A stretch of DNA of 64,000 nt from the NCBI RefSeq assembly GCF_019977735.1, contig NZ_AP025018.1:1488001-1552000 (forward strand), read 5' to 3'. Both the position numbers and the translations under genes were made by a program. Below the pieces are notes generated by a model. The model searched no databases. It was not told the origin of the DNA and was given only the letters and a program-made list of their open reading frames with translations. Numbering within the stretch: position 1 is the first letter of the stretch; the number at the start of each line of letters is the position of its first letter. This DNA is from Calothrix sp. PCC 7716 (GTDB lineage: Bacteria > Cyanobacteriota > Cyanobacteriia > Cyanobacteriales > Nostocaceae). This document shows, piece after piece, positions 1-64,000 of this stretch.

Positions 1-40
1 GCAATCGCATTTAGTTTTATTTTTTACGCATTCCCCTTCC

Positions 41-494
41 CTACCCCTCAGCACATTTTACCAAAGACACGCTAGTATAAGTGTAATTACAGGCTGTAAA
101 CAGACTTTTATACCCAAACCCTGTGTTACCAATGCCTCTAAACGAAATCACCACTAAGATCGCTAGTTTTGTTAGTCCTATTCTCAAGGACAAAATCCAA
201 ATCCAAGATTCAAGTTCAGGCGCCGCAAATCCAATAAAATTGTCTATGTTAGTACAATTTACATATATTTGGTTCATATCGTAACGTAATCAGTAACTGT
301 TCATCAATTTGGTTAATCAATCCTTGACCCGTTCTTCCGTAACTAACTTGTTTATTAGGCTTAAGACCAGGTTTTTGACGAACAGGAGTTTTTCTTACAA
401 ATATACAACCAGGAAAATTTTTATCTAAAAAAGGAATTAATCCTCTAACCTCAGCTTCCCCACCACCTGCAAAAACCCAAACTACCACGGCCAA
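41..494 (-). pseudogene. Broken partner gene of the neighbouring AAA ATPase (Toprim/DUF4276-like, tentative)
   Basis: On the minus strand a TTG start at 494 overlaps the last 13 bases of the ATPase gene and opens a frame that begins with a Gly-rich block (FAGGGEAEVRGLIPFL) and stops at 249. Shortly before that stop a second frame takes over and reads TNIDNFIGFAAPELESWI, after which no family resemblance remains up to a stop at 41. From memory, small cyanobacterial proteins encoded directly behind such ATPases have a similar opening, then an acidic middle part, then a PELE-x-W block. The middle part is missing here, so an internal deletion plus frameshift is inferred. The translational overlap says the two genes once formed one operon. 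The family name is a guess; the broken state is well supported. Confidence 0.5.
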
Positions 495-1777
495 CCTCCA
501 ATACTTGGGTCTCCAACACGGTATAGATCACCTAATTGCCAACCTTGTTCAAGTTTTTCATGCAGCATATGCCTAGAGAGTGGTTTAACAGAAAAATGCG
601 TTTTGTCCTCAGAATAAAAACAAAGAACATTTTCCAAACAATCGGTAAAATAATCTAAAAGGTCAGGACTATGTGTTGCAATAATTACTTGAGTTTTCAC
701 CGCAGCTTTTTTAATCCACTCAGCTAAAATAGGCATCCAAGAAACATGCAAACCTAATTCAGGTTCATCAATTACTAACAAAGATGGCAAAACTGGAGAA
801 TTCAATATAGTCGCCCAGCATAACATTCTAACAGTTCCATCTGACATTTCATTTAGGTAAAAAGGTTCGTTAATACCCTGGAAATACCATTCCACAGTCA
901 AAGACAAGCGACCAGAACGTATCGGTATCAGGCGCCGTGTTTTCGGCAATATAGACTTCATTGCTTTATTAATAACTTCCTCAAAATCAATATCTTGCTG
1001 TATCAAGTTTTCTAAAACTAGTGGCAAATTATCGCCAGATGGAGATAAATATTTATCACTTCCTCCAAGTTTCGGTTCTGCGGTTCTAATTTCATTTAAA
1101 TCCATATTGTTGGCATTATAAAACTGCCACCCAGATATAAATTCTACTAAATCTCTTCTAATTCTATACACAGGTGTATTTTCAGGAGGATACGGGCTAT
1201 ATTCAAGTAGCCTAGGAATTGAGGCTAAACCCAAAGAATTAGAGTGTATATTTTCTAAAGGTTCAAAATGACTTCCTGAATTTTGCCCGTTATTATCGAC
1301 TGATACAATGCCTTTGCCTATTTCCTTATCATGAAATTTATAATAGTATAAAGGTTTTGATGATTCATGTAAGTACTCTCCAGCATACAAAAATTCTTTG
1401 GAAATAGTAACTCTTGGTTGATTTCTAACAACATAAATATTTAAATCCAGTATTCCATTGTCTTTTTCTGAGGTGCCTGTTTGTGAAAGCGAAAAACAAT
1501 ATGCAAATCTAACTACTGCTGGACTTGCCACATTGCCGTCTAAAATTCTGTCTCCGCCAATTTGAGTAATTGAGTTTTCAAAGCTACTAACACCTCGACT
1601 TTCGTCAGGAATAGTCACGAGACTATCTTTTAAAAATTTCAAACAGTTAATAAAATTACTTTTGCCTGAACCGTTTGAACCGATAAATATATTTAGTTTT
1701 GTTAGATTTATTTGTTTATCTAAGAAAAGGTTTTTATAGTTGTCTATCGCTAGAAATTTAAGCAGGGGTTGAGTCAT
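482..1777 (-). CDS. AAA15/AAA21-family ATPase (OLD-like, SMC-type head)
   Basis: A 431-residue P-loop ATPase. Visible are the Walker A motif GSNGSGKS at residues 33-40, a Walker B with following signature (SLLVIDEPELGLH, about residue 355) and a switch region VIIATHSPDLLDYF about 35 residues later. The layout (N-terminal KFLAIDNYKNL strand before Walker A, long insert, C-terminal Walker B and H-loop) is that of AAA15/AAA21 proteins, relatives of OLD-family nucleases and of ATPases in Toprim-containing defence pairs. No nuclease domain is fused here. The 3' end overlaps the start of a second, now broken, gene. Whether this ATPase still has a job alone is unknown; a role in phage or plasmid defence is inference from family and context. 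Confidence 0.8.
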   Translation of the reverse strand: MTQPLLKFLAIDNYKNLFLDKQINLTKLNIFIGSNGSGKSNFINCLKFLKDSLVTIPDESRGVSSFENSITQIGGDRILDGNVASPAVVRFAYCFSLSQTGTSEKDNGILDLNIYVVRNQPRVTISKEFLYAGEYLHESSKPLYYYKFHDKEIGKGIVSVDNNGQNSGSHFEPLENIHSNSLGLASIPRLLEYSPYPPENTPVYRIRRDLVEFISGWQFYNANNMDLNEIRTAEPKLGGSDKYLSPSGDNLPLVLENLIQQDIDFEEVINKAMKSILPKTRRLIPIRSGRLSLTVEWYFQGINEPFYLNEMSDGTVRMLCWATILNSPVLPSLLVIDEPELGLHVSWMPILAEWIKKAAVKTQVIIATHSPDLLDYFTDCLENVLCFYSEDKTHFSVKPLSRHMLHEKLEQGWQLGDLYRVGDPSIGGWPW

Positions 1778-1838
1778 ATTTTTCGGCGCCTTAAATTTTT
1801 GCAGTAATATACGGACAGGCGGGACGCCTATCCTACGG

Positions 1839-2933
1839 TTATTTTAAAATATCTTCAAACCACTGAAGAAATCTGGCGCCCAAAGGAAGAAGTGAAAATT
1901 CTGTCTCAGCTTGTTTTCTACATTCATAACGGTCGATACTATCTAAACGTTTAACAGCGTCTATTAAACCTGTTACACTATCGGGTTCTACTAAAAACCC
2001 TGTTTTGCCATCTTTAATTATTTCCGCAGGGCCACCACGCGCGTAAGATATTACCGGAACACCACATGCAAGCGCTTCTATTGCTACATTACCAAATGCT
2101 TCTACCCACCTTGGCGCCATTAATAACGCTTTACACTCACGCACAACTTGCTGCATTTTATCAGTTGATAGAAATCCTAAATACTCAATAGGCGCCCCTT
2201 GATAATCGTTTATAATTTTTTGCCAGTATGCTTCATCTTGAATTTTACCCATTATTTTTAACGGTATATTCGTCTGTGTTGCTACTGCTATCGCATCTTC
2301 TAAACCCTTTTCAGGTGAAATTCTTCCTAAAATTGCCAGTTGTTCTTTGGGTTCGGCACAAAATTGATATAGCGATAAATCAATACCACTGCTTAAGTAA
2401 TATAACGGAGGAGTTAATGAAGGAAAAGTGGCGCCTTGCGAAGGGGTATAAAATCCAATCGTACCAGGATATAATTTTGAGATTTGAGCAATAACCTTGT
2501 CGAGAGCATTACTAAGCGAACCCATACTCACAAAATGAGCTATCGGTGTTTTAAAAAACGGTGTTAAGTAAAAAGGCAACCAATCGTAAGCAAAATTTAC
2601 AATTAAGTCATACTCGTTTTGAACTGAGCGTGCGTATTCCCACATATTCGCCAATAGCGAGTTATCAGGCATAGTTACAGGAGTATCGCGTTCCTGAATT
2701 TGAGCAATAATCTGTAAATTGCCAGTAATTTCAACTATATTGAAAATATCTCGACTCCACAACGAACCAGAGGGAGCAACAATTTGCAGTGTATGACCTT
2801 GCTCTATAAAATATTTAGCAATGTTGTATAAACTTAGTTCAACACCTCCACCCAGTCCAGTTCCAAGTCCTCCGACTGGGGTTGAGACGAAAAGTAACTT
2901 TAAACGCTTGGGTGATGGTGATATATTCTGCAT
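1839..2933 (-). CDS. GT4-family glycosyltransferase (BH4 glucosyltransferase-like)
   Basis: A 364-residue GT-B glycosyltransferase of family 4. The N-terminal donor/acceptor loop reads GLGTGLGGGVELSLYNIA, and the C-terminal half has GRISPEKGLEDAI and the nucleotide-sugar binding block EAFGNVAIEALACGVPVIS followed by GGPAEIIKDGKTG. The N-terminal pattern (STPVGGLGTG-x-GGGVEL) resembles cyanobacterial enzymes annotated as UDP-glucose:tetrahydrobiopterin glucosyltransferase, which glucosylate a pterin; this substrate assignment is from memory and only moderately certain. There is no signal peptide or membrane segment, so it should act in the cytosol. The gene stands alone, divergent from the DUF2141 gene 33 bp away. 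Confidence 0.8.
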   Translation of the reverse strand: MQNISPSPKRLKLLFVSTPVGGLGTGLGGGVELSLYNIAKYFIEQGHTLQIVAPSGSLWSRDIFNIVEITGNLQIIAQIQERDTPVTMPDNSLLANMWEYARSVQNEYDLIVNFAYDWLPFYLTPFFKTPIAHFVSMGSLSNALDKVIAQISKLYPGTIGFYTPSQGATFPSLTPPLYYLSSGIDLSLYQFCAEPKEQLAILGRISPEKGLEDAIAVATQTNIPLKIMGKIQDEAYWQKIINDYQGAPIEYLGFLSTDKMQQVVRECKALLMAPRWVEAFGNVAIEALACGVPVISYARGGPAEIIKDGKTGFLVEPDSVTGLIDAVKRLDSIDRYECRKQAETEFSLLPLGARFLQWFEDILK

Positions 2934-2966
2934 GGTACTCGAAACATCAAGGTAAGCTTTAATTTT

Positions 2967-3428
2967 ATGACGAAACGATTCGGAATTAACTTGGCATGGG
3001 CGCCGTTGTTAGGGTTGTTATTCTCTACAAGCGCAAAAGCTGATTTTAAAGGTAGTCTTAATGTTGAAATCGACGGTTTGAGAAATAACGCAGGTCAAGT
3101 TTGCATCACTCTTTTTGGCAGCAGCAAAGGATTTCCAAATGAGGGAAAAAAAGCTCTACAAGATAAATGCTTCAAAATTACAGAAATTCCCTTAAATATT
3201 AAATTTAACGAACTAAAAGCAGGTAGTTACGCTGTTGTTTTATTGCACGATGCAAATGGCAGTAAAAAAATGGAAATGGACAGCTTGGGAATGCCGACTG
3301 AAGGTTTCGGATTTTCTCAAAACCCAGAAATTACAAATCGGGCGCCGAAATTTAGCGAATCAGCATTCTTTATCGCAGGCCCTGAAACTAATATCAAAAT
3401 CAATATAAAATATATGTCAGGATTTTAA
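2967..3428 (+). CDS. DUF2141-family secreted protein
   Basis: A 153-residue protein with a signal peptide (positively charged MTKRFG, hydrophobic stretch to about residue 24, cleavage near SAKA-D). The mature part carries the DUF2141 pattern: LNVEIDGLRNNAGQVCITLF, two cysteines (in VCITLF and DKCF), GSYAVVLLHDANGSKKM and a late GFGFSQNP. DUF2141 proteins are small beta-sandwich-like exported proteins of unknown function, common next to cell-surface genes. It is transcribed divergently from the glycosyltransferase. Start chosen at the ATG that opens the signal peptide. Confidence 0.8.
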   Translation: MTKRFGINLAWAPLLGLLFSTSAKADFKGSLNVEIDGLRNNAGQVCITLFGSSKGFPNEGKKALQDKCFKITEIPLNIKFNELKAGSYAVVLLHDANGSKKMEMDSLGMPTEGFGFSQNPEITNRAPKFSESAFFIAGPETNIKINIKYMSGF

Positions 3429-3434
3429 TTACAT

Positions 3435-3578
3435 TGTCATACTGAACGCAGTGAAGTATCTCATTAATATGTCATACTGAACGCAGTGAAGTATCTCATT
3501 AATATGTCATACTGAACGCAGTGAAGTATCTCATTATATAGTTAAAACTTTAGATTCTTCGCTACGCTCAGAATGACA
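3435..3578. repeat. 35-bp tandem repeat (3 copies) with inverted partner arm
   Basis: Three near-identical 35-base units, each containing TGTCATACTGAACGCAGTG followed by AAGTATCTCATTAATA, lie just behind the DUF2141 stop. They are followed at 3551-3578 by AGATTCTTCGCTACGCTCAG and AATGACA, which is the reverse complement of a diverged copy of the same unit, so the whole can fold as a long hairpin. This belongs to the TGTCATTCTGAGCG-type interspersed repeats common in filamentous cyanobacteria; a related sequence interrupts the antitoxin gene next door. Confidence 0.85.
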
Positions 3579-3640
3579 ATAGTACTCTACAATAAAGTGC
3601 TTCTTCAAACTCATTTGAGAATCGGACTGAAATAATGTCG

Positions 3641-4029
3641 TCATTGGGCATCAATTCTACTCCACAGCTCGCTGATTGGTCTAGTTTGTCCAGCTTTTGC
3701 TTGCTGAAATCCTCTTCTTAAAGAGGCTTTAACATCTTCTATAGGCGTATCATCAGGATCATTTTCTTCTTGTTCTGTAAACAATACTATAACTCGAACG
3801 CGATTCGAGTTATACTAAGAACGGTTTAGAAATGTCATTAGTCGCGTAGCGTAATGCGGAGCATTTGCCGCAGGCTAGAATCTCTAAGATGCTTCACTGC
3901 ACTGCGTTTCGTTCAGCATGACAAAGTTTATATTTAACCCGTTTGCAGTATATTTTCTGTTTGAATGGGTTCATCCAGAATTAGGTTTCCGTTTTGGTCA
4001 ATGCTGGCGTTTACTTCAACAGCTTTCAT
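3641..4029 (-). pseudogene. RelN-like antitoxin gene interrupted by an interspersed repeat
   Basis: The minus strand from an ATG at 4029 reads MKAVEVNASIDQNGNLILDE and on to LQTG, then stops. About 125 bases later, in-frame within itself, it resumes with NRVRVIVLFTEQEE, DDTPIEDVKASLRRGFQQ and ends ELWSRIDAQ at a TGA at 3641-3643. Joined, the two parts give a protein of about 85 residues matching, from memory, a widespread cyanobacterial antitoxin type (start MKAVEV, core RVRVIVLF, tail ISELWxGID). The stretch between them is repeat sequence. No toxin gene follows: the next frame downstream is repeat DNA. The gene is therefore dead. Confidence 0.75.
3812..3936. repeat. Interspersed repeat inserted into the antitoxin gene
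   Basis: Roughly 125 bases, boundaries uncertain by some ten bases, separating the two coding halves of the antitoxin. It contains, on the minus strand, TGTCATGCTGAACGAAACGC and AAGCATCTTAGAGATTC, then GCTCCGCATTACGCTACGCG and ATGACATT, i.e. inverted arms starting with TGTCAT. This is the same general repeat type as at 3435-3578 and 39156-39288. No clear target duplication was found. Confidence 0.65.
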
Positions 4030-4080
4030 ATAAAGTAGGCGCCTCTATTTTCCAATATTTTAACTCGTGAAAATTTAAAA

Positions 4081-5316
4081 TTATTCTTCGGGGGAAGTAT
4101 CTGGCGCCAGTGAGCGAATTCGATTCATTTGTGATAGTGCGTACTTTGCTGTTGCTTGTACATTCGGGTCGTTATCGTGGGTGGCGTGATATAACATTTG
4201 ACTTAGTTGTGTCATCATGTCGTATACGCGCGTTAAATCACGAATTGCGTTTTGTCGAACTTCTGGACTTTCATCTTGGAGTGACATTGCTAACGCGCGG
4301 TTCATTGGTTTAAGGGTACGAGTACCAATTTCAGATAAAGCTGCTAATATCAAGCTGCGCTGTTGCGAGTCAGCGTCTATCATTATATCTACGAGCGGTT
4401 GAATTGCACGTGAGTCTCCTTGCTGTCCTAAATCCCAAATTGCTTTGCGTCGTTTGCTTGGGTCAGTACTACCAAGGTCTTTAACTAATTCGTCAACAAT
4501 ATTAACTTTGGCAAGACGAGAAGTTGTTTCTGGCGCCAGTAATTCGCTCGAAGTTATATTTGGGTCATGCAAACCATTATGTAAACCATTTTGCGGTTCT
4601 GGCTCAACTGTTGACTCAATAACTGGCTCAAAATCTTGGATAACTGTTTGTTTTTGTGGTGGTAAAGCCATTACCTTGGGTTCTTGTGGTTCGATATGGC
4701 TTAAATCTTTGTATGTTGTCACTCCTTCACCATAGTCTGTATTTAAAACTTCTGAGTTTATAACTTTGAAACCACCTATATCTGGTTTTGGTGGGCTGAA
4801 TTTTCGCAATAAGTAAGCAATAGCACCAGTTGTTCCTACTAAACCCAGTCCAACTAGTGCCCACCAAAATATACCTCTTCCACCCTCCGAAGGCGCCTTG
4901 GTAGTTGCAGTTGGCGCTTCTGTTGGTGTTGGTTGTGTTTTTTGTGAAACAACTGCATCTAGTTTTGTACGAGTTGTGGCGCCGAAAATACCATCTGCGG
5001 GTAAATTATTGTCTGCTTGAAACCTTGATACTGCTATCCGCGTACTAACACCATAATCGCCATCTATGTCATCAGTATATAACCCTAACTGTTTGAGTTT
5101 GGTTTGCAATGCTTTAACTTCCGCACCTGAATTACCAGGTCTTAATAAACGCTGGTTACTTGTTTCAGGATTTGTGCTGCTTGGTGAATTCGTTGGTGTT
5201 GCTTGTACTAATTTGACAGCATCAGGCAACTTTTGACTCGATAGGGCAATTTGACTTGTGCTAAACCCAGCAAGCAAACAGCTAGTAATCAGGATGGAAG
5301 AACCGCATAGCCTCAT
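4081..5316 (-). CDS. Peptidoglycan-binding, single-pass membrane protein with HEAT repeats
   Basis: A 411-residue protein with four visible parts: an N-terminal signal/anchor (residues 1-27), a peptidoglycan-binding-like domain (about 57-117) with LRPGNSGAEVKALQTKL, GLYTDDIDGDYG and AVSRFQADNNLPADGI, a transmembrane helix (about 150-170, WWALVGLGLVGTTGAIAYLL) and a C-terminal block of HEAT-like repeats (about 270-405: DLGSTDPSKRRKAIWDLGQQ, then two to three more units). With a cleaved signal the PG-binding domain faces the periplasm and the HEAT repeats the cytosol, so the protein could link the cell wall to a cytosolic partner; that is inference. Cyanobacteria encode several proteins of this design with unknown roles. 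Confidence 0.75.
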   Translation of the reverse strand: MRLCGSSILITSCLLAGFSTSQIALSSQKLPDAVKLVQATPTNSPSSTNPETSNQRLLRPGNSGAEVKALQTKLKQLGLYTDDIDGDYGVSTRIAVSRFQADNNLPADGIFGATTRTKLDAVVSQKTQPTPTEAPTATTKAPSEGGRGIFWWALVGLGLVGTTGAIAYLLRKFSPPKPDIGGFKVINSEVLNTDYGEGVTTYKDLSHIEPQEPKVMALPPQKQTVIQDFEPVIESTVEPEPQNGLHNGLHDPNITSSELLAPETTSRLAKVNIVDELVKDLGSTDPSKRRKAIWDLGQQGDSRAIQPLVDIMIDADSQQRSLILAALSEIGTRTLKPMNRALAMSLQDESPEVRQNAIRDLTRVYDMMTQLSQMLYHATHDNDPNVQATAKYALSQMNRIRSLAPDTSPEE

Positions 5317-5514
5317 ATCAGAAAGTTTGAGTCAGTACATGTATTGTAAATTACCGATTAATACGATAACTTCATTTGTAAGTAAATGTTAACTCTGATC
5401 TGGACAGAAAAATTTTATTGGCGCCTTGAATCAAATAAATAATCAGATTTATGATTTTGGAACCTAGAATCACCCGTGCGTAATCAAGATGTCACCCCAG
5501 CTCAGTAGCTACAC

Positions 5515-6567
5515 TCAAGAATGCATTGCTTCTGACTCTGTATGCTTTACAGGTACGGTTAAAGTAGTTTGTTGCGCTGCGCTTATTTCCTTGACGGGTA
5601 TTTTTGTTTTAGTTCCCGCTAGGGTATCACGTTGGTTAATCAGGTAAATACTAATTAACGTTAAACCGACACCTGTCCATTGTATAGAGTTTAGAACTTC
5701 TCCTAGCAATAAATTACCGAAACATAAGGCAAATACTGGCGTTAGAAAAGTTAACGAACTCAAAGATGTCAAATTACCGCTTGAAGCAAAATAGAAAAAC
5801 AAAGCGTATGCTATTGCACTTCCAAAAACTGTAGCGTAACTGAGCGCTATCCAATCAGAAGTTACTAAGTTAGACCATTGGTGTGTTTCAGTAACCGCAG
5901 AAATTCCCCACAATGGCAAGCCACCTATAATCATATGCCATCCAGTTGCCATTACTGGGTCTGCATGTTTTGTGACGTACCGAATCAAAACTGTTCCCAC
6001 TGCCATTGATAAAGCAGCTAGCAGCATCAACCATTCTCCACTTTCAAACAGTGAGTAAGGTGATAGTAACAGTGATGTCGGCTCAAAAGTAACGTTACTT
6101 GAAACTAAGCTCAGAATTAATTGCTCAGGTAAGCCTATAAAACTAATACCCGCAACACCTAGGCTTAAGCCCAACCATCCCCACAGACCTATGCGTTCTT
6201 TGAATAGCCATAGCGACATTAGCGCAACTGCCAAGGGTTGTGAGTCAATCATTACAGAACCTAAGCCGGCGCCTGTACGTACTAATCCTTGAGCGAGGAA
6301 TCCTTGAAACATCGCTCCATCTATCAAGGCAAATAGCGTAATCCATAACCAGGCTTTTTTAGAACGTGGTTGAGGCTTACCCATTAAGGCGCCTGCAATT
6401 AAAATCATTACACCTGCTGGTATTATTCGTACCCCAGCCATAAACATCGGTGTAGTGTGGTCAATTACACCTTTCATTGCCACCATCGCCGTTCCCCAGA
6501 GGAAAAACGGCGCAATTAACAGTATTGGAGCTAGGGTCCAGCGTGATGCACGCTCGTTCAGTTGCAT
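5515..6567 (-). CDS. EamA-family (DMT) transporter
   Basis: A 350-residue protein of ten predicted membrane helices arranged as two EamA repeats. Typical features are WGTAMVAMKGVID near the start, LIDGAMFQGFLAQGLVRTGAG and DSQPLAVALMSLWLFKERIG in the first repeat, and SLSSLTFLTPVFALCFGNLL with LLGEVLNSIQWTGVGLTLIS in the second. The family exports small metabolites such as amino acids or nucleotide-type molecules; the substrate cannot be told from sequence. A hydrophilic tail of about 35 residues follows the last helix. It stands alone, divergent from the acyltransferase. Confidence 0.88.
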   Translation of the reverse strand: MQLNERASRWTLAPILLIAPFFLWGTAMVAMKGVIDHTTPMFMAGVRIIPAGVMILIAGALMGKPQPRSKKAWLWITLFALIDGAMFQGFLAQGLVRTGAGLGSVMIDSQPLAVALMSLWLFKERIGLWGWLGLSLGVAGISFIGLPEQLILSLVSSNVTFEPTSLLLSPYSLFESGEWLMLLAALSMAVGTVLIRYVTKHADPVMATGWHMIIGGLPLWGISAVTETHQWSNLVTSDWIALSYATVFGSAIAYALFFYFASSGNLTSLSSLTFLTPVFALCFGNLLLGEVLNSIQWTGVGLTLISIYLINQRDTLAGTKTKIPVKEISAAQQTTLTVPVKHTESEAMHS

Positions 6568-6659
6568 GAGATTGGCAAAGCCTTTATTTTAACGACGCAT
6601 AATGATTGCTTTACCTAATTTTACCTAAACATTGCGATTTGTGAAGAAATTTGTACGTA

Positions 6660-6695
6660 GCACAGGCATCCTTGCCTGTGATGTCTTGCCTGTGC
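6660..6695. repeat. REP-like palindrome (CACAGGCATCC type)
   Basis: A 20-base near-perfect palindrome CACAGGCATCCTTGCCTGTG at 6661-6680 followed by half a further copy. Members of this hairpin family lie in many gene gaps of the window, e.g. 7801, 10409, 21124, 32156, 38139, 55835, 57034 and 62048. Confidence 0.8.
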
Positions 6696-6749
6696 TTTCC
6701 CACCTAATTTCGGGAACTATATCTATCAGGTGAGTTTACCTAGAAACCG

Positions 6750-7760
6750 ATGAACATAGAAAGAGACAATAGATTAGACGCTTTAAAGGCAATTAGCATT
6801 ATTTTTGTCTTAATTTGGCACCTACGCCCTATTAGCTTTTTTGTCAATAACGATACGCATGTAATGATTGTCGTTATTGCTCGAATAGTTCGAGATTTGG
6901 AACTACAACTGTCTTTATTAGCAGTTCCTCTATTTTTCCTTGTTTCCCTTTACTTATTTTTTATCAAAAAGCCAGACAAAAAATATCTAAAAATTAGATT
7001 AATTAAGCTTTTTAAATTATTCACATTCTGGTCTATATTTCATAATATTTTTGTGTGTGCCGTTACTAGAGAAATTCCTAATTTTTCTTGGGATATTATT
7101 ACAGGCTTAAAGCCCAGCTTACCCTTTGCTGGCGATTCTGTATTTTATTTCTTATTTAATTTAATGGTGTTAACTATAGTTAGCTTTTTGTTTTTTCAAA
7201 TTAAGTCAAATAAATTTATTAAATTATTATTCTCTGTAACTATTATATTTTCTTTGCTATACTTTGAGACTGTTGGTATAGCAAATTCTAGTATTCCCTA
7301 TCATTGGCTATCAAATTTTATTGTTTATATTCCAATAGCTTTTTACATTGCTAATTACTCAGATAAAGTATTAAAATTTAGATTTTATTACTTAGTGGCA
7401 TACATTTTATTCTCACTTCATGATATATATTTACGTATTTATGGTTATAACCAAAGTATCTATGGAAGAATTTCGATAGTATGCGGCGCCTTAGCTTTGT
7501 TCTGCTATGTTTACACGCTCAAAATTCCCGAAAATTGGCATATACAAAAATTATCTCAATACTCGCTAGGACTATTTGCGATACATAAATATTGGCAATC
7601 TTTGCTATTTTTGCTAGTTCAACATTATCAAATAAGTTTACTTCCAAGTTTAGTTTATTTAAATATAATGTTTCCTTTAATAGGCGCCTTGGTTGTGTTG
7701 TTAACTATAGTATCTATTTATTTGTTAAAGTCAACTAGTTTGAAGCAGTTTATAGGTTAA
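6750..7760 (+). CDS. Membrane acyltransferase family 3 protein
   Basis: A 336-residue, very hydrophobic protein with about ten membrane helices. The start MNIERDNRLDALKAISIIFV and the catalytic-type histidine in IFVLIWHLRP are hallmarks of acyltransferase family 3 (OafA/WecH-like), enzymes that O-acetylate sugars of surface polysaccharides or peptidoglycan-linked glycans from the cytosolic side. The substrate is unknown. The gene is more AT-rich than its neighbours and sits alone, which fits horizontal transfer. Its last codons (QFIG and stop) are the first unit of a 20-bp tandem repeat. Confidence 0.8.
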   Translation: MNIERDNRLDALKAISIIFVLIWHLRPISFFVNNDTHVMIVVIARIVRDLELQLSLLAVPLFFLVSLYLFFIKKPDKKYLKIRLIKLFKLFTFWSIFHNIFVCAVTREIPNFSWDIITGLKPSLPFAGDSVFYFLFNLMVLTIVSFLFFQIKSNKFIKLLFSVTIIFSLLYFETVGIANSSIPYHWLSNFIVYIPIAFYIANYSDKVLKFRFYYLVAYILFSLHDIYLRIYGYNQSIYGRISIVCGALALFCYVYTLKIPENWHIQKLSQYSLGLFAIHKYWQSLLFLLVQHYQISLLPSLVYLNIMFPLIGALVVLLTIVSIYLLKSTSLKQFIG

Positions 7761-7803
7761 CACAGCAATTTATAGGTTAACACAGCAATTTATAGGTTAA
7801 CAC
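7744..7803. repeat. 20-bp tandem repeat starting inside a gene's last codons
   Basis: Three units of AGCA(G/A)TTTATAGGTTAACAC at 7744, 7764 and 7784. The first unit contains the stop codon (TAA at 7758-7760) of the acyltransferase gene, so the gene end was duplicated outward, probably by replication slippage. The array runs into the palindrome at 7801-7820. Confidence 0.9.
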
Positions 7804-7820
7804 AGGCAGGGATGCCTGTG
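7801..7820. repeat. REP-like palindrome
   Basis: CACAGGCAGGGATGCCTGTG, a 20-base palindrome between two convergent genes. It may help end transcription of both, but there is no T-tract, so it is listed as a repeat. Confidence 0.8.
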
Positions 7821-7826
7821 CTACAA

Positions 7827-10061
7827 TTAAAATTGGATTGGTAGTAATACACCGACACCAAATGTAGTTTCATTGTCAGCGCGAACTCTGAGACTATCAA
7901 AAGGATTTGAGCCGAGGCGATTTGTGAAGTATGCTTCTAATTCTAGACCGTTGATGATATTACCTAAAAGTGAAGATGGATTCCAACGCAAACCTACTGT
8001 CCAAGGAATAACTGATTCACGCTGGTTGCCAATAAAAGCGTTACCGTTATTTTTGAGATTCACACCAACTTCAGCAATTGCATTTAAGTCTTTTGATAAG
8101 GGAAGCGAACCCCCAAAGTTTAATCCGGCAATTTCCCATCCATCACGCTGTATAAAACCTAAAGTTGGGGTTAACCAAACTGCACTTCCTCCCTGAAATT
8201 GGTAGTGCATTGGAGCAGAGATACTATAAACAAATAACTCTCCTTCCCTTTCATTTCTGAAAGCAAATCCACCTTTCTTTAAACCTAACTGCTGAAATCG
8301 GTTACGATTATTATTTACAAAGTTTGTTAAAACGTTATTCGAGCGCGCGATTGTGCCTGCTAAACTTAATGTAAATGGGTTGCCTGACTCTTGGTGCATA
8401 AGACGAACTTTTGTGCTAAAGCCAAATTGCGACTCATCGACTGTACCAGGAATACTACTTAAAAAAGCACCAATTTCTAAATCATCTAATAATCCGTAAC
8501 GAATGTTAGGTAAAAGTCCTTGCCCACCAGCTTGAAAAGTTGTTAATAATTGATTTTTGCGAACTGTACCACCATCTAAAAATCCAAATCCTGCGTATGA
8601 AGAAGGTGCTGGTTGCTGTGTGGCGCCAAAACGCTCAGGATAGCTACGGTTGGCATTTGTAATTCCTGGTAAATAATTAACGCCAAGTCCTATAGCAGTA
8701 TATTCTCTGTCGGCAATTAAAGATAAGGCGCCTGTGTTACCTAAAGCATTAGAAACAAATAAATCTGTAGAAAGTCGAGGATTAATTACATACCTTAAAC
8801 CTGCATTATAAGCAATAGTTTTTGTTACTAATCCAGTATCTCGGTTGATGGTATTATTTCCAGAAAATGGTACAAAAGCATCACCCCAAATTATGAAGCG
8901 ATTACTCAATTTATAACTGATACCAGATGCCAAACCAAAGGTAGTTCCAAAACCTGAGTTAGACCCAGGAAGTTTGTTTAAATATAAGGCATTATCTTCT
9001 GGTAAAAAAGCAACTTTGGGAGACAGAGTAAATTGCCACTGGTCGTTTGGTGTGAAAGTATAAGGCAGTTCTAGAGAAAAAACAGTTTGTTTATTAAGTC
9101 CTGCGACAGAAAGACCAGCATTATCACTAAACCTATATGGACGACCTCCACCTGCTCTTGAAAGTGCAACTACACCACTCAGAGCTTGTGTACCATTTTG
9201 ACTTTGCCAAATTCGTTGTTTTGCTTGCAGCGTAGTTTCTTGAAAAAAGTTAGTAGTGCTTTGTGAGTTAATTCGTTGAACACTAAATTTACCCTGACGA
9301 ACAGGCCCAGAGTTATCTATTGTTTGTACATCTAGAGTCAATTCTAAATTATCGTTAACACCCCAGCTAACACCAATAGTTGGTTGGTCTGTCAAACCAT
9401 CTTTAGCTGCATTTCCAGTTTGGATAAAGCTACGGTTGCGGATAGTTGTTAAAATTTCTCCGCCTCGCAGCTGTTCTGCTGTTGTTAAAACAGGGCGCCG
9501 ACTTGGTATAATCGCAAGCTGATTATTTACAATTGGCGCCGCATCTACCATTGAATTTACTATTTTGAGTAAATCATTAGACTCATCCAGTAATGTAACT
9601 TTATAAAATTGGTTATCTTGCTGCCAAATAAGTTGCGAATCTGGTAGTCCGTTTTGTCCTTGACCTTTTAATAAATATCCCTGAAGATTATTTGCTATAG
9701 CTATCGGTTTGGCAATATTTTGAAATTGTTTAAATTCTTGCAAAGCTTCATCCGAGCTTGTATTTGCTGCACTAAAACTACCAATTAAGCAACTATACTG
9801 CTGCTGTTCACAATCGTAAACATAAACGGTTGAACGAGATTGAGAAGTGCTAAATACTTCAACTGTATAATTTTTGGTATTTTTGCTTAATAAAGTCCCC
9901 GATGGTAAACGCATTCTCAAACCAGACGGTAAATTCTGTTTAATTTTTACAATGTGAGCAGCAAAAATATCGGTATTTGAAGAAGAATTATTTTGAACGT
10001 GGTTTATTTCTGGAGCAGCAAAAGCTAACAAACTATAGGCAGCCAAATTTAACATCGACAT
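7827..10061 (-). CDS. Probable outer-membrane beta-barrel protein, cyanobacterial
   Basis: A 744-residue protein with no family I can name. After a short hydrophobic N-terminus (residues 1-17) comes a region of about 190 residues, then from about residue 210 onward a long series of alternating hydrophobic strands with aromatic ends (e.g. TIGVSWGVNDNLELTLDVQ, YKLSNRFIIWGDAFVPFSG, INPRLSTDLFVSNALG, GLNFGGSLPLSKDLNAIAEV). The chain ends in LPIQF; a terminal phenylalanine on an amphipathic strand is the usual signal of outer-membrane barrels. An export and barrel role is inferred from this; no ligand can be proposed. The signal peptide is weak, and the true start could lie elsewhere. Confidence 0.65.
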   Translation of the reverse strand: MSMLNLAAYSLLAFAAPEINHVQNNSSSNTDIFAAHIVKIKQNLPSGLRMRLPSGTLLSKNTKNYTVEVFSTSQSRSTVYVYDCEQQQYSCLIGSFSAANTSSDEALQEFKQFQNIAKPIAIANNLQGYLLKGQGQNGLPDSQLIWQQDNQFYKVTLLDESNDLLKIVNSMVDAAPIVNNQLAIIPSRRPVLTTAEQLRGGEILTTIRNRSFIQTGNAAKDGLTDQPTIGVSWGVNDNLELTLDVQTIDNSGPVRQGKFSVQRINSQSTTNFFQETTLQAKQRIWQSQNGTQALSGVVALSRAGGGRPYRFSDNAGLSVAGLNKQTVFSLELPYTFTPNDQWQFTLSPKVAFLPEDNALYLNKLPGSNSGFGTTFGLASGISYKLSNRFIIWGDAFVPFSGNNTINRDTGLVTKTIAYNAGLRYVINPRLSTDLFVSNALGNTGALSLIADREYTAIGLGVNYLPGITNANRSYPERFGATQQPAPSSYAGFGFLDGGTVRKNQLLTTFQAGGQGLLPNIRYGLLDDLEIGAFLSSIPGTVDESQFGFSTKVRLMHQESGNPFTLSLAGTIARSNNVLTNFVNNNRNRFQQLGLKKGGFAFRNEREGELFVYSISAPMHYQFQGGSAVWLTPTLGFIQRDGWEIAGLNFGGSLPLSKDLNAIAEVGVNLKNNGNAFIGNQRESVIPWTVGLRWNPSSLLGNIINGLELEAYFTNRLGSNPFDSLRVRADNETTFGVGVLLPIQF

Positions 10062-10491
10062 TAAATTAACCTCGCGTTATCTTCAATATTGCTTTAACAA
10101 CGTAACCAGATAGAATGCGCGACAAAAGCATATATTCTCGCTTTTGATATGAAGCGAGATTGAATAAAAATTCTTTATAGATAGTTGAAAAAGTATGTTT
10201 ATATACTTAAATGCTATCGGTACACCCTTAACAACTTAGAGTCTACTATTATTTCCAGTAATGGATTAATTTAATATGTATCAATGCGTGAAAATAAGTT
10301 TTTAAATTTTCTCAATTAGAAGAAAAATATATATTTAATGAAATGATAGTTATTTTAATTTTGTATCAATTTGAGCTTGATATTTTGTGGGATGATTTTG
10401 TGAGAATGGGCGGGCAGGGATGCCCGCTCCACAAGAGAAATCTACAAGAGAAATCTACAAGAGAAATCTACAAGAGAAATCTACAAGAAGC
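10062..10491. other. Intergenic region with hairpin and 13-bp tandem repeat
   Basis: This 430-base gap holds no gene I can support. It contains the upstream region of the barrel-protein gene (first 250 bases, AT-rich, no clear promoter motif) and, toward the ppx end, a palindrome and a tandem repeat listed separately. Confidence 0.6.
10409..10488. repeat. REP-like palindrome followed by 13-bp tandem repeat
   Basis: The palindrome CGGGCAGGGATGCCCG (10411-10426) is followed by four exact units of CAAGAGAAATCTA from 10432 and a partial fifth. The palindrome's flank CTCCACAAGAG, which is part of the family consensus, supplies the start of the tandem unit, so the array seems to have grown from the edge of the palindrome. 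Confidence 0.85.
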
Positions 10492-12141
10492 TTAAGTGAC
10501 TGTGACTACAGTTGGTTCTAAGATGGGGGAGACTTTGAGATTAAACTCTTGCTCAAACACTTCTTTGCTGTAATCTAAGCTCCAAAGTTCGAGCGCACAA
10601 TCATCACTAGGGTTTGATGGATGAATTCTTAACTTAAGAAGCTTTTCTTGTTGGTTGTAGTCGCAATGAACGCGCGATACTGCTCCAATTTGTCTGCGGT
10701 CAAGGGCAGTTGCTAGACGCAATATAGCACTTAATTGATCTACCATTAAACGATGCTCTTTGTTTACCAAAATGCGGTAGTTTTCATGCTTTTTCTTTGG
10801 TGGAGATTTTCGGTGGTAGCGCGCTATATTGGCGATAATTTCAATTTCGGTTTCGCTGTAACCTAGTAATTCGCTGTTGCGAACTAAGTAGTATGAGTGT
10901 TTATGGTGGGCAGAATGGCTAACGTAGTGACCACAATTATGCAAAATTGCTGCTGACCATAGTAGCTGACGTGTTTCGTTATCCCAGTTGTGTAATATAG
11001 CTTTTGTTTGGTCGAATATACTTGTCGCAAAGTTTGCTACACGGTCGCTATGAGATAAATTAACATGATACTTCTTGGCTGTTTTGAGTACGCTACGTTG
11101 ACGTACCGAACCTTGGTAGCGCAAACGGTCTTCTATTAAACCGTGGGTCAGCATCCAGTCAACAATTACACCTTCACGCAACGAACGTTCACAAACAGTA
11201 ATAGCTTCACATCCTAGCAACGTCATTGCTTCCTGTAAAATAACTGCTCCTGCGAGTATTACTTCTGAACGCTTTTCTGGCATTCCCGGAACTGTTGCCC
11301 GCTCGACGTTGCTCATAGTTTGTAAACGAGCTACTAACTCACGTAAGTCTCGCAATGGAAACTGATAACCGTTGAGCGTTGAAGGAATAAAACCTAAATG
11401 TTCGCGCGCATGAATTGCTGCTAGTGTTTCGATAGTTCCCGCTGTCCCTACTAACCGTGGAGACTCACCCAGTCGTAAGTCTGCTCGTACTTCTTCTACC
11501 GAACGTTCGAGCATTCCTCTTGAATATGCTTGGAGGTAGTCAAACTCTACCGTAGAAATTGGGTCAGTGGTAATTAGTTCACTTGTTAAGCGCACGGCGC
11601 CTATTTTTGTACTAGTAAGAACTCGTTCTTCGTGGCTATCACCCAAAATAATCTCGGTTGAACCACCACCAATATCGATTATCATGTGAGGCTGGTTGTT
11701 AAATTCCATTCCCGACAGCACACCCAAATAAATTCGTCGTGCTTCTTCAGTACCGGATATTAAATCAACCTCTAACGCTAACTCAGTTTCGATTTTGTGT
11801 AAAAAATCTCTACCGTTAGGCGCCTCACGCACAGCAGAAGTTGCGACAGCTATAATCGTTTCGGCGTTGAAGGTTTTCGCAACATCCTGAAACCTCCGCA
11901 GTGCAGCAATTGCCCGCTTCATAACTTCAGGCTTTAAATTACCTGTCTCTAAATCTCGGTCACCAAGTCGAACTGTTTCTTTTTCTCTAGCAATAATGCT
12001 AAATGCTGGTAATGTCGGTTCAATCCGTACAATTACCATGTGCAATGAATTTGTTCCCAAATCAATTGCAGCAATTATCCGTTGTAGGTCAGTTGTTGTT
12101 AATCCAACTGAAAAGCTAGCCGACGTAACTGTATCCACCAT
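10492..12141 (-). CDS. ppx: Ppx/GppA-family exopolyphosphatase
   Basis: A 549-residue member of the ASKHA-fold Ppx/GppA family, which releases phosphate from the ends of polyphosphate or removes phosphate from pppGpp. The N-terminal phosphate-1 motif AAIDLGTNSLHMVIVRIE (about residues 25-42), the phosphate-2 motif IDIGGGSTEIILGD (about 155) and a later GTAGTIETLAAI (about 240) are intact. The C-terminal third is an HD-type domain with AAILHNCGHYVSHSAHHKHS and RYHRKSPP, as in long bacterial Ppx. The length fits two-domain exopolyphosphatases. It is divergent from the prenyltransferase gene with a 250-base gap between them. Confidence 0.92.
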   Translation of the reverse strand: MVDTVTSASFSVGLTTTDLQRIIAAIDLGTNSLHMVIVRIEPTLPAFSIIAREKETVRLGDRDLETGNLKPEVMKRAIAALRRFQDVAKTFNAETIIAVATSAVREAPNGRDFLHKIETELALEVDLISGTEEARRIYLGVLSGMEFNNQPHMIIDIGGGSTEIILGDSHEERVLTSTKIGAVRLTSELITTDPISTVEFDYLQAYSRGMLERSVEEVRADLRLGESPRLVGTAGTIETLAAIHAREHLGFIPSTLNGYQFPLRDLRELVARLQTMSNVERATVPGMPEKRSEVILAGAVILQEAMTLLGCEAITVCERSLREGVIVDWMLTHGLIEDRLRYQGSVRQRSVLKTAKKYHVNLSHSDRVANFATSIFDQTKAILHNWDNETRQLLWSAAILHNCGHYVSHSAHHKHSYYLVRNSELLGYSETEIEIIANIARYHRKSPPKKKHENYRILVNKEHRLMVDQLSAILRLATALDRRQIGAVSRVHCDYNQQEKLLKLRIHPSNPSDDCALELWSLDYSKEVFEQEFNLKVSPILEPTVVTVT

Positions 12142-12226
12142 TTTTAGTTATCTCTATGAACGAACCGCAAGCTTTAAACCAACAAAATATGACATTCACT
12201 TAGCTGCTTATCATCAACACAACCTT

Positions 12227-12292
12227 AGAAACCCGGTTTCTTTGTCATAACTTGTAATAAAAACGACGATGTTGTGTAGAAACCGGGTTTCT
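12227..12292. repeat. Paired AGAAACC-palindrome element
   Basis: Two 15-base arms, AGAAACCCGGTTTCT at 12227-12241 and AGAAACCGGGTTTCT at 12278-12292, are reverse complements of each other and each nearly palindromic. They flank a 36-base core containing TTGTAATAAAAACGAC. The same element occurs at 44248, 47754 (compound) and 63898. It lies in the ppx/ubiA divergent promoter region. Confidence 0.9.
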
Positions 12293-12394
12293 TTAAAACC
12301 ATTGTTGATGAATCATCTTAATCAATAGCAAAAAAAGTTATCCTGTAAATGTGAAGATGTATTAAATATTGTTTGCAATTCATTTTTCCTGTTC

Positions 12395-13276
12395 ATGCTA
12401 AAGTCACTCGAAAACCACCAAAACACGGCTGTTGCCGTAATTCAGCTTTTGAGGTGGCACAAACCCGAAGGAAGATTAATCTTAATGATTCCTGCCTTGT
12501 GGGCTGTATTCCTAGCAGCAGCGGGAAAACCTCCACTACCTTTAGTTGGCGTCATTGTGCTTGGCACCCTTGCTACTAGTGCTGCTGGTTGTGTAATTAA
12601 TGATTTATGGGATAGAAACATTGACCCAGAAGTTGAGCGCACTAAAAACCGTCCTCTAGCTTCACGCGCGCTTTCTGTAAAAGTTGGTATCGCTGTTGCT
12701 ATTATTTCTTTTGTTTGTGCGGCAGGTCTGGCTTTTTATCTTAACCCACTCTCATTTTGGTTGTGTGTTGCTGCCGTTCCAGTTATTGTTCTTTACCCAG
12801 GCGCCAAAAGAGTATTTCCCGTTCCACAATTGGTACTATCCATTGCTTGGGGTTTTGCCGTTTTAATTAGTTGGAGCGCTGTTACAAAAAATATAATGCA
12901 GCCGACTTGGTTATTATGGGGCGCCACTGTACTATGGACTTTAGGGTTCGATACTGTATACGCGATGAGCGATAGAGAAGACGATAAACGTATTGGAGTT
13001 AATTCCAGCGCTTTATTTTTCGGCGCCTATGCCCCCATTGCAATTGGTCTTTTTTACATTGGTACTGTTGCTCTGCTTGGCTGGTTAGGTTTTACTATTC
13101 ACCTTCATATTGCTTTCTGGTTAAGTCTTGCACTTGCTGCACTTGGCTGGGCTTGGCAATTAATGCGTCTAAAAGATGACAGTCTCACTAGTATAGCATA
13201 TGCTGAAATGTTTAAGCAAAATGTTTGGATAGGATTTATTTTGCTTGCAGGCATGATAGCTGGTAATTTGTTATGA
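12395..13276 (+). CDS. ubiA: 4-hydroxybenzoate solanesyltransferase (UbiA family, plastoquinone pathway)
   Basis: A 293-residue integral membrane prenyltransferase with eight or nine helices. The first Asp-rich motif NDLWDRNID (residues 69-77) binds the Mg-prenyl diphosphate, and the second loop has YAMSDREDDKRIGVNSSA. In cyanobacteria the UbiA homologue attaches a solanesyl chain to 4-hydroxybenzoate on the way to plastoquinone-9. The opening HKPEGRLILMIPALWAV is typical of 4-hydroxybenzoate-type rather than homogentisate- or chlorophyll-type enzymes. It is followed 17 bp downstream by the CRR6 gene, so the two are probably co-transcribed. Confidence 0.88.
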   Translation: MLKSLENHQNTAVAVIQLLRWHKPEGRLILMIPALWAVFLAAAGKPPLPLVGVIVLGTLATSAAGCVINDLWDRNIDPEVERTKNRPLASRALSVKVGIAVAIISFVCAAGLAFYLNPLSFWLCVAAVPVIVLYPGAKRVFPVPQLVLSIAWGFAVLISWSAVTKNIMQPTWLLWGATVLWTLGFDTVYAMSDREDDKRIGVNSSALFFGAYAPIAIGLFYIGTVALLGWLGFTIHLHIAFWLSLALAALGWAWQLMRLKDDSLTSIAYAEMFKQNVWIGFILLAGMIAGNLL

Positions 13277-13293
13277 AAAGCGCGAGAAAGTAA

Positions 13294-13764
13294 ATGTCAA
13301 CTACAATTACAGTAAATATTGACCAAATTAATACTCTAGACATTTCAGCCGCTGTTGAGGTAATAGAACAAATTAGTTCAAAAAACGCAATTCTGTCAAA
13401 CGAGCAGCAGCTAATTTTCAATATTGACTATCCAAGGGAAGACGGAGACCCACGCGAACTTTCAGAAATACCCGAAATTCGTTTATGGTTTGTTCGTTTA
13501 GATACACGTTACCCGTGGCTACCATTTTTTTTAAATTGGCAAGAAAAAGAATTTACTCGCTATGCGGCAATGTTAGTACCGCACCAATTCACAAAAGAAG
13601 GAATACAATACAACCCAGAAGCACTAGAAATATTCTTGATGAGCAAGATTTTCATTTTAACCGACTGGCTTAAAAAACAAGAAATACCCCACCAATCTAG
13701 ACTTAAAGCAATGGCGCAGTTATTAGGATATGACCTAGAAGATGGTCTGTTTTCAATGTTTTAA
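13294..13764 (+). CDS. CRR6-like NdhI maturation factor (DUF1817)
   Basis: A 156-residue soluble protein with the conserved cyanobacterial/plastid block NIDYPREDGDPRELSEIPE followed by IRLWFVRLDTRYPWLPFFL, then AAMLVPHQFTKEGIQYNPEA and a C-terminal LLGYDLEDGLF. This matches the CRR6/DUF1817 family, whose cyanobacterial and chloroplast members help assemble the NdhI subunit of the photosynthetic NDH-1 complex. The identification is from memory of the family pattern. It follows the prenyltransferase gene closely (17 bp) in the same direction and is followed by a hairpin that may end the transcript. Confidence 0.8.
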   Translation: MSTTITVNIDQINTLDISAAVEVIEQISSKNAILSNEQQLIFNIDYPREDGDPRELSEIPEIRLWFVRLDTRYPWLPFFLNWQEKEFTRYAAMLVPHQFTKEGIQYNPEALEIFLMSKIFILTDWLKKQEIPHQSRLKAMAQLLGYDLEDGLFSMF

Positions 13765-13769
13765 TCGTT

Positions 13770-13797
13770 GTAGAGACGCGATAAATCGCGTCTCTAC
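13770..13797. terminator. GTAGAGACGCGAT hairpin between convergent genes
   Basis: Perfect 13-base arms GTAGAGACGCGAT / ATCGCGTCTCTAC with a two-base centre, placed 5 bases after the CRR6 stop and before the stop of the convergent gene. The sequence belongs to an interspersed hairpin family known from many Nostocales; it lacks a strong T-run, so termination is plausible rather than sure. Confidence 0.6.
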
Positions 13798-13807
13798 GTT
13801 ATTTAAT

Positions 13808-14560
13808 TTATGCGATGCGACTTAAGGCACTATTAAAAGCATATTCAACAGCTTTTGATTCGCTTGGTAATAAAGCTTGCCAAATACGATAATCATTTAA
13901 ATCTAAGATTAGATTAGCCATATCATCAATTTTAACTTGTCTGAGAATTTCGTGCTGCATGTACTCAAATTCAAGAGAGTTACCACCCGCTTCTAGAATA
14001 GATGTAGCAGCTTGAATAAATTTTTTCATAACCGCTTGCATATATTTTTCACCTGCGGTTTCGGCGAAAATTGATGAGGTATGAAGTACTTGATACTCTT
14101 TATATAATAAATTAGAAATTTTTCTACCTTCAGTATTATTCCAGCCTAATGGCAATTGAACATCAAGATACTTACCTTCTTGATAGCGATACTCAAGGTA
14201 CTGATTGATGTTGATTGCTTCTTGAGCGAGTTTATCACCTGCTAAAAGTCGATAGAGCGGTTTTAGACTTGTGTCAATTGCAGAGTCCGGGAATACATTT
14301 TCTTGACCTTCTGGACATTCATATAACATGTAAGTCCATATTCCAGGATGCTCTACTTGCGCTTTATCTGCTTGATAGAAGGTAACTGTACCATCTTCTT
14401 CACAATAATAATAAGCGTTATGAATATCATTAAGGCTACATCTACGTAATTTAATCCACTCCGTGATTTTTTTGAATATGCCAGTGATATGAAGTGGTTG
14501 GCTGTCAACTTGGATGTATCGTTTTCCGGTAATAACAAAGTTATGTAATTTAATCGCCAT
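13808..14560 (-). CDS. Hypothetical protein, cyanobacterial
   Basis: A 250-residue soluble protein I cannot place. It opens MAIKLHNFVITGKRYIQVD, has a region rich in aromatic residues (AYYYCEEDGTVTFYQAD; WTYMLYECPEGQ) and ends in a helical part (about 165-250: YMQAVMKKFIQAATSILEAGG, MANLILDLNDYRIWQALLPS). There is no signal peptide or membrane helix. A CCCCTTGAGAA stretch upstream (plus-strand view, about 14570) gives a plausible Shine-Dalgarno on the minus strand (AAGGGG) at suitable spacing. It is convergent with CRR6 and preceded by a long gap. Confidence 0.6.
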   Translation of the reverse strand: MAIKLHNFVITGKRYIQVDSQPLHITGIFKKITEWIKLRRCSLNDIHNAYYYCEEDGTVTFYQADKAQVEHPGIWTYMLYECPEGQENVFPDSAIDTSLKPLYRLLAGDKLAQEAININQYLEYRYQEGKYLDVQLPLGWNNTEGRKISNLLYKEYQVLHTSSIFAETAGEKYMQAVMKKFIQAATSILEAGGNSLEFEYMQHEILRQVKIDDMANLILDLNDYRIWQALLPSESKAVEYAFNSALSRIA

Positions 14561-15812
14561 TATATTGTCCCCTTGAGAATATTAAATCTATCAGTAGACG
14601 CACGCCAATCACTTTTAATTTGGTTAATCAGCTATTCAACCCATACATCTCCTTTTAGGAATATTCCAGTTTATCTAATTATCTATCTTTAGATAGATGT
14701 CGTGTGGATTCAATCTGGATAATCTGTCAATTGTTAAATGGTATACTTGACAAACTAGGGTTGAAAATAGAAACACAATGTTAATTCAGATAACAATGTG
14801 TAGAGACTGACTTTGTATTCGCCTCTAATTTCAGTCCTATATAGTGTTCCCAAACAGTTGCCGAAACTAACAGATTAATTAAAAAAATTTCTATTTTTTG
14901 GGATGATGCAGCTGAAACCCTTACGGTATAAGCTTTTTAAACTCAATGTTAGTGCCATGTTTTACAATTACTACTTATGTAAGTAAGCTAACAGGCGCCT
15001 TGATGCTACAAAGAGTTGATATACATGAACTCTCTAACACGAAAGAAACCTATGAAGCTGATAACAACTTGATGCACTAACCTCAGAACCAAAACCTTCG
15101 TTGAAAGATTAATATATTACTTAGCTCTACTCTGACTTGTACAGAGGGGTAAGACCACTCATTTTAATTTTTAGGTATTATAAATTACAATCATCACAAA
15201 CTTTCGACTTGCTACTGTAATGTTACGCAACGCACTTGATTATGAGCATTAGAATATCTTATGCTCAGTCAACTACAATACATAAAAGTTACTTGACTCG
15301 CAATCGAAGAATATTTAATACCTATATAAAAGTCTGCCAAAATATAAATACAAACATACAGCTTCAATTCCTGAAAGTTTCTTTAATTGGTCGAAATCAC
15401 CCTAAGAAGGTATTTGAGGTACCAGCATCAAATACAATTCGATATTCAATCAACTCTCGCCAACTTAGCTTTAATTAACCGAATTTAAAAATTTACTGTT
15501 AACTTAGTTTGTAACTTGATTAAAGAAAATTCAAGTAGTGGCAATATACTTTTTATCCCACATAACCAAATATCAGTCTTTAGGTATAGACTTATCTTTC
15601 CTCAAGCAGTTGTAGTTAGCTTTATTTCTCTTCATAAAATTAAATCAAATATTAACTCAAAAGAAAATATTAAACTGTTTGCTTAACTACAACAAGCCAG
15701 TTATCTGGTTTTTAAAGAGATAAATATTTTAAATGACTAGAGGTTGTAAACAAAAATATTAAATAATGTAATTTGTATCAAGGCAGACTAGTTTGCCTGC
15801 CTATAGAACTAA
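14561..15812. other. Long intergenic region without a supported gene
   Basis: A 1.25-kb AT-rich stretch between two minus-strand genes. One 80-codon plus-strand frame (15236-15478) has no recognizable family, poor codon pattern and no Shine-Dalgarno, and is not called. A single GGCGCC (14993) and a short inverted GGCAGAC/TTTGCCTGCC near 15783-15802 are the only structured items seen. It could hold regulatory RNA or a decayed gene; nothing decisive is visible. Confidence 0.5.
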
Positions 15813-16769
15813 TTAACCACCCCAGATTTTTTCTAAAACGGTTTGACTTGAAATATCCGCTATATTACCAGTGGGTGATTGAATGGCGAGGAATTTATCA
15901 TTTTTTGGTAACAGCTTGATGCTGTTATCGGCGCCAAATAAGGCAACAGTGAAGGTTTGAACTGCGACGCTTAAGTGCATTGGGTAGCTAGAGTCACATA
16001 CCATTAAGTTGGCGCCTGCAATCATAGCAGCTAGTTTACCAATATTGTCAGGGACAGTAACTTTGAAATTTGGCGCCGACTCTTTTAGAGTACGTATCAA
16101 CTCTTCGCTTTCTGAAGTTGCAACAGCAATTAATGGCATATCAGGTTGTTTGAGTTGCCAATTTTGAATGATTTGCAACCAATTTTTCGTTGGGTAAATA
16201 TTATTCAATCCAGTTTCAGACGAAGACTCGGAGGTACCGTATAACATTACGTACCCAGTATCTTTGATACCAAGGCGTTTTTGTTCATTCGTTGCCCATT
16301 CAATATCTGGCTTTGGGACTGAGAGTGCTAATTCTGGGCAAGGTGATTTAATACCCAAGCCTTGAACAAGTTCATGATATGTAGTAGCAAGGTACTGTTG
16401 GGAGTTCATAGGTATTTTATAAGTTAAAAACCCAGAACCAAAACTAAGAAAGCCAACGCGGGTAGGAATTCCGGTTAACCATAGCATTAAACCAACAGCC
16501 CAGCTTTGTTCAAGGGTAATTGCAACATCGTACTCACGGTCACGAATTGTACCAACTAAGTTACCCCAGTCAGCTAAACTATTACGGTCTTCAAAATCAA
16601 ACGTTAACACTTCTGACACTGACTTACTTACCCGGTAAGCAGCCTTTGAACGGCTTGATGCAACGACATCGATTTGCGCGTCTGGATAATGGCGCCTAAT
16701 TGTATCAATTGTCGGGAAAAAGAGAATTTGGTCGCCTATTCCACCTGAGACAAGGGCTACTACTCGCAT
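15813..16769 (-). CDS. GT9-family (heptosyltransferase-like) glycosyltransferase
   Basis: A 318-residue GT-B protein of family 9. The start MRVVALVSGGIGDQILFFPT with PTIDTIRRHYPDAQIDVVAS is the classic N-terminal acceptor motif, and the C-terminal nucleotide-sugar side has MLYGTSESSSETGLNNIYPT, KNWLQIIQNW and MVCDSSYPMHLSVAVQTFTV followed by ALFGA. Family 9 enzymes add heptose or other sugars to lipopolysaccharide core or surface glycans on the cytosolic face of the inner membrane. The donor cannot be told. It is divergent from ispD. Confidence 0.85.
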   Translation of the reverse strand: MRVVALVSGGIGDQILFFPTIDTIRRHYPDAQIDVVASSRSKAAYRVSKSVSEVLTFDFEDRNSLADWGNLVGTIRDREYDVAITLEQSWAVGLMLWLTGIPTRVGFLSFGSGFLTYKIPMNSQQYLATTYHELVQGLGIKSPCPELALSVPKPDIEWATNEQKRLGIKDTGYVMLYGTSESSSETGLNNIYPTKNWLQIIQNWQLKQPDMPLIAVATSESEELIRTLKESAPNFKVTVPDNIGKLAAMIAGANLMVCDSSYPMHLSVAVQTFTVALFGADNSIKLLPKNDKFLAIQSPTGNIADISSQTVLEKIWGG

Positions 16770-16894
16770 AATTATTTTTTAGGCTCTTAGGGCTACTCGC
16801 TAATCATTCTATTAGTTGTTTGCTGCTAATGGTAACTTCAGCAGTGATTAGGCATTATATTGAGTATTCTTGTTTTATTTGAATTTTATTAACT

Positions 16895-17587
16895 ATGTAT
16901 CTATTAATTCCTGCTGCGGGTATGGGTAAGCGGATGGGAAGCGACCGTAATAAACTTTTACTATCGCTTAACGAGCGCCCTATTCTTGCTTGGACGTTAT
17001 TAGCGGCTTCTTCATCTGTGGAAATTAGCTGGATTGGCATTATATCGCAGCTTACAGACTACGAAGCAATAAATACAATTTTAGAATCATTAAATTTGAG
17101 CAAACCAGTACAATTGATTACTGGCGGCGCCACTCGTCAAGAATCTGTATACAATGGCTTAAAGGCTTTGCCACCAGAAGCACAACAAGTACTAATCCAT
17201 GATGGCGCCAGATGTCTTGCTACTCCAGGTTTATTTGACAGATGTGCTTGCTCAGTACGTGAATGTGCTGGTTTAATCGCAGCAATACCCGTAAAAGATA
17301 CGATTAAAGTTGTTGATTCTAGTGGGATAATTACTAGCACACCCGACCGTAAAAATTTATGGGCGGCGCAAACTCCACAAGGGTTTGATGTTAAATTACT
17401 TGTTGAGTGTCATCAGTTAGGAGTTGAAAACGGCTGGGAAGTTACCGATGATGCGGCTTTATTCGAGAAATGCGGTTACAAAGTCAAAGTTGTAGCTGGG
17501 GAGGAAACCAATTTGAAAGTTACTACACCCCAAGACCTAGCCATCGCCCAATTTATACTAAACCAAAGAAAAATTAATCTTGGATAA
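16895..17587 (+). CDS. ispD: 2-C-methyl-D-erythritol 4-phosphate cytidylyltransferase
   Basis: A 230-residue enzyme of the non-mevalonate (MEP) isoprenoid pathway that joins CTP and methylerythritol 4-phosphate. The CTP-binding loop LIPAAGMGKRMGSDRNKLLL (residues 4-23, with the catalytic Arg and Lys) is intact, followed by ITGGATRQESVYNGL, VLIHDGARCLAT, IPVKDTIKV and TPQGFD, and DDAALFEKCG near the end. Length is normal. The ATG is supported because the motif begins at residue 4. It is divergent from the GT9 gene and followed by scpB. Confidence 0.95.
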   Translation: MYLLIPAAGMGKRMGSDRNKLLLSLNERPILAWTLLAASSSVEISWIGIISQLTDYEAINTILESLNLSKPVQLITGGATRQESVYNGLKALPPEAQQVLIHDGARCLATPGLFDRCACSVRECAGLIAAIPVKDTIKVVDSSGIITSTPDRKNLWAAQTPQGFDVKLLVECHQLGVENGWEVTDDAALFEKCGYKVKVVAGEETNLKVTTPQDLAIAQFILNQRKINLG

Positions 17588-17657
17588 ATACCCTTGACGC
17601 TACCAGTATATAATGGTAAAATCCGTGCCACTCACTTGTTATTTGTCTTGAAAGCCA

Positions 17658-18191
17658 ATGAGTATAGCAGCGGCAAAAATCGAAGCAATTCTCTATTTAA
17701 AGGGTAGACCCTTGTCTATTGGCGAAATAGCCGAATATGCAGCATGTGACCGAATGACGGCACAAGAGGGAGTTATCGAGCTAATTGATGAATATGCCCA
17801 TCGAGATACTGCTTTAGAAGTAGTTGAAACTTCAGGTGGTTACTGTCTGCAAGTACGTTCAGATTATCAAGATTTAGTGCAAACGCTGATTCCTGTAGAG
17901 TTGGGTGTAGGCGCCTTAAGGACTCTAGCAGCGATTGCACTTCATAGTCCAATTAAGCAAAGCGATTTAATCAACGTGCGTGGTTCTGGAGCGTATCAAC
18001 ATGTTCAAGAATTAGTTGAGCAAGGCTTTATTCGTAAACGTCGTGATAGCGATTCTCGCTCGTACTCGCTACAAACAACTGCAAAATTTAACCAGTACTT
18101 CCAAATCGACCAACTTCCACAGCCTTTTGTAGCACGACAAGAAGAGCGTCAGTTAGAATTAGAACTCTTACCACAAGCAGAAGCAAGTTAA
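17658..18191 (+). CDS. scpB: Segregation and condensation protein B
   Basis: A 177-residue protein with two winged-helix-like halves: AAAKIEAILYLKGRPLSIGE and AEYAACDRMTAQEGVIELID in the first, and LRTLAAIALHSPIKQSDLIN, VRGSGAYQHVQELVEQGFI and RKRRDSDSRSYSLQTT in the second. This is the ScpB pattern; ScpB dimers bind the ScpA kleisin and regulate the SMC condensin that organizes chromosomes. The acidic, Gln-rich tail (RQEERQLELELLPQAEAS) is usual. It follows ispD by 70 bp; whether they share a transcript is unclear. Confidence 0.92.
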   Translation: MSIAAAKIEAILYLKGRPLSIGEIAEYAACDRMTAQEGVIELIDEYAHRDTALEVVETSGGYCLQVRSDYQDLVQTLIPVELGVGALRTLAAIALHSPIKQSDLINVRGSGAYQHVQELVEQGFIRKRRDSDSRSYSLQTTAKFNQYFQIDQLPQPFVARQEERQLELELLPQAEAS

Positions 18192-18310
18192 TAACTGCAC
18201 GCGCAGTTGTAGGGACACTTTAAATAGTGCCCTTCACACCTTAGAATGTGGCTCACTCTTAATGCTATGGTTTAGAGTAGAATTAGCAACTCAGCTAAAA
18301 AAAATAGCCA

Positions 18311-18658
18311 ATGGTATTTGACCCTAACTTTTTAAATGACAACTTCGATGGCCGCACTTCGGAACTCATGAATGAGAGCTTTGAGGAACATCCAAATCCG
18401 TTACTCAATTATCTCCAACACCAATCGCCGGAAGTTCTAGCGCGCGTCGCCCAGTCAGTCAGTCCTGAAATTAAGCAAATCATATCGCAAAACGTCCAAG
18501 GCTTAGTAGGGATGCTGCCTCCCGACAACTTCAACGTACAAATTACAACCGACCGCGACAATTTAGCCGGACTGTTGGCATCGGCGATGATGACGGGATA
18601 TTTTCTTCGCCAGATGGAACAGCGAATGCATTTGGATAATTTAAATAGCAGCCATTAA
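18311..18658 (+). CDS. DUF760-domain protein
   Basis: A 115-residue soluble protein with the DUF760 pattern: NPLLNYLQHQSPEVLARVAQ, SPEIKQIISQNVQGLVGMLP, FNVQITTDRDNLAGLLASAM and MTGYFLRQMEQRM. The family occurs in cyanobacteria and plastids, and its biochemical role is unknown. It starts 120 bp after scpB in the same direction. Confidence 0.85.
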   Translation: MVFDPNFLNDNFDGRTSELMNESFEEHPNPLLNYLQHQSPEVLARVAQSVSPEIKQIISQNVQGLVGMLPPDNFNVQITTDRDNLAGLLASAMMTGYFLRQMEQRMHLDNLNSSH

Positions 18659-18715
18659 TTCAAATTAATTAATTAATGGCTTATCTAACGGCACTTAAAA
18701 CTGCCATAAGCGCAA

Positions 18716-19936
18716 TTAACGGAGCGGGTAAGTTCCCGACTGGATTTTGAAAGCCTGAATTTTATCATTACGGTTGACTTCTATTTCTAGAGTGTCGCCG
18801 ACCGAGCTTGATTCTACTAGCTTTTGAACTTGAGCGGCCGTTCTTACGGGTTTGCGATTAACCTTGACAATTAAATCGCCTACTTGAAGTCCGCCTTTCT
18901 GCGCTGGAGATTTTTCGGTAATTCCTTTAATCAATATCCCCGTATCTTGCTTGATGCTTAGGTTATTTTCTTGATTAATTTGCTGTTTTTTGTTTGGACT
19001 TAAATCTACCATTTCAATTCCCAGAAAGGGATGCTCGACGCGCCCTTTCGTGAATAGTTCGCCAGCTATACGCGCAGCAGTTTCGATGGGTATAGCAAAC
19101 CCCAAACCTTGTGCATCAGCGCGAATGGCAGTATTTACACCAATTACCTCACCAGTAGAATTGAGAAGTGGGCCACCTGAGTTACCAGGGTTGATAGCAG
19201 CATCAGTTTGAATAAAACTGACTCGTTTTTCTGGCACCCCAACTTGGGCGCTTGTACGGTCAGTTGCGCTAATAATGCCAATAGTCACGGTATTATCTAA
19301 ACCGAGTGGATTACCGATTGCAATTGCCCATTGTCCAGGAATTAAATTTTGTGAGTTACCTAGTTTTACCGTTGGTAGCTTAGAACCTTCAATTTTGACG
19401 GCAGCAACATCTGTAACCGAATCAACTCCTACAACTTTTCCCTCAAAAGTCCGACCATCTTTGAGTGTCACCTGCACTGTGTCGGTATCAGCGACGACAT
19501 GAGCATTTGTAAGTAATTGACCATCTTGACTCAAAATAAAACCAGAACCAGTACCTCGTTCAATTCTTTCTTGGGGTACTGGTTGCTCATTTTCACCAAA
19601 AAACCGTTTTAATATTGGATTTTTGAATGCGTCCGAAATTGGATTTGCGACTTTGCGAGTGGCATTAATTCGTACAACTGATGGACCTGTACGTTGAACC
19701 GCAGCAGAAATAAAATTGACATCTTGCTCTCCAACTGCGCCAATTACACCTCCTACAGAAGGCGCCACAATTGTATCTGGGGTTGAGGTAACTGTAACAT
19801 TTCTTAACTCTTGAAACTGGCGCCTTGCTTGTGGAGCAAGAAAAGAATTAGCAAACATTGCCATACTACCACCGAACATTCCGCCAACTGTCACAAGAGA
19901 AAAATAAACAATTAATTGCTTTAAGGATAATTTCAT
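18716..19936 (-). CDS. HtrA/DegP-type serine protease (HhoA/HhoB/HtrA group)
   Basis: A 406-residue trypsin-fold protease with a PDZ domain. An N-terminal hydrophobic segment (residues 8-32) exports or anchors it. The catalytic triad is complete: His146 in LLTNAHVVAD, Asp176 in SVTDVAAVKI and Ser253 in AINPGNSGGPLLN. One PDZ domain (about 300-400) contains ITEKSPAQKGGLQVGDLIVK. Cyanobacterial HhoA/HhoB/HtrA proteins degrade or refold damaged proteins in the periplasm and at thylakoids; which of the three this is cannot be decided. It is convergent with the DUF760 gene. Confidence 0.92.
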   Translation of the reverse strand: MKLSLKQLIVYFSLVTVGGMFGGSMAMFANSFLAPQARRQFQELRNVTVTSTPDTIVAPSVGGVIGAVGEQDVNFISAAVQRTGPSVVRINATRKVANPISDAFKNPILKRFFGENEQPVPQERIERGTGSGFILSQDGQLLTNAHVVADTDTVQVTLKDGRTFEGKVVGVDSVTDVAAVKIEGSKLPTVKLGNSQNLIPGQWAIAIGNPLGLDNTVTIGIISATDRTSAQVGVPEKRVSFIQTDAAINPGNSGGPLLNSTGEVIGVNTAIRADAQGLGFAIPIETAARIAGELFTKGRVEHPFLGIEMVDLSPNKKQQINQENNLSIKQDTGILIKGITEKSPAQKGGLQVGDLIVKVNRKPVRTAAQVQKLVESSSVGDTLEIEVNRNDKIQAFKIQSGTYPLR

Positions 19937-20072
19937 AGTAATAACACGTAAGAGACAATAATTTTAAGAACAAAGCTGCGAGCAAGTACTAATTTATAAG
20001 TTTAATCAAGCAAAAAGCTTGTTGCCAGGTAGTCATAGCCATGTATTCATTGGTTCTATGGCAATAACCGTA

Positions 20073-20168
20073 TTATATGAAGGCGCCCCCTGAACGATTA
20101 CTATAAAATCGCCATCTAAAAGCTAAAATAAAACCTAAAATTAATAAGACTGCTGCACTTGGATTCAT
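20073..20168 (-). CDS. Candidate 31-residue membrane miniprotein
   Basis: A short minus-strand frame from ATG at 20168 to TAA at 20073-20075. It encodes one hydrophobic helix (AAVLLILGFILAF) followed by a basic segment (RWRFYSNR), a common layout for small membrane proteins of cyanobacteria. A GGGAGA lies about nine bases before the ATG. It matches no photosystem or cytochrome small subunit I recall. Against it: its start region runs antisense into the first codons of the LysM/M23 gene, and short hydrophobic frames arise by chance. Confidence 0.3.
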   Translation of the reverse strand: MNPSAAVLLILGFILAFRWRFYSNRSGGAFI

Positions 20169-20170
20169 GC

Positions 20171-21046
20171 ATGAAATCTCCCATCTACTTACCGATAATT
20201 TGTTACGTATTTAACATATTTGCCGTATTACTAGCACTTTCATCAAATACGCTAGCTCAAAGTAGTAGCAGTTGTCCAAGAGCTGCATTATCGCGGTTTT
20301 TGCGACATACGGTATCGAGTGGTGAAACCCTTGAAACAATAGCCCAAAAGTATAATCTCACGCCTAAATCAATTCTTACCATGAATCCGGGGCTGCAAAA
20401 CCGTGCGATTATTGCAGGTAATCAAATCTTGATACCTCCCTATAACGGTATCATCGTTGAAGTCCCGCGCGGAATGACCTGGCGTGATATCGCAAAGCAA
20501 TATAAAATTCGTGCCGATGTACTATATGAAATTAATGGTTGCCAATCCATACCCCGACTAGTATTCATTCCATCAAGGCGCCCTTCTGAGCAATCTGACG
20601 AAATATCAACAGCCAGTACAAATACTTCTACTTCCATACGCTTCGCTGTTTATCCGCTTGCTGCATTAGCAACAATAGCTTTACCCTACGGATGGCAAAA
20701 TAATCCTAAAAACGGCGAAGTCTTTTTTCACAGTGGAATAGACCTACTGGCGCCATTAGGAACCGGAGTACAAGCAACAGGAGACGGAACCGTAGCATTT
20801 GCGGGTACACAAGGTAGCTATGGAAACTTAGTAATAATCAACCACGGAAAAGGAATACAAACTCGTTACGCTCAATTAGAAACTATTAAAGTCACAGCAG
20901 GTCAAAAAGTTCAACAAGGTAACATCCTCGGAACCGTCGGTACCACAGGAAAACCAACATCACCCCAACCTCATTTACACTTTGAAGTCCGTACTAGTTC
21001 CGATTTAGGTTGGAAAGCCCTAAACCCTCAAGATTATTTAAAATAA
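20171..21046 (+). CDS. LysM and M23-family peptidoglycan hydrolase (murein endopeptidase)
   Basis: A 291-residue exported protein. The ATG at 20171 is chosen over a TTG four codons earlier because it opens a standard signal peptide (MKSPIYLPIICYVFNIFAVL, cleavage near LAQS). Next comes a LysM domain (about 45-90: TVSSGETLETIAQKYNL, then NAIIAGNQ-like and ILIPP), a second, diverged LysM-like repeat (VPRGMTWRDIAKQYKI), and a C-terminal M23/LytM domain with the zinc ligands in HSGIDLLAP and PHLHFEV and the block VIINHGKGIQTRYAQLETI. All M23 zinc and catalytic positions look present. It should bind and cut, or regulate cutting of, peptidoglycan cross-links in the periplasm, probably in cell division or separation. 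Confidence 0.88.
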   Translation: MKSPIYLPIICYVFNIFAVLLALSSNTLAQSSSSCPRAALSRFLRHTVSSGETLETIAQKYNLTPKSILTMNPGLQNRAIIAGNQILIPPYNGIIVEVPRGMTWRDIAKQYKIRADVLYEINGCQSIPRLVFIPSRRPSEQSDEISTASTNTSTSIRFAVYPLAALATIALPYGWQNNPKNGEVFFHSGIDLLAPLGTGVQATGDGTVAFAGTQGSYGNLVIINHGKGIQTRYAQLETIKVTAGQKVQQGNILGTVGTTGKPTSPQPHLHFEVRTSSDLGWKALNPQDYLK

Positions 21047-21053
21047 CAACCTA

Positions 21054-21144
21054 GCAAATTATTGCAAATTATTGCAAATTATTGCAAATTATTGCAAATT
21101 ATTGCAAATTGTGGCAAATTGTGGCACAGGCATCCTGCCTGTGC
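21054..21144. repeat. 10-bp tandem repeat ending in a REP-like palindrome
   Basis: GCAAATTATT is repeated five times from 21054, then GCAAATTGTG twice, running directly into the palindrome GCACAGGCATCC / TGCCTGTGC (21124-21144). As at 10409, a tandem array borders the palindrome, which suggests these hairpins promote slippage beside them. Confidence 0.9.
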
Positions 21145-21194
21145 AAACCTTGCTAATTAGAGATTCTTCTATACATTCAGAATGACAAATTAAA

Positions 21195-21446
21195 TTAATT
21201 AAGTACGAATTGACTTAGGTATGAAATAGGTTCGTGAAGTAGAAGCATTAATTGTTGAGACGTTAGGTTAAGTTCGGCAAAAGTTTGTCCGGATGTGTCG
21301 CTAAAATCGACTTCAAACACATTAGGCGCCACTATATCAGTAACAGTACCTACTTGACCGCGATATATTCCATACTCAGGCAAATCTTCGACTAAAGCGA
21401 CAATATCGAGCAGTCTAATTTCTGCGTTTATTGTTCCAATGTTCAT
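21195..21446 (-). CDS. DUF4926-domain protein
   Basis: An 83-residue soluble protein. The ATG at 21446 is chosen because the family motif follows at once: IRLLDIVALVEDLPEYGIYR, GQVGTVTDI and FEVDFSDTSGQTFAELNL. DUF4926 is a small SH3-like-barrel family, common in cyanobacteria, often encoded beside toxin-antitoxin or stand-alone; function unknown. An upstream in-frame start at 21551 would read through the 3' end of the sensor kinase gene and is unlikely. It lies 47 bases behind the kinase in the same direction and may be co-transcribed. Confidence 0.8.
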   Translation of the reverse strand: MNIGTINAEIRLLDIVALVEDLPEYGIYRGQVGTVTDIVAPNVFEVDFSDTSGQTFAELNLTSQQLMLLLHEPISYLSQFVLN

Positions 21447-21492
21447 AGTTTTCAGTCTTTTTGTTGAAGTAAATAATTTGAAGTAAATAAAC

Positions 21493-23217
21493 TTAGCCTT
21501 CTGCCATAAGTGGTAAACTGACTGTAAAAGTGGAACCGTTACCAGGTTCACTTTTCAGCAGAATTTCACCACCCATCATTTGGCAAAAATGACGGCTAAT
21601 AGCTAACCCTAAACCAGTACCACCGTACTTTTTAGTAGTCGAAGCATCACCTTGGGTAAATGGCTTAAATAATTGCTGCTGCTGATGGTACGTCATGCCA
21701 ATACCAGTATCGCTAACGGTAAAGATTATTTTTTCCTGTGGGTATTCGCCACCTCTATCTTCTTTTTCCGTGCGTACTCTCAAACATACTTTGCCATTCG
21801 TTGTAAATTTAGCAGCATTACTGAGCAAATTCAATAATACCTGACGGACGCGCGTTTGGTCAGCATACATTGTTCCAAGTTGCGGGTCGCAGTCTATCTC
21901 AAAAAGATTACCATTTTTTTCGATTGATGGTTTGACTGTTAGAACAACATTATTTATTAACGTTGCAATTTCAAACGTTTCCGGATAAAGAGTCATTTTA
22001 CCCGCTTCAATCTTCGATAAGTCGAGAATGTCGTTAATAAGTTCGAGTAAGTGTCTACCTGCGGAATTAATAGTTTCTAGGTCAGTAGCAAAATCTCCTT
22101 CTAACCCCATGTCACAAGCGTCGTCTTGTAGCAACTGACTCAAACCAATAACAGCATTGAGTGGGGTACGCAACTCGTGACTAACGTTGGCAAGAAATTG
22201 ACTTTTTGTTTTGCTTGCTGCTTCGGCTTCTTCTTTTGCCTGCTGTAGTTCTTTTGTTCTTTCTGATACTCGTTCTATCAATCTATTAAGGGATTTTGCT
22301 AGTAACCCTATTTCATCTTCGGTTGTTACTGGCGCCCTTAAATCAAAGTTGGATTTTCTTGCGACCTGTTCAGCGACCTGGGTAACAATAATAACAGGCT
22401 CGGCGATATCACGTGAAGTTCTCCAAGCTACGATAGCAGCAACGGCAACCGAAGCTAACATACTCAAGATAGTAATCAAACGTTCATAAGTTTTGGCATT
22501 TTCAACATCTTTATAACGTTTCTCGCTTTCAATTTGAGCAGCTTCAGCAGTTTCAAGCAACCTTTGCGATAGCTGGTCTAACTGTATAGCAGTTTCTTGG
22601 CGCATCACCGAAAGCAACTCGTTGGTAAGCGTCGCAGCAGATTCTCCTTGGAGTGGTTGTTTTGCTTCTACATCTTGTAAAATTGACTCAACTTGCCCAA
22701 CGTAAGATTTTAAGTTATCAGCGTACTCACTTAAAAAAGTACGTAACGCTTTTGGGCGCGAACTTGAGCGCGAATTATCAAGAAAAGAGGCTAATTTTTG
22801 CTCAGATTTTTGCGCTCTAATAAAATTATCCCGAAAGGCATTTTGCGCTTCGAGTAATTGCTGCTTATCTTGTACGACAGCAGGTAGCTTATAGCTAATA
22901 AGCAGTGTCCGCATTGCCGCATCTTTATAACTAGCTAAAAGTTTAGATTGGTTACTAGCTTGGTCTAATTGTCTAATTTCGTGTCCTCGGTAATAGTTAG
23001 CTGTAATAAATCCAGTTAAAGAACCCAAAAATCCAATGCCAATTGCCAGAAAATAACCGTAGCCGATTTTTTGGTGAATCCGCCATGAGCTAGCTTTGAG
23101 TTTCCCGCGTGTGGGAAATTCAATCGTCGGCAGTTCATCGGTTGAGGGCTGATTTGGTGGCACTGTTTTAGTTTCGGAACGTTTATTGAAAGCGGTCGGC
23201 TGAAGCTTCGTTCGCAT
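21493..23217 (-). CDS. Membrane sensor histidine kinase with HAMP domain
   Basis: A 574-residue kinase. After a cytosolic lead of about 45 residues come two membrane helices (about 53-75 and 250-270) around an all-helical periplasmic sensor of about 175 residues, then a HAMP domain ([20 protein letters not shown]), a short coiled coil, HisKA with the phospho-acceptor His in [19 protein letters not shown], and HATPase_c with LLSNAAKFT (N box), DTGIGM (G1) and [20 protein letters not shown] (G2). All catalytic boxes are intact. No receiver domain is fused and no response regulator is nearby, so the partner is elsewhere. The ligand sensed is unknown. Confidence 0.93.
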
Positions 23218-23578
23218 CCCTCAATCCTCCCTTGCCCTCCCGCATTGGACATTTATATATAAGCGTAAATTTGCTGCTTTGTGTGGATTTCTTATATTGA
23301 TACTTAATTAAGTTAAATTAGAAAGCACTCTTACGCCAAAATTTCTTATTTTTGGTCAAAAATAAGTATTAATGACTAATTACATACTTTCAACACAAAT
23401 GCACCTGAGCTTCATCCATGATTCTTAAATCAACAAAGCAAATATTATGATATCAAAAGAATTTAGTTTTCTGAAAGAAACCTGGTTTCTGATACATCAA
23501 AGGGTATGCAGGAGTTGCTGCATACCCTTTTGTTGCCATCAAATTACAGCAAGCGTTCTCGCGGGCAACATCAAAGCT
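23218..23578. other. Intergenic region with palindromes
   Basis: A 360-base gap upstream of the sensor kinase. It holds a single degenerate AGAAACCTGGTTTCT arm (23476-23490) of the palindrome family seen at 12227 and 44248, and the metK terminator hairpin. No gene is supported. Confidence 0.6.
23499..23530 (-). terminator. Terminator-like hairpin behind metK
   Basis: Perfect 13-base arms AAAGGGTATGCAG / CTGCATACCCTTT with a six-base loop, 50 bases downstream of the metK stop. The T-run after the stem on the minus strand is short (TTT), so strength is uncertain; the opposite strand carries TTTTGTT. Confidence 0.65.
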
Positions 23579-24841
23579 TTACACAACTGCTGTTAATTGC
23601 AAGTTGGTAGCTGCGGCTTTGAGTACTTCGGCTTTGTCGGTTTTTTCCCAAGGTAAATCTAAATCGTCTCGACCAAAGTGACCGTAAGCCGCGACGTCCT
23701 GATAAAAACGTCCGCCTCGTTCGTTTGGCAAGTTTTTGAGATTTAGGGTGTGAATAATTCCTGCTGGACGCAATTCAAAGTTTTCTTTGATTATTTCTAG
23801 CAAGATATCATCGCTAACTTTACCTGTACCGAAGGTTTCAACAAAAATACTTGTTGGTCTTGCTACACCGATAGCATAGCTTAACTGTACTTCGCATTTT
23901 TCTGCCAAACCAGCAGCGACAATATTTTTAGCGACATAGCGACAAGCATATGCTGCACTGCGGTCTACTTTTGTGGGGTCTTTTCCTGAGAAGGCGCCAC
24001 CACCATGTCGAGAGTAACCACCGTAGGTGTCAACGATAATTTTGCGTCCGGTCAAACCAGCATCACCTTGTGGTCCACCAACAACAAATTTACCAGTGGG
24101 GTTGACTAAAAAGCGTGTTTCTGAGTCTGGCTTAATTTCTAAATCGCCAAACACAGGTTCAACGACGGCGCCCCACAAGTCTTCTTTAATTTTGGCTTGA
24201 ACAGCTAGTTCGTCGGTGATATCACCAATTACGGCATCGTGCTGAGTTGAAATTAAAATAGTGTCAATGCCAACTGGGCGCCCGTTTTCGTAAATAACAG
24301 TAACTTGGGTTTTACCATCTGGACGAAGGTAAGGAAGTAGTTTTGTTTTACGAACAACAGCTAAACGACGCGCGATACGGTGAGAAAGTGAGATTGGCAA
24401 AGGCATGAATTCTGGAGTTTCGTTACATGCGAAACCGAACATAATACCTTGGTCGCCGGCGCCAACCTTATCAAAAAGTTCATCGCTGGTTTGTTCGCGA
24501 GTTTCTTGAGCAGTGTTTACACCTTGAGCAATGTCAGGTGACTGTTCATCTAACGCGACTAAAACCGAGCAGCTTGTAGCAGAAAAGCCATTATCAGCAT
24601 CGTTGTAGCCAATTTCAGCGATTTTTTGACGCACTAATTTAACGTAGTTGACGTTAGCTTTAGTTGTGATTTCACCTGTAATCACTACCATGCCAGTATT
24701 GACGACAACCTCAGCAGCTACACGGCTTTGCGGGTCTTGTGCAAGCAGTGCATCCAAAATAGTATCTGAGATTTGGTCGCAAACCTTATCTGGATGCCCT
24801 TCGGTTACAGACTCAGAGGTGAATAAATTTCTACGTGACAA
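23579..24841 (-). CDS. metK: S-adenosylmethionine synthase
   Basis: A 420-residue enzyme making S-adenosylmethionine from methionine and ATP. N-terminal [20 protein letters not shown], the middle loop [20 protein letters not shown], and the C-terminal [20 protein letters not shown] with [20 protein letters not shown] are all intact. The start is a TTG at 24841 (SRRNLF...), chosen because a strong AGGAGG lies at proper distance upstream and homologues start with the same residues; an ATG overlapping the ribosome site is in another frame. Length is normal. Confidence 0.96.
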
Positions 24842-25061
24842 ATGAACATTCCTCCTTTCATAGGTTTATACTAAGCTGCCATATTCAGTCTGTATACACA
24901 AATTTGATTTAGCCGCTTTAATCAGCAATCATAACAACATTTCTACTTTGACAACGAGCGAGTTTTGTTATCTTCATCAAAATCAAGTGTTTTCACGGAA
25001 TAAATTTAATCAATGTATGACTTTTGGTAGATACAAATTTAATTAGATAGTGATTTTACGT

Positions 25062-25086
25062 AAAAAAGGGCACCCGTTGGCGCCCT
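25062..25086 (-). terminator. Intrinsic terminator of prk
   Basis: On the minus strand AAGGGCGCC, loop AACGG, then GTGCCCTT and six Ts, 30 bases beyond the prk stop. This is a textbook Rho-independent terminator; its stem contains one of the window's many GGCGCC hexamers. Confidence 0.85.
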
Positions 25087-25116
25087 TGATTTTGTATAGA
25101 TTTGTGATGTATTTAA

Positions 25117-26121
25117 CTACACATTAACGGCTAATTTTGCTTCTTTTGCAGTCAAGCGTTCGTAAGCGGCACGCATTTTCAAGCCAGTCAGAACTTGGAA
25201 CAAGCCAGTGCCATTGTTGGAGCCAGGATATTCACGGTGCTGAACCAATAAGTGGGTCATTTCACCCTCATACTTGGTTGAAGTCTTACTGAGGTGAGTT
25301 TCAATATAAATCACTTCGTCGAGATTATCGAACTGACCATCAACCTCTAAAACAGAGACATAGCGACCGTAGTATACATCCGAACCATAGTACAATTGCA
25401 TACCTGGGTAAGAACAAGTCAACTTGCGTCCACAAGGAGTCCAGGTAATAGTTGAGCCTTCATCGAATAGATACACTGGCTCAAATCCTTCCTTGCCTTC
25501 GCGTTGTAGCATTCGCACACGCAGAACTTTACGCTCTTCGTCGTTTTTAATTAAGTTGGTGGGCAATACTTGAAGAACTACATCCGCGAATTCGCGTTGA
25601 GGTTCGATATATTTTTGGAAATCTGGTCTACGCGAGTTGATGGCTTGTAAAACATCTTCGTAGCTATGACCACGTTCAGCCATATCGCGCTGAACTTTCC
25701 AAGCAATTTTAACTTCATCGCTTATATCAAAATAAACACTGAAGTCAATTAGTCCGCGTACCCGCTCGTCATATAAAGGATGTAAACCTTCAACCACAAT
25801 AATGTGATTTGGTACGATTTTTTCCGGCGGGTCAATCATGCCGGTTTCGTGGTTGTAGATAGGCTTCATAATTTCCTGACCATCTTTGAGCGTTTTGATT
25901 TGCTCATACATCAGGTCAAAATTATTTGCTCGTGGGTCAAGTGCTGTTATTCCTGTTTCTTTGCGTTGTTTACGGTCGAGACAATGATAGTCATCCAAAC
26001 AAATAACAGTCATTAATTCTTCACCGAACAAATCTGTCAGGCGACGCAAAAACGTAGACTTACCACACCCAGAGTCTCCAGCAACTCCAATCAGCACCAC
26101 ACGTTCCGGCTTACTTGTCAT
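25117..26121 (-). CDS. prk: Phosphoribulokinase
   Basis: A 334-residue Calvin-cycle enzyme that phosphorylates ribulose 5-phosphate to the RuBisCO substrate. Visible: P-loop GDSGCGKS (residues 15-22), the DDYHCLDR block, NHIIVVEGLHPLYDERVRGL with the catalytic-type Asp/Glu, and SYEDVLQAINSRRPDFQKYI. The two N-terminal cysteines used for thioredoxin/CP12 redox control (Cys in GCGKS and in VICLDDYHC) are present. It lies divergent from petH across a 1-kb region, an arrangement I recall from Anabaena/Nostoc. Confidence 0.97.
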   Translation of the reverse strand: MTSKPERVVLIGVAGDSGCGKSTFLRRLTDLFGEELMTVICLDDYHCLDRKQRKETGITALDPRANNFDLMYEQIKTLKDGQEIMKPIYNHETGMIDPPEKIVPNHIIVVEGLHPLYDERVRGLIDFSVYFDISDEVKIAWKVQRDMAERGHSYEDVLQAINSRRPDFQKYIEPQREFADVVLQVLPTNLIKNDEERKVLRVRMLQREGKEGFEPVYLFDEGSTITWTPCGRKLTCSYPGMQLYYGSDVYYGRYVSVLEVDGQFDNLDEVIYIETHLSKTSTKYEGEMTHLLVQHREYPGSNNGTGLFQVLTGLKMRAAYERLTAKEAKLAVNV

Positions 26122-28394
<2,273 letters not shown>

Positions 28395-28445
28395 TTAGTA
28401 GAAAGTTCTGAGTGCTGAGTGTTTATCAGTATAGTGCGCTCGTGT

Positions 28446-28509
28446 AAGGTGGGCAGTGCCCACCCTACTAATTAATTTGAAACTAGTAGGGTGGACATAT
28501 GCCACCCTA
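28446..28509. repeat. Two GGTGGGC-type palindromes
   Basis: AAGGTGGGCAGTGCCCACCCT at 28446-28466 and AGGGTGGACATATGCCACCC near 28488-28508 lie behind petH. The first belongs to a family with copies at 31281, 38541, 43531 and 60871; the second is a diverged relative. TTTTTT follows at 28515-28520, so this may also end the petH transcript. Confidence 0.8.
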
Positions 28510-28579
28510 TAATATTTTTTATTGTTGATAAAAATTTTCGAGTTCTTTTTCTGACTTCTGATTGTTGACTTTATCAAAA

Positions 28580-28658
28580 ACTCAGCACTCATTACTCAGC
28601 ACTCAGCACTCATTACTCAGCACTCAGCACTCATTACTCAGCACTAATTACTCATCAC
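28580..28658. repeat. ACTCAGCACTCATT tandem array
   Basis: Units of ACTCAGCACT alternate with CATT spacers for about 80 bases before hom. An inverted copy (AGTGCTGAGTG) lies at 28410-28420, and the same repeat is found inside the mutL coding region at 58050-58090. Confidence 0.85.
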
Positions 28659-28680
28659 TTTATTCTGGGGTGTTTTATTT

Positions 28681-29976
28681 GTGGGTATAAAATTAGGAAT
28701 ATTAGGATTAGGTACAGTTGGAACTGGAACTGTACAACTACTTCAAGATAATGTCGGGCGCCATTCGCTGTTACAGTTAGTTGAAATTCATCGAGTTGGT
28801 GTAAAGTCCCTCGATAAACCTCGTGATGTCACGTTACCTCAATCAGTAGTAACTACAGATTTGGAGTCAATTGTCAATGACCCAGAAGTTGATATTGTCG
28901 TTGAATTAATTGGTGGATTAGAGCCGGCACGCGAGTTAATATTAAAAGCAATTCAAAACGGTAAGCACGTAGTCACAGCAAACAAAGCTGTAATATCAAG
29001 ATTCGGCGCCGAAATATTTACTTTGGCAAACCGTCAAGGTGTATACGTCATGCTCGAAGCTGCGGTTGGTGGTGGTATTCCAGTTATACAACCGTTGAAA
29101 CAATCTTTAAGTGTTAACCGAATTCATACAGTTACAGGTATTGTCAACGGTACCACTAACTATATATTGACGCGGATGCAAACCGAAGGCAGCAGCTTTG
29201 ACGCAGTTTTAGCAGATGCCCAAAAATTAGGTTATGCCGAAGCAGACCCTACTGCCGACGTTGATGGATGGGATGCTGCTGATAAAATCTCAATATTGGC
29301 ATCATTAGCTTTCGGTGGACGCATCAACCGCGAAGAAGTAACCTGTGAAGGTATTCGACAAATTAGTAAAACAGATATTACTTACGCCAACAATTTAGGC
29401 TTTGTAATTAAATTACTTGCTATCGCTAAAAAAGTTTCTCCCACAGATTGTACGTTATCTGTTCGCGTTCACCCCACACTTGTCCCCAAAACTCACCCGC
29501 TCGCTAATATCAACGGTGTATATAACGCAATACTTGTAGAAGGAGAACCTTTAGGACAAGTAATGTTTTTTGGTCCCGGTGCAGGTGCAGGCGCCACAGC
29601 TAGCGCAGTATCATCAGATATTCTAAATTTAGTCGCGCGGTTACAAACTGGACAAATTTCGGCGCCATTAGACCCACTTTTAGGTTGTTCGCATCAAGAT
29701 TACTGTACAATCGCCTCTCAAAGCGAACTAACAGCAAGATTTTATACAAGATTTTTAACTAAAGACCAACCAGGGGTAATAGGCAAACTCGGAACCAGCT
29801 TCGGAAAACACGGAGTCAGCTTAGAATCCATAGTACAAACAGGATTTCAAGATAAACTAGCCGAAATAGTAGTCGTAACCCACGACGTGAAAGAAGGAAA
29901 CTTCAAACAAGCGCTAGAAGAAATACGCACATTCGAGGCAATAGACAGCATCCCCAGCAACCTGCGCGTACTGTAA
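28681..29976 (+). CDS. hom: Homoserine dehydrogenase
   Basis: A 431-residue enzyme that reduces aspartate semialdehyde to homoserine for threonine and methionine synthesis. The NAD(P) fingerprint GILGLGTVGTGTVQLL lies at residues 5-20; NGKHVVTANKAVISRFGAEI, EAAVGGGIPVIQPLKQSL, TGIVNGTTNYILTRM and AEADPTADVDGWDAADKISI are the catalytic blocks. A C-terminal ACT domain (about 350-431, from ARFYTRFLTKDQPGVIGKLG) probably gives threonine feedback. The start is GTG at 28681, immediately before the fingerprint. Confidence 0.96.
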   Translation: MGIKLGILGLGTVGTGTVQLLQDNVGRHSLLQLVEIHRVGVKSLDKPRDVTLPQSVVTTDLESIVNDPEVDIVVELIGGLEPARELILKAIQNGKHVVTANKAVISRFGAEIFTLANRQGVYVMLEAAVGGGIPVIQPLKQSLSVNRIHTVTGIVNGTTNYILTRMQTEGSSFDAVLADAQKLGYAEADPTADVDGWDAADKISILASLAFGGRINREEVTCEGIRQISKTDITYANNLGFVIKLLAIAKKVSPTDCTLSVRVHPTLVPKTHPLANINGVYNAILVEGEPLGQVMFFGPGAGAGATASAVSSDILNLVARLQTGQISAPLDPLLGCSHQDYCTIASQSELTARFYTRFLTKDQPGVIGKLGTSFGKHGVSLESIVQTGFQDKLAEIVVVTHDVKEGNFKQALEEIRTFEAIDSIPSNLRVL

Positions 29977-30051
29977 TAAGCACTTCAGTGCTTACATTAC
30001 ATTAACTTCAGTGCTTACATTACATTAACTTCAGTGCTTACATTACATTAA
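29977..30051. repeat. 23-bp tandem repeat behind hom
   Basis: Three exact copies of CTTCAGTGCTTACATTACAT+TAA from 29983. The first copy completes the hairpin TAAGCACTTCAGTGCTTA (29977-29994), whose relative GAAGCACTGAAGTGCTTA lies at 57483-57500. Confidence 0.9.
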
Positions 30052-30219
30052 AAAATAATTCCCCAAGTGTTACATTTGCCCAGCAACCTAGTACGCTGTA
30101 ATTAATAATCGCTCTGTAGCAGCAATTCTTTACTTAATGGCTATGTTCGTGTAACTATTTCCTAGTTACATACAGATATTTATACACAGTACCCAACACT
30201 AAGCACCTTCTTTGGTAAT

Positions 30220-31260
30220 ATGACAAATTTACCTCCTAGTGGTCCTAGGTCGCCTCAACGAAGTCCCCTTGACTTTGATGAGTTGATTGGAATAATAGTT
30301 GCATTTACAACTATAGGCGCCATTTTATTCTGGGCATTTTCGCGTCGAGACACAGGTTGGAATTTGGGGTCATTACTTCCAACCCAACCAACTCCAGGTG
30401 TACAAGTTTCACCAGGCGCCTCTAATAATGTAATACCTGGATTACAAAATTCAGACGGCAAAGTAACACTACCTGTTATTCCACCAGTTGGCACCAACCC
30501 AGATTCAAATTCAAATATTTGGCCTCCAGTAAATAAAGAGCAAAATCTTGAACCAAACGTTGGAGTGGCGCCTCCTATAATACCTGGTGTAGTAGTACCA
30601 GTACCCAACATTAACCCAGCACCTCAAATTACAACACCAGTAACAGGTTTACCTGTAACTCCACCACCAAGAGCATTTACAGATGTGCCCGATAACTTTT
30701 GGGCTAGACGCTTTATTGATGTATTGTCGTCGCGTAAAATTATTGAGGGATTTAAAGATTATTCGTTTCGTCCAGACCAACCAATTACACGCGCTGAATT
30801 TGCTGCTATTGTAGAACGCGCTTTTAATAAAGACATTGGACAAACAAAGCTCGCTTTTACCGACGTACCAGTAAATTACTGGGCAACTGGCGCAATAAAT
30901 GATGCCATCGCCACAGGTTTTTTGAAAGGATATCCTGATAAAACCTTTAAACCTGACCAAAAAATTACCCGTGTTCAGGTACTGGTTGCACTCGTTAGCG
31001 GTTTAAACCTCAAAACACCAACGGCGCCAGATAAAGTAGTTAGTATCTACTCTGATGCCAAGGACATTCCCAAATACGCCATTGATAGAGTCGCAACAGC
31101 AACCACAGAAGGACTGGTAGTCAACTACCCCGACCGAAATGCTTTTGCACCAAACCGAGAAGCAACGCGCGCAGAAGTCGCAGCAATGATTCATCAAGCA
31201 TTAGTACGAGAAGATAGATTACCAGCAATCAAGTCCGAAAATATCGTTCAAGTCAAATAA
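30220..31260 (+). CDS. SLH-domain membrane protein
   Basis: A 346-residue protein. A short cytosolic lead is followed by one membrane helix (about 23-40, LIGIIVAFTTIGAILFWAF), then a Pro/Gly-rich linker to about residue 145, then three S-layer-homology units: AFTDVPDNFWARRFIDVLSS, AFTDVPVNYWATGAINDAIA and a weaker third (VSIYSDAKDIPKYAIDRVAT). Each unit ends with the usual ITRAEFAAIV-type helix. SLH domains bind secondary cell-wall polymers; in cyanobacteria such proteins tether the outer membrane to peptidoglycan. Unlike typical cyanobacterial SLH porins it lacks a barrel, so it is probably an inner-membrane anchored wall binder. Confidence 0.88.
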   Translation: MTNLPPSGPRSPQRSPLDFDELIGIIVAFTTIGAILFWAFSRRDTGWNLGSLLPTQPTPGVQVSPGASNNVIPGLQNSDGKVTLPVIPPVGTNPDSNSNIWPPVNKEQNLEPNVGVAPPIIPGVVVPVPNINPAPQITTPVTGLPVTPPPRAFTDVPDNFWARRFIDVLSSRKIIEGFKDYSFRPDQPITRAEFAAIVERAFNKDIGQTKLAFTDVPVNYWATGAINDAIATGFLKGYPDKTFKPDQKITRVQVLVALVSGLNLKTPTAPDKVVSIYSDAKDIPKYAIDRVATATTEGLVVNYPDRNAFAPNREATRAEVAAMIHQALVREDRLPAIKSENIVQVK

Positions 31261-31280
31261 ATGTACATGTAGTACATGTA

Positions 31281-31300
31281 GGGTGGGCAGTGCCCACCTT
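31281..31300. repeat. GGTGGGC-type palindrome
   Basis: GGGTGGGCAGTGCCCACCTT between two convergent genes; same family as 28446, 38541, 43531 and 60871. A smaller GTACATGTAGTACATGTA element precedes it. Confidence 0.8.
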
Positions 31301-31309
31301 ACCATCTAC

Positions 31310-31741
31310 CTAGTTGGCAACTTCTTTACCAACAACTTGCTTTTTAATAGTTGTGATTTCAGAAGTTAACTCTTGACGACTCGAAGCTTTGAGTAAATAA
31401 CGGTAGACAAACCAAGCTGAGTAGCCAATTCCAATTAGCTCAAAAGTGGGTGCCACTAAAGGAATATCATTTAATGCATCTAATACAGCAAGTACTACCT
31501 TTAAAGTCACAATGGCAGCAACAATCAAGCCTAAGACGGTTAAAGGCTGTTTATATTTGTTAAAAATTGTTCCAGCATATTCAGGAAGGGTTGCTAGAAA
31601 GCTAGAAACCTGCTCTCCATACTTGAGCCATTCGTCCTGTGACGGTGAGGGCTGAATTTTGGTAATCGTTCCCGTTTGGTTATTTAATTCTTGCATCTTA
31701 GTTTCTGGAGATTGAGTTTCCATGATTTCCGGTTCTTGCAT
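31310..31741 (-). CDS. CAAD/CURT1-like thylakoid membrane protein
   Basis: A 143-residue protein with a hydrophilic N-terminal part (about 60 residues) containing an amphipathic stretch (WLKYGEQVSSFLATLPEYAG), two membrane helices (about 70-92 and 100-120; LTVLGLIVAAIVTLKVVLAV and PTFELIGIGYSAWFVYRYLL) and a charged C-terminal helix. This is the CAAD domain, found fused to some cyanobacterial aminoacyl-tRNA synthetases and, as a stand-alone protein, related to CURT1, which bends thylakoid margins. Here it stands alone, so the CurT-like role is more likely. Confidence 0.82.
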   Translation of the reverse strand: MQEPEIMETQSPETKMQELNNQTGTITKIQPSPSQDEWLKYGEQVSSFLATLPEYAGTIFNKYKQPLTVLGLIVAAIVTLKVVLAVLDALNDIPLVAPTFELIGIGYSAWFVYRYLLKASSRQELTSEITTIKKQVVGKEVAN

Positions 31742-32240
31742 TGTGTAGCTCCCATTAATGATGACACGTTCTAATCACAATAATTGCCTCTAAACTACTA
31801 CATAACCACCTGGTAAAACAGAAGATATGCAGTAAGGTAGAAGTCAGTTTTACCCTTTGGAGATACAATACGCAACCGCAAGTTCGTTATTTGTAATCTC
31901 AAATTTCCTTGTTCGTATCGATTTTAAGCTGTGTCAGTAGACATTTACAGCAATCTCACAAAAACAAGGCGAGAAAACTTGTTCACTTTTCTTTTATACA
32001 AGTCATCATGTCGCTTTTGTTAGACATTAAGCTATATTAAGACACTTCTAATAATTTAAATCCTTGTGCTGTGTATATTTACCTAAGTGAACAAGTATTT
32101 GTTTCTATAATTACCATTTGTTAATTATTGGCTTTTTGTAGCAAACACTACAATTTCTCTTGTGGAACAGGCATCCCTGCCTGTCCAAAGTCTGTTCTAA
32201 GAGGCGGGCAAGGATGCCCACCCCACAAGAGTATTTTTAA
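31742..32240. other. Intergenic region, repeats only
   Basis: About 500 bases upstream of the CAAD gene. No gene is seen. The far end (32156-32231) is a composite palindrome. The rest is AT-rich and may hold the CAAD promoter; no motif is clear. Confidence 0.55.
32156..32231. repeat. Composite REP-like element
   Basis: CTCTTGTGGAACAGGCATCC and CTGCCTGTCC are followed by GCGGGCAAGGATGCCCACCC and CACAAGAG. The two palindromes are in opposite orientation, and the outer ends CTCTTGTGG / CCACAAGAG are reverse complements, giving one 76-base inverted structure. Confidence 0.85.
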
Positions 32241-32576
32241 TTATGCTGCATTACTTTTTCTTTTTTGAGAAGATTTTTCAGGCGCCTTCACTTCAGTGCT
32301 TGAGTTTTTAGAACTAGTGTTCGCTCCCGCATTTGAACTGTCATTTTCTAAGTATTCAACCATATCGAACGGAGTTATTCGTTCATTAATTTGTGATAAC
32401 TCATTAATGCCTGCACAAAGTTGCACCCAGCGCTCACCACTAATTTCTGGTAGCAGCGTTGCTTTTTTCAACAACGATACAGAATTTGGAGTAATTCCTA
32501 AATAATCAGCAAGGTCTTTACCTTTTAGAGGCTTGAGAAGGATTAACACGTGTAGAAAGGCGCCGGGTAGTTTCAA
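32241..32576 (-). CDS. Small helix-turn-helix-type protein
   Basis: A 111-residue protein. Residues 15-60 look like a helix-turn-helix: LKGKDLADYLGITPNSVSLL then KKATLLPEISGERWVQLCAG. The last 35 residues are low-complexity, rich in Ser, Asn and Lys (SSKNSSTEVKAPEKSSQKRK), which may be a disordered, DNA-charged tail. A regulator role is inferred; I do not recognise the family. It stands at the left edge of the accessory island. Confidence 0.55.
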   Translation of the reverse strand: MKLPGAFLHVLILLKPLKGKDLADYLGITPNSVSLLKKATLLPEISGERWVQLCAGINELSQINERITPFDMVEYLENDSSNAGANTSSKNSSTEVKAPEKSSQKRKSNAA

Positions 32577-33049
32577 TTACACCAATTGAGGTGAGAAATT
32601 TATCGCAAGCTAAAAGAAATGGAAAAATAATTGATTTTTGCGAGATACGTCAGGATGTGTATAAGGTTCAGTATTCAGGATATATATTTGGACAAATAAT
32701 TTACAAAGATAGGCTCAATGATTTTTTGGCGGGGTTGTGAAAAGATAATATTTAGTAGTATTAAATTTAATCCCCCCAACCCCCTTTGATAAGGCTGTCG
32801 TGTACACACAACTCAAGAGCATCGGGGGCAGGGGGGATTAAACCAACAATTACGTAATAATTATGACTTAAATAGGCCCATCCCACAAAAATTATAATTG
32901 TAGGTTGAGTGGAGGCTTTACGTAACCCAACATTAACCGTTATAAACATGAAAAAATAATTAAAATATCAACAAAATACATTAACAACTGAAGAAATTTT
33001 AACGTACTATATTTAAAGACATTTTAAGTGTGAGGCAAATAATTGCGTA
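32577..33049. other. Intergenic region with TAATCCCCCC inverted repeat
   Basis: About 470 bases without a supported gene. A 60-codon minus-strand frame (32767-32949) is made of repeat sequence and is not called. The main structure is the inverted repeat listed next. Confidence 0.55.
32766..32842. repeat. TTTAATCCCCCC inverted repeat
   Basis: Arms TTTAATCCCCCCAACCCCC (from 32766) and GGGGGCAGGGGGGATTAAA (to 32842) are separated by about 40 bases. Relatives, in shorter form, lie at 46984-47097, where they encode protein C-termini. Confidence 0.85.
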
Positions 33050-33940
33050 ATGGCAATTCCTTTTACAGACCGAGAAATGGAGAGAGCTTGGCTTGATAAT
33101 TTGTTGGCTTCTTACAATAGTCAACGAACTAATGCTCATCGTTTGCTTTTGTTTTACGCAGTTGAATGTGGGCTAAAATTTGTTTTAATGAGGAGACGTA
33201 AGATAAAAAGAAGTGATTTATGTGCAGAAATTGCTGAATACCAACATGATATTAATATGCTACTACGTTATTTGTCATCAAACACCAATTTAAGGCTACC
33301 AGAGCAAATAGGAAATTATATTCACAAATTAGGTAAAGCTGCTGGCGCCGACTATGTACTAATTGACTTAGGGTCTGGTTTGAACAAAATATCTAGCCCC
33401 ATACTTTTGGATGCGAGATTTCAGCGATTCCTAATTACAACAATTAACGAGCCATCAGTAGCAGGAACAACACTTTGTTTATCACAAATGAAGAAAGTGG
33501 CGCCAGCTAAAACAAGCGTTAACGACAAAAAATATTATGACCCATCGGTAATTATTAGTATGCTAACGCCAGAATTAATCGCATCACCAGCATACGATGA
33601 GGTATTAACGCGATTAAATTATGCTTACAGACAATCAGAACAAGAAAATAATTCCACAATGCTAGAAATAGCAAAAAACTATTTTGCACCTGAGCTACTT
33701 TATATTGATAATTGGGAAGAAGCACGCTTAAAACTTGCCTCAACTTCAATAATGGAAATAGCTACAACTTGGGCAAATAAGCAAGTAGAGTTTAATAAAA
33801 TTATTCTTGAAAACCTAGACCCAGTTTTGGTTGAAAAACTCCAAGTCCGTGCAACTAGTAAAGGTAGAAGTCTCTTGGAAGAAGTAAAAGTAATTGTCGA
33901 GGAAGCTATACAGTATGAAAACACTCCTGCACCGCAGTAA
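33050..33940 (+). CDS. HEPN-like protein fused to a FitA-type antitoxin DNA-binding domain
   Basis: A 296-residue protein that looks like a mosaic. The N-terminal 90 residues contain NAHRLLLFYAVECGLKFVLM and then YQHDINMLLRYL, the helix pattern of HEPN-type domains (many are RNases or abortive-infection toxins), though the usual R-x4-6-H active motif is not clear. The middle (about 120-245) is unassigned. The last 46 residues, from IILENLDPVLVEKLQVRA through GRSLLEEVKVIVEEA, are a FitA/Arc-like ribbon-helix-helix domain. The DNA for this tail (33800-33937) is about 84% identical to the start of the dead antitoxin gene 300 bp downstream, so the tail was probably acquired by duplication. The antitoxin's toxin-binding tail is not included. 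Confidence 0.55.
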   Translation: MAIPFTDREMERAWLDNLLASYNSQRTNAHRLLLFYAVECGLKFVLMRRRKIKRSDLCAEIAEYQHDINMLLRYLSSNTNLRLPEQIGNYIHKLGKAAGADYVLIDLGSGLNKISSPILLDARFQRFLITTINEPSVAGTTLCLSQMKKVAPAKTSVNDKKYYDPSVIISMLTPELIASPAYDEVLTRLNYAYRQSEQENNSTMLEIAKNYFAPELLYIDNWEEARLKLASTSIMEIATTWANKQVEFNKIILENLDPVLVEKLQVRATSKGRSLLEEVKVIVEEAIQYENTPAPQ

Positions 33941-33950
33941 AGTTTGGAGG

Positions 33951-34003
33951 ATATCGAGAGAACCAAGTATTTTTACTAAATATTCTGGCGCCACGTCAAA
34001 CTC
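33951..34003 (-). pseudogene. 53-bp fragment of a HigA-like gene
   Basis: On the minus strand this reads LFEFDVAPEYLVKILGSLDI, matching residues of the intact HigA-like protein at 35435-35851 (HEFDVAPISLVEILGSLDI). The corresponding DNA in the intact gene is 35553-35605, the same length, with the blocks ATATCGAGAGAACCAAGTAT and GGCGCCACGTCAAACTC identical. No start or stop of its own: it is a relic of a second copy of the gene. Confidence 0.8.
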
Positions 34004-34096
34004 GAATAGGAGAGGTTTTAAAGATTTAACATAACTTGGGTGTATGTGAGATAATATATTAGTATATGGGCTTATTTTTCATAGTGAGAAAAATCA

Positions 34097-34351
34097 ATGA
34101 CTCCGATTATTCTTGAAAACCTAGACCCAATTGTGGTTGAAAAACTCTAAGTTCGTGCGACTCGTCAAGGTAGAAGCCTGCTAGAAGAACTAAAGGTCAT
34201 TGTTGAGGAAGCTGTAAAGTATGAAAATACTTCAGTACCGCAAGAAACAATGAAGGACGCTAAAGAAAGACTAGCGAAGGTAAGACAACAATATCAAGGC
34301 AGAACTTTTAGGGACAGTACGGAACTATTACGGGAGGATCGTCAGCGTTAA
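34097..34351 (+). pseudogene. FitA/VapB-type antitoxin with internal stop
   Basis: From ATG 34097 the frame reads MTPIILENLDPIVVEKL, meets a TAA at 34148-34150, and continues in the same frame VRATRQGRSLLEELKVIVEE, then RLAKVRQQYQGRTFRDSTEL and a proper stop at 34349-34351. Apart from the stop it is a complete antitoxin: a ribbon-helix-helix N-terminus and the C-terminal arm (YQGRTFRDSTELLRED) that normally plugs a VapC toxin. The stop overlaps the toxin's ATG (TAATG), the usual coupling in such operons. Confidence 0.85.
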
Positions 34352-34544
34352 TGAAATTTGTTGTTGATGCCAATGTTGCAGTTAAATGGGTGTACGAGTA
34401 CAACAAGCAGTTTATGATTGTGTTTATTTAGCGCTAGCGGTAAATCAAGGGTGTCAAATGGTTACAGCAGATGAGCGGTTTATCAATGCACTACAAGGTG
34501 ATGCTTTATCAGAGCATTTATGCTGGGTAGAAGATTTGCCGTAA
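34351..34544 (+). pseudogene. VapC/FitB PIN-domain toxin, internal deletion and frameshift
   Basis: Starts MKFVVDANVAVKWV (first PIN acidic motif, Asp6 present), then reaches a stop after 27 codons. In another frame the sequence from about 34394 reads VYDCVYLALAVNQGCQMVTA, then DERFINALQG and ends EDLP at 34542-34544, which is the C-terminal part of a PIN domain with its TADERF acidic motif. Roughly 60-70 middle residues are gone. The toxin cannot be active. Confidence 0.85.
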
Positions 34545-34559
34545 AAGAGGAAACCCTTC

Positions 34560-35237
34560 CTAATACCAACTTAAACATTCGGGTAACTCACAAAACGCAT
34601 ATTCCAAATGAATTACTCTTCGATGTTTAGGATTTTTCGCTTTTAACGATGAATGTAAAATTAACGGACTCATTATCAAAGCATCGCCAGCTTCTACATT
34701 GCAGGTAACATACTCTTGGTTTGCTGTAATATCACGAATTTGACTCGGAGTTAAGATTCCAAGCATATGAGATTTTGGAATTACTCGCAATGCACCATTT
34801 TCTGTATCAGCATCATCTAAATGAATTCGTACAGTTATCATATTTTCCATAATTTCAACTGGTGGTTGAACGTGGATAACTCCTTGTTTTATAGACCAAG
34901 GTTCAAAACCAGGTATATTAACTTTTTCTTTTACTGCAATTGTTTTATCTTGATGCCAAGCTACGCTCCAATTTGCTTCACTGGTTTTATCAAAATAAAG
35001 TGCCCGTACTAACTGAAAATGTGCATTGAAAAAAATTGTTAGATTGTCTATAATTTTTGAACAATAAGCTAAGTCATAAATCGCAGGTATTATTTTGTGT
35101 AAGTGTCTAGCTCCATGTAAGGAATCAGACTGAATATTTTTGGCTATTTCGCTTTTAAAATATTCAATTTTTTGACATGAAATAACATTATTAACAATTA
35201 TATATCCTTGCTGCTTTAAAATAATGTAGTCCTCCAT
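34560..35237 (-). CDS. PhyH-family (phytanoyl-CoA dioxygenase-like) oxygenase
   Basis: A 225-residue Fe(II)/2-oxoglutarate dioxygenase-type protein. The metal ligands fit HxD in VAWHQDKTIAV and a distal His in LILHSSLKAKNPKHRRVIHL; MITVRIHLDDADTENGALRV and GDALIMSPLILH are typical family blocks. The substrate is unknown; PhyH relatives hydroxylate fatty acids, natural products or ectoine. The first codons (MED) lie inside a fragment homologous to the 107-aa gene at 35870, so this start, and perhaps the true N-terminus, was reshaped by rearrangement. The gene lies between pieces of toxin-antitoxin modules and is probably recently acquired. Confidence 0.8.
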   Translation of the reverse strand: MEDYIILKQQGYIIVNNVISCQKIEYFKSEIAKNIQSDSLHGARHLHKIIPAIYDLAYCSKIIDNLTIFFNAHFQLVRALYFDKTSEANWSVAWHQDKTIAVKEKVNIPGFEPWSIKQGVIHVQPPVEIMENMITVRIHLDDADTENGALRVIPKSHMLGILTPSQIRDITANQEYVTCNVEAGDALIMSPLILHSSLKAKNPKHRRVIHLEYAFCELPECLSWY

Positions 35238-35281
35238 CTCTAAATTTGGAGTATTAAACCAATTAACAAACGATTAACCTT
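35231..35281 (-). pseudogene. 51-bp fragment of the 107-aa module gene
   Basis: The minus strand reads SFVNWFNTPNLEMED, closely matching FVNWFNAPNLEMED of the intact gene at 35870-36193 (DNA 36064-36114, same length, about 44 of 51 bases equal). It overlaps the first codons of the PhyH-type gene, whose ATG is the Met of LEMED. With the HigA fragment at 33951 it marks a broken second copy of the two-gene module. Confidence 0.8.
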
Positions 35282-35434
35282 GCTTGGGCGCCTATATTTA
35301 TCTATGATGTTCTATTATACTATAGTAAAATATAATCATTTATAAAATTTGCACGTTATAGAGATACTCCTGAACCAGAGCGTCTCTACGCGGATATAAT
35401 TTTTACAAATCAGGTAAGAACGTTATACAGATAA

Positions 35435-35851
35435 TTACCGAAAGTCTATAGCCGTCATGGAAAGTCCAGGGCTTAAAGCATTAAAATATTTAGCTAATAA
35501 TTCTGCTTGAGACTGACTAACTCCCCGTTGACCATTAACCACTTCGTTGACAATATCGAGAGAACCAAGTATCTCAACCAAAGAAATTGGCGCCACGTCA
35601 AACTCATGCATAAGTGATTCTAAAGTTGCCGCAGGTGTAGGTGTACCCATCGGATAATGTTCTTGCTCGTAGGTTTCAATCAAAAGAACCAACAACTCAA
35701 AAAGCGTATTTTCAGCTTCTGTTAACTCACCGGACATCATTCTCTCTACTATCGCCAAAGCCTTGTTATACTCATCAAAAGTTGTTATTGGTTTAGGTTG
35801 ATACTGAATTAACAGGTCTGTATAAGTTTTTTGATTAGAAGTAGGGGTCAT
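35435..35851 (-). CDS. HigA-like antitoxin/regulator
   Basis: A 138-residue protein of the cyanobacterial HigA type: an N-terminal helical part with YQPKPITTFDEYNKALAIVE and TEAENTLFELLVLLIETYEQ, and a C-terminal helix-turn-helix (about 85-130: ESLMHEFDVAPISLVEILGS, NEVVNGQRGVSQSQAELLAK). It resembles the antitoxin at 60258-60659 along its whole length. It is encoded 18 bp behind the 107-aa gene in the same direction, so the two form an operon like a toxin-antitoxin pair, but the upstream partner is not a HigB. Confidence 0.82.
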   Translation of the reverse strand: MTPTSNQKTYTDLLIQYQPKPITTFDEYNKALAIVERMMSGELTEAENTLFELLVLLIETYEQEHYPMGTPTPAATLESLMHEFDVAPISLVEILGSLDIVNEVVNGQRGVSQSQAELLAKYFNALSPGLSMTAIDFR

Positions 35852-35869
35852 TTTTCCAATTTTCCGATT

Positions 35870-36193
35870 TTATTTTTCCATTGGGTCTGGTCTACCAATA
35901 CCTAATTCTCTAAATTTAGTTTTTACATCATCCCATTCAGTACCACAGTAGTAGTATTTTTTATCTAAGATGTTTGCTATATAGTAACCTTGCTGCCCAT
36001 TTTGAAGGCGCCGCAATTCCGTAGCTATTTTTTCCATTGATGTATCAAACAATGAAAATAAATCCTCCATCTCTAGATTAGGAGCATTAAACCAATTGAC
36101 AAACGGCTGACCTTCTTTAAACGCCCAGATTTTTCCACGACGTTCGATTATGCGATAGTAAACTGGACGAACAATAGTATTTGAATCTAACAT
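35870..36193 (-). CDS. 107-residue protein paired with HigA-like gene; possible toxin of unknown type
   Basis: A soluble protein I cannot assign. It reads VYYRIIERRGKIWAFKEGQP, FVNWFNAPNLEMEDLFSLFD, then GQQGYYIANILDKKYYYCGT and ends GIGRPDPMEK. Aromatic residues are frequent. It is unlike HigB (compare 59975-60274). Gene order (this gene first, HigA-like second, 18-bp gap) and the existence of a shattered second copy of the pair suggest a mobile two-gene unit. A toxin role is inference; it could equally be a partner of another kind. Start at the ATG following GTTAGATTC. Confidence 0.55.
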   Translation of the reverse strand: MLDSNTIVRPVYYRIIERRGKIWAFKEGQPFVNWFNAPNLEMEDLFSLFDTSMEKIATELRRLQNGQQGYYIANILDKKYYYCGTEWDDVKTKFRELGIGRPDPMEK

Positions 36194-36261
36194 AATAAAT
36201 ACAGCATTAATTGTTGCAGGAAATAGCCAAGCTTAGACGAGAAGCAAGGCTATTTATTTAA

Positions 36262-36453
36262 TTAGTTGTCAGGATGGGAATTGTCTTGCGGTTCGTCCGC
36301 TATATCGTCCAAGTCCCTTTTGACATCTTCGGAGTCAACGAGGTATTTTTCTCCAGATACTTTATCGTCTTTTTCCCATTTCTGAAGAATAAGCCGAATA
36401 AAAACCTTAACTGGATTCCAAAAACCTCGATGTCCGTTACCATTGTTGTTCAA
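36262..36453 (-). CDS. Small hydrophilic hypothetical protein
   Basis: A 63-residue protein with no known family. It begins at a TTG (NNNGNGHRGFWNPVKVFIRL), chosen because AAGGAGGT stands six bases before it, one of the strongest ribosome sites in the window. The first half is basic with an amphipathic helix, the second acidic (SEDVKRDLDDIADEPQD). The strong ribosome site supports a real gene. Confidence 0.55.
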   Translation of the reverse strand: MNNNGNGHRGFWNPVKVFIRLILQKWEKDDKVSGEKYLVDSEDVKRDLDDIADEPQDNSHPDN

Positions 36454-36549
36454 TAAATAACCTCCTTTTTGTAATTTAACTAAAAGGGGGATTTTTTGTC
36501 CCCAATACTTATTTTAAACCATTTATTAAAATAAAATCAACCATTTTTA

Positions 36550-36744
36550 CTAAGTTTTATTGACTTTTTTAGTTGCAATTAATATTAAATCTCCATCAGC
36601 TATTGCATCTAGTAACTGCCCTGTTGAACCTTCACCACCGTGAATATATCCTAATATATGAGCAATTTCTTTGAGCTTGTCACCTGTGTGCGGCGCCACT
36701 CTTGCATGAAGATTTGTTCTATCTAATTTCTTTCTTCCTGCCAT
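36550..36744 (-). CDS. Small conserved hypothetical protein, possibly DNA-binding
   Basis: A 64-residue protein, MAGRKKLDRTNLHARVAPHT then LKEIAHILGYIHGGEGSTGQ and LLDAIADGDLILI. The basic start, a strand and two helices recall ribbon-helix-helix (CopG-like) proteins, and I recall similar short proteins in other cyanobacteria. No partner gene is adjacent. Function is not assigned. Confidence 0.55.
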   Translation of the reverse strand: MAGRKKLDRTNLHARVAPHTGDKLKEIAHILGYIHGGEGSTGQLLDAIADGDLILIATKKVNKT

Positions 36745-36870
36745 AAACGTTAACCATAATTATCTAAAAGTGGTTTACATAAATTTAAGATACCAGGTAT
36801 GCGTTATGGTTTGGCGTGCCTCGTTTACAATCGTTTACATAACCGAATAACGCACATCAAACTCTCAGCA

Positions 36871-38115
36871 ATGAATATTGAACTCTCAGCAAACAAGCAA
36901 ATCCCACCGCAAGTGTGGGTGCAAGCGATTGGAAGGGGACTTTATCAACTTGGCTCGGCGGTGTTACTGTTTTACATGCCGATTGTTTTTGTCAACTACG
37001 GTAATTTATCAGCTACCGAAGTTGGACTCGCGGTTGGTGGTGGTTCGGTGGCAGGGTTTCTTGGCAACCTTTTGGGTGGAGTTCTTACTGACTCTCCTAA
37101 ATTTGGACGCAAGCGAAGTTTACTTGCATCGTCTACGTTTGCGGTAATTACCTGTACTATCGCGGTGTTTACTTCGACTTTTGCTTTACTACTGCTAGCT
37201 AATATAGTTTTTGGCTTTAGTACGGGTTTGTACTGGACTGCTGCTGATTCTTCGGTAATGGATGTTACTACTGCTGAACAACGGCAAGGCGCCTTTTCTT
37301 TATTAGGTGTGGCAGATAACGTTGGTTTTGCTGCTGGGACGCTTGGTGGTGGAGTGTTACTTAAATTGCTTCATCCCGAAAAATTACTATTTGCAGCAGG
37401 TGGAATTACATTTTTGCTATTGCTGCTACTATTCGCTGTGGCAATGAAACAAACTCGGACATCTGCTGAGGGAGAAACTCATAATATCCAAAAAGGTTGG
37501 AAAACAGCCTTAACTGACACGCGCTTGATGATTTATCTATTAGTGAATACTTTATTTATTACTTATATTGCTTTGGTGGGTGGTAACTTACCCCTATACT
37601 TGGTCAAATTTGGCGGTACACCAGAGACAACTGTCGCTAACTTATTTACCATAGGATACGTTGGGTTAGGCGCCTTGCTCCAAGTACCCGTTGTCAAAGC
37701 AATTAGTAAATTCAGCTATTTAACTTCACTTTCTATATCAATGGCAGTTTGGGGTGTAGGTTTCGCTTTAGTGTGGGTTTTAGGCAACTCCAGTAATACT
37801 CGTTCTGTTTTCGAGTTAGGAATATTTGCAGTATTTGCCATAGCCAGCATTATCTATAAACCTACCTCAAGCGCATGGATTTCGGAACTCGCACCCACAT
37901 CATTACGAGGCGCCTATACAGCAATAGCCTATCAATGCTGGACAATAGGATACGTAATAGGCCCCATTGTCGGTGGTTGGGCAGTAGACCAATCACCTAA
38001 CATAGCCCAAAATGCATGGTTAGTAATAGCACTAAGTACCCTTTCAGGACTAGTTATTCTACAAGTCTTAAACAAACAAAACCCAACCACATCCAAAGAA
38101 CAAGCCTTACTCTAA
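36871..38115 (+). CDS. MFS-family permease
   Basis: A 414-residue major facilitator protein with twelve predicted helices. The loop 2-3 signature reads NLLGGVLTDSPKFGRKRSL, a standard G-x3-D-R/K-x-GR-R variant; the second half has a related SAWISELAPTSLRGAYTAIA block. Start is placed at the ATG at 36871 (MNIELSANKQ); an upstream ATG at 36799 would add 24 mostly non-family residues. Substrate (sugar, drug or metabolite) cannot be told. It lies alone on the right side of the accessory island. Confidence 0.87.
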   Translation: MNIELSANKQIPPQVWVQAIGRGLYQLGSAVLLFYMPIVFVNYGNLSATEVGLAVGGGSVAGFLGNLLGGVLTDSPKFGRKRSLLASSTFAVITCTIAVFTSTFALLLLANIVFGFSTGLYWTAADSSVMDVTTAEQRQGAFSLLGVADNVGFAAGTLGGGVLLKLLHPEKLLFAAGGITFLLLLLLFAVAMKQTRTSAEGETHNIQKGWKTALTDTRLMIYLLVNTLFITYIALVGGNLPLYLVKFGGTPETTVANLFTIGYVGLGALLQVPVVKAISKFSYLTSLSISMAVWGVGFALVWVLGNSSNTRSVFELGIFAVFAIASIIYKPTSSAWISELAPTSLRGAYTAIAYQCWTIGYVIGPIVGGWAVDQSPNIAQNAWLVIALSTLSGLVILQVLNKQNPTTSKEQALL

Positions 38116-38138
38116 AAGCTAATTCTATACTCTTGTGG

Positions 38139-38159
38139 AACAGGCATCCCTGCCTGTTT
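38139..38159. repeat. REP-like palindrome
   Basis: AACAGGCATCCCTGCCTGTT followed by TTT, 24 bases behind the MFS stop; with its preceding CTCTTGTGG flank it matches the family consensus. The T-run makes it a candidate terminator for the permease. Confidence 0.75.
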
Positions 38160-38262
38160 TTCCCCCCAATTCAAGCTAAAATTATTTTGGCAAGCAAGTA
38201 ATTATGCTCACCTACAGGAATAATATTACCTATTGGGAGCGCATCAAAGAGAGGGGTTCACC

Positions 38263-38466
38263 GTGGAACAAGAAATCAACTGTAAAGTACAGTGCGTCAG
38301 TGGCTGTGTATTGGGTGATGAAAATTGCCCCAACAAAGAAGTTCGCGAAGCTGCATCTAAGTTTATCGAAGATACCTCACTCGATAAAATGATTGAAATC
38401 GCAGAAGCTGCGCGACTCAAAAAATTAAGCGAACCACCCAAGTGGATATTACCTGATGATATTTAA
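38263..38466 (+). CDS. Small Cys-rich conserved hypothetical protein
   Basis: A 67-residue protein starting at GTG 38263 (VEQEINCKVQCVSGC...), with GAGAGGGG as ribosome site just upstream. Four cysteines are spaced C-x3-C-x3-C-x6-C in residues 7-22 (CKVQCVSGCVLGDENC), which could bind a metal or cluster. The rest is helical: VREAASKFIEDTSLDKMIEI and ends EPPKWILPDD. I recall close relatives across filamentous cyanobacteria, without known function. Confidence 0.65.
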   Translation: MEQEINCKVQCVSGCVLGDENCPNKEVREAASKFIEDTSLDKMIEIAEAARLKKLSEPPKWILPDDI

Positions 38467-38540
38467 CTCTGGTCATTATTTATCGTATTGATTTTTACCT
38501 TGATAAACCTACACTGTCCATTTACATCAGTGTAGAGCGT

Positions 38541-38563
38541 AAGGTGGGCACTGCCCACCCTAC
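38541..38563. repeat. GGTGGGC-type palindrome
   Basis: AAGGTGGGCACTGCCCACCC followed by TAC; same family as 28446, 31281, 43531 and 60871. Confidence 0.8.
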
Positions 38564-38570
38564 AACACCT

Positions 38571-38662
38571 TGCAACGGATGCAACGGATAATTTATTAAT
38601 TGCAAACAAAATCTAGTCTTTCAAAATCAACCATCCGTTACATCCGTTCATAATCCGTTGCC
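38571..38662. repeat. ATCCGTT inverted repeat element
   Basis: GCAACGGATGCAACGGAT on the left and CATCCGTTACATCCGTT plus AATCCGTTGCC on the right form inverted arms around about 48 bases. Relatives lie at 42253 and 52004. Confidence 0.85.
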
Positions 38663-39155
38663 AATATTTCTACCTCTCAAAACTTTTGATACAGACCACT
38701 AGTCAAGCACGCAGATTTTCCTAGAGGATATATTTTTATATGATTTATCCTCTAGGAATTTAGATAGTAAAAAATATTACACTGTATAAAAACAACGCTA
38801 AACTTAAAAAATTGCTTTGTAAAACAGCGTCTTTTTTGAAATATATACTTAAATTTTTATCATAATAAGTAATAATCTTTACCTCTAAATGCAAGTAGCT
38901 GATTTGTCTTGCTAGTAATCTGTATCATTAATTTTGGTGGCTTAAGAGGAATGAACCACGCTCGTCACAAAGGACACAAAGTAAAGAAGAAAGAAGAAAG
39001 AAGATAGAACACACCAAAATTAATGACACGAACCAGTAGTAGCTTCACAAAAACAGAATCAATAATATAATAATGCGAATAAAAGATTAGATGCTGCTGT
39101 ACTAGAACTTCTAGAAGAAGATTTATAAACCATTTAATAAACGTTAAAATCTTCT

Positions 39156-39288
39156 AGATGCTTCGTTCCTCAGCATGACACGAGATGCTTCGTTCCTCAG
39201 CATGACAAAAGATGCTTCGTTCCTCAGCATGACACGAGATGCTTCGTTCCTCAGCATGACACGAGATGCTTCGTTCCTCAGCATGACA
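39156..39288. repeat. 27-bp tandem repeat, 5 copies
   Basis: The unit ATGCTTCGTTCCTCAGCATG plus ACACGAG starts at 39158, 39185, 39212, 39239 and 39266. Copies differ only in the spacer (ACGAG, AAAAG, AGAAG). It belongs to the TGTCATGCTGAGGAACGAAG-type repeats. There are no unique spacers, so it is not a CRISPR. Confidence 0.9.
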
Positions 39289-39302
39289 GAAGTGCAGTAT
39301 AT

Positions 39303-39348
39303 CTTGTGGGATGGGCCTCTTGTGGGATGGGCATCCTTGCCCGTCCCA
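39303..39348. repeat. REP-like palindrome with duplicated flank
   Basis: CTTGTGGGATGGGC occurs twice (39303, 39319), the second time completed to GATGGGCATCC / TTGCCCGTCC. It lies between the tandem array and the stop of the SLH protein gene. Confidence 0.8.
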
Positions 39349-39368
39349 ATATCTAAGCTCTCAACATT

Positions 39369-41039
39369 CTAAGCTATATAAGGTGACTCTATTGCCGCAA
39401 CACGTTTAGCATCCACCAAAGCTTGATACACCATTGCCACAACTTCTGCGCGCGTAGCTTCACGAGTTGGGTTAAGTTGCTTAATGTTTGGGTAATTTAC
39501 AATTATTCGCTTATTGCTAGCTATTGCGACTTCATCTAGAGCATAGTCAGGTATTTTACCTTGGTCATCGTAAGATTTTAGAGACTTAGCTGCGTTATTA
39601 CTTAACCCAAGTCCATTAACTAGCGAAACTATTATTTGCACTCGTTGAATATTTTCGTTAGGACGGAATGTATTGTTTGGATATCCAGAGAGAAATTGTC
39701 CTTGGTAAGCTTGTTGAATGGCGCCATGTGCCCAAAAACTTTCAGGTACATCTCTAAATTTTATCGGTTGACGTTTTACAGTTGGGTTAAAAGCTTTTAC
39801 TAACAACGCTGCATACTGTGCGCGTGTCATTGTTGCATCTGGTTTAAATGTCTTGTCACGGAACCCAGTAACTATACCAAGTTTGTTTAATTCTCGAATA
39901 AATGCTTCTGCCCAATGTCCATTTATATCTTTTAATTCACTATTATCTGGTAATGGAGGCGGTACGGGAATTGGAACCGGTGATGGTACGGGTGTTGGAG
40001 GTGTTGGAGGTGGTACAGGAATTGGTACTGGTTCTGGTACTGGCTCAGGTTCGGGTTCAGGTTGTGGCGCCGGAACTGGTGCTGGTGTTGGTACGGGGGT
40101 TGGAGATGGTACGGGAATTGGTACAGGGGTTGGTACGGGTGTTGGTGTAGGGGTGGGTACAGGGGTTGGCGCCTGATTTCCGACAAATTCAATTTCTCCT
40201 TTGCATTTTGCTGGGTCTATTTGGTTTCCTACTGATACTAGTTTATTGGAACCAACGTTTTGTATATCAAATTGACCGTTGTTGCGGAAAATGTTACCAC
40301 CTGGGCTATTTATACTACCAATATCGGGTAGAGCATTGGCTATTACAGTCATGCCATCTTGAACGTTGCGTTCACATACGTTGGTTCGCAATATTGGACG
40401 CGCGTCGTTAGAGATAATAAATCCTGAACGGTTTTCGTAAATTTTGTTGTCGGTTAATCTTGGTGATGCTGTATCGCTAACTACGATACCAAAACCAGTT
40501 TTAAAGCACGAGTTATTACGTATATCACCTTTACCGTTTTTTGCTATTGCAATTCCATTGGCTGCGTTCTCAGTACAAATATTATCTCGAACAATTGGGT
40601 TGGCATCACCAGATACAAAGATTCCTTCGCGCTTACATTTTATAAAAGTACAGTTGGCAACCAAGGGAGTTGTTAATTCTATCCAAACTCCTGTTCCACG
40701 AGTTGCTGGGTTAGTAACTGTAACACCCCGTAGTTCGGCGCCACTATTCATTAGTATAGTTACATTCTGGCGAGCGAAAAAACGACTTAAGTATTCTCCG
40801 CTTCCTTCAATGACAATTCCACTACCTTTTTTTGCTTCATTGCCAGTAATTGTAATGCCACCTAGAATATTTAGAGGGAATTTTTCTCCACTTGTAGTAT
40901 TATAGTTACCATCTGCTAACTGGATAGTTATACCTGCACTTGCACGTTCAAGCGCTTTTGTAATCGTTTTTAACGGCGCCTGTTGGCTACCATTAGCGTT
41001 ATCGTTCCCACTAACCGGGTTTACGTAAATTTGAGGCAT
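39369..41039 (-). CDS. Beta-helix (DUF1565) surface protein with Pro-rich linker and SLH domains
   Basis: A 556-residue protein. Start is placed at 41039 (MPQIYVNPVSGNDNANGSQQ): the family motif begins there, and an earlier in-frame start would run into the TPR gene. Residues 1-70 are a DUF1565 segment, 75-280 a right-handed parallel beta-helix (repeats such as NPIVRDNICTENAANGIAI), then about 75 residues of Pro-x repeats (PVPTPTPTPVPTPVPIPVP), then three SLH units (DINGHWAEAFIRELNKLGIV; FRDVPESFWAHGAIQQAYQG; a weaker third). A secreted sugar-interacting and wall-bound protein is the natural reading, but no signal peptide is visible at this start, which is odd for an SLH protein. The TPR gene lies 64 bp upstream. 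Confidence 0.82.
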   Translation of the reverse strand: MPQIYVNPVSGNDNANGSQQAPLKTITKALERASAGITIQLADGNYNTTSGEKFPLNILGGITITGNEAKKGSGIVIEGSGEYLSRFFARQNVTILMNSGAELRGVTVTNPATRGTGVWIELTTPLVANCTFIKCKREGIFVSGDANPIVRDNICTENAANGIAIAKNGKGDIRNNSCFKTGFGIVVSDTASPRLTDNKIYENRSGFIISNDARPILRTNVCERNVQDGMTVIANALPDIGSINSPGGNIFRNNGQFDIQNVGSNKLVSVGNQIDPAKCKGEIEFVGNQAPTPVPTPTPTPVPTPVPIPVPSPTPVPTPAPVPAPQPEPEPEPVPEPVPIPVPPPTPPTPVPSPVPIPVPPPLPDNSELKDINGHWAEAFIRELNKLGIVTGFRDKTFKPDATMTRAQYAALLVKAFNPTVKRQPIKFRDVPESFWAHGAIQQAYQGQFLSGYPNNTFRPNENIQRVQIIVSLVNGLGLSNNAAKSLKSYDDQGKIPDYALDEVAIASNKRIIVNYPNIKQLNPTREATRAEVVAMVYQALVDAKRVAAIESPYIA

Positions 41040-41103
41040 ATTTATACATTTGTCGAGACATGAACATACTACCCCCAACAAACAATATTGGGAGTAAATA
41101 TGT

Positions 41104-42225
41104 TTAATTATCAAACTTTTTGATGATTTCTAGCGCACGCTGGGAAAATTCAGGGAGTCCTTGCTGTTTAAACATTTGGGCAGCTTTCTGTAAATCAGCA
41201 GTGCCATTATTTCTGTCACCAAGTTGAAAATGAGCAACTCCTCTATTTCCATAAGCTTGAGCAAGCTCAGGATTTATTTTTAACGCTCTACTATAATCTT
41301 GAATCGCACCTTTTTTATTTCCCATATCCGCACGCGCTCTGCCTCTGTTATAGTAAGCTTCAGCAAGATTAGGGTTGAGCAGTAAAGCTTGATTAAAATC
41401 AGCTATTGCCGCTGGCTTGTTGCCCATTTGTAAATGCGTAGTTCCCCGGTTATTATAAGCATCAACGTAATCCGGATTCACTTGCAATGCTTGAGTATAA
41501 TCAGCAACTGCCCCCTGCATATCACCTAACTCACGTCGAGTTAATCCACGATTGTAATATGCTTGATAATCTTTGGGATTAAGCTGTAAGGCTTGATTAT
41601 AATCGGACATTGCCCCTTTCATATCTTGTAAGTCTACCCGCGCATTGGCACGGTTAACATAAACTTCTACCAATTTCGGATTTAATTGTAACGCTTGATT
41701 ATAATCGCTAATAGCCGCTTGCATTTTTCCCAAGCTGTAATGCGCGCGTCCACGGTTATTATATATTTCTGCATCCTTCGGGCTTATCCGTAACGCTCTA
41801 TTATAATCAGCAATTGCTCCCCTCGCATCTCCAGACTCACGACGCGCGTTACCTCGGTTATTATAAGCAGCAGCATAACCTGGATTTATTAGTAGCGCTT
41901 CGTTAAAATCTTCCACCGCACCTAAATTATCTCCCAACTCCGCACGTGCCAAACCCCGATTATAATAAACCTCAGCAAAATCAGGCTTCAACTTTAACGC
42001 TTGATTAAAATTTTCGATTGCTCCACGTTTATCTCCCTTACCATAACGTTCGTTACCTCGCAAAAAATAGAAAAACGCATTCCTACTAATAGTCGGCAAC
42101 GTATCACTCTCAACATTATCAACCGAACGCACCAACCTTTGACTTATTGCACTTACAGGCGCCTGTGAAAAACCAAAAATACCACCTAATATAAAAATCA
42201 AACCTAAAATTTTCGATACTTTCAT
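41104..42225 (-). CDS. Exported TPR-repeat protein
   Basis: A 373-residue protein with a signal peptide (residues 1-26, ILGLIFILGGIFGFSQAPVS) and nine to ten tetratricopeptide repeats from about residue 50 to the end. Units are very regular: AEVYYNRGLARAELGDNLGA, AAAYNNRGNARRESGDARGA, and so on, each followed by an ALxLNP turn. TPR domains hold protein partners; here probably in the periplasm. It lies directly upstream of the SLH/beta-helix gene in the same direction, so the two may act together at the cell envelope (inference). The high sequence likeness of the repeats points to recent internal duplication. Confidence 0.88.
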   Translation of the reverse strand: MKVSKILGLIFILGGIFGFSQAPVSAISQRLVRSVDNVESDTLPTISRNAFFYFLRGNERYGKGDKRGAIENFNQALKLKPDFAEVYYNRGLARAELGDNLGAVEDFNEALLINPGYAAAYNNRGNARRESGDARGAIADYNRALRISPKDAEIYNNRGRAHYSLGKMQAAISDYNQALQLNPKLVEVYVNRANARVDLQDMKGAMSDYNQALQLNPKDYQAYYNRGLTRRELGDMQGAVADYTQALQVNPDYVDAYNNRGTTHLQMGNKPAAIADFNQALLLNPNLAEAYYNRGRARADMGNKKGAIQDYSRALKINPELAQAYGNRGVAHFQLGDRNNGTADLQKAAQMFKQQGLPEFSQRALEIIKKFDN

Positions 42226-42252
42226 CTTAAAATCCCCACAAAAAATAATAAA

Positions 42253-42282
42253 TCATCCGTTACATCCGTTACATCCGTTGCC
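42253..42282. repeat. ATCCGTT element, single arm
   Basis: AATCATCCGTTACATCCGTT then ACATCCGTTGCC between the channel and TPR genes: three direct 9-base units, the same sequence as the right arm of the elements at 38571 and 52004. Confidence 0.85.
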
Positions 42283-42286
42283 ACTA

Positions 42287-43060
42287 CTAACCCAACTTTG
42301 TACCACATCTTTTACAAAACTGGGCATCTGCATCATGAAACGCTAAACCACAACCAGTACAAATGGTTTCGATTTGAGTTGTTGATTTAACCAACCGTTT
42401 AATTAAATCACCTATCTGCCAAGGAACAAGTGCTATTCCTGTCAGAATCATAAAAACTGTAAGCAAACGTCCTGGTTGCGATATCGGTGTTACATCTCCA
42501 AATCCGACTGTCGTCATTGTAACGACCGAAAAGTAAAATGCATCTAAAAAAGTTCTAAAGCTAGTAGGGTTAACTGGATGCTCGACTTGGTAGATTAACC
42601 CAGAAAATACAAAGATAATCGCAAATAATGTAAATAGTATCCGTGCAAAAATTGCGCCATCTTCGTTACTGATACCAAACATGTACTTGCTATCTACAAA
42701 CCTGATGAGACGTAAAATTCTGAACCAACGTAGTAAACGAATATAACTGATATCGGTGGCGCCTAAAAAGAAAGGTAAAATAGCCAGTAAATCTATAATC
42801 GAATAAAAACTTAATAAATCTCTAATATTAAATTTATTACTCCACAACCGCAAACCGTATTCAAAGACAAAAATTACCAAAATAATTTTATCTACTATAT
42901 TTAGATACTCATTAAAATCTGCACGTAAAGTATACGTTTGAGCAACAAAAATACCAGATGAAATCAGTACTAAACCAGCTATAGCTAGATTGATAATCTT
43001 TCCCGCTCGTGTGTCAAGGTCTTTGAGGTAGAAGTTGATTTTTTCTCTACTCAGTAGCAT
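42287..43060 (-). CDS. Voltage-gated-type potassium channel with C-terminal zinc ribbon
   Basis: A 257-residue ion channel with six membrane helices. The S4-like segment carries regularly spaced arginines (LLRWFRILRLIRFVDSKY), the pore has the K+ selectivity filter TTVGFGDVTP, and the S6 helix follows (LLTVFMILTGIALVPW). After a short linker comes CTGCGLAFHDADAQFCKRCG, a four-Cys zinc ribbon. Kv-type prokaryotic channels do not usually end this way; the ribbon could control assembly or sense metal. Probably located in the plasma or thylakoid membrane. Confidence 0.88.
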   Translation of the reverse strand: MLLSREKINFYLKDLDTRAGKIINLAIAGLVLISSGIFVAQTYTLRADFNEYLNIVDKIILVIFVFEYGLRLWSNKFNIRDLLSFYSIIDLLAILPFFLGATDISYIRLLRWFRILRLIRFVDSKYMFGISNEDGAIFARILFTLFAIIFVFSGLIYQVEHPVNPTSFRTFLDAFYFSVVTMTTVGFGDVTPISQPGRLLTVFMILTGIALVPWQIGDLIKRLVKSTTQIETICTGCGLAFHDADAQFCKRCGTKLG

Positions 43061-43103
43061 AAATACTGTTTAATGAAGAAAAAGAACCCATGAGATAAAT
43101 CAT

Positions 43104-43529
43104 ATGGATAATGAATATTTTATGCGTATAGCCCTGGAAGCGGCAAAAAAAGGTGATGCACCCTATGGTGCAGTAATTGTCAAAAATAACGAAGTTGTTT
43201 CCGTTGCCCATAACACCGTGCGACAAGACAGTGATCCATCCGCACATGCAGAAATCAACGCGATTCGTAAATTAACGGCTAATCTAAAAAATACTTCTTT
43301 AGAAGGATATACAATTTATACAACTGGTGAGCCTTGTCCAATGTGTGCCACCGCTTGTGTATGGACAGGAATATCTCAAATTGTTTACGGCGCCTCGATT
43401 AAAGATTTAATGGAAGTAAAACAATCACAAATTGATATCTCTTGTGAAGAAATAATTGCTAAGAGTTTTAAAAATATTACAGTCACACGCGGAGTTCTAC
43501 GCTTTGAATGTATGGATTTGTTTCAATAG
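43104..43529 (+). CDS. Nucleoside/guanine deaminase-like zinc deaminase
   Basis: A 141-residue member of the cytidine deaminase superfamily. The zinc site is complete: HAEINAIRK (His and catalytic Glu) and GEPCPMCATACVW (two Cys). The PCPMC form and the tail IVYGASIKDLMEVKQSQIDI resemble guanine or general nucleoside deaminases more than TadA, which normally has PCxMCAGA and acts on tRNA. The exact substrate is open. It is divergent from the channel gene with 43 bp between starts. Confidence 0.8.
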   Translation: MDNEYFMRIALEAAKKGDAPYGAVIVKNNEVVSVAHNTVRQDSDPSAHAEINAIRKLTANLKNTSLEGYTIYTTGEPCPMCATACVWTGISQIVYGASIKDLMEVKQSQIDISCEEIIAKSFKNITVTRGVLRFECMDLFQ

Positions 43530-43530
43530 T

Positions 43531-43553
43531 ATGGTGGGCAGTGCCCACCCTAC
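43531..43553. repeat. GGTGGGC-type palindrome
   Basis: ATGGTGGGCAGTGCCCACCC between the convergent deaminase and response regulator genes. Confidence 0.8.
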
Positions 43554-43555
43554 AA

Positions 43556-44206
43556 TTAGGTGTCTTCGAGAAAAGATGAATATGATTTGGCGAATAAAGC
43601 TGCTTGAGTGCGGTCGCGTAAGTTTAATCGGTTGAGAATATTTGTAACATGATTTTTCACTGTTCCTTCAGAAATATATAACTGTTTGGCTATCTCGCGA
43701 TTACTGGCGCCATTTGCAATTAACCGTAATACTTCTTTTTCACGTGGGGTTAGTTGTTCTAAAGCTGGTGGTGGAGGTGTTGGTTCTACTTCAGTTGAAA
43801 ATGCAAATAGTTTTTTAGCTATTCCTGGCCCCAAGTGTGTGTAACCTCGATGTACTGCACGAATTGCTACCGCTAACTCTTCTGATGGAGTATCTTTGAG
43901 TAAATAACCCATTGCTCCATACTGTAAAGCTGCTGCTACATACTCTGTATCGTCGAATGTTGTTAGAACTAGTGTTTTTGTATCGCTAAATCTTTGCTGA
44001 ATTTCTCGCTGGGCGCCTACTCCATCCATAACTGGCATTCGCATATCCATTAATACTACGTCAGGATGTAACTGGGCTATTAAATCAATCGCTTCCCTGC
44101 CATTCTCAGCTTCTCCTACAATTTCTAAATCTGGCTCTAGTTCTAATAAAGCTCTCAACCCTTGACGTATCAAGTATTGGTCATCTACCAGCAGCACTTT
44201 TATCAT
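43556..44206 (-). CDS. NarL/FixJ-family response regulator
   Basis: A 216-residue two-domain regulator. The receiver (1-120) has the acidic pair Asp8-Asp9, the phospho-acceptor Asp54 (VVLMDMRMPVMDG) and Lys in YLLKDTPSEE. The C-terminal LuxR-type helix-turn-helix (about 148-210) reads LTPREKEVLRLIANGASNRE, IAKQLYISEGTVKNHVTNIL. Such proteins bind DNA after phosphorylation by a kinase of the NarX/DesK type; no such kinase is adjacent. Two large kinases follow on the opposite strand, but they are of different classes, so pairing is not implied. Confidence 0.93.
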   Translation of the reverse strand: MIKVLLVDDQYLIRQGLRALLELEPDLEIVGEAENGREAIDLIAQLHPDVVLMDMRMPVMDGVGAQREIQQRFSDTKTLVLTTFDDTEYVAAALQYGAMGYLLKDTPSEELAVAIRAVHRGYTHLGPGIAKKLFAFSTEVEPTPPPPALEQLTPREKEVLRLIANGASNREIAKQLYISEGTVKNHVTNILNRLNLRDRTQAALFAKSYSSFLEDT

Positions 44207-44750
44207 AAGGTTTAAGTATAAAATAGTTGTCCCATGTTTAAAATCCTAGAAACCCGGTTTCTTTATTGAATCTGACAATAAAAAACGATTTTGTGTAGAA
44301 ACCGGGTTTCTTCAAGTCCTATCTAATAGTTTATCTAAGCAGCAAATATCAAGCTAATTTCAATGAATGAATCTGACTTTGATGTATTGCTATACAGTAT
44401 GGGTAAAGTAGCAAGTATAAATCAAGTTAATATAAAATAAGCTAAAACCCTTGGTGTCCTGAATATATTTTTATTTTTTGGCATAAAAAAAGGGACAATA
44501 AAGAATTAAAAAAATTATTATCCTTGACTTAAGCAAATCAAATGTATTATCAAAAACAACAAGTGCAAAAACGTTTGGTTGATAATAGAATAAAAATAAT
44601 AAAGGCAATAACTTTGAAAACGTGTAAGACTACATTTTTGTGTCAGCGGTGTATTGACTTGTACTTTACATTATGAAGCTAGGTCAGGAGCGCGTTTTCA
44701 ACAGCCTAATTGTAAACATTTTTTTAGACAGCAGGCTTGAGAAGGAGTAA
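44207..44750. other. Intergenic region with palindrome element
   Basis: A 540-base divergent promoter region between the response regulator and the kinase at 44751. Apart from the AGAAACC element it is AT-rich; no gene or clear promoter is visible. GAAGGAG at 44739-44746 is the ribosome site of the kinase. Confidence 0.55.
44248..44311. repeat. Paired AGAAACC-palindrome element
   Basis: Arms AGAAACCCGGTTTCT (44248-44262) and AGAAACCGGGTTTCT (44297-44311) around a 34-base core with ACAATAAAAAACGA; same organization as 12227-12292. Confidence 0.9.
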
Positions 44751-47006
44751 ATGGTGAATCAAGCGTTGCACATACTACTATTGCAATCGGGTATAATTAC
44801 GGATTTAGTATTTGAACAACTAAAAAACGTCCGGTCGTATATAGTCGCAAGGCAGCAAGTGAATACTGTGGTTGATTTTGAGAACCTGATATTTTCAAGC
44901 AACTGGAATGTTATTATCGCTGATTTCAGCGATACTCATTTGTGTTATATCGAATTATTAGGAATTTTACGTGCAGCTTCTAATTCGATACCGTTAATTT
45001 TGATTGCCGACCAAATTAATGCTGTTGACGCTGTTCGCTTATTGAAAGCAGGGGTAAGTGATATTATTTTGACATCAGAAATTAGTCGGTTACACGAAAG
45101 TATTAACTTTGAGGTACAATCTGTAAAATCGCGACAGCTACAGTTACAAGAACTCGAATTAGAACGGCAAACCGCAGAAGCCATATTAGTCGGGCAGAAC
45201 CAGGTCTTAGAATTAATACTGCGAGGAACTCCTCTTTCTGAAGTACTAAATGCCTTAGCTCTAGTTATTGAAGGGTTATCTAAGGAGATGAAGTGTTCGT
45301 TTTTACTGTTAGACCCTAAAAATAATCAGTTATATCACGGCGCCGCTCCTAGTTTACCAGATACATATGTACAAGTCATGAATGGTATTGATATTGGCGC
45401 CGATGCATGTTCTTGTACTATGGCAGCGAGAACTAAAGAGTCAGTAATTGTAGAGGATATTGCAAAAGATGCATTGTGGAGTAAAAATCGAGATTTTGCT
45501 TTAAAATTTGGGCTGCGTTCCTGTTGGTCATTGCCTATTTTGACGAAAAGCGGCGAATTACTGGGGATGTTTGCTGTTTATTACGACCAACCTCGTACTC
45601 CCAACGATGCTGATAAACAGCTAATTATTAAAGCGGTTCATTTGGCAGCAGTTGCTATTGAACTTGCACGTGCTGAGTCTACCCTTAAACAAACGCAGGC
45701 ACAATTTCAACAGCTTGCTGCAAATATACCAGGCGCCATTTATCAATTTTTGTTAAAAGCAAATAGTTCCTACTCATTTCCATTTGTTAGTCCTAGCTGT
45801 TACGAAATATACGAGCTTACTCCTTTTGAAATTCAGCAAAACCCAAAAAGGCTATTAGATATTGTTATAAGTAGTGAGCGCGTGCGTTTAGCTACTTCTA
45901 TTCATCGCAGTGCTACTCAATTAGAACCTTGGGAATGGGAGGGAAGAATTGTCACAGCTTCTGGTAAAGAAAAGTGGATAAAAGGCGCCGCTCGTCCCGC
46001 AAAACAGCCAAACGGTGATATCCTCTGGGATGGCTTGGTAATGGATATCACCGAATCAAAACGTACTCAAGCTGCTCTTGAACATTCGGAAGCGCAACTG
46101 CGATACAAAGCATCTGAACTCGAACAAACCTTGTACAAATTGCAACGTACCCAAACCCAACTTATTCAAACCGAGAAAATGTCATCGTTAGGACAATTGG
46201 TTGCGGGGGTTGCACACGAAATCAATAACCCGATTAATTTTATTTGCAATAATATTAATTTTGCTAACGAATATGCAAGTAATCTTCTTGATCTTCTTGA
46301 ACTTTATCAAAAATACTACCCAATTCCTGAGCCAGAAATACAAAAACAGGCTGAAGCTATCGAACTAGATTATCTCAAAGAAGATTTTCCTAAAATACTG
46401 TCTTCTATGCAAACTGGTACCGATAGAATTTATGAAATTATTCACGGTTTACGATGTTTCTCGCGCATTGATGATACTACCACCCAGAATGTCAATATTC
46501 ACTCGATTATCGATAGTGTTTTACTTATTTTACATCATCGAATTAAAGCCAGTGGTCATAACCCTGGCATTAATATTATTAAGCAATATAGCGCTCTACC
46601 TTTAATTAAATGTTACCCTGGTCAGCTTAATCAAGTTTTTATGAATTTAATTGCTAATGCTATCGACGCATTAGAAGACTTTTTCTTTCTAAATGTTCAA
46701 AAGGCGCCGCGTCAGCATGTAAATAAACCTACTATTCGTATTTCTACTTCTCTGTGTAGCAATACATACGCAATAATAAAAATTAGCGATAACGGTTCGG
46801 GTATTCCTAACGAGAAGAAAGACGAAATTTTTAACGCCTTTTTTACTACTAAACCCGTTGGGAAAGGTACTGGACTGGGGCTTTCAATTAGTAAACAAAT
46901 TATTGTTGAAAAGCATAACGGAAAGTTAGAATGTATATCTGAACCTGGACAGGGTACTGAGTTTGTAATTCAAATTCCAATACTTGATCCCCCCAACCCC
47001 CCGTGA
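44751..47006 (+). CDS. Soluble sensor histidine kinase: pseudo-receiver, GAF, PAS, kinase
   Basis: A 751-residue cytosolic kinase. Residues 5-125 fold like a receiver but lack the acidic pair (LLLQSG) and the conserved Lys (DIILTSE), so they are a pseudo-receiver. A GAF domain follows (about 150-305, with ADACSCTMAARTKESVIVED), then PAS/PAC (about 310-440), a coiled coil, a HisKA of the MSSLGQLVAGVAHEINNPIN type with His near residue 490, and HATPase_c (DNGSGIP; GTGLGLSISKQI). This kinase core is typical of Nostocales hybrid kinases. The C-terminal residues DPPNPP are encoded by a repeat. Its partner regulator is not fused; the signal is unknown. Confidence 0.9.
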   Translation: MVNQALHILLLQSGIITDLVFEQLKNVRSYIVARQQVNTVVDFENLIFSSNWNVIIADFSDTHLCYIELLGILRAASNSIPLILIADQINAVDAVRLLKAGVSDIILTSEISRLHESINFEVQSVKSRQLQLQELELERQTAEAILVGQNQVLELILRGTPLSEVLNALALVIEGLSKEMKCSFLLLDPKNNQLYHGAAPSLPDTYVQVMNGIDIGADACSCTMAARTKESVIVEDIAKDALWSKNRDFALKFGLRSCWSLPILTKSGELLGMFAVYYDQPRTPNDADKQLIIKAVHLAAVAIELARAESTLKQTQAQFQQLAANIPGAIYQFLLKANSSYSFPFVSPSCYEIYELTPFEIQQNPKRLLDIVISSERVRLATSIHRSATQLEPWEWEGRIVTASGKEKWIKGAARPAKQPNGDILWDGLVMDITESKRTQAALEHSEAQLRYKASELEQTLYKLQRTQTQLIQTEKMSSLGQLVAGVAHEINNPINFICNNINFANEYASNLLDLLELYQKYYPIPEPEIQKQAEAIELDYLKEDFPKILSSMQTGTDRIYEIIHGLRCFSRIDDTTTQNVNIHSIIDSVLLILHHRIKASGHNPGINIIKQYSALPLIKCYPGQLNQVFMNLIANAIDALEDFFFLNVQKAPRQHVNKPTIRISTSLCSNTYAIIKISDNGSGIPNEKKDEIFNAFFTTKPVGKGTGLGLSISKQIIVEKHNGKLECISEPGQGTEFVIQIPILDPPNPP

Positions 47007-47097
47007 ATTCGGGGGGCTAAAAATAACTCTTCTTTAGAGGAAGCTAAAAATACTTCTTGTCTTTTCCCCCCTTATTAAGGGGGGTAGGGGGGGATTC
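46984..47097. repeat. CCCCCC inverted repeats at convergent gene ends
   Basis: Two hairpins, CCCCCCAACCCCCC..GGGGGG (46987-47016) and CCCCCCTTATTAAGGGGGG (47066-47084, with TAGGGGGGGATTC beyond), each enter the end of a coding region: the first encodes the tail of the kinase (DPPNPP), the second the tail of the HD protein (ESPPTPLNKGGK). They resemble the 32766 repeat. Confidence 0.85.
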
Positions 47098-47715
47098 TAA
47101 CGCTATAATTTCGGCTTTGATATTATTTCGAGCTATTAATTCTAATTGCTGGTATAATTCCAAAGTTGAAAATATTCTCGCGCGCTCTAAAAAATGAAGC
47201 AATACTTCACTTCTCTTAGTACTGTACTCTTTTTCCGGCGCCCAACCATACTCTTGACGAATACCCAGCATGTACTCACAATATCGTTTTGGGTTACATC
47301 CTAATATCGCTAAATCAGCATCGAGTAATATTTGACTTTCCAAATCATCTTTAGATGCTTTATGATGCTTTGTTGTTAAAATCAACCGACAAGTATTATC
47401 TATTGTCGAGCTAGGTATATTTAGTAATGATAATAAGTTTCGCGCATATTCTGCACTTTTTTCTTCGTTATTATGCGCTTGTGTGTCGTAGACAATATCG
47501 TGAAACCAAGCGGCAAACTGTAATGATGCATCTAATTTATACTTACTATATAGATTTTCTATAATTTCTAATACTTCTTTAATATGTTTTAAATTGTGGT
47601 AATAGCGACCTGGACACTCGTATACTGTTGCTATTTCAATAAAAGTCTGATTGATTATATTTTCGTCAATTTCAAACAATTTTAGCAGGCGCCGCCATTT
47701 ATTTTGTAGTAACAT
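47044..47715 (-). CDS. HD-domain phosphohydrolase
   Basis: A 223-residue protein with an HD metal site: YYHNLKHIKEVLE (first His), FAAWFHDIVYDTQ (HD pair) and, about 70 residues on, LLDADLAILG (distal Asp). The LHNLxH...FHD...DADL layout is that of a family of predicted metal-dependent phosphohydrolases of unknown substrate. The last 15 residues (SPPTPLNKGGKDKKYF) come from a repeat and are not part of the family. Starts MLLQNKWRRLLKLFEIDENI. Confidence 0.82.
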   Translation of the reverse strand: MLLQNKWRRLLKLFEIDENIINQTFIEIATVYECPGRYYHNLKHIKEVLEIIENLYSKYKLDASLQFAAWFHDIVYDTQAHNNEEKSAEYARNLLSLLNIPSSTIDNTCRLILTTKHHKASKDDLESQILLDADLAILGCNPKRYCEYMLGIRQEYGWAPEKEYSTKRSEVLLHFLERARIFSTLELYQQLELIARNNIKAEIIALESPPTPLNKGGKDKKYF

Positions 47716-47753
47716 TAAGGTTTTTTAATATAATACATAATTCATGCTTATCA

Positions 47754-47895
47754 AGAAACCGGGTTTCTACCCATTCATTGTCGCAGACAAATCTTTATTT
47801 TTATTACAAGTTTTAATTATATAACTCAAGAAACCGGGTTTCTACCCCAAAATCTTTATTTTTATTACAAGTTTTGATAAAGAAACCCGGTTTCT
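47754..47895. repeat. Compound AGAAACC-palindrome element
   Basis: Three arms: AGAAACCGGGTTTCT at 47754 and 47829, and AGAAACCCGGTTTCT at 47881-47895. The cores contain TTTTATTACAAG, the reverse complement of the TTGTAATAAAA core at 12227. It looks like one element with a duplicated left half. It lies in the upstream region of the CheB/CheR hybrid gene. Confidence 0.9.
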
Positions 47896-47977
47896 GATGG
47901 TTTATAATAATTATTGATAATACTTAACAAAAATTAATAATAAATTAACATTTAAGACAGAAAGTCCTAAAGTAGGT

Positions 47978-50900
47978 ATGACGAACCAAAAACCAAGTCA
48001 AACACAATTATTCGTAGTCGGGATTGGAGCATCTGCGGGGGGACTGCGTGCTTTGGAAGAGTTTTTGGAGAATATGCCAGTTGATAGCGGCGCCGCGTTT
48101 GTGGTAATACAGCATTTATCGCCCGATTTTAAGAGCTTGATGAAGGAATTGCTAGAGCGTCGGACGCGAATGGCGATTTATCGGGTGACGGAAGGAATGA
48201 TGTTAGAAGCAAATTCGATATATTTGATTCCACCAGGTAAGAATTTAGTGGTGGAAAATAATCAGTTACATTTGCTGGAGCAAGAAGACAGAAACCGTCA
48301 CGGGTTAAATTTTCCGATTGATATATTTTTTGAGTCTTTGGCAAGAAACTGTGCTGAACACGCAGTTGGAATAATTTTGTCGGGAACCGGTAGTGATGGT
48401 AGCAACGGGTTAAGAGCAATAAATGAAGCTGGTGGGTTCGCAATGGCACAAGACCCCGCAACCGCTGAATTTGATGGAATGCCTCGTACCGCAATCGCTA
48501 CGGGTGTTGTTGACCAAGTACTTTCGGCCCCTGCTTTAGCTGCATTTGTGTATCAACTAATACGTTCATTCGTTGAAATACCAGTATCAAGTAGAAGCCA
48601 ACTTCAACCGTTTGAATCGCATAAACTTCAATTAGTGGCGAATATTCTTGCTAAATATGAGCAAACAGACTTTTCACACTATAAAACGAGTACGCTGACT
48701 CGCCGCATTCATCGCCGTTGTTTGATTAGTGGCTGTAATAATTTAGAAGAGTATATCAGCTTGTTAGAGCTTTCTTCAGAAGAACGCTCGATACTTCGTC
48801 ATGATTTATTAATTAGTGTGACTCAGTTTTTCCGTGACCCAGAAGCATGGAAGTATTTGGAAACGTCGGTAATACCGCAGTTGATAGAGCTTGCCAAACC
48901 TGGGGAGGAAATACGGTTTTGGGTGACAGCTTGTGCAACCGGTGAAGAAGCTTATTCGCTCGCGATATTACTCGAAGAAGCGATGGAAAGAATGGATAAG
49001 CAAGTTCGAGTCAAAATTTTTGCTACAGATATAGACAAAGAAGCTTTAGAGAAGGCAACAAACGGGGTTTATCCAGAAACAATTGCTAATGACGTTACAT
49101 CCGAACGTTTGCAGCGCTACTTTATTCGTAGAGAACAATCTTACCAAGTTATTCGTAAATTGCGCGAGCGAGTGCTGTTTGCCCCTCACGATATAACGAA
49201 GGATGCGGGTTTTACGCGCATGAACATGATAACTTGCCGTAATGTCCTTATTTATATGCAGTCGGAATTACAACAGCAGGTTTTACGAAATTTACACTTT
49301 TCGCTATTGTCGCAAGGGGTATTATTTTTAGGGGAAGCTGAAACGCTTGGAAATATCGAAGAAGAATTTAAACCACTAAGCAAGAAAAGTAAAATTTACC
49401 AAAAGCGACGTGAGGTACGTCTACCCATTCCCACCAGAGGAGTCGAAAAAATTTCAAGGAGCAATTTTTTACCTCAATCCAAACCCCAACAAACTGCTGA
49501 AGCACGACTTGAGCCTATACTTAATGAAGCATTCAGCGTTTTTCTATCTGAACAAAATGCAACTTGCTTACTTGTAGACCGAGATTTTCAGCTTTTTCAC
49601 ATCTTTAATCATTCACTCGAAATACTGCAATTTTCTACAGGTCGAGCTAGTACTGATGTTTCAAAGTTAGTTGTTCCAAGTTTGCAGCTAGCTTTGAGTA
49701 CTGCATTGCATCGTGCTTCGCGGGAGCGGCGCCTAGTTGCCTACAGTGGAATAAAATTAGGGGAAGATGATAGTCGCGTTGTGACTTTGAAAGTTACATA
49801 TCACGAAACGAGCAAACTCGCGGGTGATTTTTTCATGGTCATAATTCAGGAGGATACAAGACCACAACCCACCGACAGCGAACGTTTTGAAGCAGACAAC
49901 GAAGCATCGCAAAGAATAATGGAGTTAGAGTATGAGCTTCAGCAAACACGCGAAAATTTGCAAGCAGTTATTGAAGAGTTAGAAACAACCAACGAAGAAC
50001 AGCAAGCAACGAACGAAGAGTTAATTGCCTCGAATGAAGAATTGCAAAGCACTAACGAGGAGTTACACTCTGTGAATGAAGAGCTTTATACTGTTAACGC
50101 GGAGTTTCAATCCAAAATTGAGGAATTGACCGAACTTAATAACGATATCGATAACTTACTGCGTAGTACAGATATTGGTGTTGTTTTTCTAGATAGCTCG
50201 CTCAAAATTCGCAAGTTTACTCCTGCTGCTACCGTAGCTATTAATTTAGTTGAAGCAGATATTGGGCGCCCATTAGAGCATATCACTCATAATTTAAATT
50301 GCAGTGATTTACTCGCAAAACTACAACAAGTTATCGAAACTCAGCGACAAGTCGAGCAAGAAGTCAAAATTTCTAGACTTGGGTCTAACTTTGGCTTTAA
50401 CTTATTGATGCGTGTTAACCCTTACTTACAAGAAGATGGGCGCCTTGATGGGGTAGTACTAACGTTCGTTGATATCGATGAAATAAAACAAGTACAGCAA
50501 AAGCTTATTCAAGCAGAAGTAGCTTTGCGAGGAGTTAACGAAGAGCTAGAACAACGAGTTGCCGAACGTACAGCAGAACTAGCACAAGCGAAAGAATCTG
50601 CTGAAGCTGCAAACCGTGCGAAAAGTGCTTTTATCGCTCATATCAGTCATGAACTTAGAACTCCTTTAAATGCGATTTTAGGATTTACACAAATACTACA
50701 ACGAGATACAGATATAAATTCAAGTTATCAAGAGCTTGAAATAATTCATCAGTCAGGACAACATTTACTCACACTTATTAATGATATTCTTTACTTAGCA
50801 AAAATCGAAGCTGGAAAACTTGAAATAGAAGTTAATGATTTTCATTTTCTGGCATTTCTCGATAATTTAATCGCGATGGTAAGATTACGCGCACAGCAAA

Positions 50901-52015
50901 AAGGTCTTGATTTTAAATATCAAGCGCTGTCACTACTACCTGTGGTTATATGTAGCGATGAAACTCGGTTGCGTCAAGTTCTGTTGAATTTATTAAGTAA
51001 TGCTATCAAATTTACAAACTTTGGGAGTGTCTTGTTTCAAGTTGGCTATGTAAAAGATTTTGAACCAGATTTAAAATCAAGCAATCCAAAAAAAATTCGG
51101 TTTAAAATTACAGACACAGGTATTGGGATACCTAGCGATAAATTAACCGATATCTTTTTACCTTTTCAACAGTTGAATCAAAATAACTCTGGGCAAGAAG
51201 GTACAGGACTTGGTTTGACTATTAGTCAAAATATTGTCCAGCAAATGGGTGGAAAGATTCAAGTTACCAGTCTTCAAGGAACAGGAAGCGTATTTTGGTT
51301 TGATTTAGACTTACCAGAAAATTACAATGCTGTACGACAATTAGATAACGACCAGAAAATTATAGGTTATCAAGGCGCCATACGAAAGATTTTAGTTGTA
51401 GATGACAAAACCAATAACCGAACGTTTATTGTAAATTTCTTAGAACTATTAGGTTTTGATGTTAGTCAAGCTAGTGATGGTGGAGAAGCTATACAGCAAG
51501 CTTTGGGAAATCAACCCGACTTAATTTTACTCGACTGGATAATGCCAGAAGTCAACGGTTTAGAAGTAACCCAAAGACTTCGACGGCAAGATATGAGTAA
51601 AAATACAGTTATAATTGCAACTTCTGCACTTCAGCTTCCTGAAGAACAAATTGCGTGTATCGAAGCAGGTTGCAACGCTTTCCTTCCTAAACCAGTACGT
51701 TTTTCAGAATTATTATCTATATTAAAAGCTTATCTAAACCTGGAATGGATAACCTGTGAACCAGTACCCACACAAGACGAAGTTACTAATGACTCAGTTT
51801 CACCTTCTATCGTTCCACCCAGCACCGAAAACCTAAATCAACTCTACGACCTGGCAATACAAGGTGACATTCGAGGAATTTTAGAACAAGCCTCTATCTT
51901 AGAACAACTTGGCGCCCAATTTACACCATTCGTTCAGTCAGTGCGACAGCTAGCAGAAAACCTGCAAGTCAACCAACTTCAAAATTTCCTCCACCAATTC
52001 TTATGCAACGGATAA
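47978..52015 (+). CDS. CheB-CheR-PAS-histidine kinase-receiver hybrid
   Basis: A 1345-residue multidomain protein. CheB methylesterase (1-200): Ser19 in GIGASAGGL, His46 in VIQHLSPD, Asp140 in [10 protein letters not shown], all catalytic residues present. CheR methyltransferase (205-480): [40 protein letters not shown] and [13 protein letters not shown] long coiled coil (645-720) with repeated NEEL units, a PAS domain (about 735-850), HisKA ([20 protein letters not shown]), HATPase_c ([16 protein letters not shown]), a receiver ([14 protein letters not shown]...[14 protein letters not shown]) and a C-terminal helical tail. No chemoreceptor or CheA lies nearby; proteins of this kind are thought to link glutamate-methylation-like chemistry to phosphorelay, with unknown target. 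The final codons are in a repeat. Confidence 0.93.
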
Positions 52016-52072
52016 AACGGATGTAACGGATGATTTTTCTGCTACATCCGTTACATCCGTTGCATCCGTTGC
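52004..52072. repeat. ATCCGTT inverted repeat element at gene end
   Basis: GCAACGGATAAAACGGATG then TAACGGATGAT on the left, and CTACATCCGTTACATCCGTT then GCATCCGTTGCC on the right. The stop codon of the hybrid kinase (GGATAA, ending 52015) is inside the left arm, so its last residues CNG are repeat-derived. Confidence 0.88.
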
Positions 52073-52312
52073 CAATTATGCTGCGTTACTCTAAAATGTC
52101 TCTCATCCTAACTTTTCTCAAATTTATTGAAGATTTTATAACTTATGCAAATTATGTTTAATCACCTTAGATACAGGTAGAATATAAAAATAAAGTTAAG
52201 AAATTAGTTTTATGCGGTACATTGATGGTAACGGAATTTCTCTGAAGCCAAACCGCTGAAGCTATTTGTACTACATAAGCGGAACGCAATTTAAGTAAGG
52301 TGAGGTTTCGCG

Positions 52313-54013
52313 ATGGACTCGAACAATACCAATGTCAAGTCAAACAGTGCTGACACAATTTTGATTGTGGATGATCATCCTAGTAATTTGCAGGTTTTGT
52401 TCGCGTTGCTAGAAAGTTATGGATTTCGAGTTTTAGCGGTACAAAACGGCGAAAATGCTTTAAAAATAGCAAACTCGATTCTTCCTGATTTAATCTTGTT
52501 AGATATTTTAATGCCAGGTATCGATGGTTTTGAGGTTTGTCGTTTATTGAAAGCGAAATCTGAGACTCAACATATTCCTGTAATCTTTTTGACGGCACTT
52601 TCTGAAACTGTCAACAAAGTTAAGGGTTTTGAGATGGGAGGTATTGATTATGTTACAAAACCAATTGAACACCGAGAACTTTTAGCGCGTATTCAAACGC
52701 ATTTGACGCTCAAAAAAATGAGCTTCTCGTTAGCGTGTCAAAATCAGAAGTTACAGCAACTCGTGTACGCGCGTACACAAGTTGAGCGTCAACAAGCTTT
52801 AGTAGGCAAAATAACAGAAAAGATTCGCGATAGTTTAGATGAAACTCAGATATTGCAAACAGTTACAGAGGAGTTAGTCAAAGTTTTAAATACAGATAGT
52901 TGTCAGATAGAACTTTATGATGAAAAACTGACGATGGCGACTGTTGTGTATGAGTATATTAAAGAAGATAGTAAAGAGGCGCCAAGAGAACACTTACGAT
53001 ATCATGGCAAAGTACGACCAGTTATAGAACCAATATATCAACAGCTATTAAAAAAAATTCCTTCGCAGTTTGTAAGTATTAGTATAGATAGTAAGTATAC
53101 TAAATTAGCTTGTCCAATTTTTGAAAACGGTGGCAGCAAAGGTATTCTTGGTAATCTTTGGTTATTAAAACCTAGTGAAGCTGTATTTGAAGAGTTAGAG
53201 GTGCAACTAGTACAGCAAGTTGCGAGTCAATGTGCAATTGCGATACGTCAAGCTCGACTTTACGAAGCATCGCAACAGCAAGTTAAAGAATTAGAAAAGC
53301 TGAACCGTCTTAAAGATGATTTTCTAAAAACTATTTCTCACGAGTTGCGGAGTCCAATGAGCAGTATGCAACTTGCGATGCAAACTTTAGAAAAGTTACT
53401 TCAATCTGACTATCCTCACTATAAATCTCCAAAATTTGCGCGCGTTTTAGAAATTTTCACTTCTTCTGCTCGGCGCCATAATAGATTAATCGAAAATTTA
53501 CTTATGCTATGTTATTTAGATGTTAAATCAGAAGTGTTTACATCAGAGTTAATAAATTTACAAATATTTATTCCCGAAATTATTCAATCATTTTCAGCGC
53601 GAACTCAACAACAGCAGCAACATTTAGTAATAGACTTACCAGAACATTTACCGCTACTAAGTTCTCATGCTGCTTCTTTAGAACATATTGTAGTTGAGCT
53701 ACTAACTAATGCGTGTAAATATACGGGACCAGGAGAGACTATTGGAGTACAAGCTAGAGTTACCGACCAAGCTATAGAGTTAAGCGTGACGAATTCAGGT
53801 GTAGTAATTCCCGAAAAAGAACAACATCGTATTTTTGACCAGTTTTATCGTATTCCTAGCAATGACCCTTGGCAACATGGTGGAACTGGGTTGGGGTTAA
53901 CATTAGTAAAAAAAATGGTGGAAGTTATAGGCGCCTCTTTGGAGTTAGAAAGCAAAGCAGGACAAACAAAGTTTACAATTAAATTACCTAACCACCATTG
54001 CACTCTATCATAA
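52313..54013 (+). CDS. Receiver-GAF-like-histidine kinase hybrid
   Basis: A 566-residue soluble protein. The N-terminal receiver (14-135) has the acidic pair Asp20-Asp21, Asp64 in DLILLDILMPGIDG and Lys in DYVTKPIEHRELLARIQ. After a coiled-coil helix comes a GAF-like domain (about 165-330, TVTEELVKVLNTDSCQIELY to VASQCAIAIRQARLYEASQQ), then HisKA (FLKTISHELRSPMSSMQLAM) and HATPase_c ([27 protein letters not shown]). A receiver placed before the kinase suggests that the protein is itself the output of an upstream kinase, perhaps the preceding CheB/CheR hybrid. It overlaps the 3' end of the convergent TPR gene by 6 bases. Confidence 0.92.
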   Translation: MDSNNTNVKSNSADTILIVDDHPSNLQVLFALLESYGFRVLAVQNGENALKIANSILPDLILLDILMPGIDGFEVCRLLKAKSETQHIPVIFLTALSETVNKVKGFEMGGIDYVTKPIEHRELLARIQTHLTLKKMSFSLACQNQKLQQLVYARTQVERQQALVGKITEKIRDSLDETQILQTVTEELVKVLNTDSCQIELYDEKLTMATVVYEYIKEDSKEAPREHLRYHGKVRPVIEPIYQQLLKKIPSQFVSISIDSKYTKLACPIFENGGSKGILGNLWLLKPSEAVFEELEVQLVQQVASQCAIAIRQARLYEASQQQVKELEKLNRLKDDFLKTISHELRSPMSSMQLAMQTLEKLLQSDYPHYKSPKFARVLEIFTSSARRHNRLIENLLMLCYLDVKSEVFTSELINLQIFIPEIIQSFSARTQQQQQHLVIDLPEHLPLLSSHAASLEHIVVELLTNACKYTGPGETIGVQARVTDQAIELSVTNSGVVIPEKEQHRIFDQFYRIPSNDPWQHGGTGLGLTLVKKMVEVIGASLELESKAGQTKFTIKLPNHHCTLS

Positions 54014-55129
54014 TTTTAAAATCTTTTGAAATCGTTTATTGTGACGTAGAGTTTCTAAGTCAGGGTCGGTTCTTGCTGCGGGTAAATATTTGTTAGGATT
54101 TATTGCAATTGCTTTGGCAATCCAATCAACAGCCAAGCTTGTTTTGCCTTGACATGCATAACAATAACCTTTGTTATACATACCATTTACATGGTTGGGT
54201 TTTATTTCTAACGAACGGTCAATGTTTTGATGTGCTTCTTGATATTTACCGAGTTTGGTTAGAGCGTAACCTCGATTATCCCAAGCTTCGTAGTTATTTG
54301 GGTCTACTTCGACAGATTTTTTGTAAGAATCTATTGCCTCTTTGGTTTTACCTAGGCGCCGTAAAGTAATGCCGCGATTGTACCAGGTTTTTGTATCATT
54401 GGGTTGTAGTTTTAATGCACGGTCGTAACAAGGTAATGCTTCTACGTCATTTCCCATTTGACTTAACATATGTCCACGGTTTGCCCAACCTGGTGCATAT
54501 GTGGCATCAACTTCAATGGCTTTATCAAAACTTTTTAGTGCTTCAAGTGGTTCTCCCGAAACCATGAAACCACAACCACGATTAAACCATACTGCTGGGT
54601 CATCGGGTTGAATACTTATGGCTTGGTCGTAACTGCGAATACCTGCTTTAAAACGTTTTAAGTTGATTAATGCGTTGCCGCGATTTGTAAAAGCTTTGTA
54701 ATAGCTAGGGTTAAATTCTATTGCTCGTTCATAAGCGTTTAAAGCTTCGGTATGGCGCCCTAATTCAAATAACGAGTTCCCTTTTGAATCCCAAGCTTCG
54801 TAGTCATAAGGGTATAATATTAGTAATTGCTCAAAACCTTGAATTGCTTCAAGATGTTTACCTAATTCAGCCAATATTAAACCGCGATTAAACCAGGCAC
54901 GACGGTCTTTGGGGTTTAGTTCTAAAGCGCGATTAAAATTTTCTATTGACTCTGTGTGACGCTTGAGATGTCCTAATACTAAACCTCGACAACTCCAAGC
55001 ATCGCTGTAGTTTGGGTCATGTGTGATAGCTGCATCTAGGGGTGCTATTGCTTTCTCAAATTGGCGTGCTTCTAGTAGACGGGCGCCTTCAGAGAGTAAT
55101 TCTTGCGCTGTTAAATTTTGTTCGTTCAT
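54008..55129 (-). CDS. TPR-repeat protein
   Basis: A 373-residue protein made almost wholly of tetratricopeptide repeats, about ten units such as SDAWSCRGLVLGHLKRHTES and RRAWFNRGLILAELGKHLEA. There is no signal peptide, so unlike the TPR protein at 41104 it should be cytosolic. Start is taken at MNEQNLTAQELL (55129); an ATG three codons earlier is possible. It ends in a non-TPR tail (ARTDPDLETLRHNKRFQKIL), typical of such proteins in cyanobacteria. Tail-to-tail overlap of 6 bases with the kinase gene. The partner is unknown. Confidence 0.87.
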   Translation of the reverse strand: MNEQNLTAQELLSEGARLLEARQFEKAIAPLDAAITHDPNYSDAWSCRGLVLGHLKRHTESIENFNRALELNPKDRRAWFNRGLILAELGKHLEAIQGFEQLLILYPYDYEAWDSKGNSLFELGRHTEALNAYERAIEFNPSYYKAFTNRGNALINLKRFKAGIRSYDQAISIQPDDPAVWFNRGCGFMVSGEPLEALKSFDKAIEVDATYAPGWANRGHMLSQMGNDVEALPCYDRALKLQPNDTKTWYNRGITLRRLGKTKEAIDSYKKSVEVDPNNYEAWDNRGYALTKLGKYQEAHQNIDRSLEIKPNHVNGMYNKGYCYACQGKTSLAVDWIAKAIAINPNKYLPAARTDPDLETLRHNKRFQKILKL

Positions 55130-55175
55130 AAGCATCAACTCTATTTAATGCTGTATAACTAATTATACTATTATT

Positions 55176-55724
55176 CTACACGGACGATTTATTAGAATTA
55201 TTTAAGTTTTCTTGAATTTTATTTAAATTAGCTTTAACAGTAATAAATATATAACCTAGCTCTTGATATCGACTCTGGATTTCTTTGAAATTATTCCTAA
55301 GCTCCCGTGATTGAGTAATAATTTTATTAGTAAGCTGATTATTAACTTGGCTCATTTCAATATTCAACTTGACTTTCTCTTTCAATTTTTCGGGTTCCTC
55401 TGATAATCCATAGATAATATTGAGCAAATTTTCCACTAACTCACTATTACATTCAGAAGAATTCAACATTGTTCTCGCTATAGCTTTAGCCTCATCAAAG
55501 CTCACCCCCGACATGAGTGTCTTTGCTAATTCATCATTTACAACTTCTAACTCTTGGTTTACCTCAAGCAATTCGTTTTCGAGATTATATATATATGAGT
55601 TTTGAGTTTCTATTAACTGGTGTAAAAATTCTATCTCCTCTCGTGCAGCTAATAATTCTTCATTCGTTTCCTCATTTATTACTTCCTTGTCATTAATTTT
55701 ACATTTTTGTCGATTTCTATACAT
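55176..55724 (-). CDS. Coiled-coil hypothetical protein
   Basis: A 182-residue protein, mostly coiled coil: residues 18-65 (EELLAAREEIEFLHQLIETQ, NELLEVNQELEVVNDELAKT) and 115-180. Between them lies SFDEAKAIARTMLNSSECNS, a conserved-looking globular patch. The NQELEVVNDEL pattern recalls the NEEL coiled coils of the CheB/CheR hybrid, so interaction with a signalling protein is conceivable, but that is speculative. It lies upstream of the TPR gene in the same direction. Confidence 0.6.
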   Translation of the reverse strand: MYRNRQKCKINDKEVINEETNEELLAAREEIEFLHQLIETQNSYIYNLENELLEVNQELEVVNDELAKTLMSGVSFDEAKAIARTMLNSSECNSELVENLLNIIYGLSEEPEKLKEKVKLNIEMSQVNNQLTNKIITQSRELRNNFKEIQSRYQELGYIFITVKANLNKIQENLNNSNKSSV

Positions 55725-55834
55725 AAATTATTTTTCATGTAATCATGGTTACAAACTATTTTAATAATAAATTCTTCTTTTGGGTAGTTGACTAATCCGA
55801 TTAGATATACACCTAATTTATTCTGTCTTGTAGC

Positions 55835-55855
55835 ACAGGTATCTTGCCTGTGCAG
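55835..55855. repeat. REP-like palindrome
   Basis: GCACAGGTATC / TTGCCTGTGC upstream of nagZ, family as at 6660. Confidence 0.8.
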
Positions 55856-55902
55856 GTTATCATCTTGCTTGCACGTTTAAAATATAACTACGGGAGAAAG
55901 CA

Positions 55903-56997
55903 ATGTCCACCTCGTCTCAACTAGAGAAATTCGGCAATCACCTGCTTATTGGTATTTCTGGCACCCAATTAAACGACGACGATAAAAAGTTACTTAGTAC
56001 TGTGAAGCCCATAGGAATAGTATTTTACGGTAAAAACTTTGTAACTGGGCGCCCTTACGAAGTTTGGCTAGAAACATTTAAATCACTAAGCGCGCAAATT
56101 CGGGAATACGCAGAACGTGATGACATGTTTATGTCGCTTGACCATGAAGGTGGTCGTGTTCATCGTCCCCCAATGCCAATTACTCGTTTTCCCGAAGCGT
56201 ACTTAGCTTGCTATAATGCACGTGAAATTGCTGCATGTGCTGCTATCGAACTCAAATCGATGGGTATCAATGTTTCATGGGCGCCTGATGCCGATATTTA
56301 TTCTAATCCAAATAATCCAATTATTGGCACGCGCGCTTTTGGCACTACTCCAGAGTCTGCTAGCGTTGGCGCCATATCATATTTAGCTGGGCTGCGCGAT
56401 GGAGGTATAATTGGTTGTGCGAAACATTTTCCTGGACATGGCGATACAAGTACCGATTCGCATTTAGAGTTACCTGTACTGCATTTAACCAAAGAAGAAC
56501 TACAAGCGCGCGAACTTTTACCTTTTCAAGCTTTAATTGGCGCCGAAGTTCCAATGGTAATGACGGCACATATTTTATTCCCTAAGATAGATGCGAATGT
56601 GCCAGCAACATTATCAAAAACAATATTAACAGGTATACTTCGCGAAGAATTGGGATTTAAAGGGGTAATAGTATCCGATGATTTAGATATGAAAGCCGTT
56701 GCGGATATGTACGCAAAACCAGGAACTGTCACACAAACATTTAACGCAGGTTGCGATTTACTAATGGTATCGCGCAATTTACCTTCATCTTCAGTTGAAA
56801 GAACTATTGCTATAGCACAAGATTTTGCTGACTCAATTAATAATGGTACTCTTGATGAACAAATTGTCGAAAGTGCGTTCAGACGAGTTGATAAACTTTT
56901 GGCTATGACTGGACAGTATGAAGCACATTTGCTGAGTAAAGATGTTTTAAGGCGCCATGCTTCTTTAGTAATTGATTGTGTTTTTAGTGACTTGTAA
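55903..56997 (+). CDS. nagZ: Beta-N-acetylhexosaminidase, GH3 family
   Basis: A 364-residue glycoside hydrolase of family 3, NagZ type, which cuts GlcNAc from cell-wall muropeptides during peptidoglycan recycling. The signature KHFPGHGDTSTDSHLELP (about residue 172) carries the catalytic-loop His typical of NagZ, and the nucleophile Asp is in VSDDLDMKAVAD. SLDHEGGRVHRPPMPITRFP near residue 83 binds substrate. No signal peptide, so cytosolic, as for NagZ. GGGAGAAAG is a good ribosome site. Confidence 0.9.
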   Translation: MSTSSQLEKFGNHLLIGISGTQLNDDDKKLLSTVKPIGIVFYGKNFVTGRPYEVWLETFKSLSAQIREYAERDDMFMSLDHEGGRVHRPPMPITRFPEAYLACYNAREIAACAAIELKSMGINVSWAPDADIYSNPNNPIIGTRAFGTTPESASVGAISYLAGLRDGGIIGCAKHFPGHGDTSTDSHLELPVLHLTKEELQARELLPFQALIGAEVPMVMTAHILFPKIDANVPATLSKTILTGILREELGFKGVIVSDDLDMKAVADMYAKPGTVTQTFNAGCDLLMVSRNLPSSSVERTIAIAQDFADSINNGTLDEQIVESAFRRVDKLLAMTGQYEAHLLSKDVLRRHASLVIDCVFSDL

Positions 56998-57002
56998 CCA
57001 TA

Positions 57003-57057
57003 TATCTTGTATCTTGTGGAGCATTCTCTTGTGGAGCGGGCATCCCTGCCCGCCTCT
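57003..57057. repeat. REP-like palindrome with duplicated flank
   Basis: CTTGTGGAG occurs twice, then GCGGGCATCCCTGCCCGC (57037-57054). Behind nagZ; could help end its transcript. Confidence 0.8.
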
Positions 57058-57111
57058 CTATAGAAAATAAAGTTGCTAAACTAGATTCAAATATCTTCTG
57101 TGAGAAATGGT

Positions 57112-57484
57112 ATGCCTGAGTCTGTACGCTATATCACTAATGAAAGTGGAGAGCGGGTTGGTGTTGTGTTGGACTTAGATGTCTACCAACGTTTAGCCAA
57201 TCCTCTGGCACTAGATGCGGATTGTTTAGTTGGTTTAAGTGTTGATGAGTTGCGCGCGTTGGCAAATTCGCGCATTGTCTACTGGAGAGCAAGCTCACTT
57301 GGATGATTTAATCGCTCGAAATGCAGAGTCGCAACTGTCTTCTGATGAGGTAATTGAATTGGATCGCCTACTAGCGGATGCTGATTATTTAATGGTGCTG
57401 AAAGCGCGCGCTCGATATACGCTTAAATGTCTGGATACGTTGGGTCTTGTAGTTTTATATTTTGTTAAGGTTTTGAGGTTTTGA
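57112..57484 (+). pseudogene. Frameshifted antitoxin-like protein
   Basis: The frame starts MPESVRYITNESGERVGVVL, continues DLDVYQRLANPLALDADCLV and GLSVDELRALANS, then leaves frame near 57275 and stops at 57306. In the next frame the protein continues ALSTGEQAHLDDLIARNAES, QLSSDEVIELDRLLADADYL, MVLKARARYTLKCLDTLG. Joined it is about 120 residues and matches, from memory, a common cyanobacterial Phd-like antitoxin type. One inserted or two missing bases explain the break. No toxin gene follows before mutL. A sequencing error is possible but the absence of a toxin favours decay. Confidence 0.72.
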
Positions 57485-57513
57485 AGCACTGAAGTGCTTA
57501 TTACGAGGTTTTT

Positions 57514-59262
57514 TCAAATGCCGTGGCTTTTTCCTATTACCCAGTGCCTTTTGAAGTATTTGGATAGGGATGTTTCTGGTAGTGATAAGCTGATGGGGCG
57601 CCCGTGGGGACATGTGCGGGGGTTACGGGTACGTTGCCATTGTTCGATTAAGGTTTGCATTTCTTCTATGGTTAAATGTGTACCGTTACGTATGGCACTG
57701 CGACATGCTACGGCAACTTGTGCTGCTTTTAGGTCTCCTCCTTGGCTGAGTTCGAGGATGGCTTGATGACAATCTTCGCGCGGTTTGAGCATTGCGGGTA
57801 CGGTACGTACTGCCTGCATGTTTTCTCCGAAGGGTTCTATTTCTAGTCCTATGCGTTGTAGTTGTTCTACGTTTGCGGCTGATAGTTGATATAAAATTAA
57901 TGGCGGTTCTATTGGAACTAGTTGCCAGTCATCACATATTTGTTCGTATAATACTCGTTCGTGGGCAATGTGTTGTTCTACTAGCCACACTCCACCAGGA
58001 TGTTCAACAAGTATATACATGTTGTTTATTTGGCCTACGACTTTAAGAGAGGAATGAGTGCTGAGGGATGAGTGCTGAGTGCTGAGTGGTAATGAGTTTA
58101 TAGTGTCTGGCGCCTCTGTATCTGTTTTTGGTATCGTTTGAATTGAGCGACTGGTACGATAAGAACCTTGTTTTTCGGCTGTTGTGATAAGTTTACTAAC
58201 TCGACTATTTTGTACTGTTTCGTTTAATGTGTCGGAGTTTATACGCAGTGCTTGTTCGATGGCTTGATTTATTTGTTCTTGCCAGTAATGAAGGTTATTT
58301 AAATATATTTCGCTTTTGGTGGGGTTGCGGTTCCAGTTGATGTGTTCGGGAGATATTGATAAGTGTAGTAAGCAAACTGGAAAGCGGTCACGTGGTAATG
58401 TTCGATGAAATGCTGAAAGTACTGTCTGTTCGAGTTCAGCTGCTTTAACCATGCGGTTATTAACTGCTAGTCTTACCCAGTCGGGACGATGACGGTGACA
58501 TCTGTCGGGTAGTCCAATCACTAAATATATGTTATCTCTACACGCATATGAAGCTAACTCTAAAGTTAATTCGTGTAAGTCTCCTTGCCTAACTCGATTT
58601 AATATTTGTGGTAATAATTTACCCATTGTTGCTGCTGGACTCGTATTTATCCAGAGACGGTCATTATGCCACACTTGCCATGTTACTTGTGGATGACATA
58701 AGGCTATTTGGTGAATTGTTTCTTGTACTGCTTTGAGTTGCTGTGATGTATTTGGTAATCCTTGTCTACGTGCTTTACAATAACCAAATAAATTTGATAC
58801 TGTCACAACTGTACCCGGCGCCATTGCGGTTGCTGCTATTTCTTGTATTTCTCCACCGTTACTATATATAACTTTAAAACCACAGTTATTTATATCGGCG
58901 CCAATATAACAATTTGTTGGACGACTCATAATTTCTAGGTCTGCCAACATTGTTAAACTATGTAGCGCTTCTCCTCGAAACCCTAAACTGTGAATTTTCC
59001 ACAAATCGGCACCGTTATGTATTTTACTTGTACTGTGGGCGCTCGCTGCATACTGCAAATCTTCGTAGTTCATTCCGCAACCGTTATCAGCTACGCGAAT
59101 TCGCCACTGCTCAGGATATAAATACACTACAATTCGCGTTGCACCTGCGTCGAGAGAATTTTCAACAAGCTCCCGAACTACAGCCGCAAACGAGTCAATT
59201 ACTTCTCCTGCCGTAATCAGATGTACGACTTCTTGGGGTAAAGTTTGAATCGTGTTAGCCAT
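57514..59262 (-). CDS. mutL: DNA mismatch repair protein MutL
   Basis: A 582-residue protein. The N-terminal GHKL ATPase has AAVVRELVENSLDAGATRI, RVADNGCGM and STSKI..SLGFRGEALHSL, all intact. After a variable linker, the C-terminal dimer/endonuclease domain has EQHIAHERVLYE, the DQHA(x)2E(x)4E metal motif with Asp changed to Glu, then VACRSAIRNG and TCPHGRPISLSL, which are the other two conserved motifs. It is therefore of the nicking MutL type. The linker at about residues 390-405 (LPLSTQHSSLSTHSSL) is encoded by an interspersed repeat. MutL acts after MutS in repair. Confidence 0.94.
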   Translation of the reverse strand: MANTIQTLPQEVVHLITAGEVIDSFAAVVRELVENSLDAGATRIVVYLYPEQWRIRVADNGCGMNYEDLQYAASAHSTSKIHNGADLWKIHSLGFRGEALHSLTMLADLEIMSRPTNCYIGADINNCGFKVIYSNGGEIQEIAATAMAPGTVVTVSNLFGYCKARRQGLPNTSQQLKAVQETIHQIALCHPQVTWQVWHNDRLWINTSPAATMGKLLPQILNRVRQGDLHELTLELASYACRDNIYLVIGLPDRCHRHRPDWVRLAVNNRMVKAAELEQTVLSAFHRTLPRDRFPVCLLHLSISPEHINWNRNPTKSEIYLNNLHYWQEQINQAIEQALRINSDTLNETVQNSRVSKLITTAEKQGSYRTSRSIQTIPKTDTEAPDTINSLPLSTQHSSLSTHSSLKVVGQINNMYILVEHPGGVWLVEQHIAHERVLYEQICDDWQLVPIEPPLILYQLSAANVEQLQRIGLEIEPFGENMQAVRTVPAMLKPREDCHQAILELSQGGDLKAAQVAVACRSAIRNGTHLTIEEMQTLIEQWQRTRNPRTCPHGRPISLSLPETSLSKYFKRHWVIGKSHGI

Positions 59263-59465
59263 AACCTACAGTGTACGGCAAAAGTAAACCCCAATACAAT
59301 TGTTTAATTTATTAAGTTTAGTTACAAATATAAATTTACATTTTGTTACTAAAAGCAATACCAAATTATTAAAATGAATAAAAATATTTATTAATTCTAA
59401 AAATCACTTATATAGCGGCAATTTCTTGATAAATTGCTATTGGTAGTACAAGGAAAAATAAATAC

Positions 59466-59801
59466 ATGCTGAATCATCTCGTTGCTCACACTGATGCTCA
59501 TGATTTAAGAGCGCGTTTAGAATGGGGACAACCCGGTCTGACAATTGTGGATGTTCGCGACCGTTTTACCTACAACCACGGTCACATTACAGGCGCCATG
59601 CCAATGCCTATTGGTGACTTGCCGAACCGCGCGAAAGCTAGTTTACACCAAAAACGTGATATTTATGTTTACGGTGAAAACGACGAACAAACTGCTCATG
59701 CAGCACAATTACTCCGCGATGCTGGATTTATACACGTCTCTGAAATTATTGGTGGTTTGAGCGCTTGGCAAACTGCTGGTGGAGCAGTAGAAGGCGTATA
59801 A
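59466..59801 (+). CDS. Rhodanese-like protein without catalytic cysteine
   Basis: A 111-residue single-domain rhodanese fold: LTIVDVRDRFTYNHGHITGA, MPMPIGDLPN and LLRDAGFIHVSEIIGGLSAW. The active loop, normally VVYC-x5-R, is DIYVYGENDEQT here, with Gly70 in place of the Cys, so it cannot transfer sulfur. Cyanobacterial relatives of this type share the loss, as far as I recall; a binding or regulatory role is likely. It lies alone. Confidence 0.85.
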   Translation: MLNHLVAHTDAHDLRARLEWGQPGLTIVDVRDRFTYNHGHITGAMPMPIGDLPNRAKASLHQKRDIYVYGENDEQTAHAAQLLRDAGFIHVSEIIGGLSAWQTAGGAVEGV

Positions 59802-59974
59802 TATTATTACATTTTCATTGGTAGTTGTTTTTTCAATGTACTGCACAGTGTGCAGTACAATTTTTGCCGTATATAATTAAAAATTAAGATTTTTAAAGTT
59901 TTCTCATTGAAAAAGCTATTTTATGCTTAATTTTAAACACATAACTGAGTCTAAGCTATACTTGAAAATAGAAA

Positions 59975-60274
59975 ATGCATGTTATAAGTTATCGGCGTTT
60001 AAGAGAATATTGTGAAAAGCACGCTGATTGTTGTGATGCTCTTGATGACTGGTATAAAGCTGCTATGAAGGCAGACTGGTCAAATTTGCTACAAGTGCAA
60101 TCTGTTTTTCCTTATTCAGAAGCAGTTGGTAATTTTACTGTTTTTAATATTAAAGGTAATAAATATCGTTTAATTGTAAGCATAGATTATGAAAAACAAG
60201 TAATTTACGTAAAATATGTCCTTACCCATGCTGAATATGATAAGGAAAAGTGGAAGAATGACCCTTACTTTTGA
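59975..60274 (+). CDS. higB: HigB-type toxin
   Basis: A 99-residue protein of the RelE/HigB superfamily: VISYRRLREYCEKHADCCDA, WYKAAMKADWSNLLQVQSVF, FNIKGNKYRLIVSIDYEKQV and VKYVLTHAEYDKEKW. HigB-type toxins of this class cut mRNA on the ribosome. The reading frame is intact. The antitoxin gene overlaps its last 17 bases, in the toxin-first order normal for higBA. Confidence 0.88.
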   Translation: MHVISYRRLREYCEKHADCCDALDDWYKAAMKADWSNLLQVQSVFPYSEAVGNFTVFNIKGNKYRLIVSIDYEKQVIYVKYVLTHAEYDKEKWKNDPYF

Positions 60275-60659
60275 CCAAAAGAGATATCAAGAATTACTGA
60301 TGAAATATCAACCGAAGCTCATTAGAAACGAAGAAGAGAATGAAAAAGCTTTAGCTATTGTCGAAGAATTAATGCATCGTAAAAATAGAACCTTAGAAGA
60401 AAATGAGCTTTACGATTTACTAATTACTTTAATTGAAAAATTTGAGCAAGAATATTACTCTCCTGGTAAAGCTTCTACTCCTCATTCGATGCTACTTTTT
60501 TTAATGGAACAACAAAATATTCAGCAATCAGCTTTAGTTGATATTATTGGTTCCAATGATATTGTTTCTCAAATTGTTGATGCAAAGCAAGAAATTACTA
60601 AAGAACAAGCTAAAGCTTTAGGAAAATTCTTTCACGTAGACCCCAGCTTATTTATGTAG
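60258..60659 (+). CDS. higA: HigA-type antitoxin
   Basis: A 133-residue protein. The ATG at 60258 (MTLTFDQKRYQELLMKYQPK) is chosen over an in-frame ATG 42 bases upstream because the family motif begins there. An N-terminal helical part (EEENEKALAIVEELM) precedes a helix-turn-helix (about 85-130, LLFLMEQQNIQQSALVDIIG, KQEITKEQAKALGKFFHVDP). It neutralizes the toxin and should repress the operon. Overlap by 17 bases with higB couples translation. A paralogue without HigB is at 35435. Confidence 0.88.
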   Translation: MTLTFDQKRYQELLMKYQPKLIRNEEENEKALAIVEELMHRKNRTLEENELYDLLITLIEKFEQEYYSPGKASTPHSMLLFLMEQQNIQQSALVDIIGSNDIVSQIVDAKQEITKEQAKALGKFFHVDPSLFM

Positions 60660-60691
60660 ATATTTGAAATACGCGCGTATGGTGGGCATTG

Positions 60692-60870
60692 CTAGCCCTG
60701 TCAAGGTGAGCATGGGTACTAACCATTTATAAGGGTTTTAGCCTTTCACTGATTAAAATTTGAAAGCAAAAAATAATATTTGCGCTCAATTTTATATTCC
60801 AGAGTTGGGGGTACAACGTAAGAATAAGGCTTTTATCTAGTACTGTATTGGTACACCTTGACAGGGCTAG
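60692..60870. mobile_element. 179-bp MITE with perfect 17-bp terminal repeats
   Basis: Ends CTAGCCCTGTCAAGGTG (60692-60708) and its exact reverse complement (60854-60870). The flanks show a 10-base direct repeat, GTGGGCATTG, before the left end and after the right end. Removing the element and one copy restores the perfect palindrome GGTGGGCATTGCCCACC, a member of the family at 43531. The interior is AT-rich and codes for nothing. It is a non-autonomous transposon moved by a transposase encoded elsewhere. Confidence 0.9.
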
Positions 60871-60914
60871 GTGGGCATTGCCCACCATACAGATTTGTTT
60901 GTATAGACCTCTTT

Positions 60915-61952
60915 TTATGGTATGGGTACTAATACAGGTGGAGTATTGAGTATTCCATTTAATAGGGATGCGGGACGTTGACCGTAGGGCCAAGCGAAAG
61001 CGTGTTTAAATGCAGCATCTTGACAAGCTTGTAATTGTTGGAAGTTAATGATGTCGTAGGTTAACAAGTTTTCATACTCAAACGGTAAGCGCACGTTATG
61101 TAGTCCTGCGTTATCCGTACAAATTGCAATATCCACCCCCGCTTCAAAACAACGGTCAAACACTGTTTTTAATTGACGAATATCTTCTAATGTACCCGTT
61201 TTAATGTATGTGGTTGGACAAACTTCTAAACATTGTCCACGCTGTGCGAGTTCAGGTAATAACTCAGGATGTAGCAAAGGAACTTGAATCCCGTGTCCGA
61301 TACGCATTAAACAAGGTAATAGTTCTGGATAACAACCTGCTGTTGTTTCATATAGATGTCCAGTAGTTTTCACGGATAATGACAGCGCATAGTTATAAAG
61401 TTGTATCCACTCTTCTAACCTTTCTGCGTAGTAACTATCTCCTCCTGCTACATCTACCCCACATACGAAGTTTTTGTTTTCTGCTGCCAGGTCAACTATC
61501 GCTTTATTTACTTCATATGGTAAACGTGCGTGCATACACAATATTTGACTTGTGACAATCGGATACTCTGGTATTTGACTCGCTTTACCCACTACCTCAA
61601 CTATTTCTCTCATTTTGTCAATTCGTTCTGATTGACTCAGGTGTTCGGGTGTGCGTAGATAGGGAGTATAACGCAATTCTAAGTACGCCAGATTTTCAAA
61701 TATATAGGCGCCTCTCAATAAGCGATAAATAAAATAAGGGAGAGTTTCTACAGTTTGAACACTTTCGACTAATGTGTGTAATTCCAAATATTCATCCAGG
61801 GTATTACGAGGCTTTGTATAAAATTCTTCAAATGTTGAGTAATCATTAAAGCGGGATACCATATCCTCGGAATGACGCTGGAAATATCTCCATAGTACGC
61901 GAGGTACTACCGAACCTCCCAAATGCCGATGCAATTCCGCATATAATGCCAT
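60915..61952 (-). CDS. Adenosine deaminase-family protein
   Basis: A 345-residue metal-dependent deaminase. The first zinc motif H-x-H is ELHRHLGGS (His8, His10). Next are the catalytic pair in TTGHLYETTAG (His and Glu, as in H-x-x-E), the His in MRIGHGIQVPLLHPELL and ICTDNAGLHN, where the usual Asp-Asp has become Asp-Asn. The first Asp (zinc ligand) is kept. Thus it can bind metal, but substrate preference may differ from adenosine. CLEVCPTTYIKTG is typical. Cytosolic; purine salvage or a related amidohydrolase reaction is likely. Confidence 0.8.
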   Translation of the reverse strand: MALYAELHRHLGGSVVPRVLWRYFQRHSEDMVSRFNDYSTFEEFYTKPRNTLDEYLELHTLVESVQTVETLPYFIYRLLRGAYIFENLAYLELRYTPYLRTPEHLSQSERIDKMREIVEVVGKASQIPEYPIVTSQILCMHARLPYEVNKAIVDLAAENKNFVCGVDVAGGDSYYAERLEEWIQLYNYALSLSVKTTGHLYETTAGCYPELLPCLMRIGHGIQVPLLHPELLPELAQRGQCLEVCPTTYIKTGTLEDIRQLKTVFDRCFEAGVDIAICTDNAGLHNVRLPFEYENLLTYDIINFQQLQACQDAAFKHAFAWPYGQRPASLLNGILNTPPVLVPIP

Positions 61953-62042
61953 AATGCCACTTTTTTATATAAATTTTATTAATCTTAACAAGAACAAATC
62001 TAAAAAGTAATCTGTACGCAGAATAATTTTTTATTTAGAGAC

Positions 62043-63803
62043 TTACTGCACAGGCAAGATGCCTGTGCCACAAGAGCTTGTTAGCTGTGTTGGTAAAATG
62101 TGTGTGGAAGTGGTTTTAGTTACAGGTAAATAGACTTTGAAGCAAGTACCTTCACCGACTTTGCTATGAACGTCAATGAACCCACCATGATTTTTGATGA
62201 TGCTTTTTGTCGTCGAAAGTCCTAAACCAGTTCCTTTGCCAACTTCTTTGGTAGTGAAAAATGGTTCAAAGATATGCTCTAAATTAGATGCTGGTATCCC
62301 AATTCCAGTATCTGTGACTGTGATAATAACAAAATTAGTCTCGGTGTCGGCGCCGTTCAAATGTAAAGTTAATTTACCACCCTGTGGCATTGCATCTCGT
62401 GCGTTGACAACCAAGTTCATCAAGACTTGGTGTATTTGAGTAGTATTTCCCATCACACAGCCTAAATATGGAGATACACTGATTTGACAGGTAATAGATT
62501 TAGGAAATGTTTGGGTGATGAAAAGCTCGACATCGCTAAATACAGCTTTCAAGTCAATAAGAGTTTGTTTATCAACACCACGAGCAAATAATAATATCTG
62601 TTTAATTAGGTTTGCTCCACGTTTGACATTGTTTTCTAGCGTCGTTAGCAAAGAATTATATTCGTTGTTAGGCAATTTCATTCGTAATAACTGTGCTGAC
62701 AACAGAATTGGAGAAAGCACGTTATTCAAGTCATGAGCAATACCACCAGCATTTGAACCAATAGTGTCGAGACGTTGGAAACGTAACAGTGTAGAAAATA
62801 TTTGCTTTTCTTCGGTAATGTCACGTGTCACCGATAAATTCAGAAAACTCCCATCTTCGCAACTCAACGGAACTGCGTGTGTTTTTACCCAACGACGTGT
62901 CCCTTGAACGTTAATCTCAAATTCTAATGTTCCTGCGTTTCCTCTACATACACTTTCATGCAATGCTGCAAATGCACGATAGTACTCACGCTCTACTCTT
63001 GTATCAACTCGTTTGCCAAGTAGCTCGTTTGCACTTAAAGCTTTCATCATTTTGATTCCATTCGCATTTATCTCCAATAGCGTTGCGTCGGGAGCAATTA
63101 ACTCTACACACTCACTTGCATCCATCAATGCTTGTAAACGATTCTCACACGAAGCTAACTTTCGTTCTGTCACCTGTAAATGCATTAAGGCACTTCGCAG
63201 TAGCAAATAGAATAGTACTACTAACCCGACACTCCCAAATGTGGCAATCGAAAAAGTTGTTATTGTATGAACAAAGCTGATTTGCGAAGCTTTGATAACT
63301 GTTTGAAGCTTTTTAGACTCGTTTGCTTTGATTTTCTCAAACAATTGTTGAATATCACGAGTCAAAACCTCTGTTGATAACAATTCTTGATTTTTATTAC
63401 CGTTTATTTGGCTTTCAAACAGATTCAAACTATTAGTAATTTTGTCTTGAAGTAAATTTATATACTTGTTATCATTTGCGTAGCTAAAGATGGTATCAAG
63501 CTGTTTAAGACTTGTATTCGTTTGCTCAACTCCAACAGTATAATCTGATAGATAATTTTGATTATTTGTGACTAAGTAAGTTTGAAAAGATATTTGAGTA
63601 TTATTAAACTCCCAAAGCGTTCGTTCGAGTTGACTAATAACCTGTAAAGCTTGGTTTACTGAATGTTGATGATAAATGAGTTGAAATGTATTACTGTAAA
63701 AAATTATGGCATTAATCACGACGACTGAAGCCGCTACCACAAAAACAGTCGTCAGTTTTTTCAGTCTAGACAACTTCTTCATGCGTCCCTTGATATTCAA
63801 CAA
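62043..63803 (-). CDS. Membrane sensor histidine kinase with PAS domain
   Basis: A 586-residue kinase. Two membrane helices (about 19-38 and 183-203) enclose a helical periplasmic sensor of about 140 residues (CHASE3-like), then a PAS/PAC domain (about 222-335, with [20 protein letters not shown]), a HisKA-like helix with [20 protein letters not shown] (His in AHD) and HATPase_c ([42 protein letters not shown]). The HDLNN variant is typical of kinases with a PAS sensor and stand-alone regulators. The C-terminus GTGILPVQ is encoded by the palindrome at 62048. A downstream Met (MKKLSR, residue 8) could be the true start. Confidence 0.9.
62048..62068. repeat. REP-like palindrome inside the kinase gene's last codons
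   Basis: GCACAGGCAAG / ATGCCTGTGC, the family of 6660. Read on the minus strand it supplies the kinase's C-terminal residues GTGILPVQ and leads into the stop at 62043. Confidence 0.85.
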
Positions 63804-63897
63804 GCGATGACCTTGACTGCTGATGTTCCCGATTCAGGGAAGATAACAATAGCTACTTCTTTATGGCTTTTGCTGTATCAAGTTACTCAAAGTTTAT

Positions 63898-64000
63898 AGA
63901 AACCGGGTTTCTTTTTGAGATGTTGTAATAAAAACGACAACTTTACATAGAAACCCGGTTTCTTTAATTTTGAATGGCGCCGAAGTTAGAAACCGGGTTT
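63898..64000. repeat. Paired AGAAACC-palindrome element, third arm cut by window edge
   Basis: Arms at 63898-63912 (AGAAACCGGGTTTCT) and 63949-63963 (AGAAACCCGGTTTCT) around a core with TTGTAATAAAAACGAC; another arm begins at 63988 and runs off the window. A GGCGCC lies between the second and third arm. Confidence 0.9.

Follow-up and report, generated by a model that had tools for sequence, protein, structure and literature searches.

Across the genus to which Calothrix PCC 7103 (genome G127) and Dulcicalothrix desertica PCC 7102 belong, GGCGCC likely acts as an alternate highly iterated palindrome (HIP) in place of HIP1 (GCGATCGC). The explanation that we favor as a whole, and consider likely, ties this palindrome to an orphan GRCGYC-type methyltransferase and to selection-like maintenance of its sites, which would serve as recognition marks.

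The window analyzed here is a stretch of 64,000 bases from Calothrix sp. PCC 7716, whose genome of 12,367,066 bases is our reference. A reading of the window from its sequence alone (the sequence-only reading) had put the number of GGCGCC at about 112 with a spacing of about 570 bp, and a word count returned exactly 112 with an average spacing of 574 bp. These palindromes occupy the whole window (1..64000) and start at positions 219, 931, 1785, 1875, 2113, 2191, 2430, 2999, 3341, 4038, 4103, 4532, 4892, 4978, 5420, 6268, 6388, 7485, 7683, 8622, 8727, 9494, 9535, 11596, 11819, 12800, 12920, 13022, 14994, 15930, 16011, 16072, 16691, 17126, 17204, 17910, 19761, 19819, 20082, 20577, 20749, 21325, 22331, 23993, 24167, 24277, 24458, 25079, 26755, 26838, 28757, 29005, 29590, 29661, 30316, 30415, 30567, 31023, 32281, 32559, 33344, 33499, 33987, 35287, 35589, 36007, 36692, 37288, 37669, 37909, 39720, 40066, 40168, 40737, 40975, 42158, 42758, 43389, 43706, 44012, 45339, 45396, 45732, 45984, 46703, 47237, 47688, 48089, 49728, 50265, 50439, 51374, 51911, 52978, 53472, 53930, 54355, 54754, 55082, 56048, 56280, 56368, 56539, 56951, 57597, 58109, 58817, 58897, 59592, 61707, 62349 and 63976. 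The large excess stands, but the earlier figures of 3–4 expected sites and a roughly 30-fold excess depend on the model: base composition predicts 3.3 sites, a first-order Markov model 5.5 and a second-order model 4.8, corresponding to excesses of about 34-, 20- and 23-fold. Among palindromic hexamers of the window ranked by over-representation, GGCGCC is at the top and CGCGCG is second at 2.9-fold. The HIP1 octamer had not been seen once, and it is indeed absent (0 copies), as is CGATCG, while GATC occurs 12 times against roughly 144–147 expected.

The replacement of HIP1 by GGCGCC extends to the 12.4 Mb genome, which contains 20,380 GGCGCC (1648 per Mb) and 66 HIP1, a number close to the 64 of its reversed control. 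Thus, GGCGCC is not near expectation genome-wide and HIP1 is not abundant outside the window, the two outcomes that the sequence-only reading had named as counting against it. The reversed word of GGCGCC, CCGCGG, occurs 7 times genome-wide; it is not a neutral control because the same genome encodes an Eco29kI-type restriction system, the specificity of which we take to be CCGCGG.

Because GGC GCC reads as Gly-Ala, codon or amino-acid use might by itself make the word common. In a 400 kb sample of the same genome, 598 of 696 sites fall inside called ORFs, with the first base at codon positions 1, 2 and 3 in 341, 146 and 111 cases, and density is 1.87 per kb in coding versus 1.23 per kb in non-coding DNA. 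GGCGCC is therefore present in every frame and in non-coding DNA, as had been claimed for the frames, although the Gly-Ala frame is favored, which is what a coding origin would predict. The remaining frames and the non-coding sites, together with the conservation of silent fourfold bases inside the motif (see below), refute protein coding as the main cause, as the sequence-only reading had argued.

We compared 145 genomes of the family, seven from the genus and 138 from outside it. The GGCGCC HIP was found in 7/7 genus genomes at 1150–1711 per Mb and in 0/138 of the others, with counts of 7475–20,380 versus 0–1053 per genome. HIP1 occurs 31–163 times per genome in the seven members, near chance level, so that its replacement is genus-wide as well. 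Judged from these genome sequences, this suggests that the GGCGCC HIP is common to the whole genus. In a survey of 386 genomes of the phylum, other high-density genomes mostly show high reversed-control counts and look GC-rich; G212, G350 and G158 are the ones that, as such genomes or their kin, were sampled further. G212, with 9489 GGCGCC, was considered as the same phenomenon and rejected: it is GC-rich (54% in a 61 kb sample), its top words are AGCGCC and CGGCGC, and GGCGCC stands at 2.9 times expectation. We likewise rejected a segment of a genome from another genus (G132, contig C4, 78–96 kb) as an import from this genus, as it is an element of 52% GC that carries 11 sites over 18 kb and lacks GGCGCC among its top words.

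Aligned sites point to constraint on the motif itself. Fourfold-degenerate bases were compared inside and outside the motif against four relatives. At motif positions 1–2 they differ at 19/421 (G127), 11/332 (G138), 9/207 (G030) and 16/197 (G115) bases, versus 2108/7953, 1437/6463, 961/4356 and 1483/3402 outside it, giving inside/outside ratios of 0.17, 0.15, 0.20 and 0.19. This five- to sevenfold lower divergence, confined to the six motif bases, is the outcome of the proposed test of site conservation between close relatives and shows that GGCGCC is kept base by base beyond the needs of the protein.

Where sites do differ, the commonest single difference is C/T at motif position 3 (102/144, and 57/106 in the reciprocal reading). 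This pattern fits methylation of the base that M.BsaHI methylates, the central C and third base of its motif (PMC2413257), and GGCGCC is probably marked by DNA methylation in the genus. At fourfold sites against G127, position-3 C>T (40/324) exceeds the level at other motif positions but does not reach the C>T background found outside the motif (1315/7953), so that the pattern would also fit a reader that tolerates GGTGCC. In G115, the most distant of the four, the position-3 excess is not significant (p 0.33). A presumed methylated cytosine with C/T traffic at position 3 is also a substrate for very-short-patch (Vsr) repair, which could generate GGCGCC by over-correcting T to C at deaminated m5C. 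We disfavor this as highly improbable: no Vsr family match was found at E 0.001 in the 145 family genomes, including the seven of the genus (the control matched 5 of 14 known genomes), and GGTGCC/GGCACC is raised in the genus rather than depleted (1.21–1.80; two HIP1 genomes give 1.12 and 0.43). One-letter neighbors of GGCGCC had seemed strongly depleted when the window was taken by itself, but most of this depletion disappeared once the sample was enlarged, the counts were masked and the two HIP1 genomes served as controls (total observed/expected 0.71–0.87 in six genus samples versus 0.67 and 0.75), and we therefore dropped an argument for a conversion sink. Four set-ups yielded 1, 1, 11 and 8 polarized gains of GGCGCC, numbers too small to derive a gain spectrum from.

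The genus also differs from its family in its methyltransferases. P0004, our query for the common m5C methyltransferase (threshold E 1e-60), matched 131 of the 138 family genomes outside the genus and 0/7 inside; it is probably the CGATCG enzyme, and we infer that it corresponds to DmtC. P0003, which in the reference genome is a fragment of a broken C5 methylase, is not the lost HIP1 enzyme because its distribution is sporadic (39/145 genomes). The C5 methylase P0001, on the other hand, is present in 7/7 genus genomes (83–92% identity in the other six) and has homologues in 37 of the 138 others. At 17 of 23 loci examined outside the genus, the homologue adjoins an ORF of the RE_HindVP family (PF09519); WGKNQF occurs in 17/17 of these ORFs and SPERRFD in 14/17, both of which have been described as motifs of BsaHI-type (GRCGYC) restriction enzymes (PMC2413257). 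By these neighbors, P0001 is a putative BsaHI/HindVP-type (GRCGYC) m5C methyltransferase. It carries RR[AG]IFSIDEPSPTI, as do most homologues among the matches listed, and agrees with the rule for GRCGYC C5 methylases of an Arg 11 residues before a TL pair followed by Gly or Ala, with the Gly/Ala at −10 here versus nine upstream in the publication (PMC2413257).

No restriction gene was found beside P0001 at any of the seven loci of the genus, in flanks of 1.5 kb throughout and of 5 kb at six of them, and tblastn found no RE_HindVP trace in about 2.2 Mb of genus DNA, covering part of each genome and all seven P0001 loci; the same search finds RE_HindVP at 18/23 loci outside the genus. The solitary cytosine methyltransferase that the sequence-only reading had asked after thus has a candidate of the fitting type. 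Outside the genus, the median GGCGCC density is 0.66 per Mb in the 17 genomes with an RE_HindVP neighbor versus 4.0 in 101 non-carriers (p 0.0002, uncorrected for phylogeny). Neither loss of a methyltransferase nor an orphan P0001 suffices alone, because HIP1 is kept both in G021, G070, G096 and G112, which have a P0001 homologue with no RE_HindVP trace in 1.5 kb flanks, and in the seven family genomes outside the genus without a P0004 match. Moreover, since one clade is one evolutionary event, the association between methyltransferase and motif is not an independent one.

In the scenario that we favor, the ancestor of the genus would have lost the m5C methyltransferase of CGATCG/HIP1 and retained one of GRCGYC (BsaHI/HindVP) type without its restriction enzyme. 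The P0001-type enzyme would methylate the third base, GG(m5C)GCC, and deamination would convert sites to GGTGCC. A selection-like bias with a scaled strength of about 3 may then retain and regain sites, setting their density at about one per 600 bp. Selection acting on HIP1 has reportedly been addressed in a 2018 study. The least certain step is function: methylated GGCGCC might do the job of methylated HIP1 as recognition marks for a putative reader, a role that we propose rather than a by-product of mutation bias alone.

Such a by-product is what the model of Elhai (2015, PMC4390886) would make of GGCGCC. As set out in the available text, G-m5C steers mismatch repair so that methylated GC sites arise and become fixed up to a level of about one per 1000 bp, which explains both the methyltransferase tie and the site density. 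The methylated base required by the model is the one that M.BsaHI has been shown to modify (PMC2413257), and the decay pattern fits. Saturation within 1 kb should also give regular spacing. Sites of the window alone are somewhat more even than random (CV 0.88, p 0.08; variance/mean 0.69 in 5 kb bins). The closest pair in the window starts 41 bp apart (9494..9540), no gaps of 6–40 bp occur against 6.4 expected, and the longest free gap is 2115 bp (59592..61712). However, the 696 sites of the 400 kb sample are spaced randomly beyond about 40 bp (CV 0.99; variance/mean 0.96), and why the constraint should stop precisely at the six bases is not obvious from the model. The available text further suggests that a second methyltransferase copy is perhaps critical for an alternate HIP and that alternate HIPs occur sporadically and fail to persist (Elhai, 2015). 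The first idea is countered by G101 and G138, where no second copy was found at E 1e-50 and which carry 1150 and 1701 sites per Mb, and the second is at odds with 7/7 genus genomes. We consider the model unlikely.

A footprint identical to that of selection would be expected from biased fixation via gene conversion or DNA uptake. If GGCGCC-bearing DNA were preferentially taken up or copied, its alleles would spread like uptake sequences, consistent with the motif-limited constraint, the near-random spacing and the fact that one-off words are not swept away as a class. The motif, however, shows no clear extension past six bases in flank counts of the window, and six bases is short for an uptake sequence. 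Such a drive also leaves the methyltransferase swap unexplained, and we rate it as somewhat less likely still. On a more novel reading, the six-base constraint, the random spacing past 40 bp and the repulsion at shorter distances would imply that something reads the sites one by one, which would speak against saturation by mismatch repair. More generally, we suggest tentatively that whichever solitary m5C methyltransferase is kept sets the HIP palindrome, and that alternate HIPs need not be passing by-products but may be stable traits that selection maintains throughout a genus. With palindrome and methyltransferase swapped together in a genus whose members align site by site, it becomes testable how methylation, mutation and site maintenance are linked.

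The word itself, which the sequence-only reading had called a striking variant if a genome were built on it, is not new. According to the available text of Elhai (2015, PMC4390886), which calls the purpose of HIPs in cyanobacteria a mystery, GGCGCC serves as alternate HIP in Calothrix D253 and in the congener Calothrix PCC 7103, the latter being GATC-depleted with two GRCGYC methyltransferases. We found no further report in the literature covered, which mostly excluded subscription journals. Beyond what that text contains, the present work adds the 7/7 genus genomes, the site-level constraint, the decay pattern and the second-copy comparison.

Compared with PCC 7103 and D253 (PMC4390886, in its available text), ours is another genome of the same genus, with an identical word at similar density, HIP1 near absent, GATC depletion and a GRCGYC-type methyltransferase. 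It has what that text names for an alternate HIP: a GC-rich palindrome that is grossly over-represented, HIP1 that is low or absent and, in P0001, a methyltransferase predicted to methylate the word. It shares with HIP1 a GC-rich palindrome at about one per kb and an attached m5C methyltransferase, as described there (Elhai, 2015), and differs in having another sequence without the GATC core. In our genome HIP1 occurs about as often as chance predicts (0 in the window, 66 genome-wide), and no DmtC-type CGATCG methyltransferase was matched by P0004 in the seven genomes. GRCGYC is also among the m5C motifs given for Haemophilus influenzae Rd in the available text of PMC8565308. The likeness to the BsaHI, HgiDI and HindVP restriction-modification systems (GRCGYC) lies in the RE_HindVP (PF09519) enzymes adjoining P0001 homologues in relatives; in the genus, by contrast, P0001 was seen without a restriction gene next to it, and one target word is hugely enriched rather than avoided. 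DNA uptake sequences of Neisseria and Haemophilus resemble GGCGCC in occurring about once per kb and in being kept by biased fixation, but they are longer, are not palindromic and have no methyltransferase link.

Exact counting gave 112 GGCGCC hexamers in the 64,000 bases of the window, located at G000:C1:1488001-1552000, the number that the sequence-only reading had reached approximately by hand. CCGCGG, the reversed control of GGCGCC, is itself suppressed (7 occurrences in the whole 12.4 Mb genome, G000), and the GGCGCC excess was therefore judged by the Markov expectations of 5.5 (first order) and 4.8 (second order); base composition gives 3.3. The CCGCGG shortage is probably due to an Eco29kI-type restriction system carried by the genome, in which an RE_Eco29kI enzyme adjoins a C5 methylase (G000:C4:85294-86436, L011) and whose specificity we take to be CCGCGG. 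The octamer of the usual cyanobacterial highly iterated palindrome (HIP1), GCGATCGC, was counted zero times in the window, as that reading had claimed, and CGATCG is likewise absent; GATC occurs 12 times against about 145 expected. The genome-wide count that it had proposed yielded 20,380 GGCGCC in 12,367,066 bases, with GCGATCGC at 66, about level with its reversed control (64). GGCC is also avoided in the window (16 versus 77-112 expected), and several palindromic hexamers, such as CTCGAG, CGTACG, CCATGG, ACGCGT and AGGCCT, stand at zero there.

We surveyed 145 genomes of the family, 7 from the genus of the window and 138 others. All seven genus members, G076 (Calothrix HK-06) among them, carry GGCGCC 7475 to 20,380 times (1150-1711 per Mb) and HIP1 31 to 163 times (3.6-22.6 per Mb). 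Among the other 138, GGCGCC ranges from 0 to 1053, the maximum being in G089, where the reversed controls number 1270; HIP1 reaches at least 990 in 136 of them, the exceptions being G082 (30) and G022 (535). GATC is strongly avoided in the genus, at 0.26-0.86 per kb in six samples versus 2.2-2.3 per kb in the HIP1 genomes G009 and G049. Where the DNA can be aligned, five of the six congeners differ from G000 at 6 to 16% of positions. The GGCGCC palindrome, shared by all seven genomes, has therefore presumably been retained from the origin of the genus onwards. This does not fit the view of alternate palindromes as sporadic and without persistence, as given in the available part of Elhai 2015 (PMC4390886).

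The genus shows a METHYLTRANSFERASE swap, with the C5 methylase P0004 of the HIP1-rich relative G009 matched in 0/7 genomes and the C5 methylase P0001 of G000 in 7/7. At E <= 1e-60, P0004 has no match in the seven genus genomes and matches 131 of the 138 outside. A few of these matches reach just 41-55% identity, and an in-frame stop lies within about 30 of them. Because it is near-universal in HIP1 genomes, we infer that P0004 is the CGATCG enzyme, of DmtC type; seven genomes outside the genus retain HIP1 without a P0004 match. P0001, putatively of the BsaHI/HindVP (GRCGYC) type, is encoded on the minus strand at G000:C1:10950497-10951489, and its counterparts in the other six genus members are 83-92% identical. 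A RuBisCO-like gene adjoins it in 6 of the 7 genomes. Outside the genus, homologues occur in 37/138 genomes at 55-73% identity. G000 also holds two apparently broken C5 methylase genes, at G000:C1:297588-298231 (L010/L014) and G000:C2:308900-309777 (L008/L016), the latter a relative of P0001. A second copy, about 60% identical to P0001, was not detected at E 1e-50 in the congeners G101 (Calothrix C42_A2020_038) and G138 (Dulcicalothrix desertica PCC 7102). A second copy is therefore not required for keeping the GGCGCC palindrome, against the suggestion, in the portion of Elhai 2015 at hand (PMC4390886), that a second GRCGYC methyltransferase copy may have been critical.

G022, a 10.7 Mb genome from another genus of the family (L252, L253), has just 535 HIP1 sites, although it holds a P0004-type methylase. 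In 40 kb sampled from it, GATC stands at 0.075 per kb and the commonest words include no palindrome that takes the place of HIP1; the genome is possibly a HIP1 genome now losing HIP1. G350, from another family of the order (6.2 Mb; L201-L204), has 2493 GGCGCC versus 38 for the reversed controls; in 26 kb CGATCG heads its hexamers, with GGCGCC at just 1.3 times expectation. Residual HIP1 sites of the genus are partly clustered, the first places listed for two genomes including 8 sites in about 8 kb (G127:C7:654281-661928) and 7 in about 11 kb (G138:C7:24674-35253), and such clusters are perhaps recent imports from HIP1 relatives.

From the 37 carrier genomes outside the genus, 23 loci were fetched (L024-L046), and in 17 an ORF of the Pfam family RE_HindVP (E 8.8e-156 for the representative from L036) adjoins the P0001 homologue, those in L025, L028, L029, L034 and L039 looking split or shortened. 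WGKNQF is present in all 17 ORFs and SPERRFD in 14, both motifs of the BsaHI group according to the accessible text of PMC2413257. No RE_HindVP ORF lies within 1.5 kb of P0001 in the seven genus loci, six of which were inspected out to 5 kb as well. A tblastn search with four RE_HindVP enzymes, which added L027 and so matched 18 of the 23 loci from outside, gave no match in roughly 2.2 Mb of DNA from the genus (loci partly overlapping). Judged from these loci and sequences, the GRCGYC-type methylase appears to be an orphan in the genus. Median GGCGCC per Mb, uncorrected for phylogeny, is 0.66 in the 17 genomes with the ORF versus 4.0 in 101 non-carriers, and 27 (range 0.5 to 42.6) in the six carriers without it; the lowest value belongs to G045, the single genome among these six in which tblastn picked up a trace of RE_HindVP. 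Four of the six, all from one genus (G021, G070, G096, G112), have a P0001-type enzyme without a restriction gene in the flank; HIP1 is abundant in them, a GGCGCC palindrome is absent, and three match P0004. An orphan P0001-type enzyme alone is therefore insufficient for a GGCGCC palindrome.

With 400 kb of G000 around P0001 as reference, we aligned 258,822 bases of G127 (Calothrix PCC 7103), 215,177 of G138, 141,533 of G030 (Calothrix FI2-JRJ7), 109,268 of G115 (Calothrix NIES-4105) and 22,706 of G101. In that order, the fractions of G000 GGCGCC sites left intact are 365/462, 350/385, 208/248, 177/211 and 25/42, compared with 62, 72, 71, 58 and 40% for other all-G/C hexamers and 69, 74, 72, 49 and 37% for all hexamers. 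By degree of conservation, GGCGCC ranks 1st among the 261 hexamers that have 60 or more cases in G115, 2nd of 1298 in G138, 15th of 543 in G030 and 81st of 1674 in G127. At fourfold-degenerate positions the encoded protein is indifferent to the base. There, motif positions 1 and 2 differ at 19/421 (G127), 11/332 (G138), 9/207 (G030) and 16/197 (G115) sites, versus 2108/7953, 1437/6463, 961/4356 and 1483/3402 outside the motif, giving ratios of 0.17, 0.15, 0.20 and 0.19. The site conservation between relatives that the sequence-only reading had proposed to check is evident in four genomes, at ratios of 0.15-0.20. The dip in divergence is confined to the six motif bases, with both immediate flanks level with the background or slightly higher. 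Expressed as a scaled selection-like coefficient, the ratio of 0.17 translates into about 2.9 and, in a simple equilibrium model, into about 18-fold enrichment, which agrees in order of magnitude with the 26 to 49-fold observed in six genus samples. This between-species footprint fits selection equally well as gene conversion or a bias in DNA uptake.

Losses were polarised by taking G115 as the outgroup and requiring agreement of two or three further genomes (small counts, 20 and 22 losses). Per branch they amount to 0.065 for GGCGCC versus 0.077 for all hexamers, and to 0.075 versus 0.053 with G030 added; GGCGCC loss is not always the lower because of losses at position 3. GGTGCC/GGCACC account for 49/73 one-letter differences in G127, 19/25 in G138, 25/29 in G030 and 9/17 in G115 (102/144 pooled, with one shared reference genome), for 57/106 in the reciprocal reading, and for 12/20, 16/22, 19/34 and 37/68 polarised losses in four overlapping set-ups. 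Fourfold sites show more C>T at position 3 than G>A at positions 1 and 2 when G000 is compared with G127 (p 1e-8), G030 (0.002) and G138 (0.02), the excess being non-significant in G115 (p 0.33). Fourfold CpG cytosines outside the motif diverge no more than other cytosines, and the position-3 change therefore belongs to the motif. M.BsaHI methylates the third base of GRCGYC, as stated in the part of PMC2413257 available; if the third base is methylated here, the decay would be the pattern expected of deaminating 5-methylcytosine. Because the position-3 C>T rate stays below that outside the motif, a reader that tolerates GGTGCC would be an alternative explanation.

The comparison suggests that the lineage lost the HIP1 methylase, that its HIP1 sites were also lost, under strong GATC avoidance, that a GRCGYC-type m5C methylase was probably retained without a restriction partner, and that methylated GGCGCC may have taken the place of methylated HIP1. 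Less probably, GGCGCC would arise purely as a by-product of mismatch repair, with saturation at 1 kb; in the text of Elhai 2015 at hand (PMC4390886), HIPs are proposed to be made by mismatch repair that G-m5C directs. Window sites are somewhat evener than random (CV 0.88, p 0.08) and the largest gap there has p 0.03, as a by-product would have it, but the 696 sites in 400 kb are randomly spaced (CV 0.99), the constraint ends exactly at six bases, and no second methylase copy was detected in G101 and G138 at E 1e-50, all three of which speak against it. GGCGCC gaps of 6-40 bp number 16 versus 39.5 expected in G000, 10 versus 30.8 in G115 and 11 versus 29.5 in G127 (just 12 other hexamers were frequent enough as controls); sites repel below 40 bp, as if a second near site brought no gain. 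HIP1 spacing yields no common short-gap rule (18 versus 3.8 in G009; 0 versus 1.6 in G049). No Vsr match was found in the 145 family genomes.

The genome of the window has the same alternate palindrome as its congener Calothrix PCC 7103, for which, along with Calothrix D253, the available sections of Elhai 2015 (PMC4390886) give GGCGCC; in PCC 7103 they describe HIP1 as nearly absent, with GATC reduced to 16% of the expected number, and report two methyltransferases for GRCGYC. The interpretation of GGCGCC as standing in for HIP1 was thus right in kind, but not novel, with this congener in print. Relative to those sections and the literature searched, our analysis adds persistence across the genus, the lack of the presumed CGATCG methylase from 7/7 genomes, the apparently orphan state of the GRCGYC-type methylase, constraint at silent sites and C-to-T decay at the third base.
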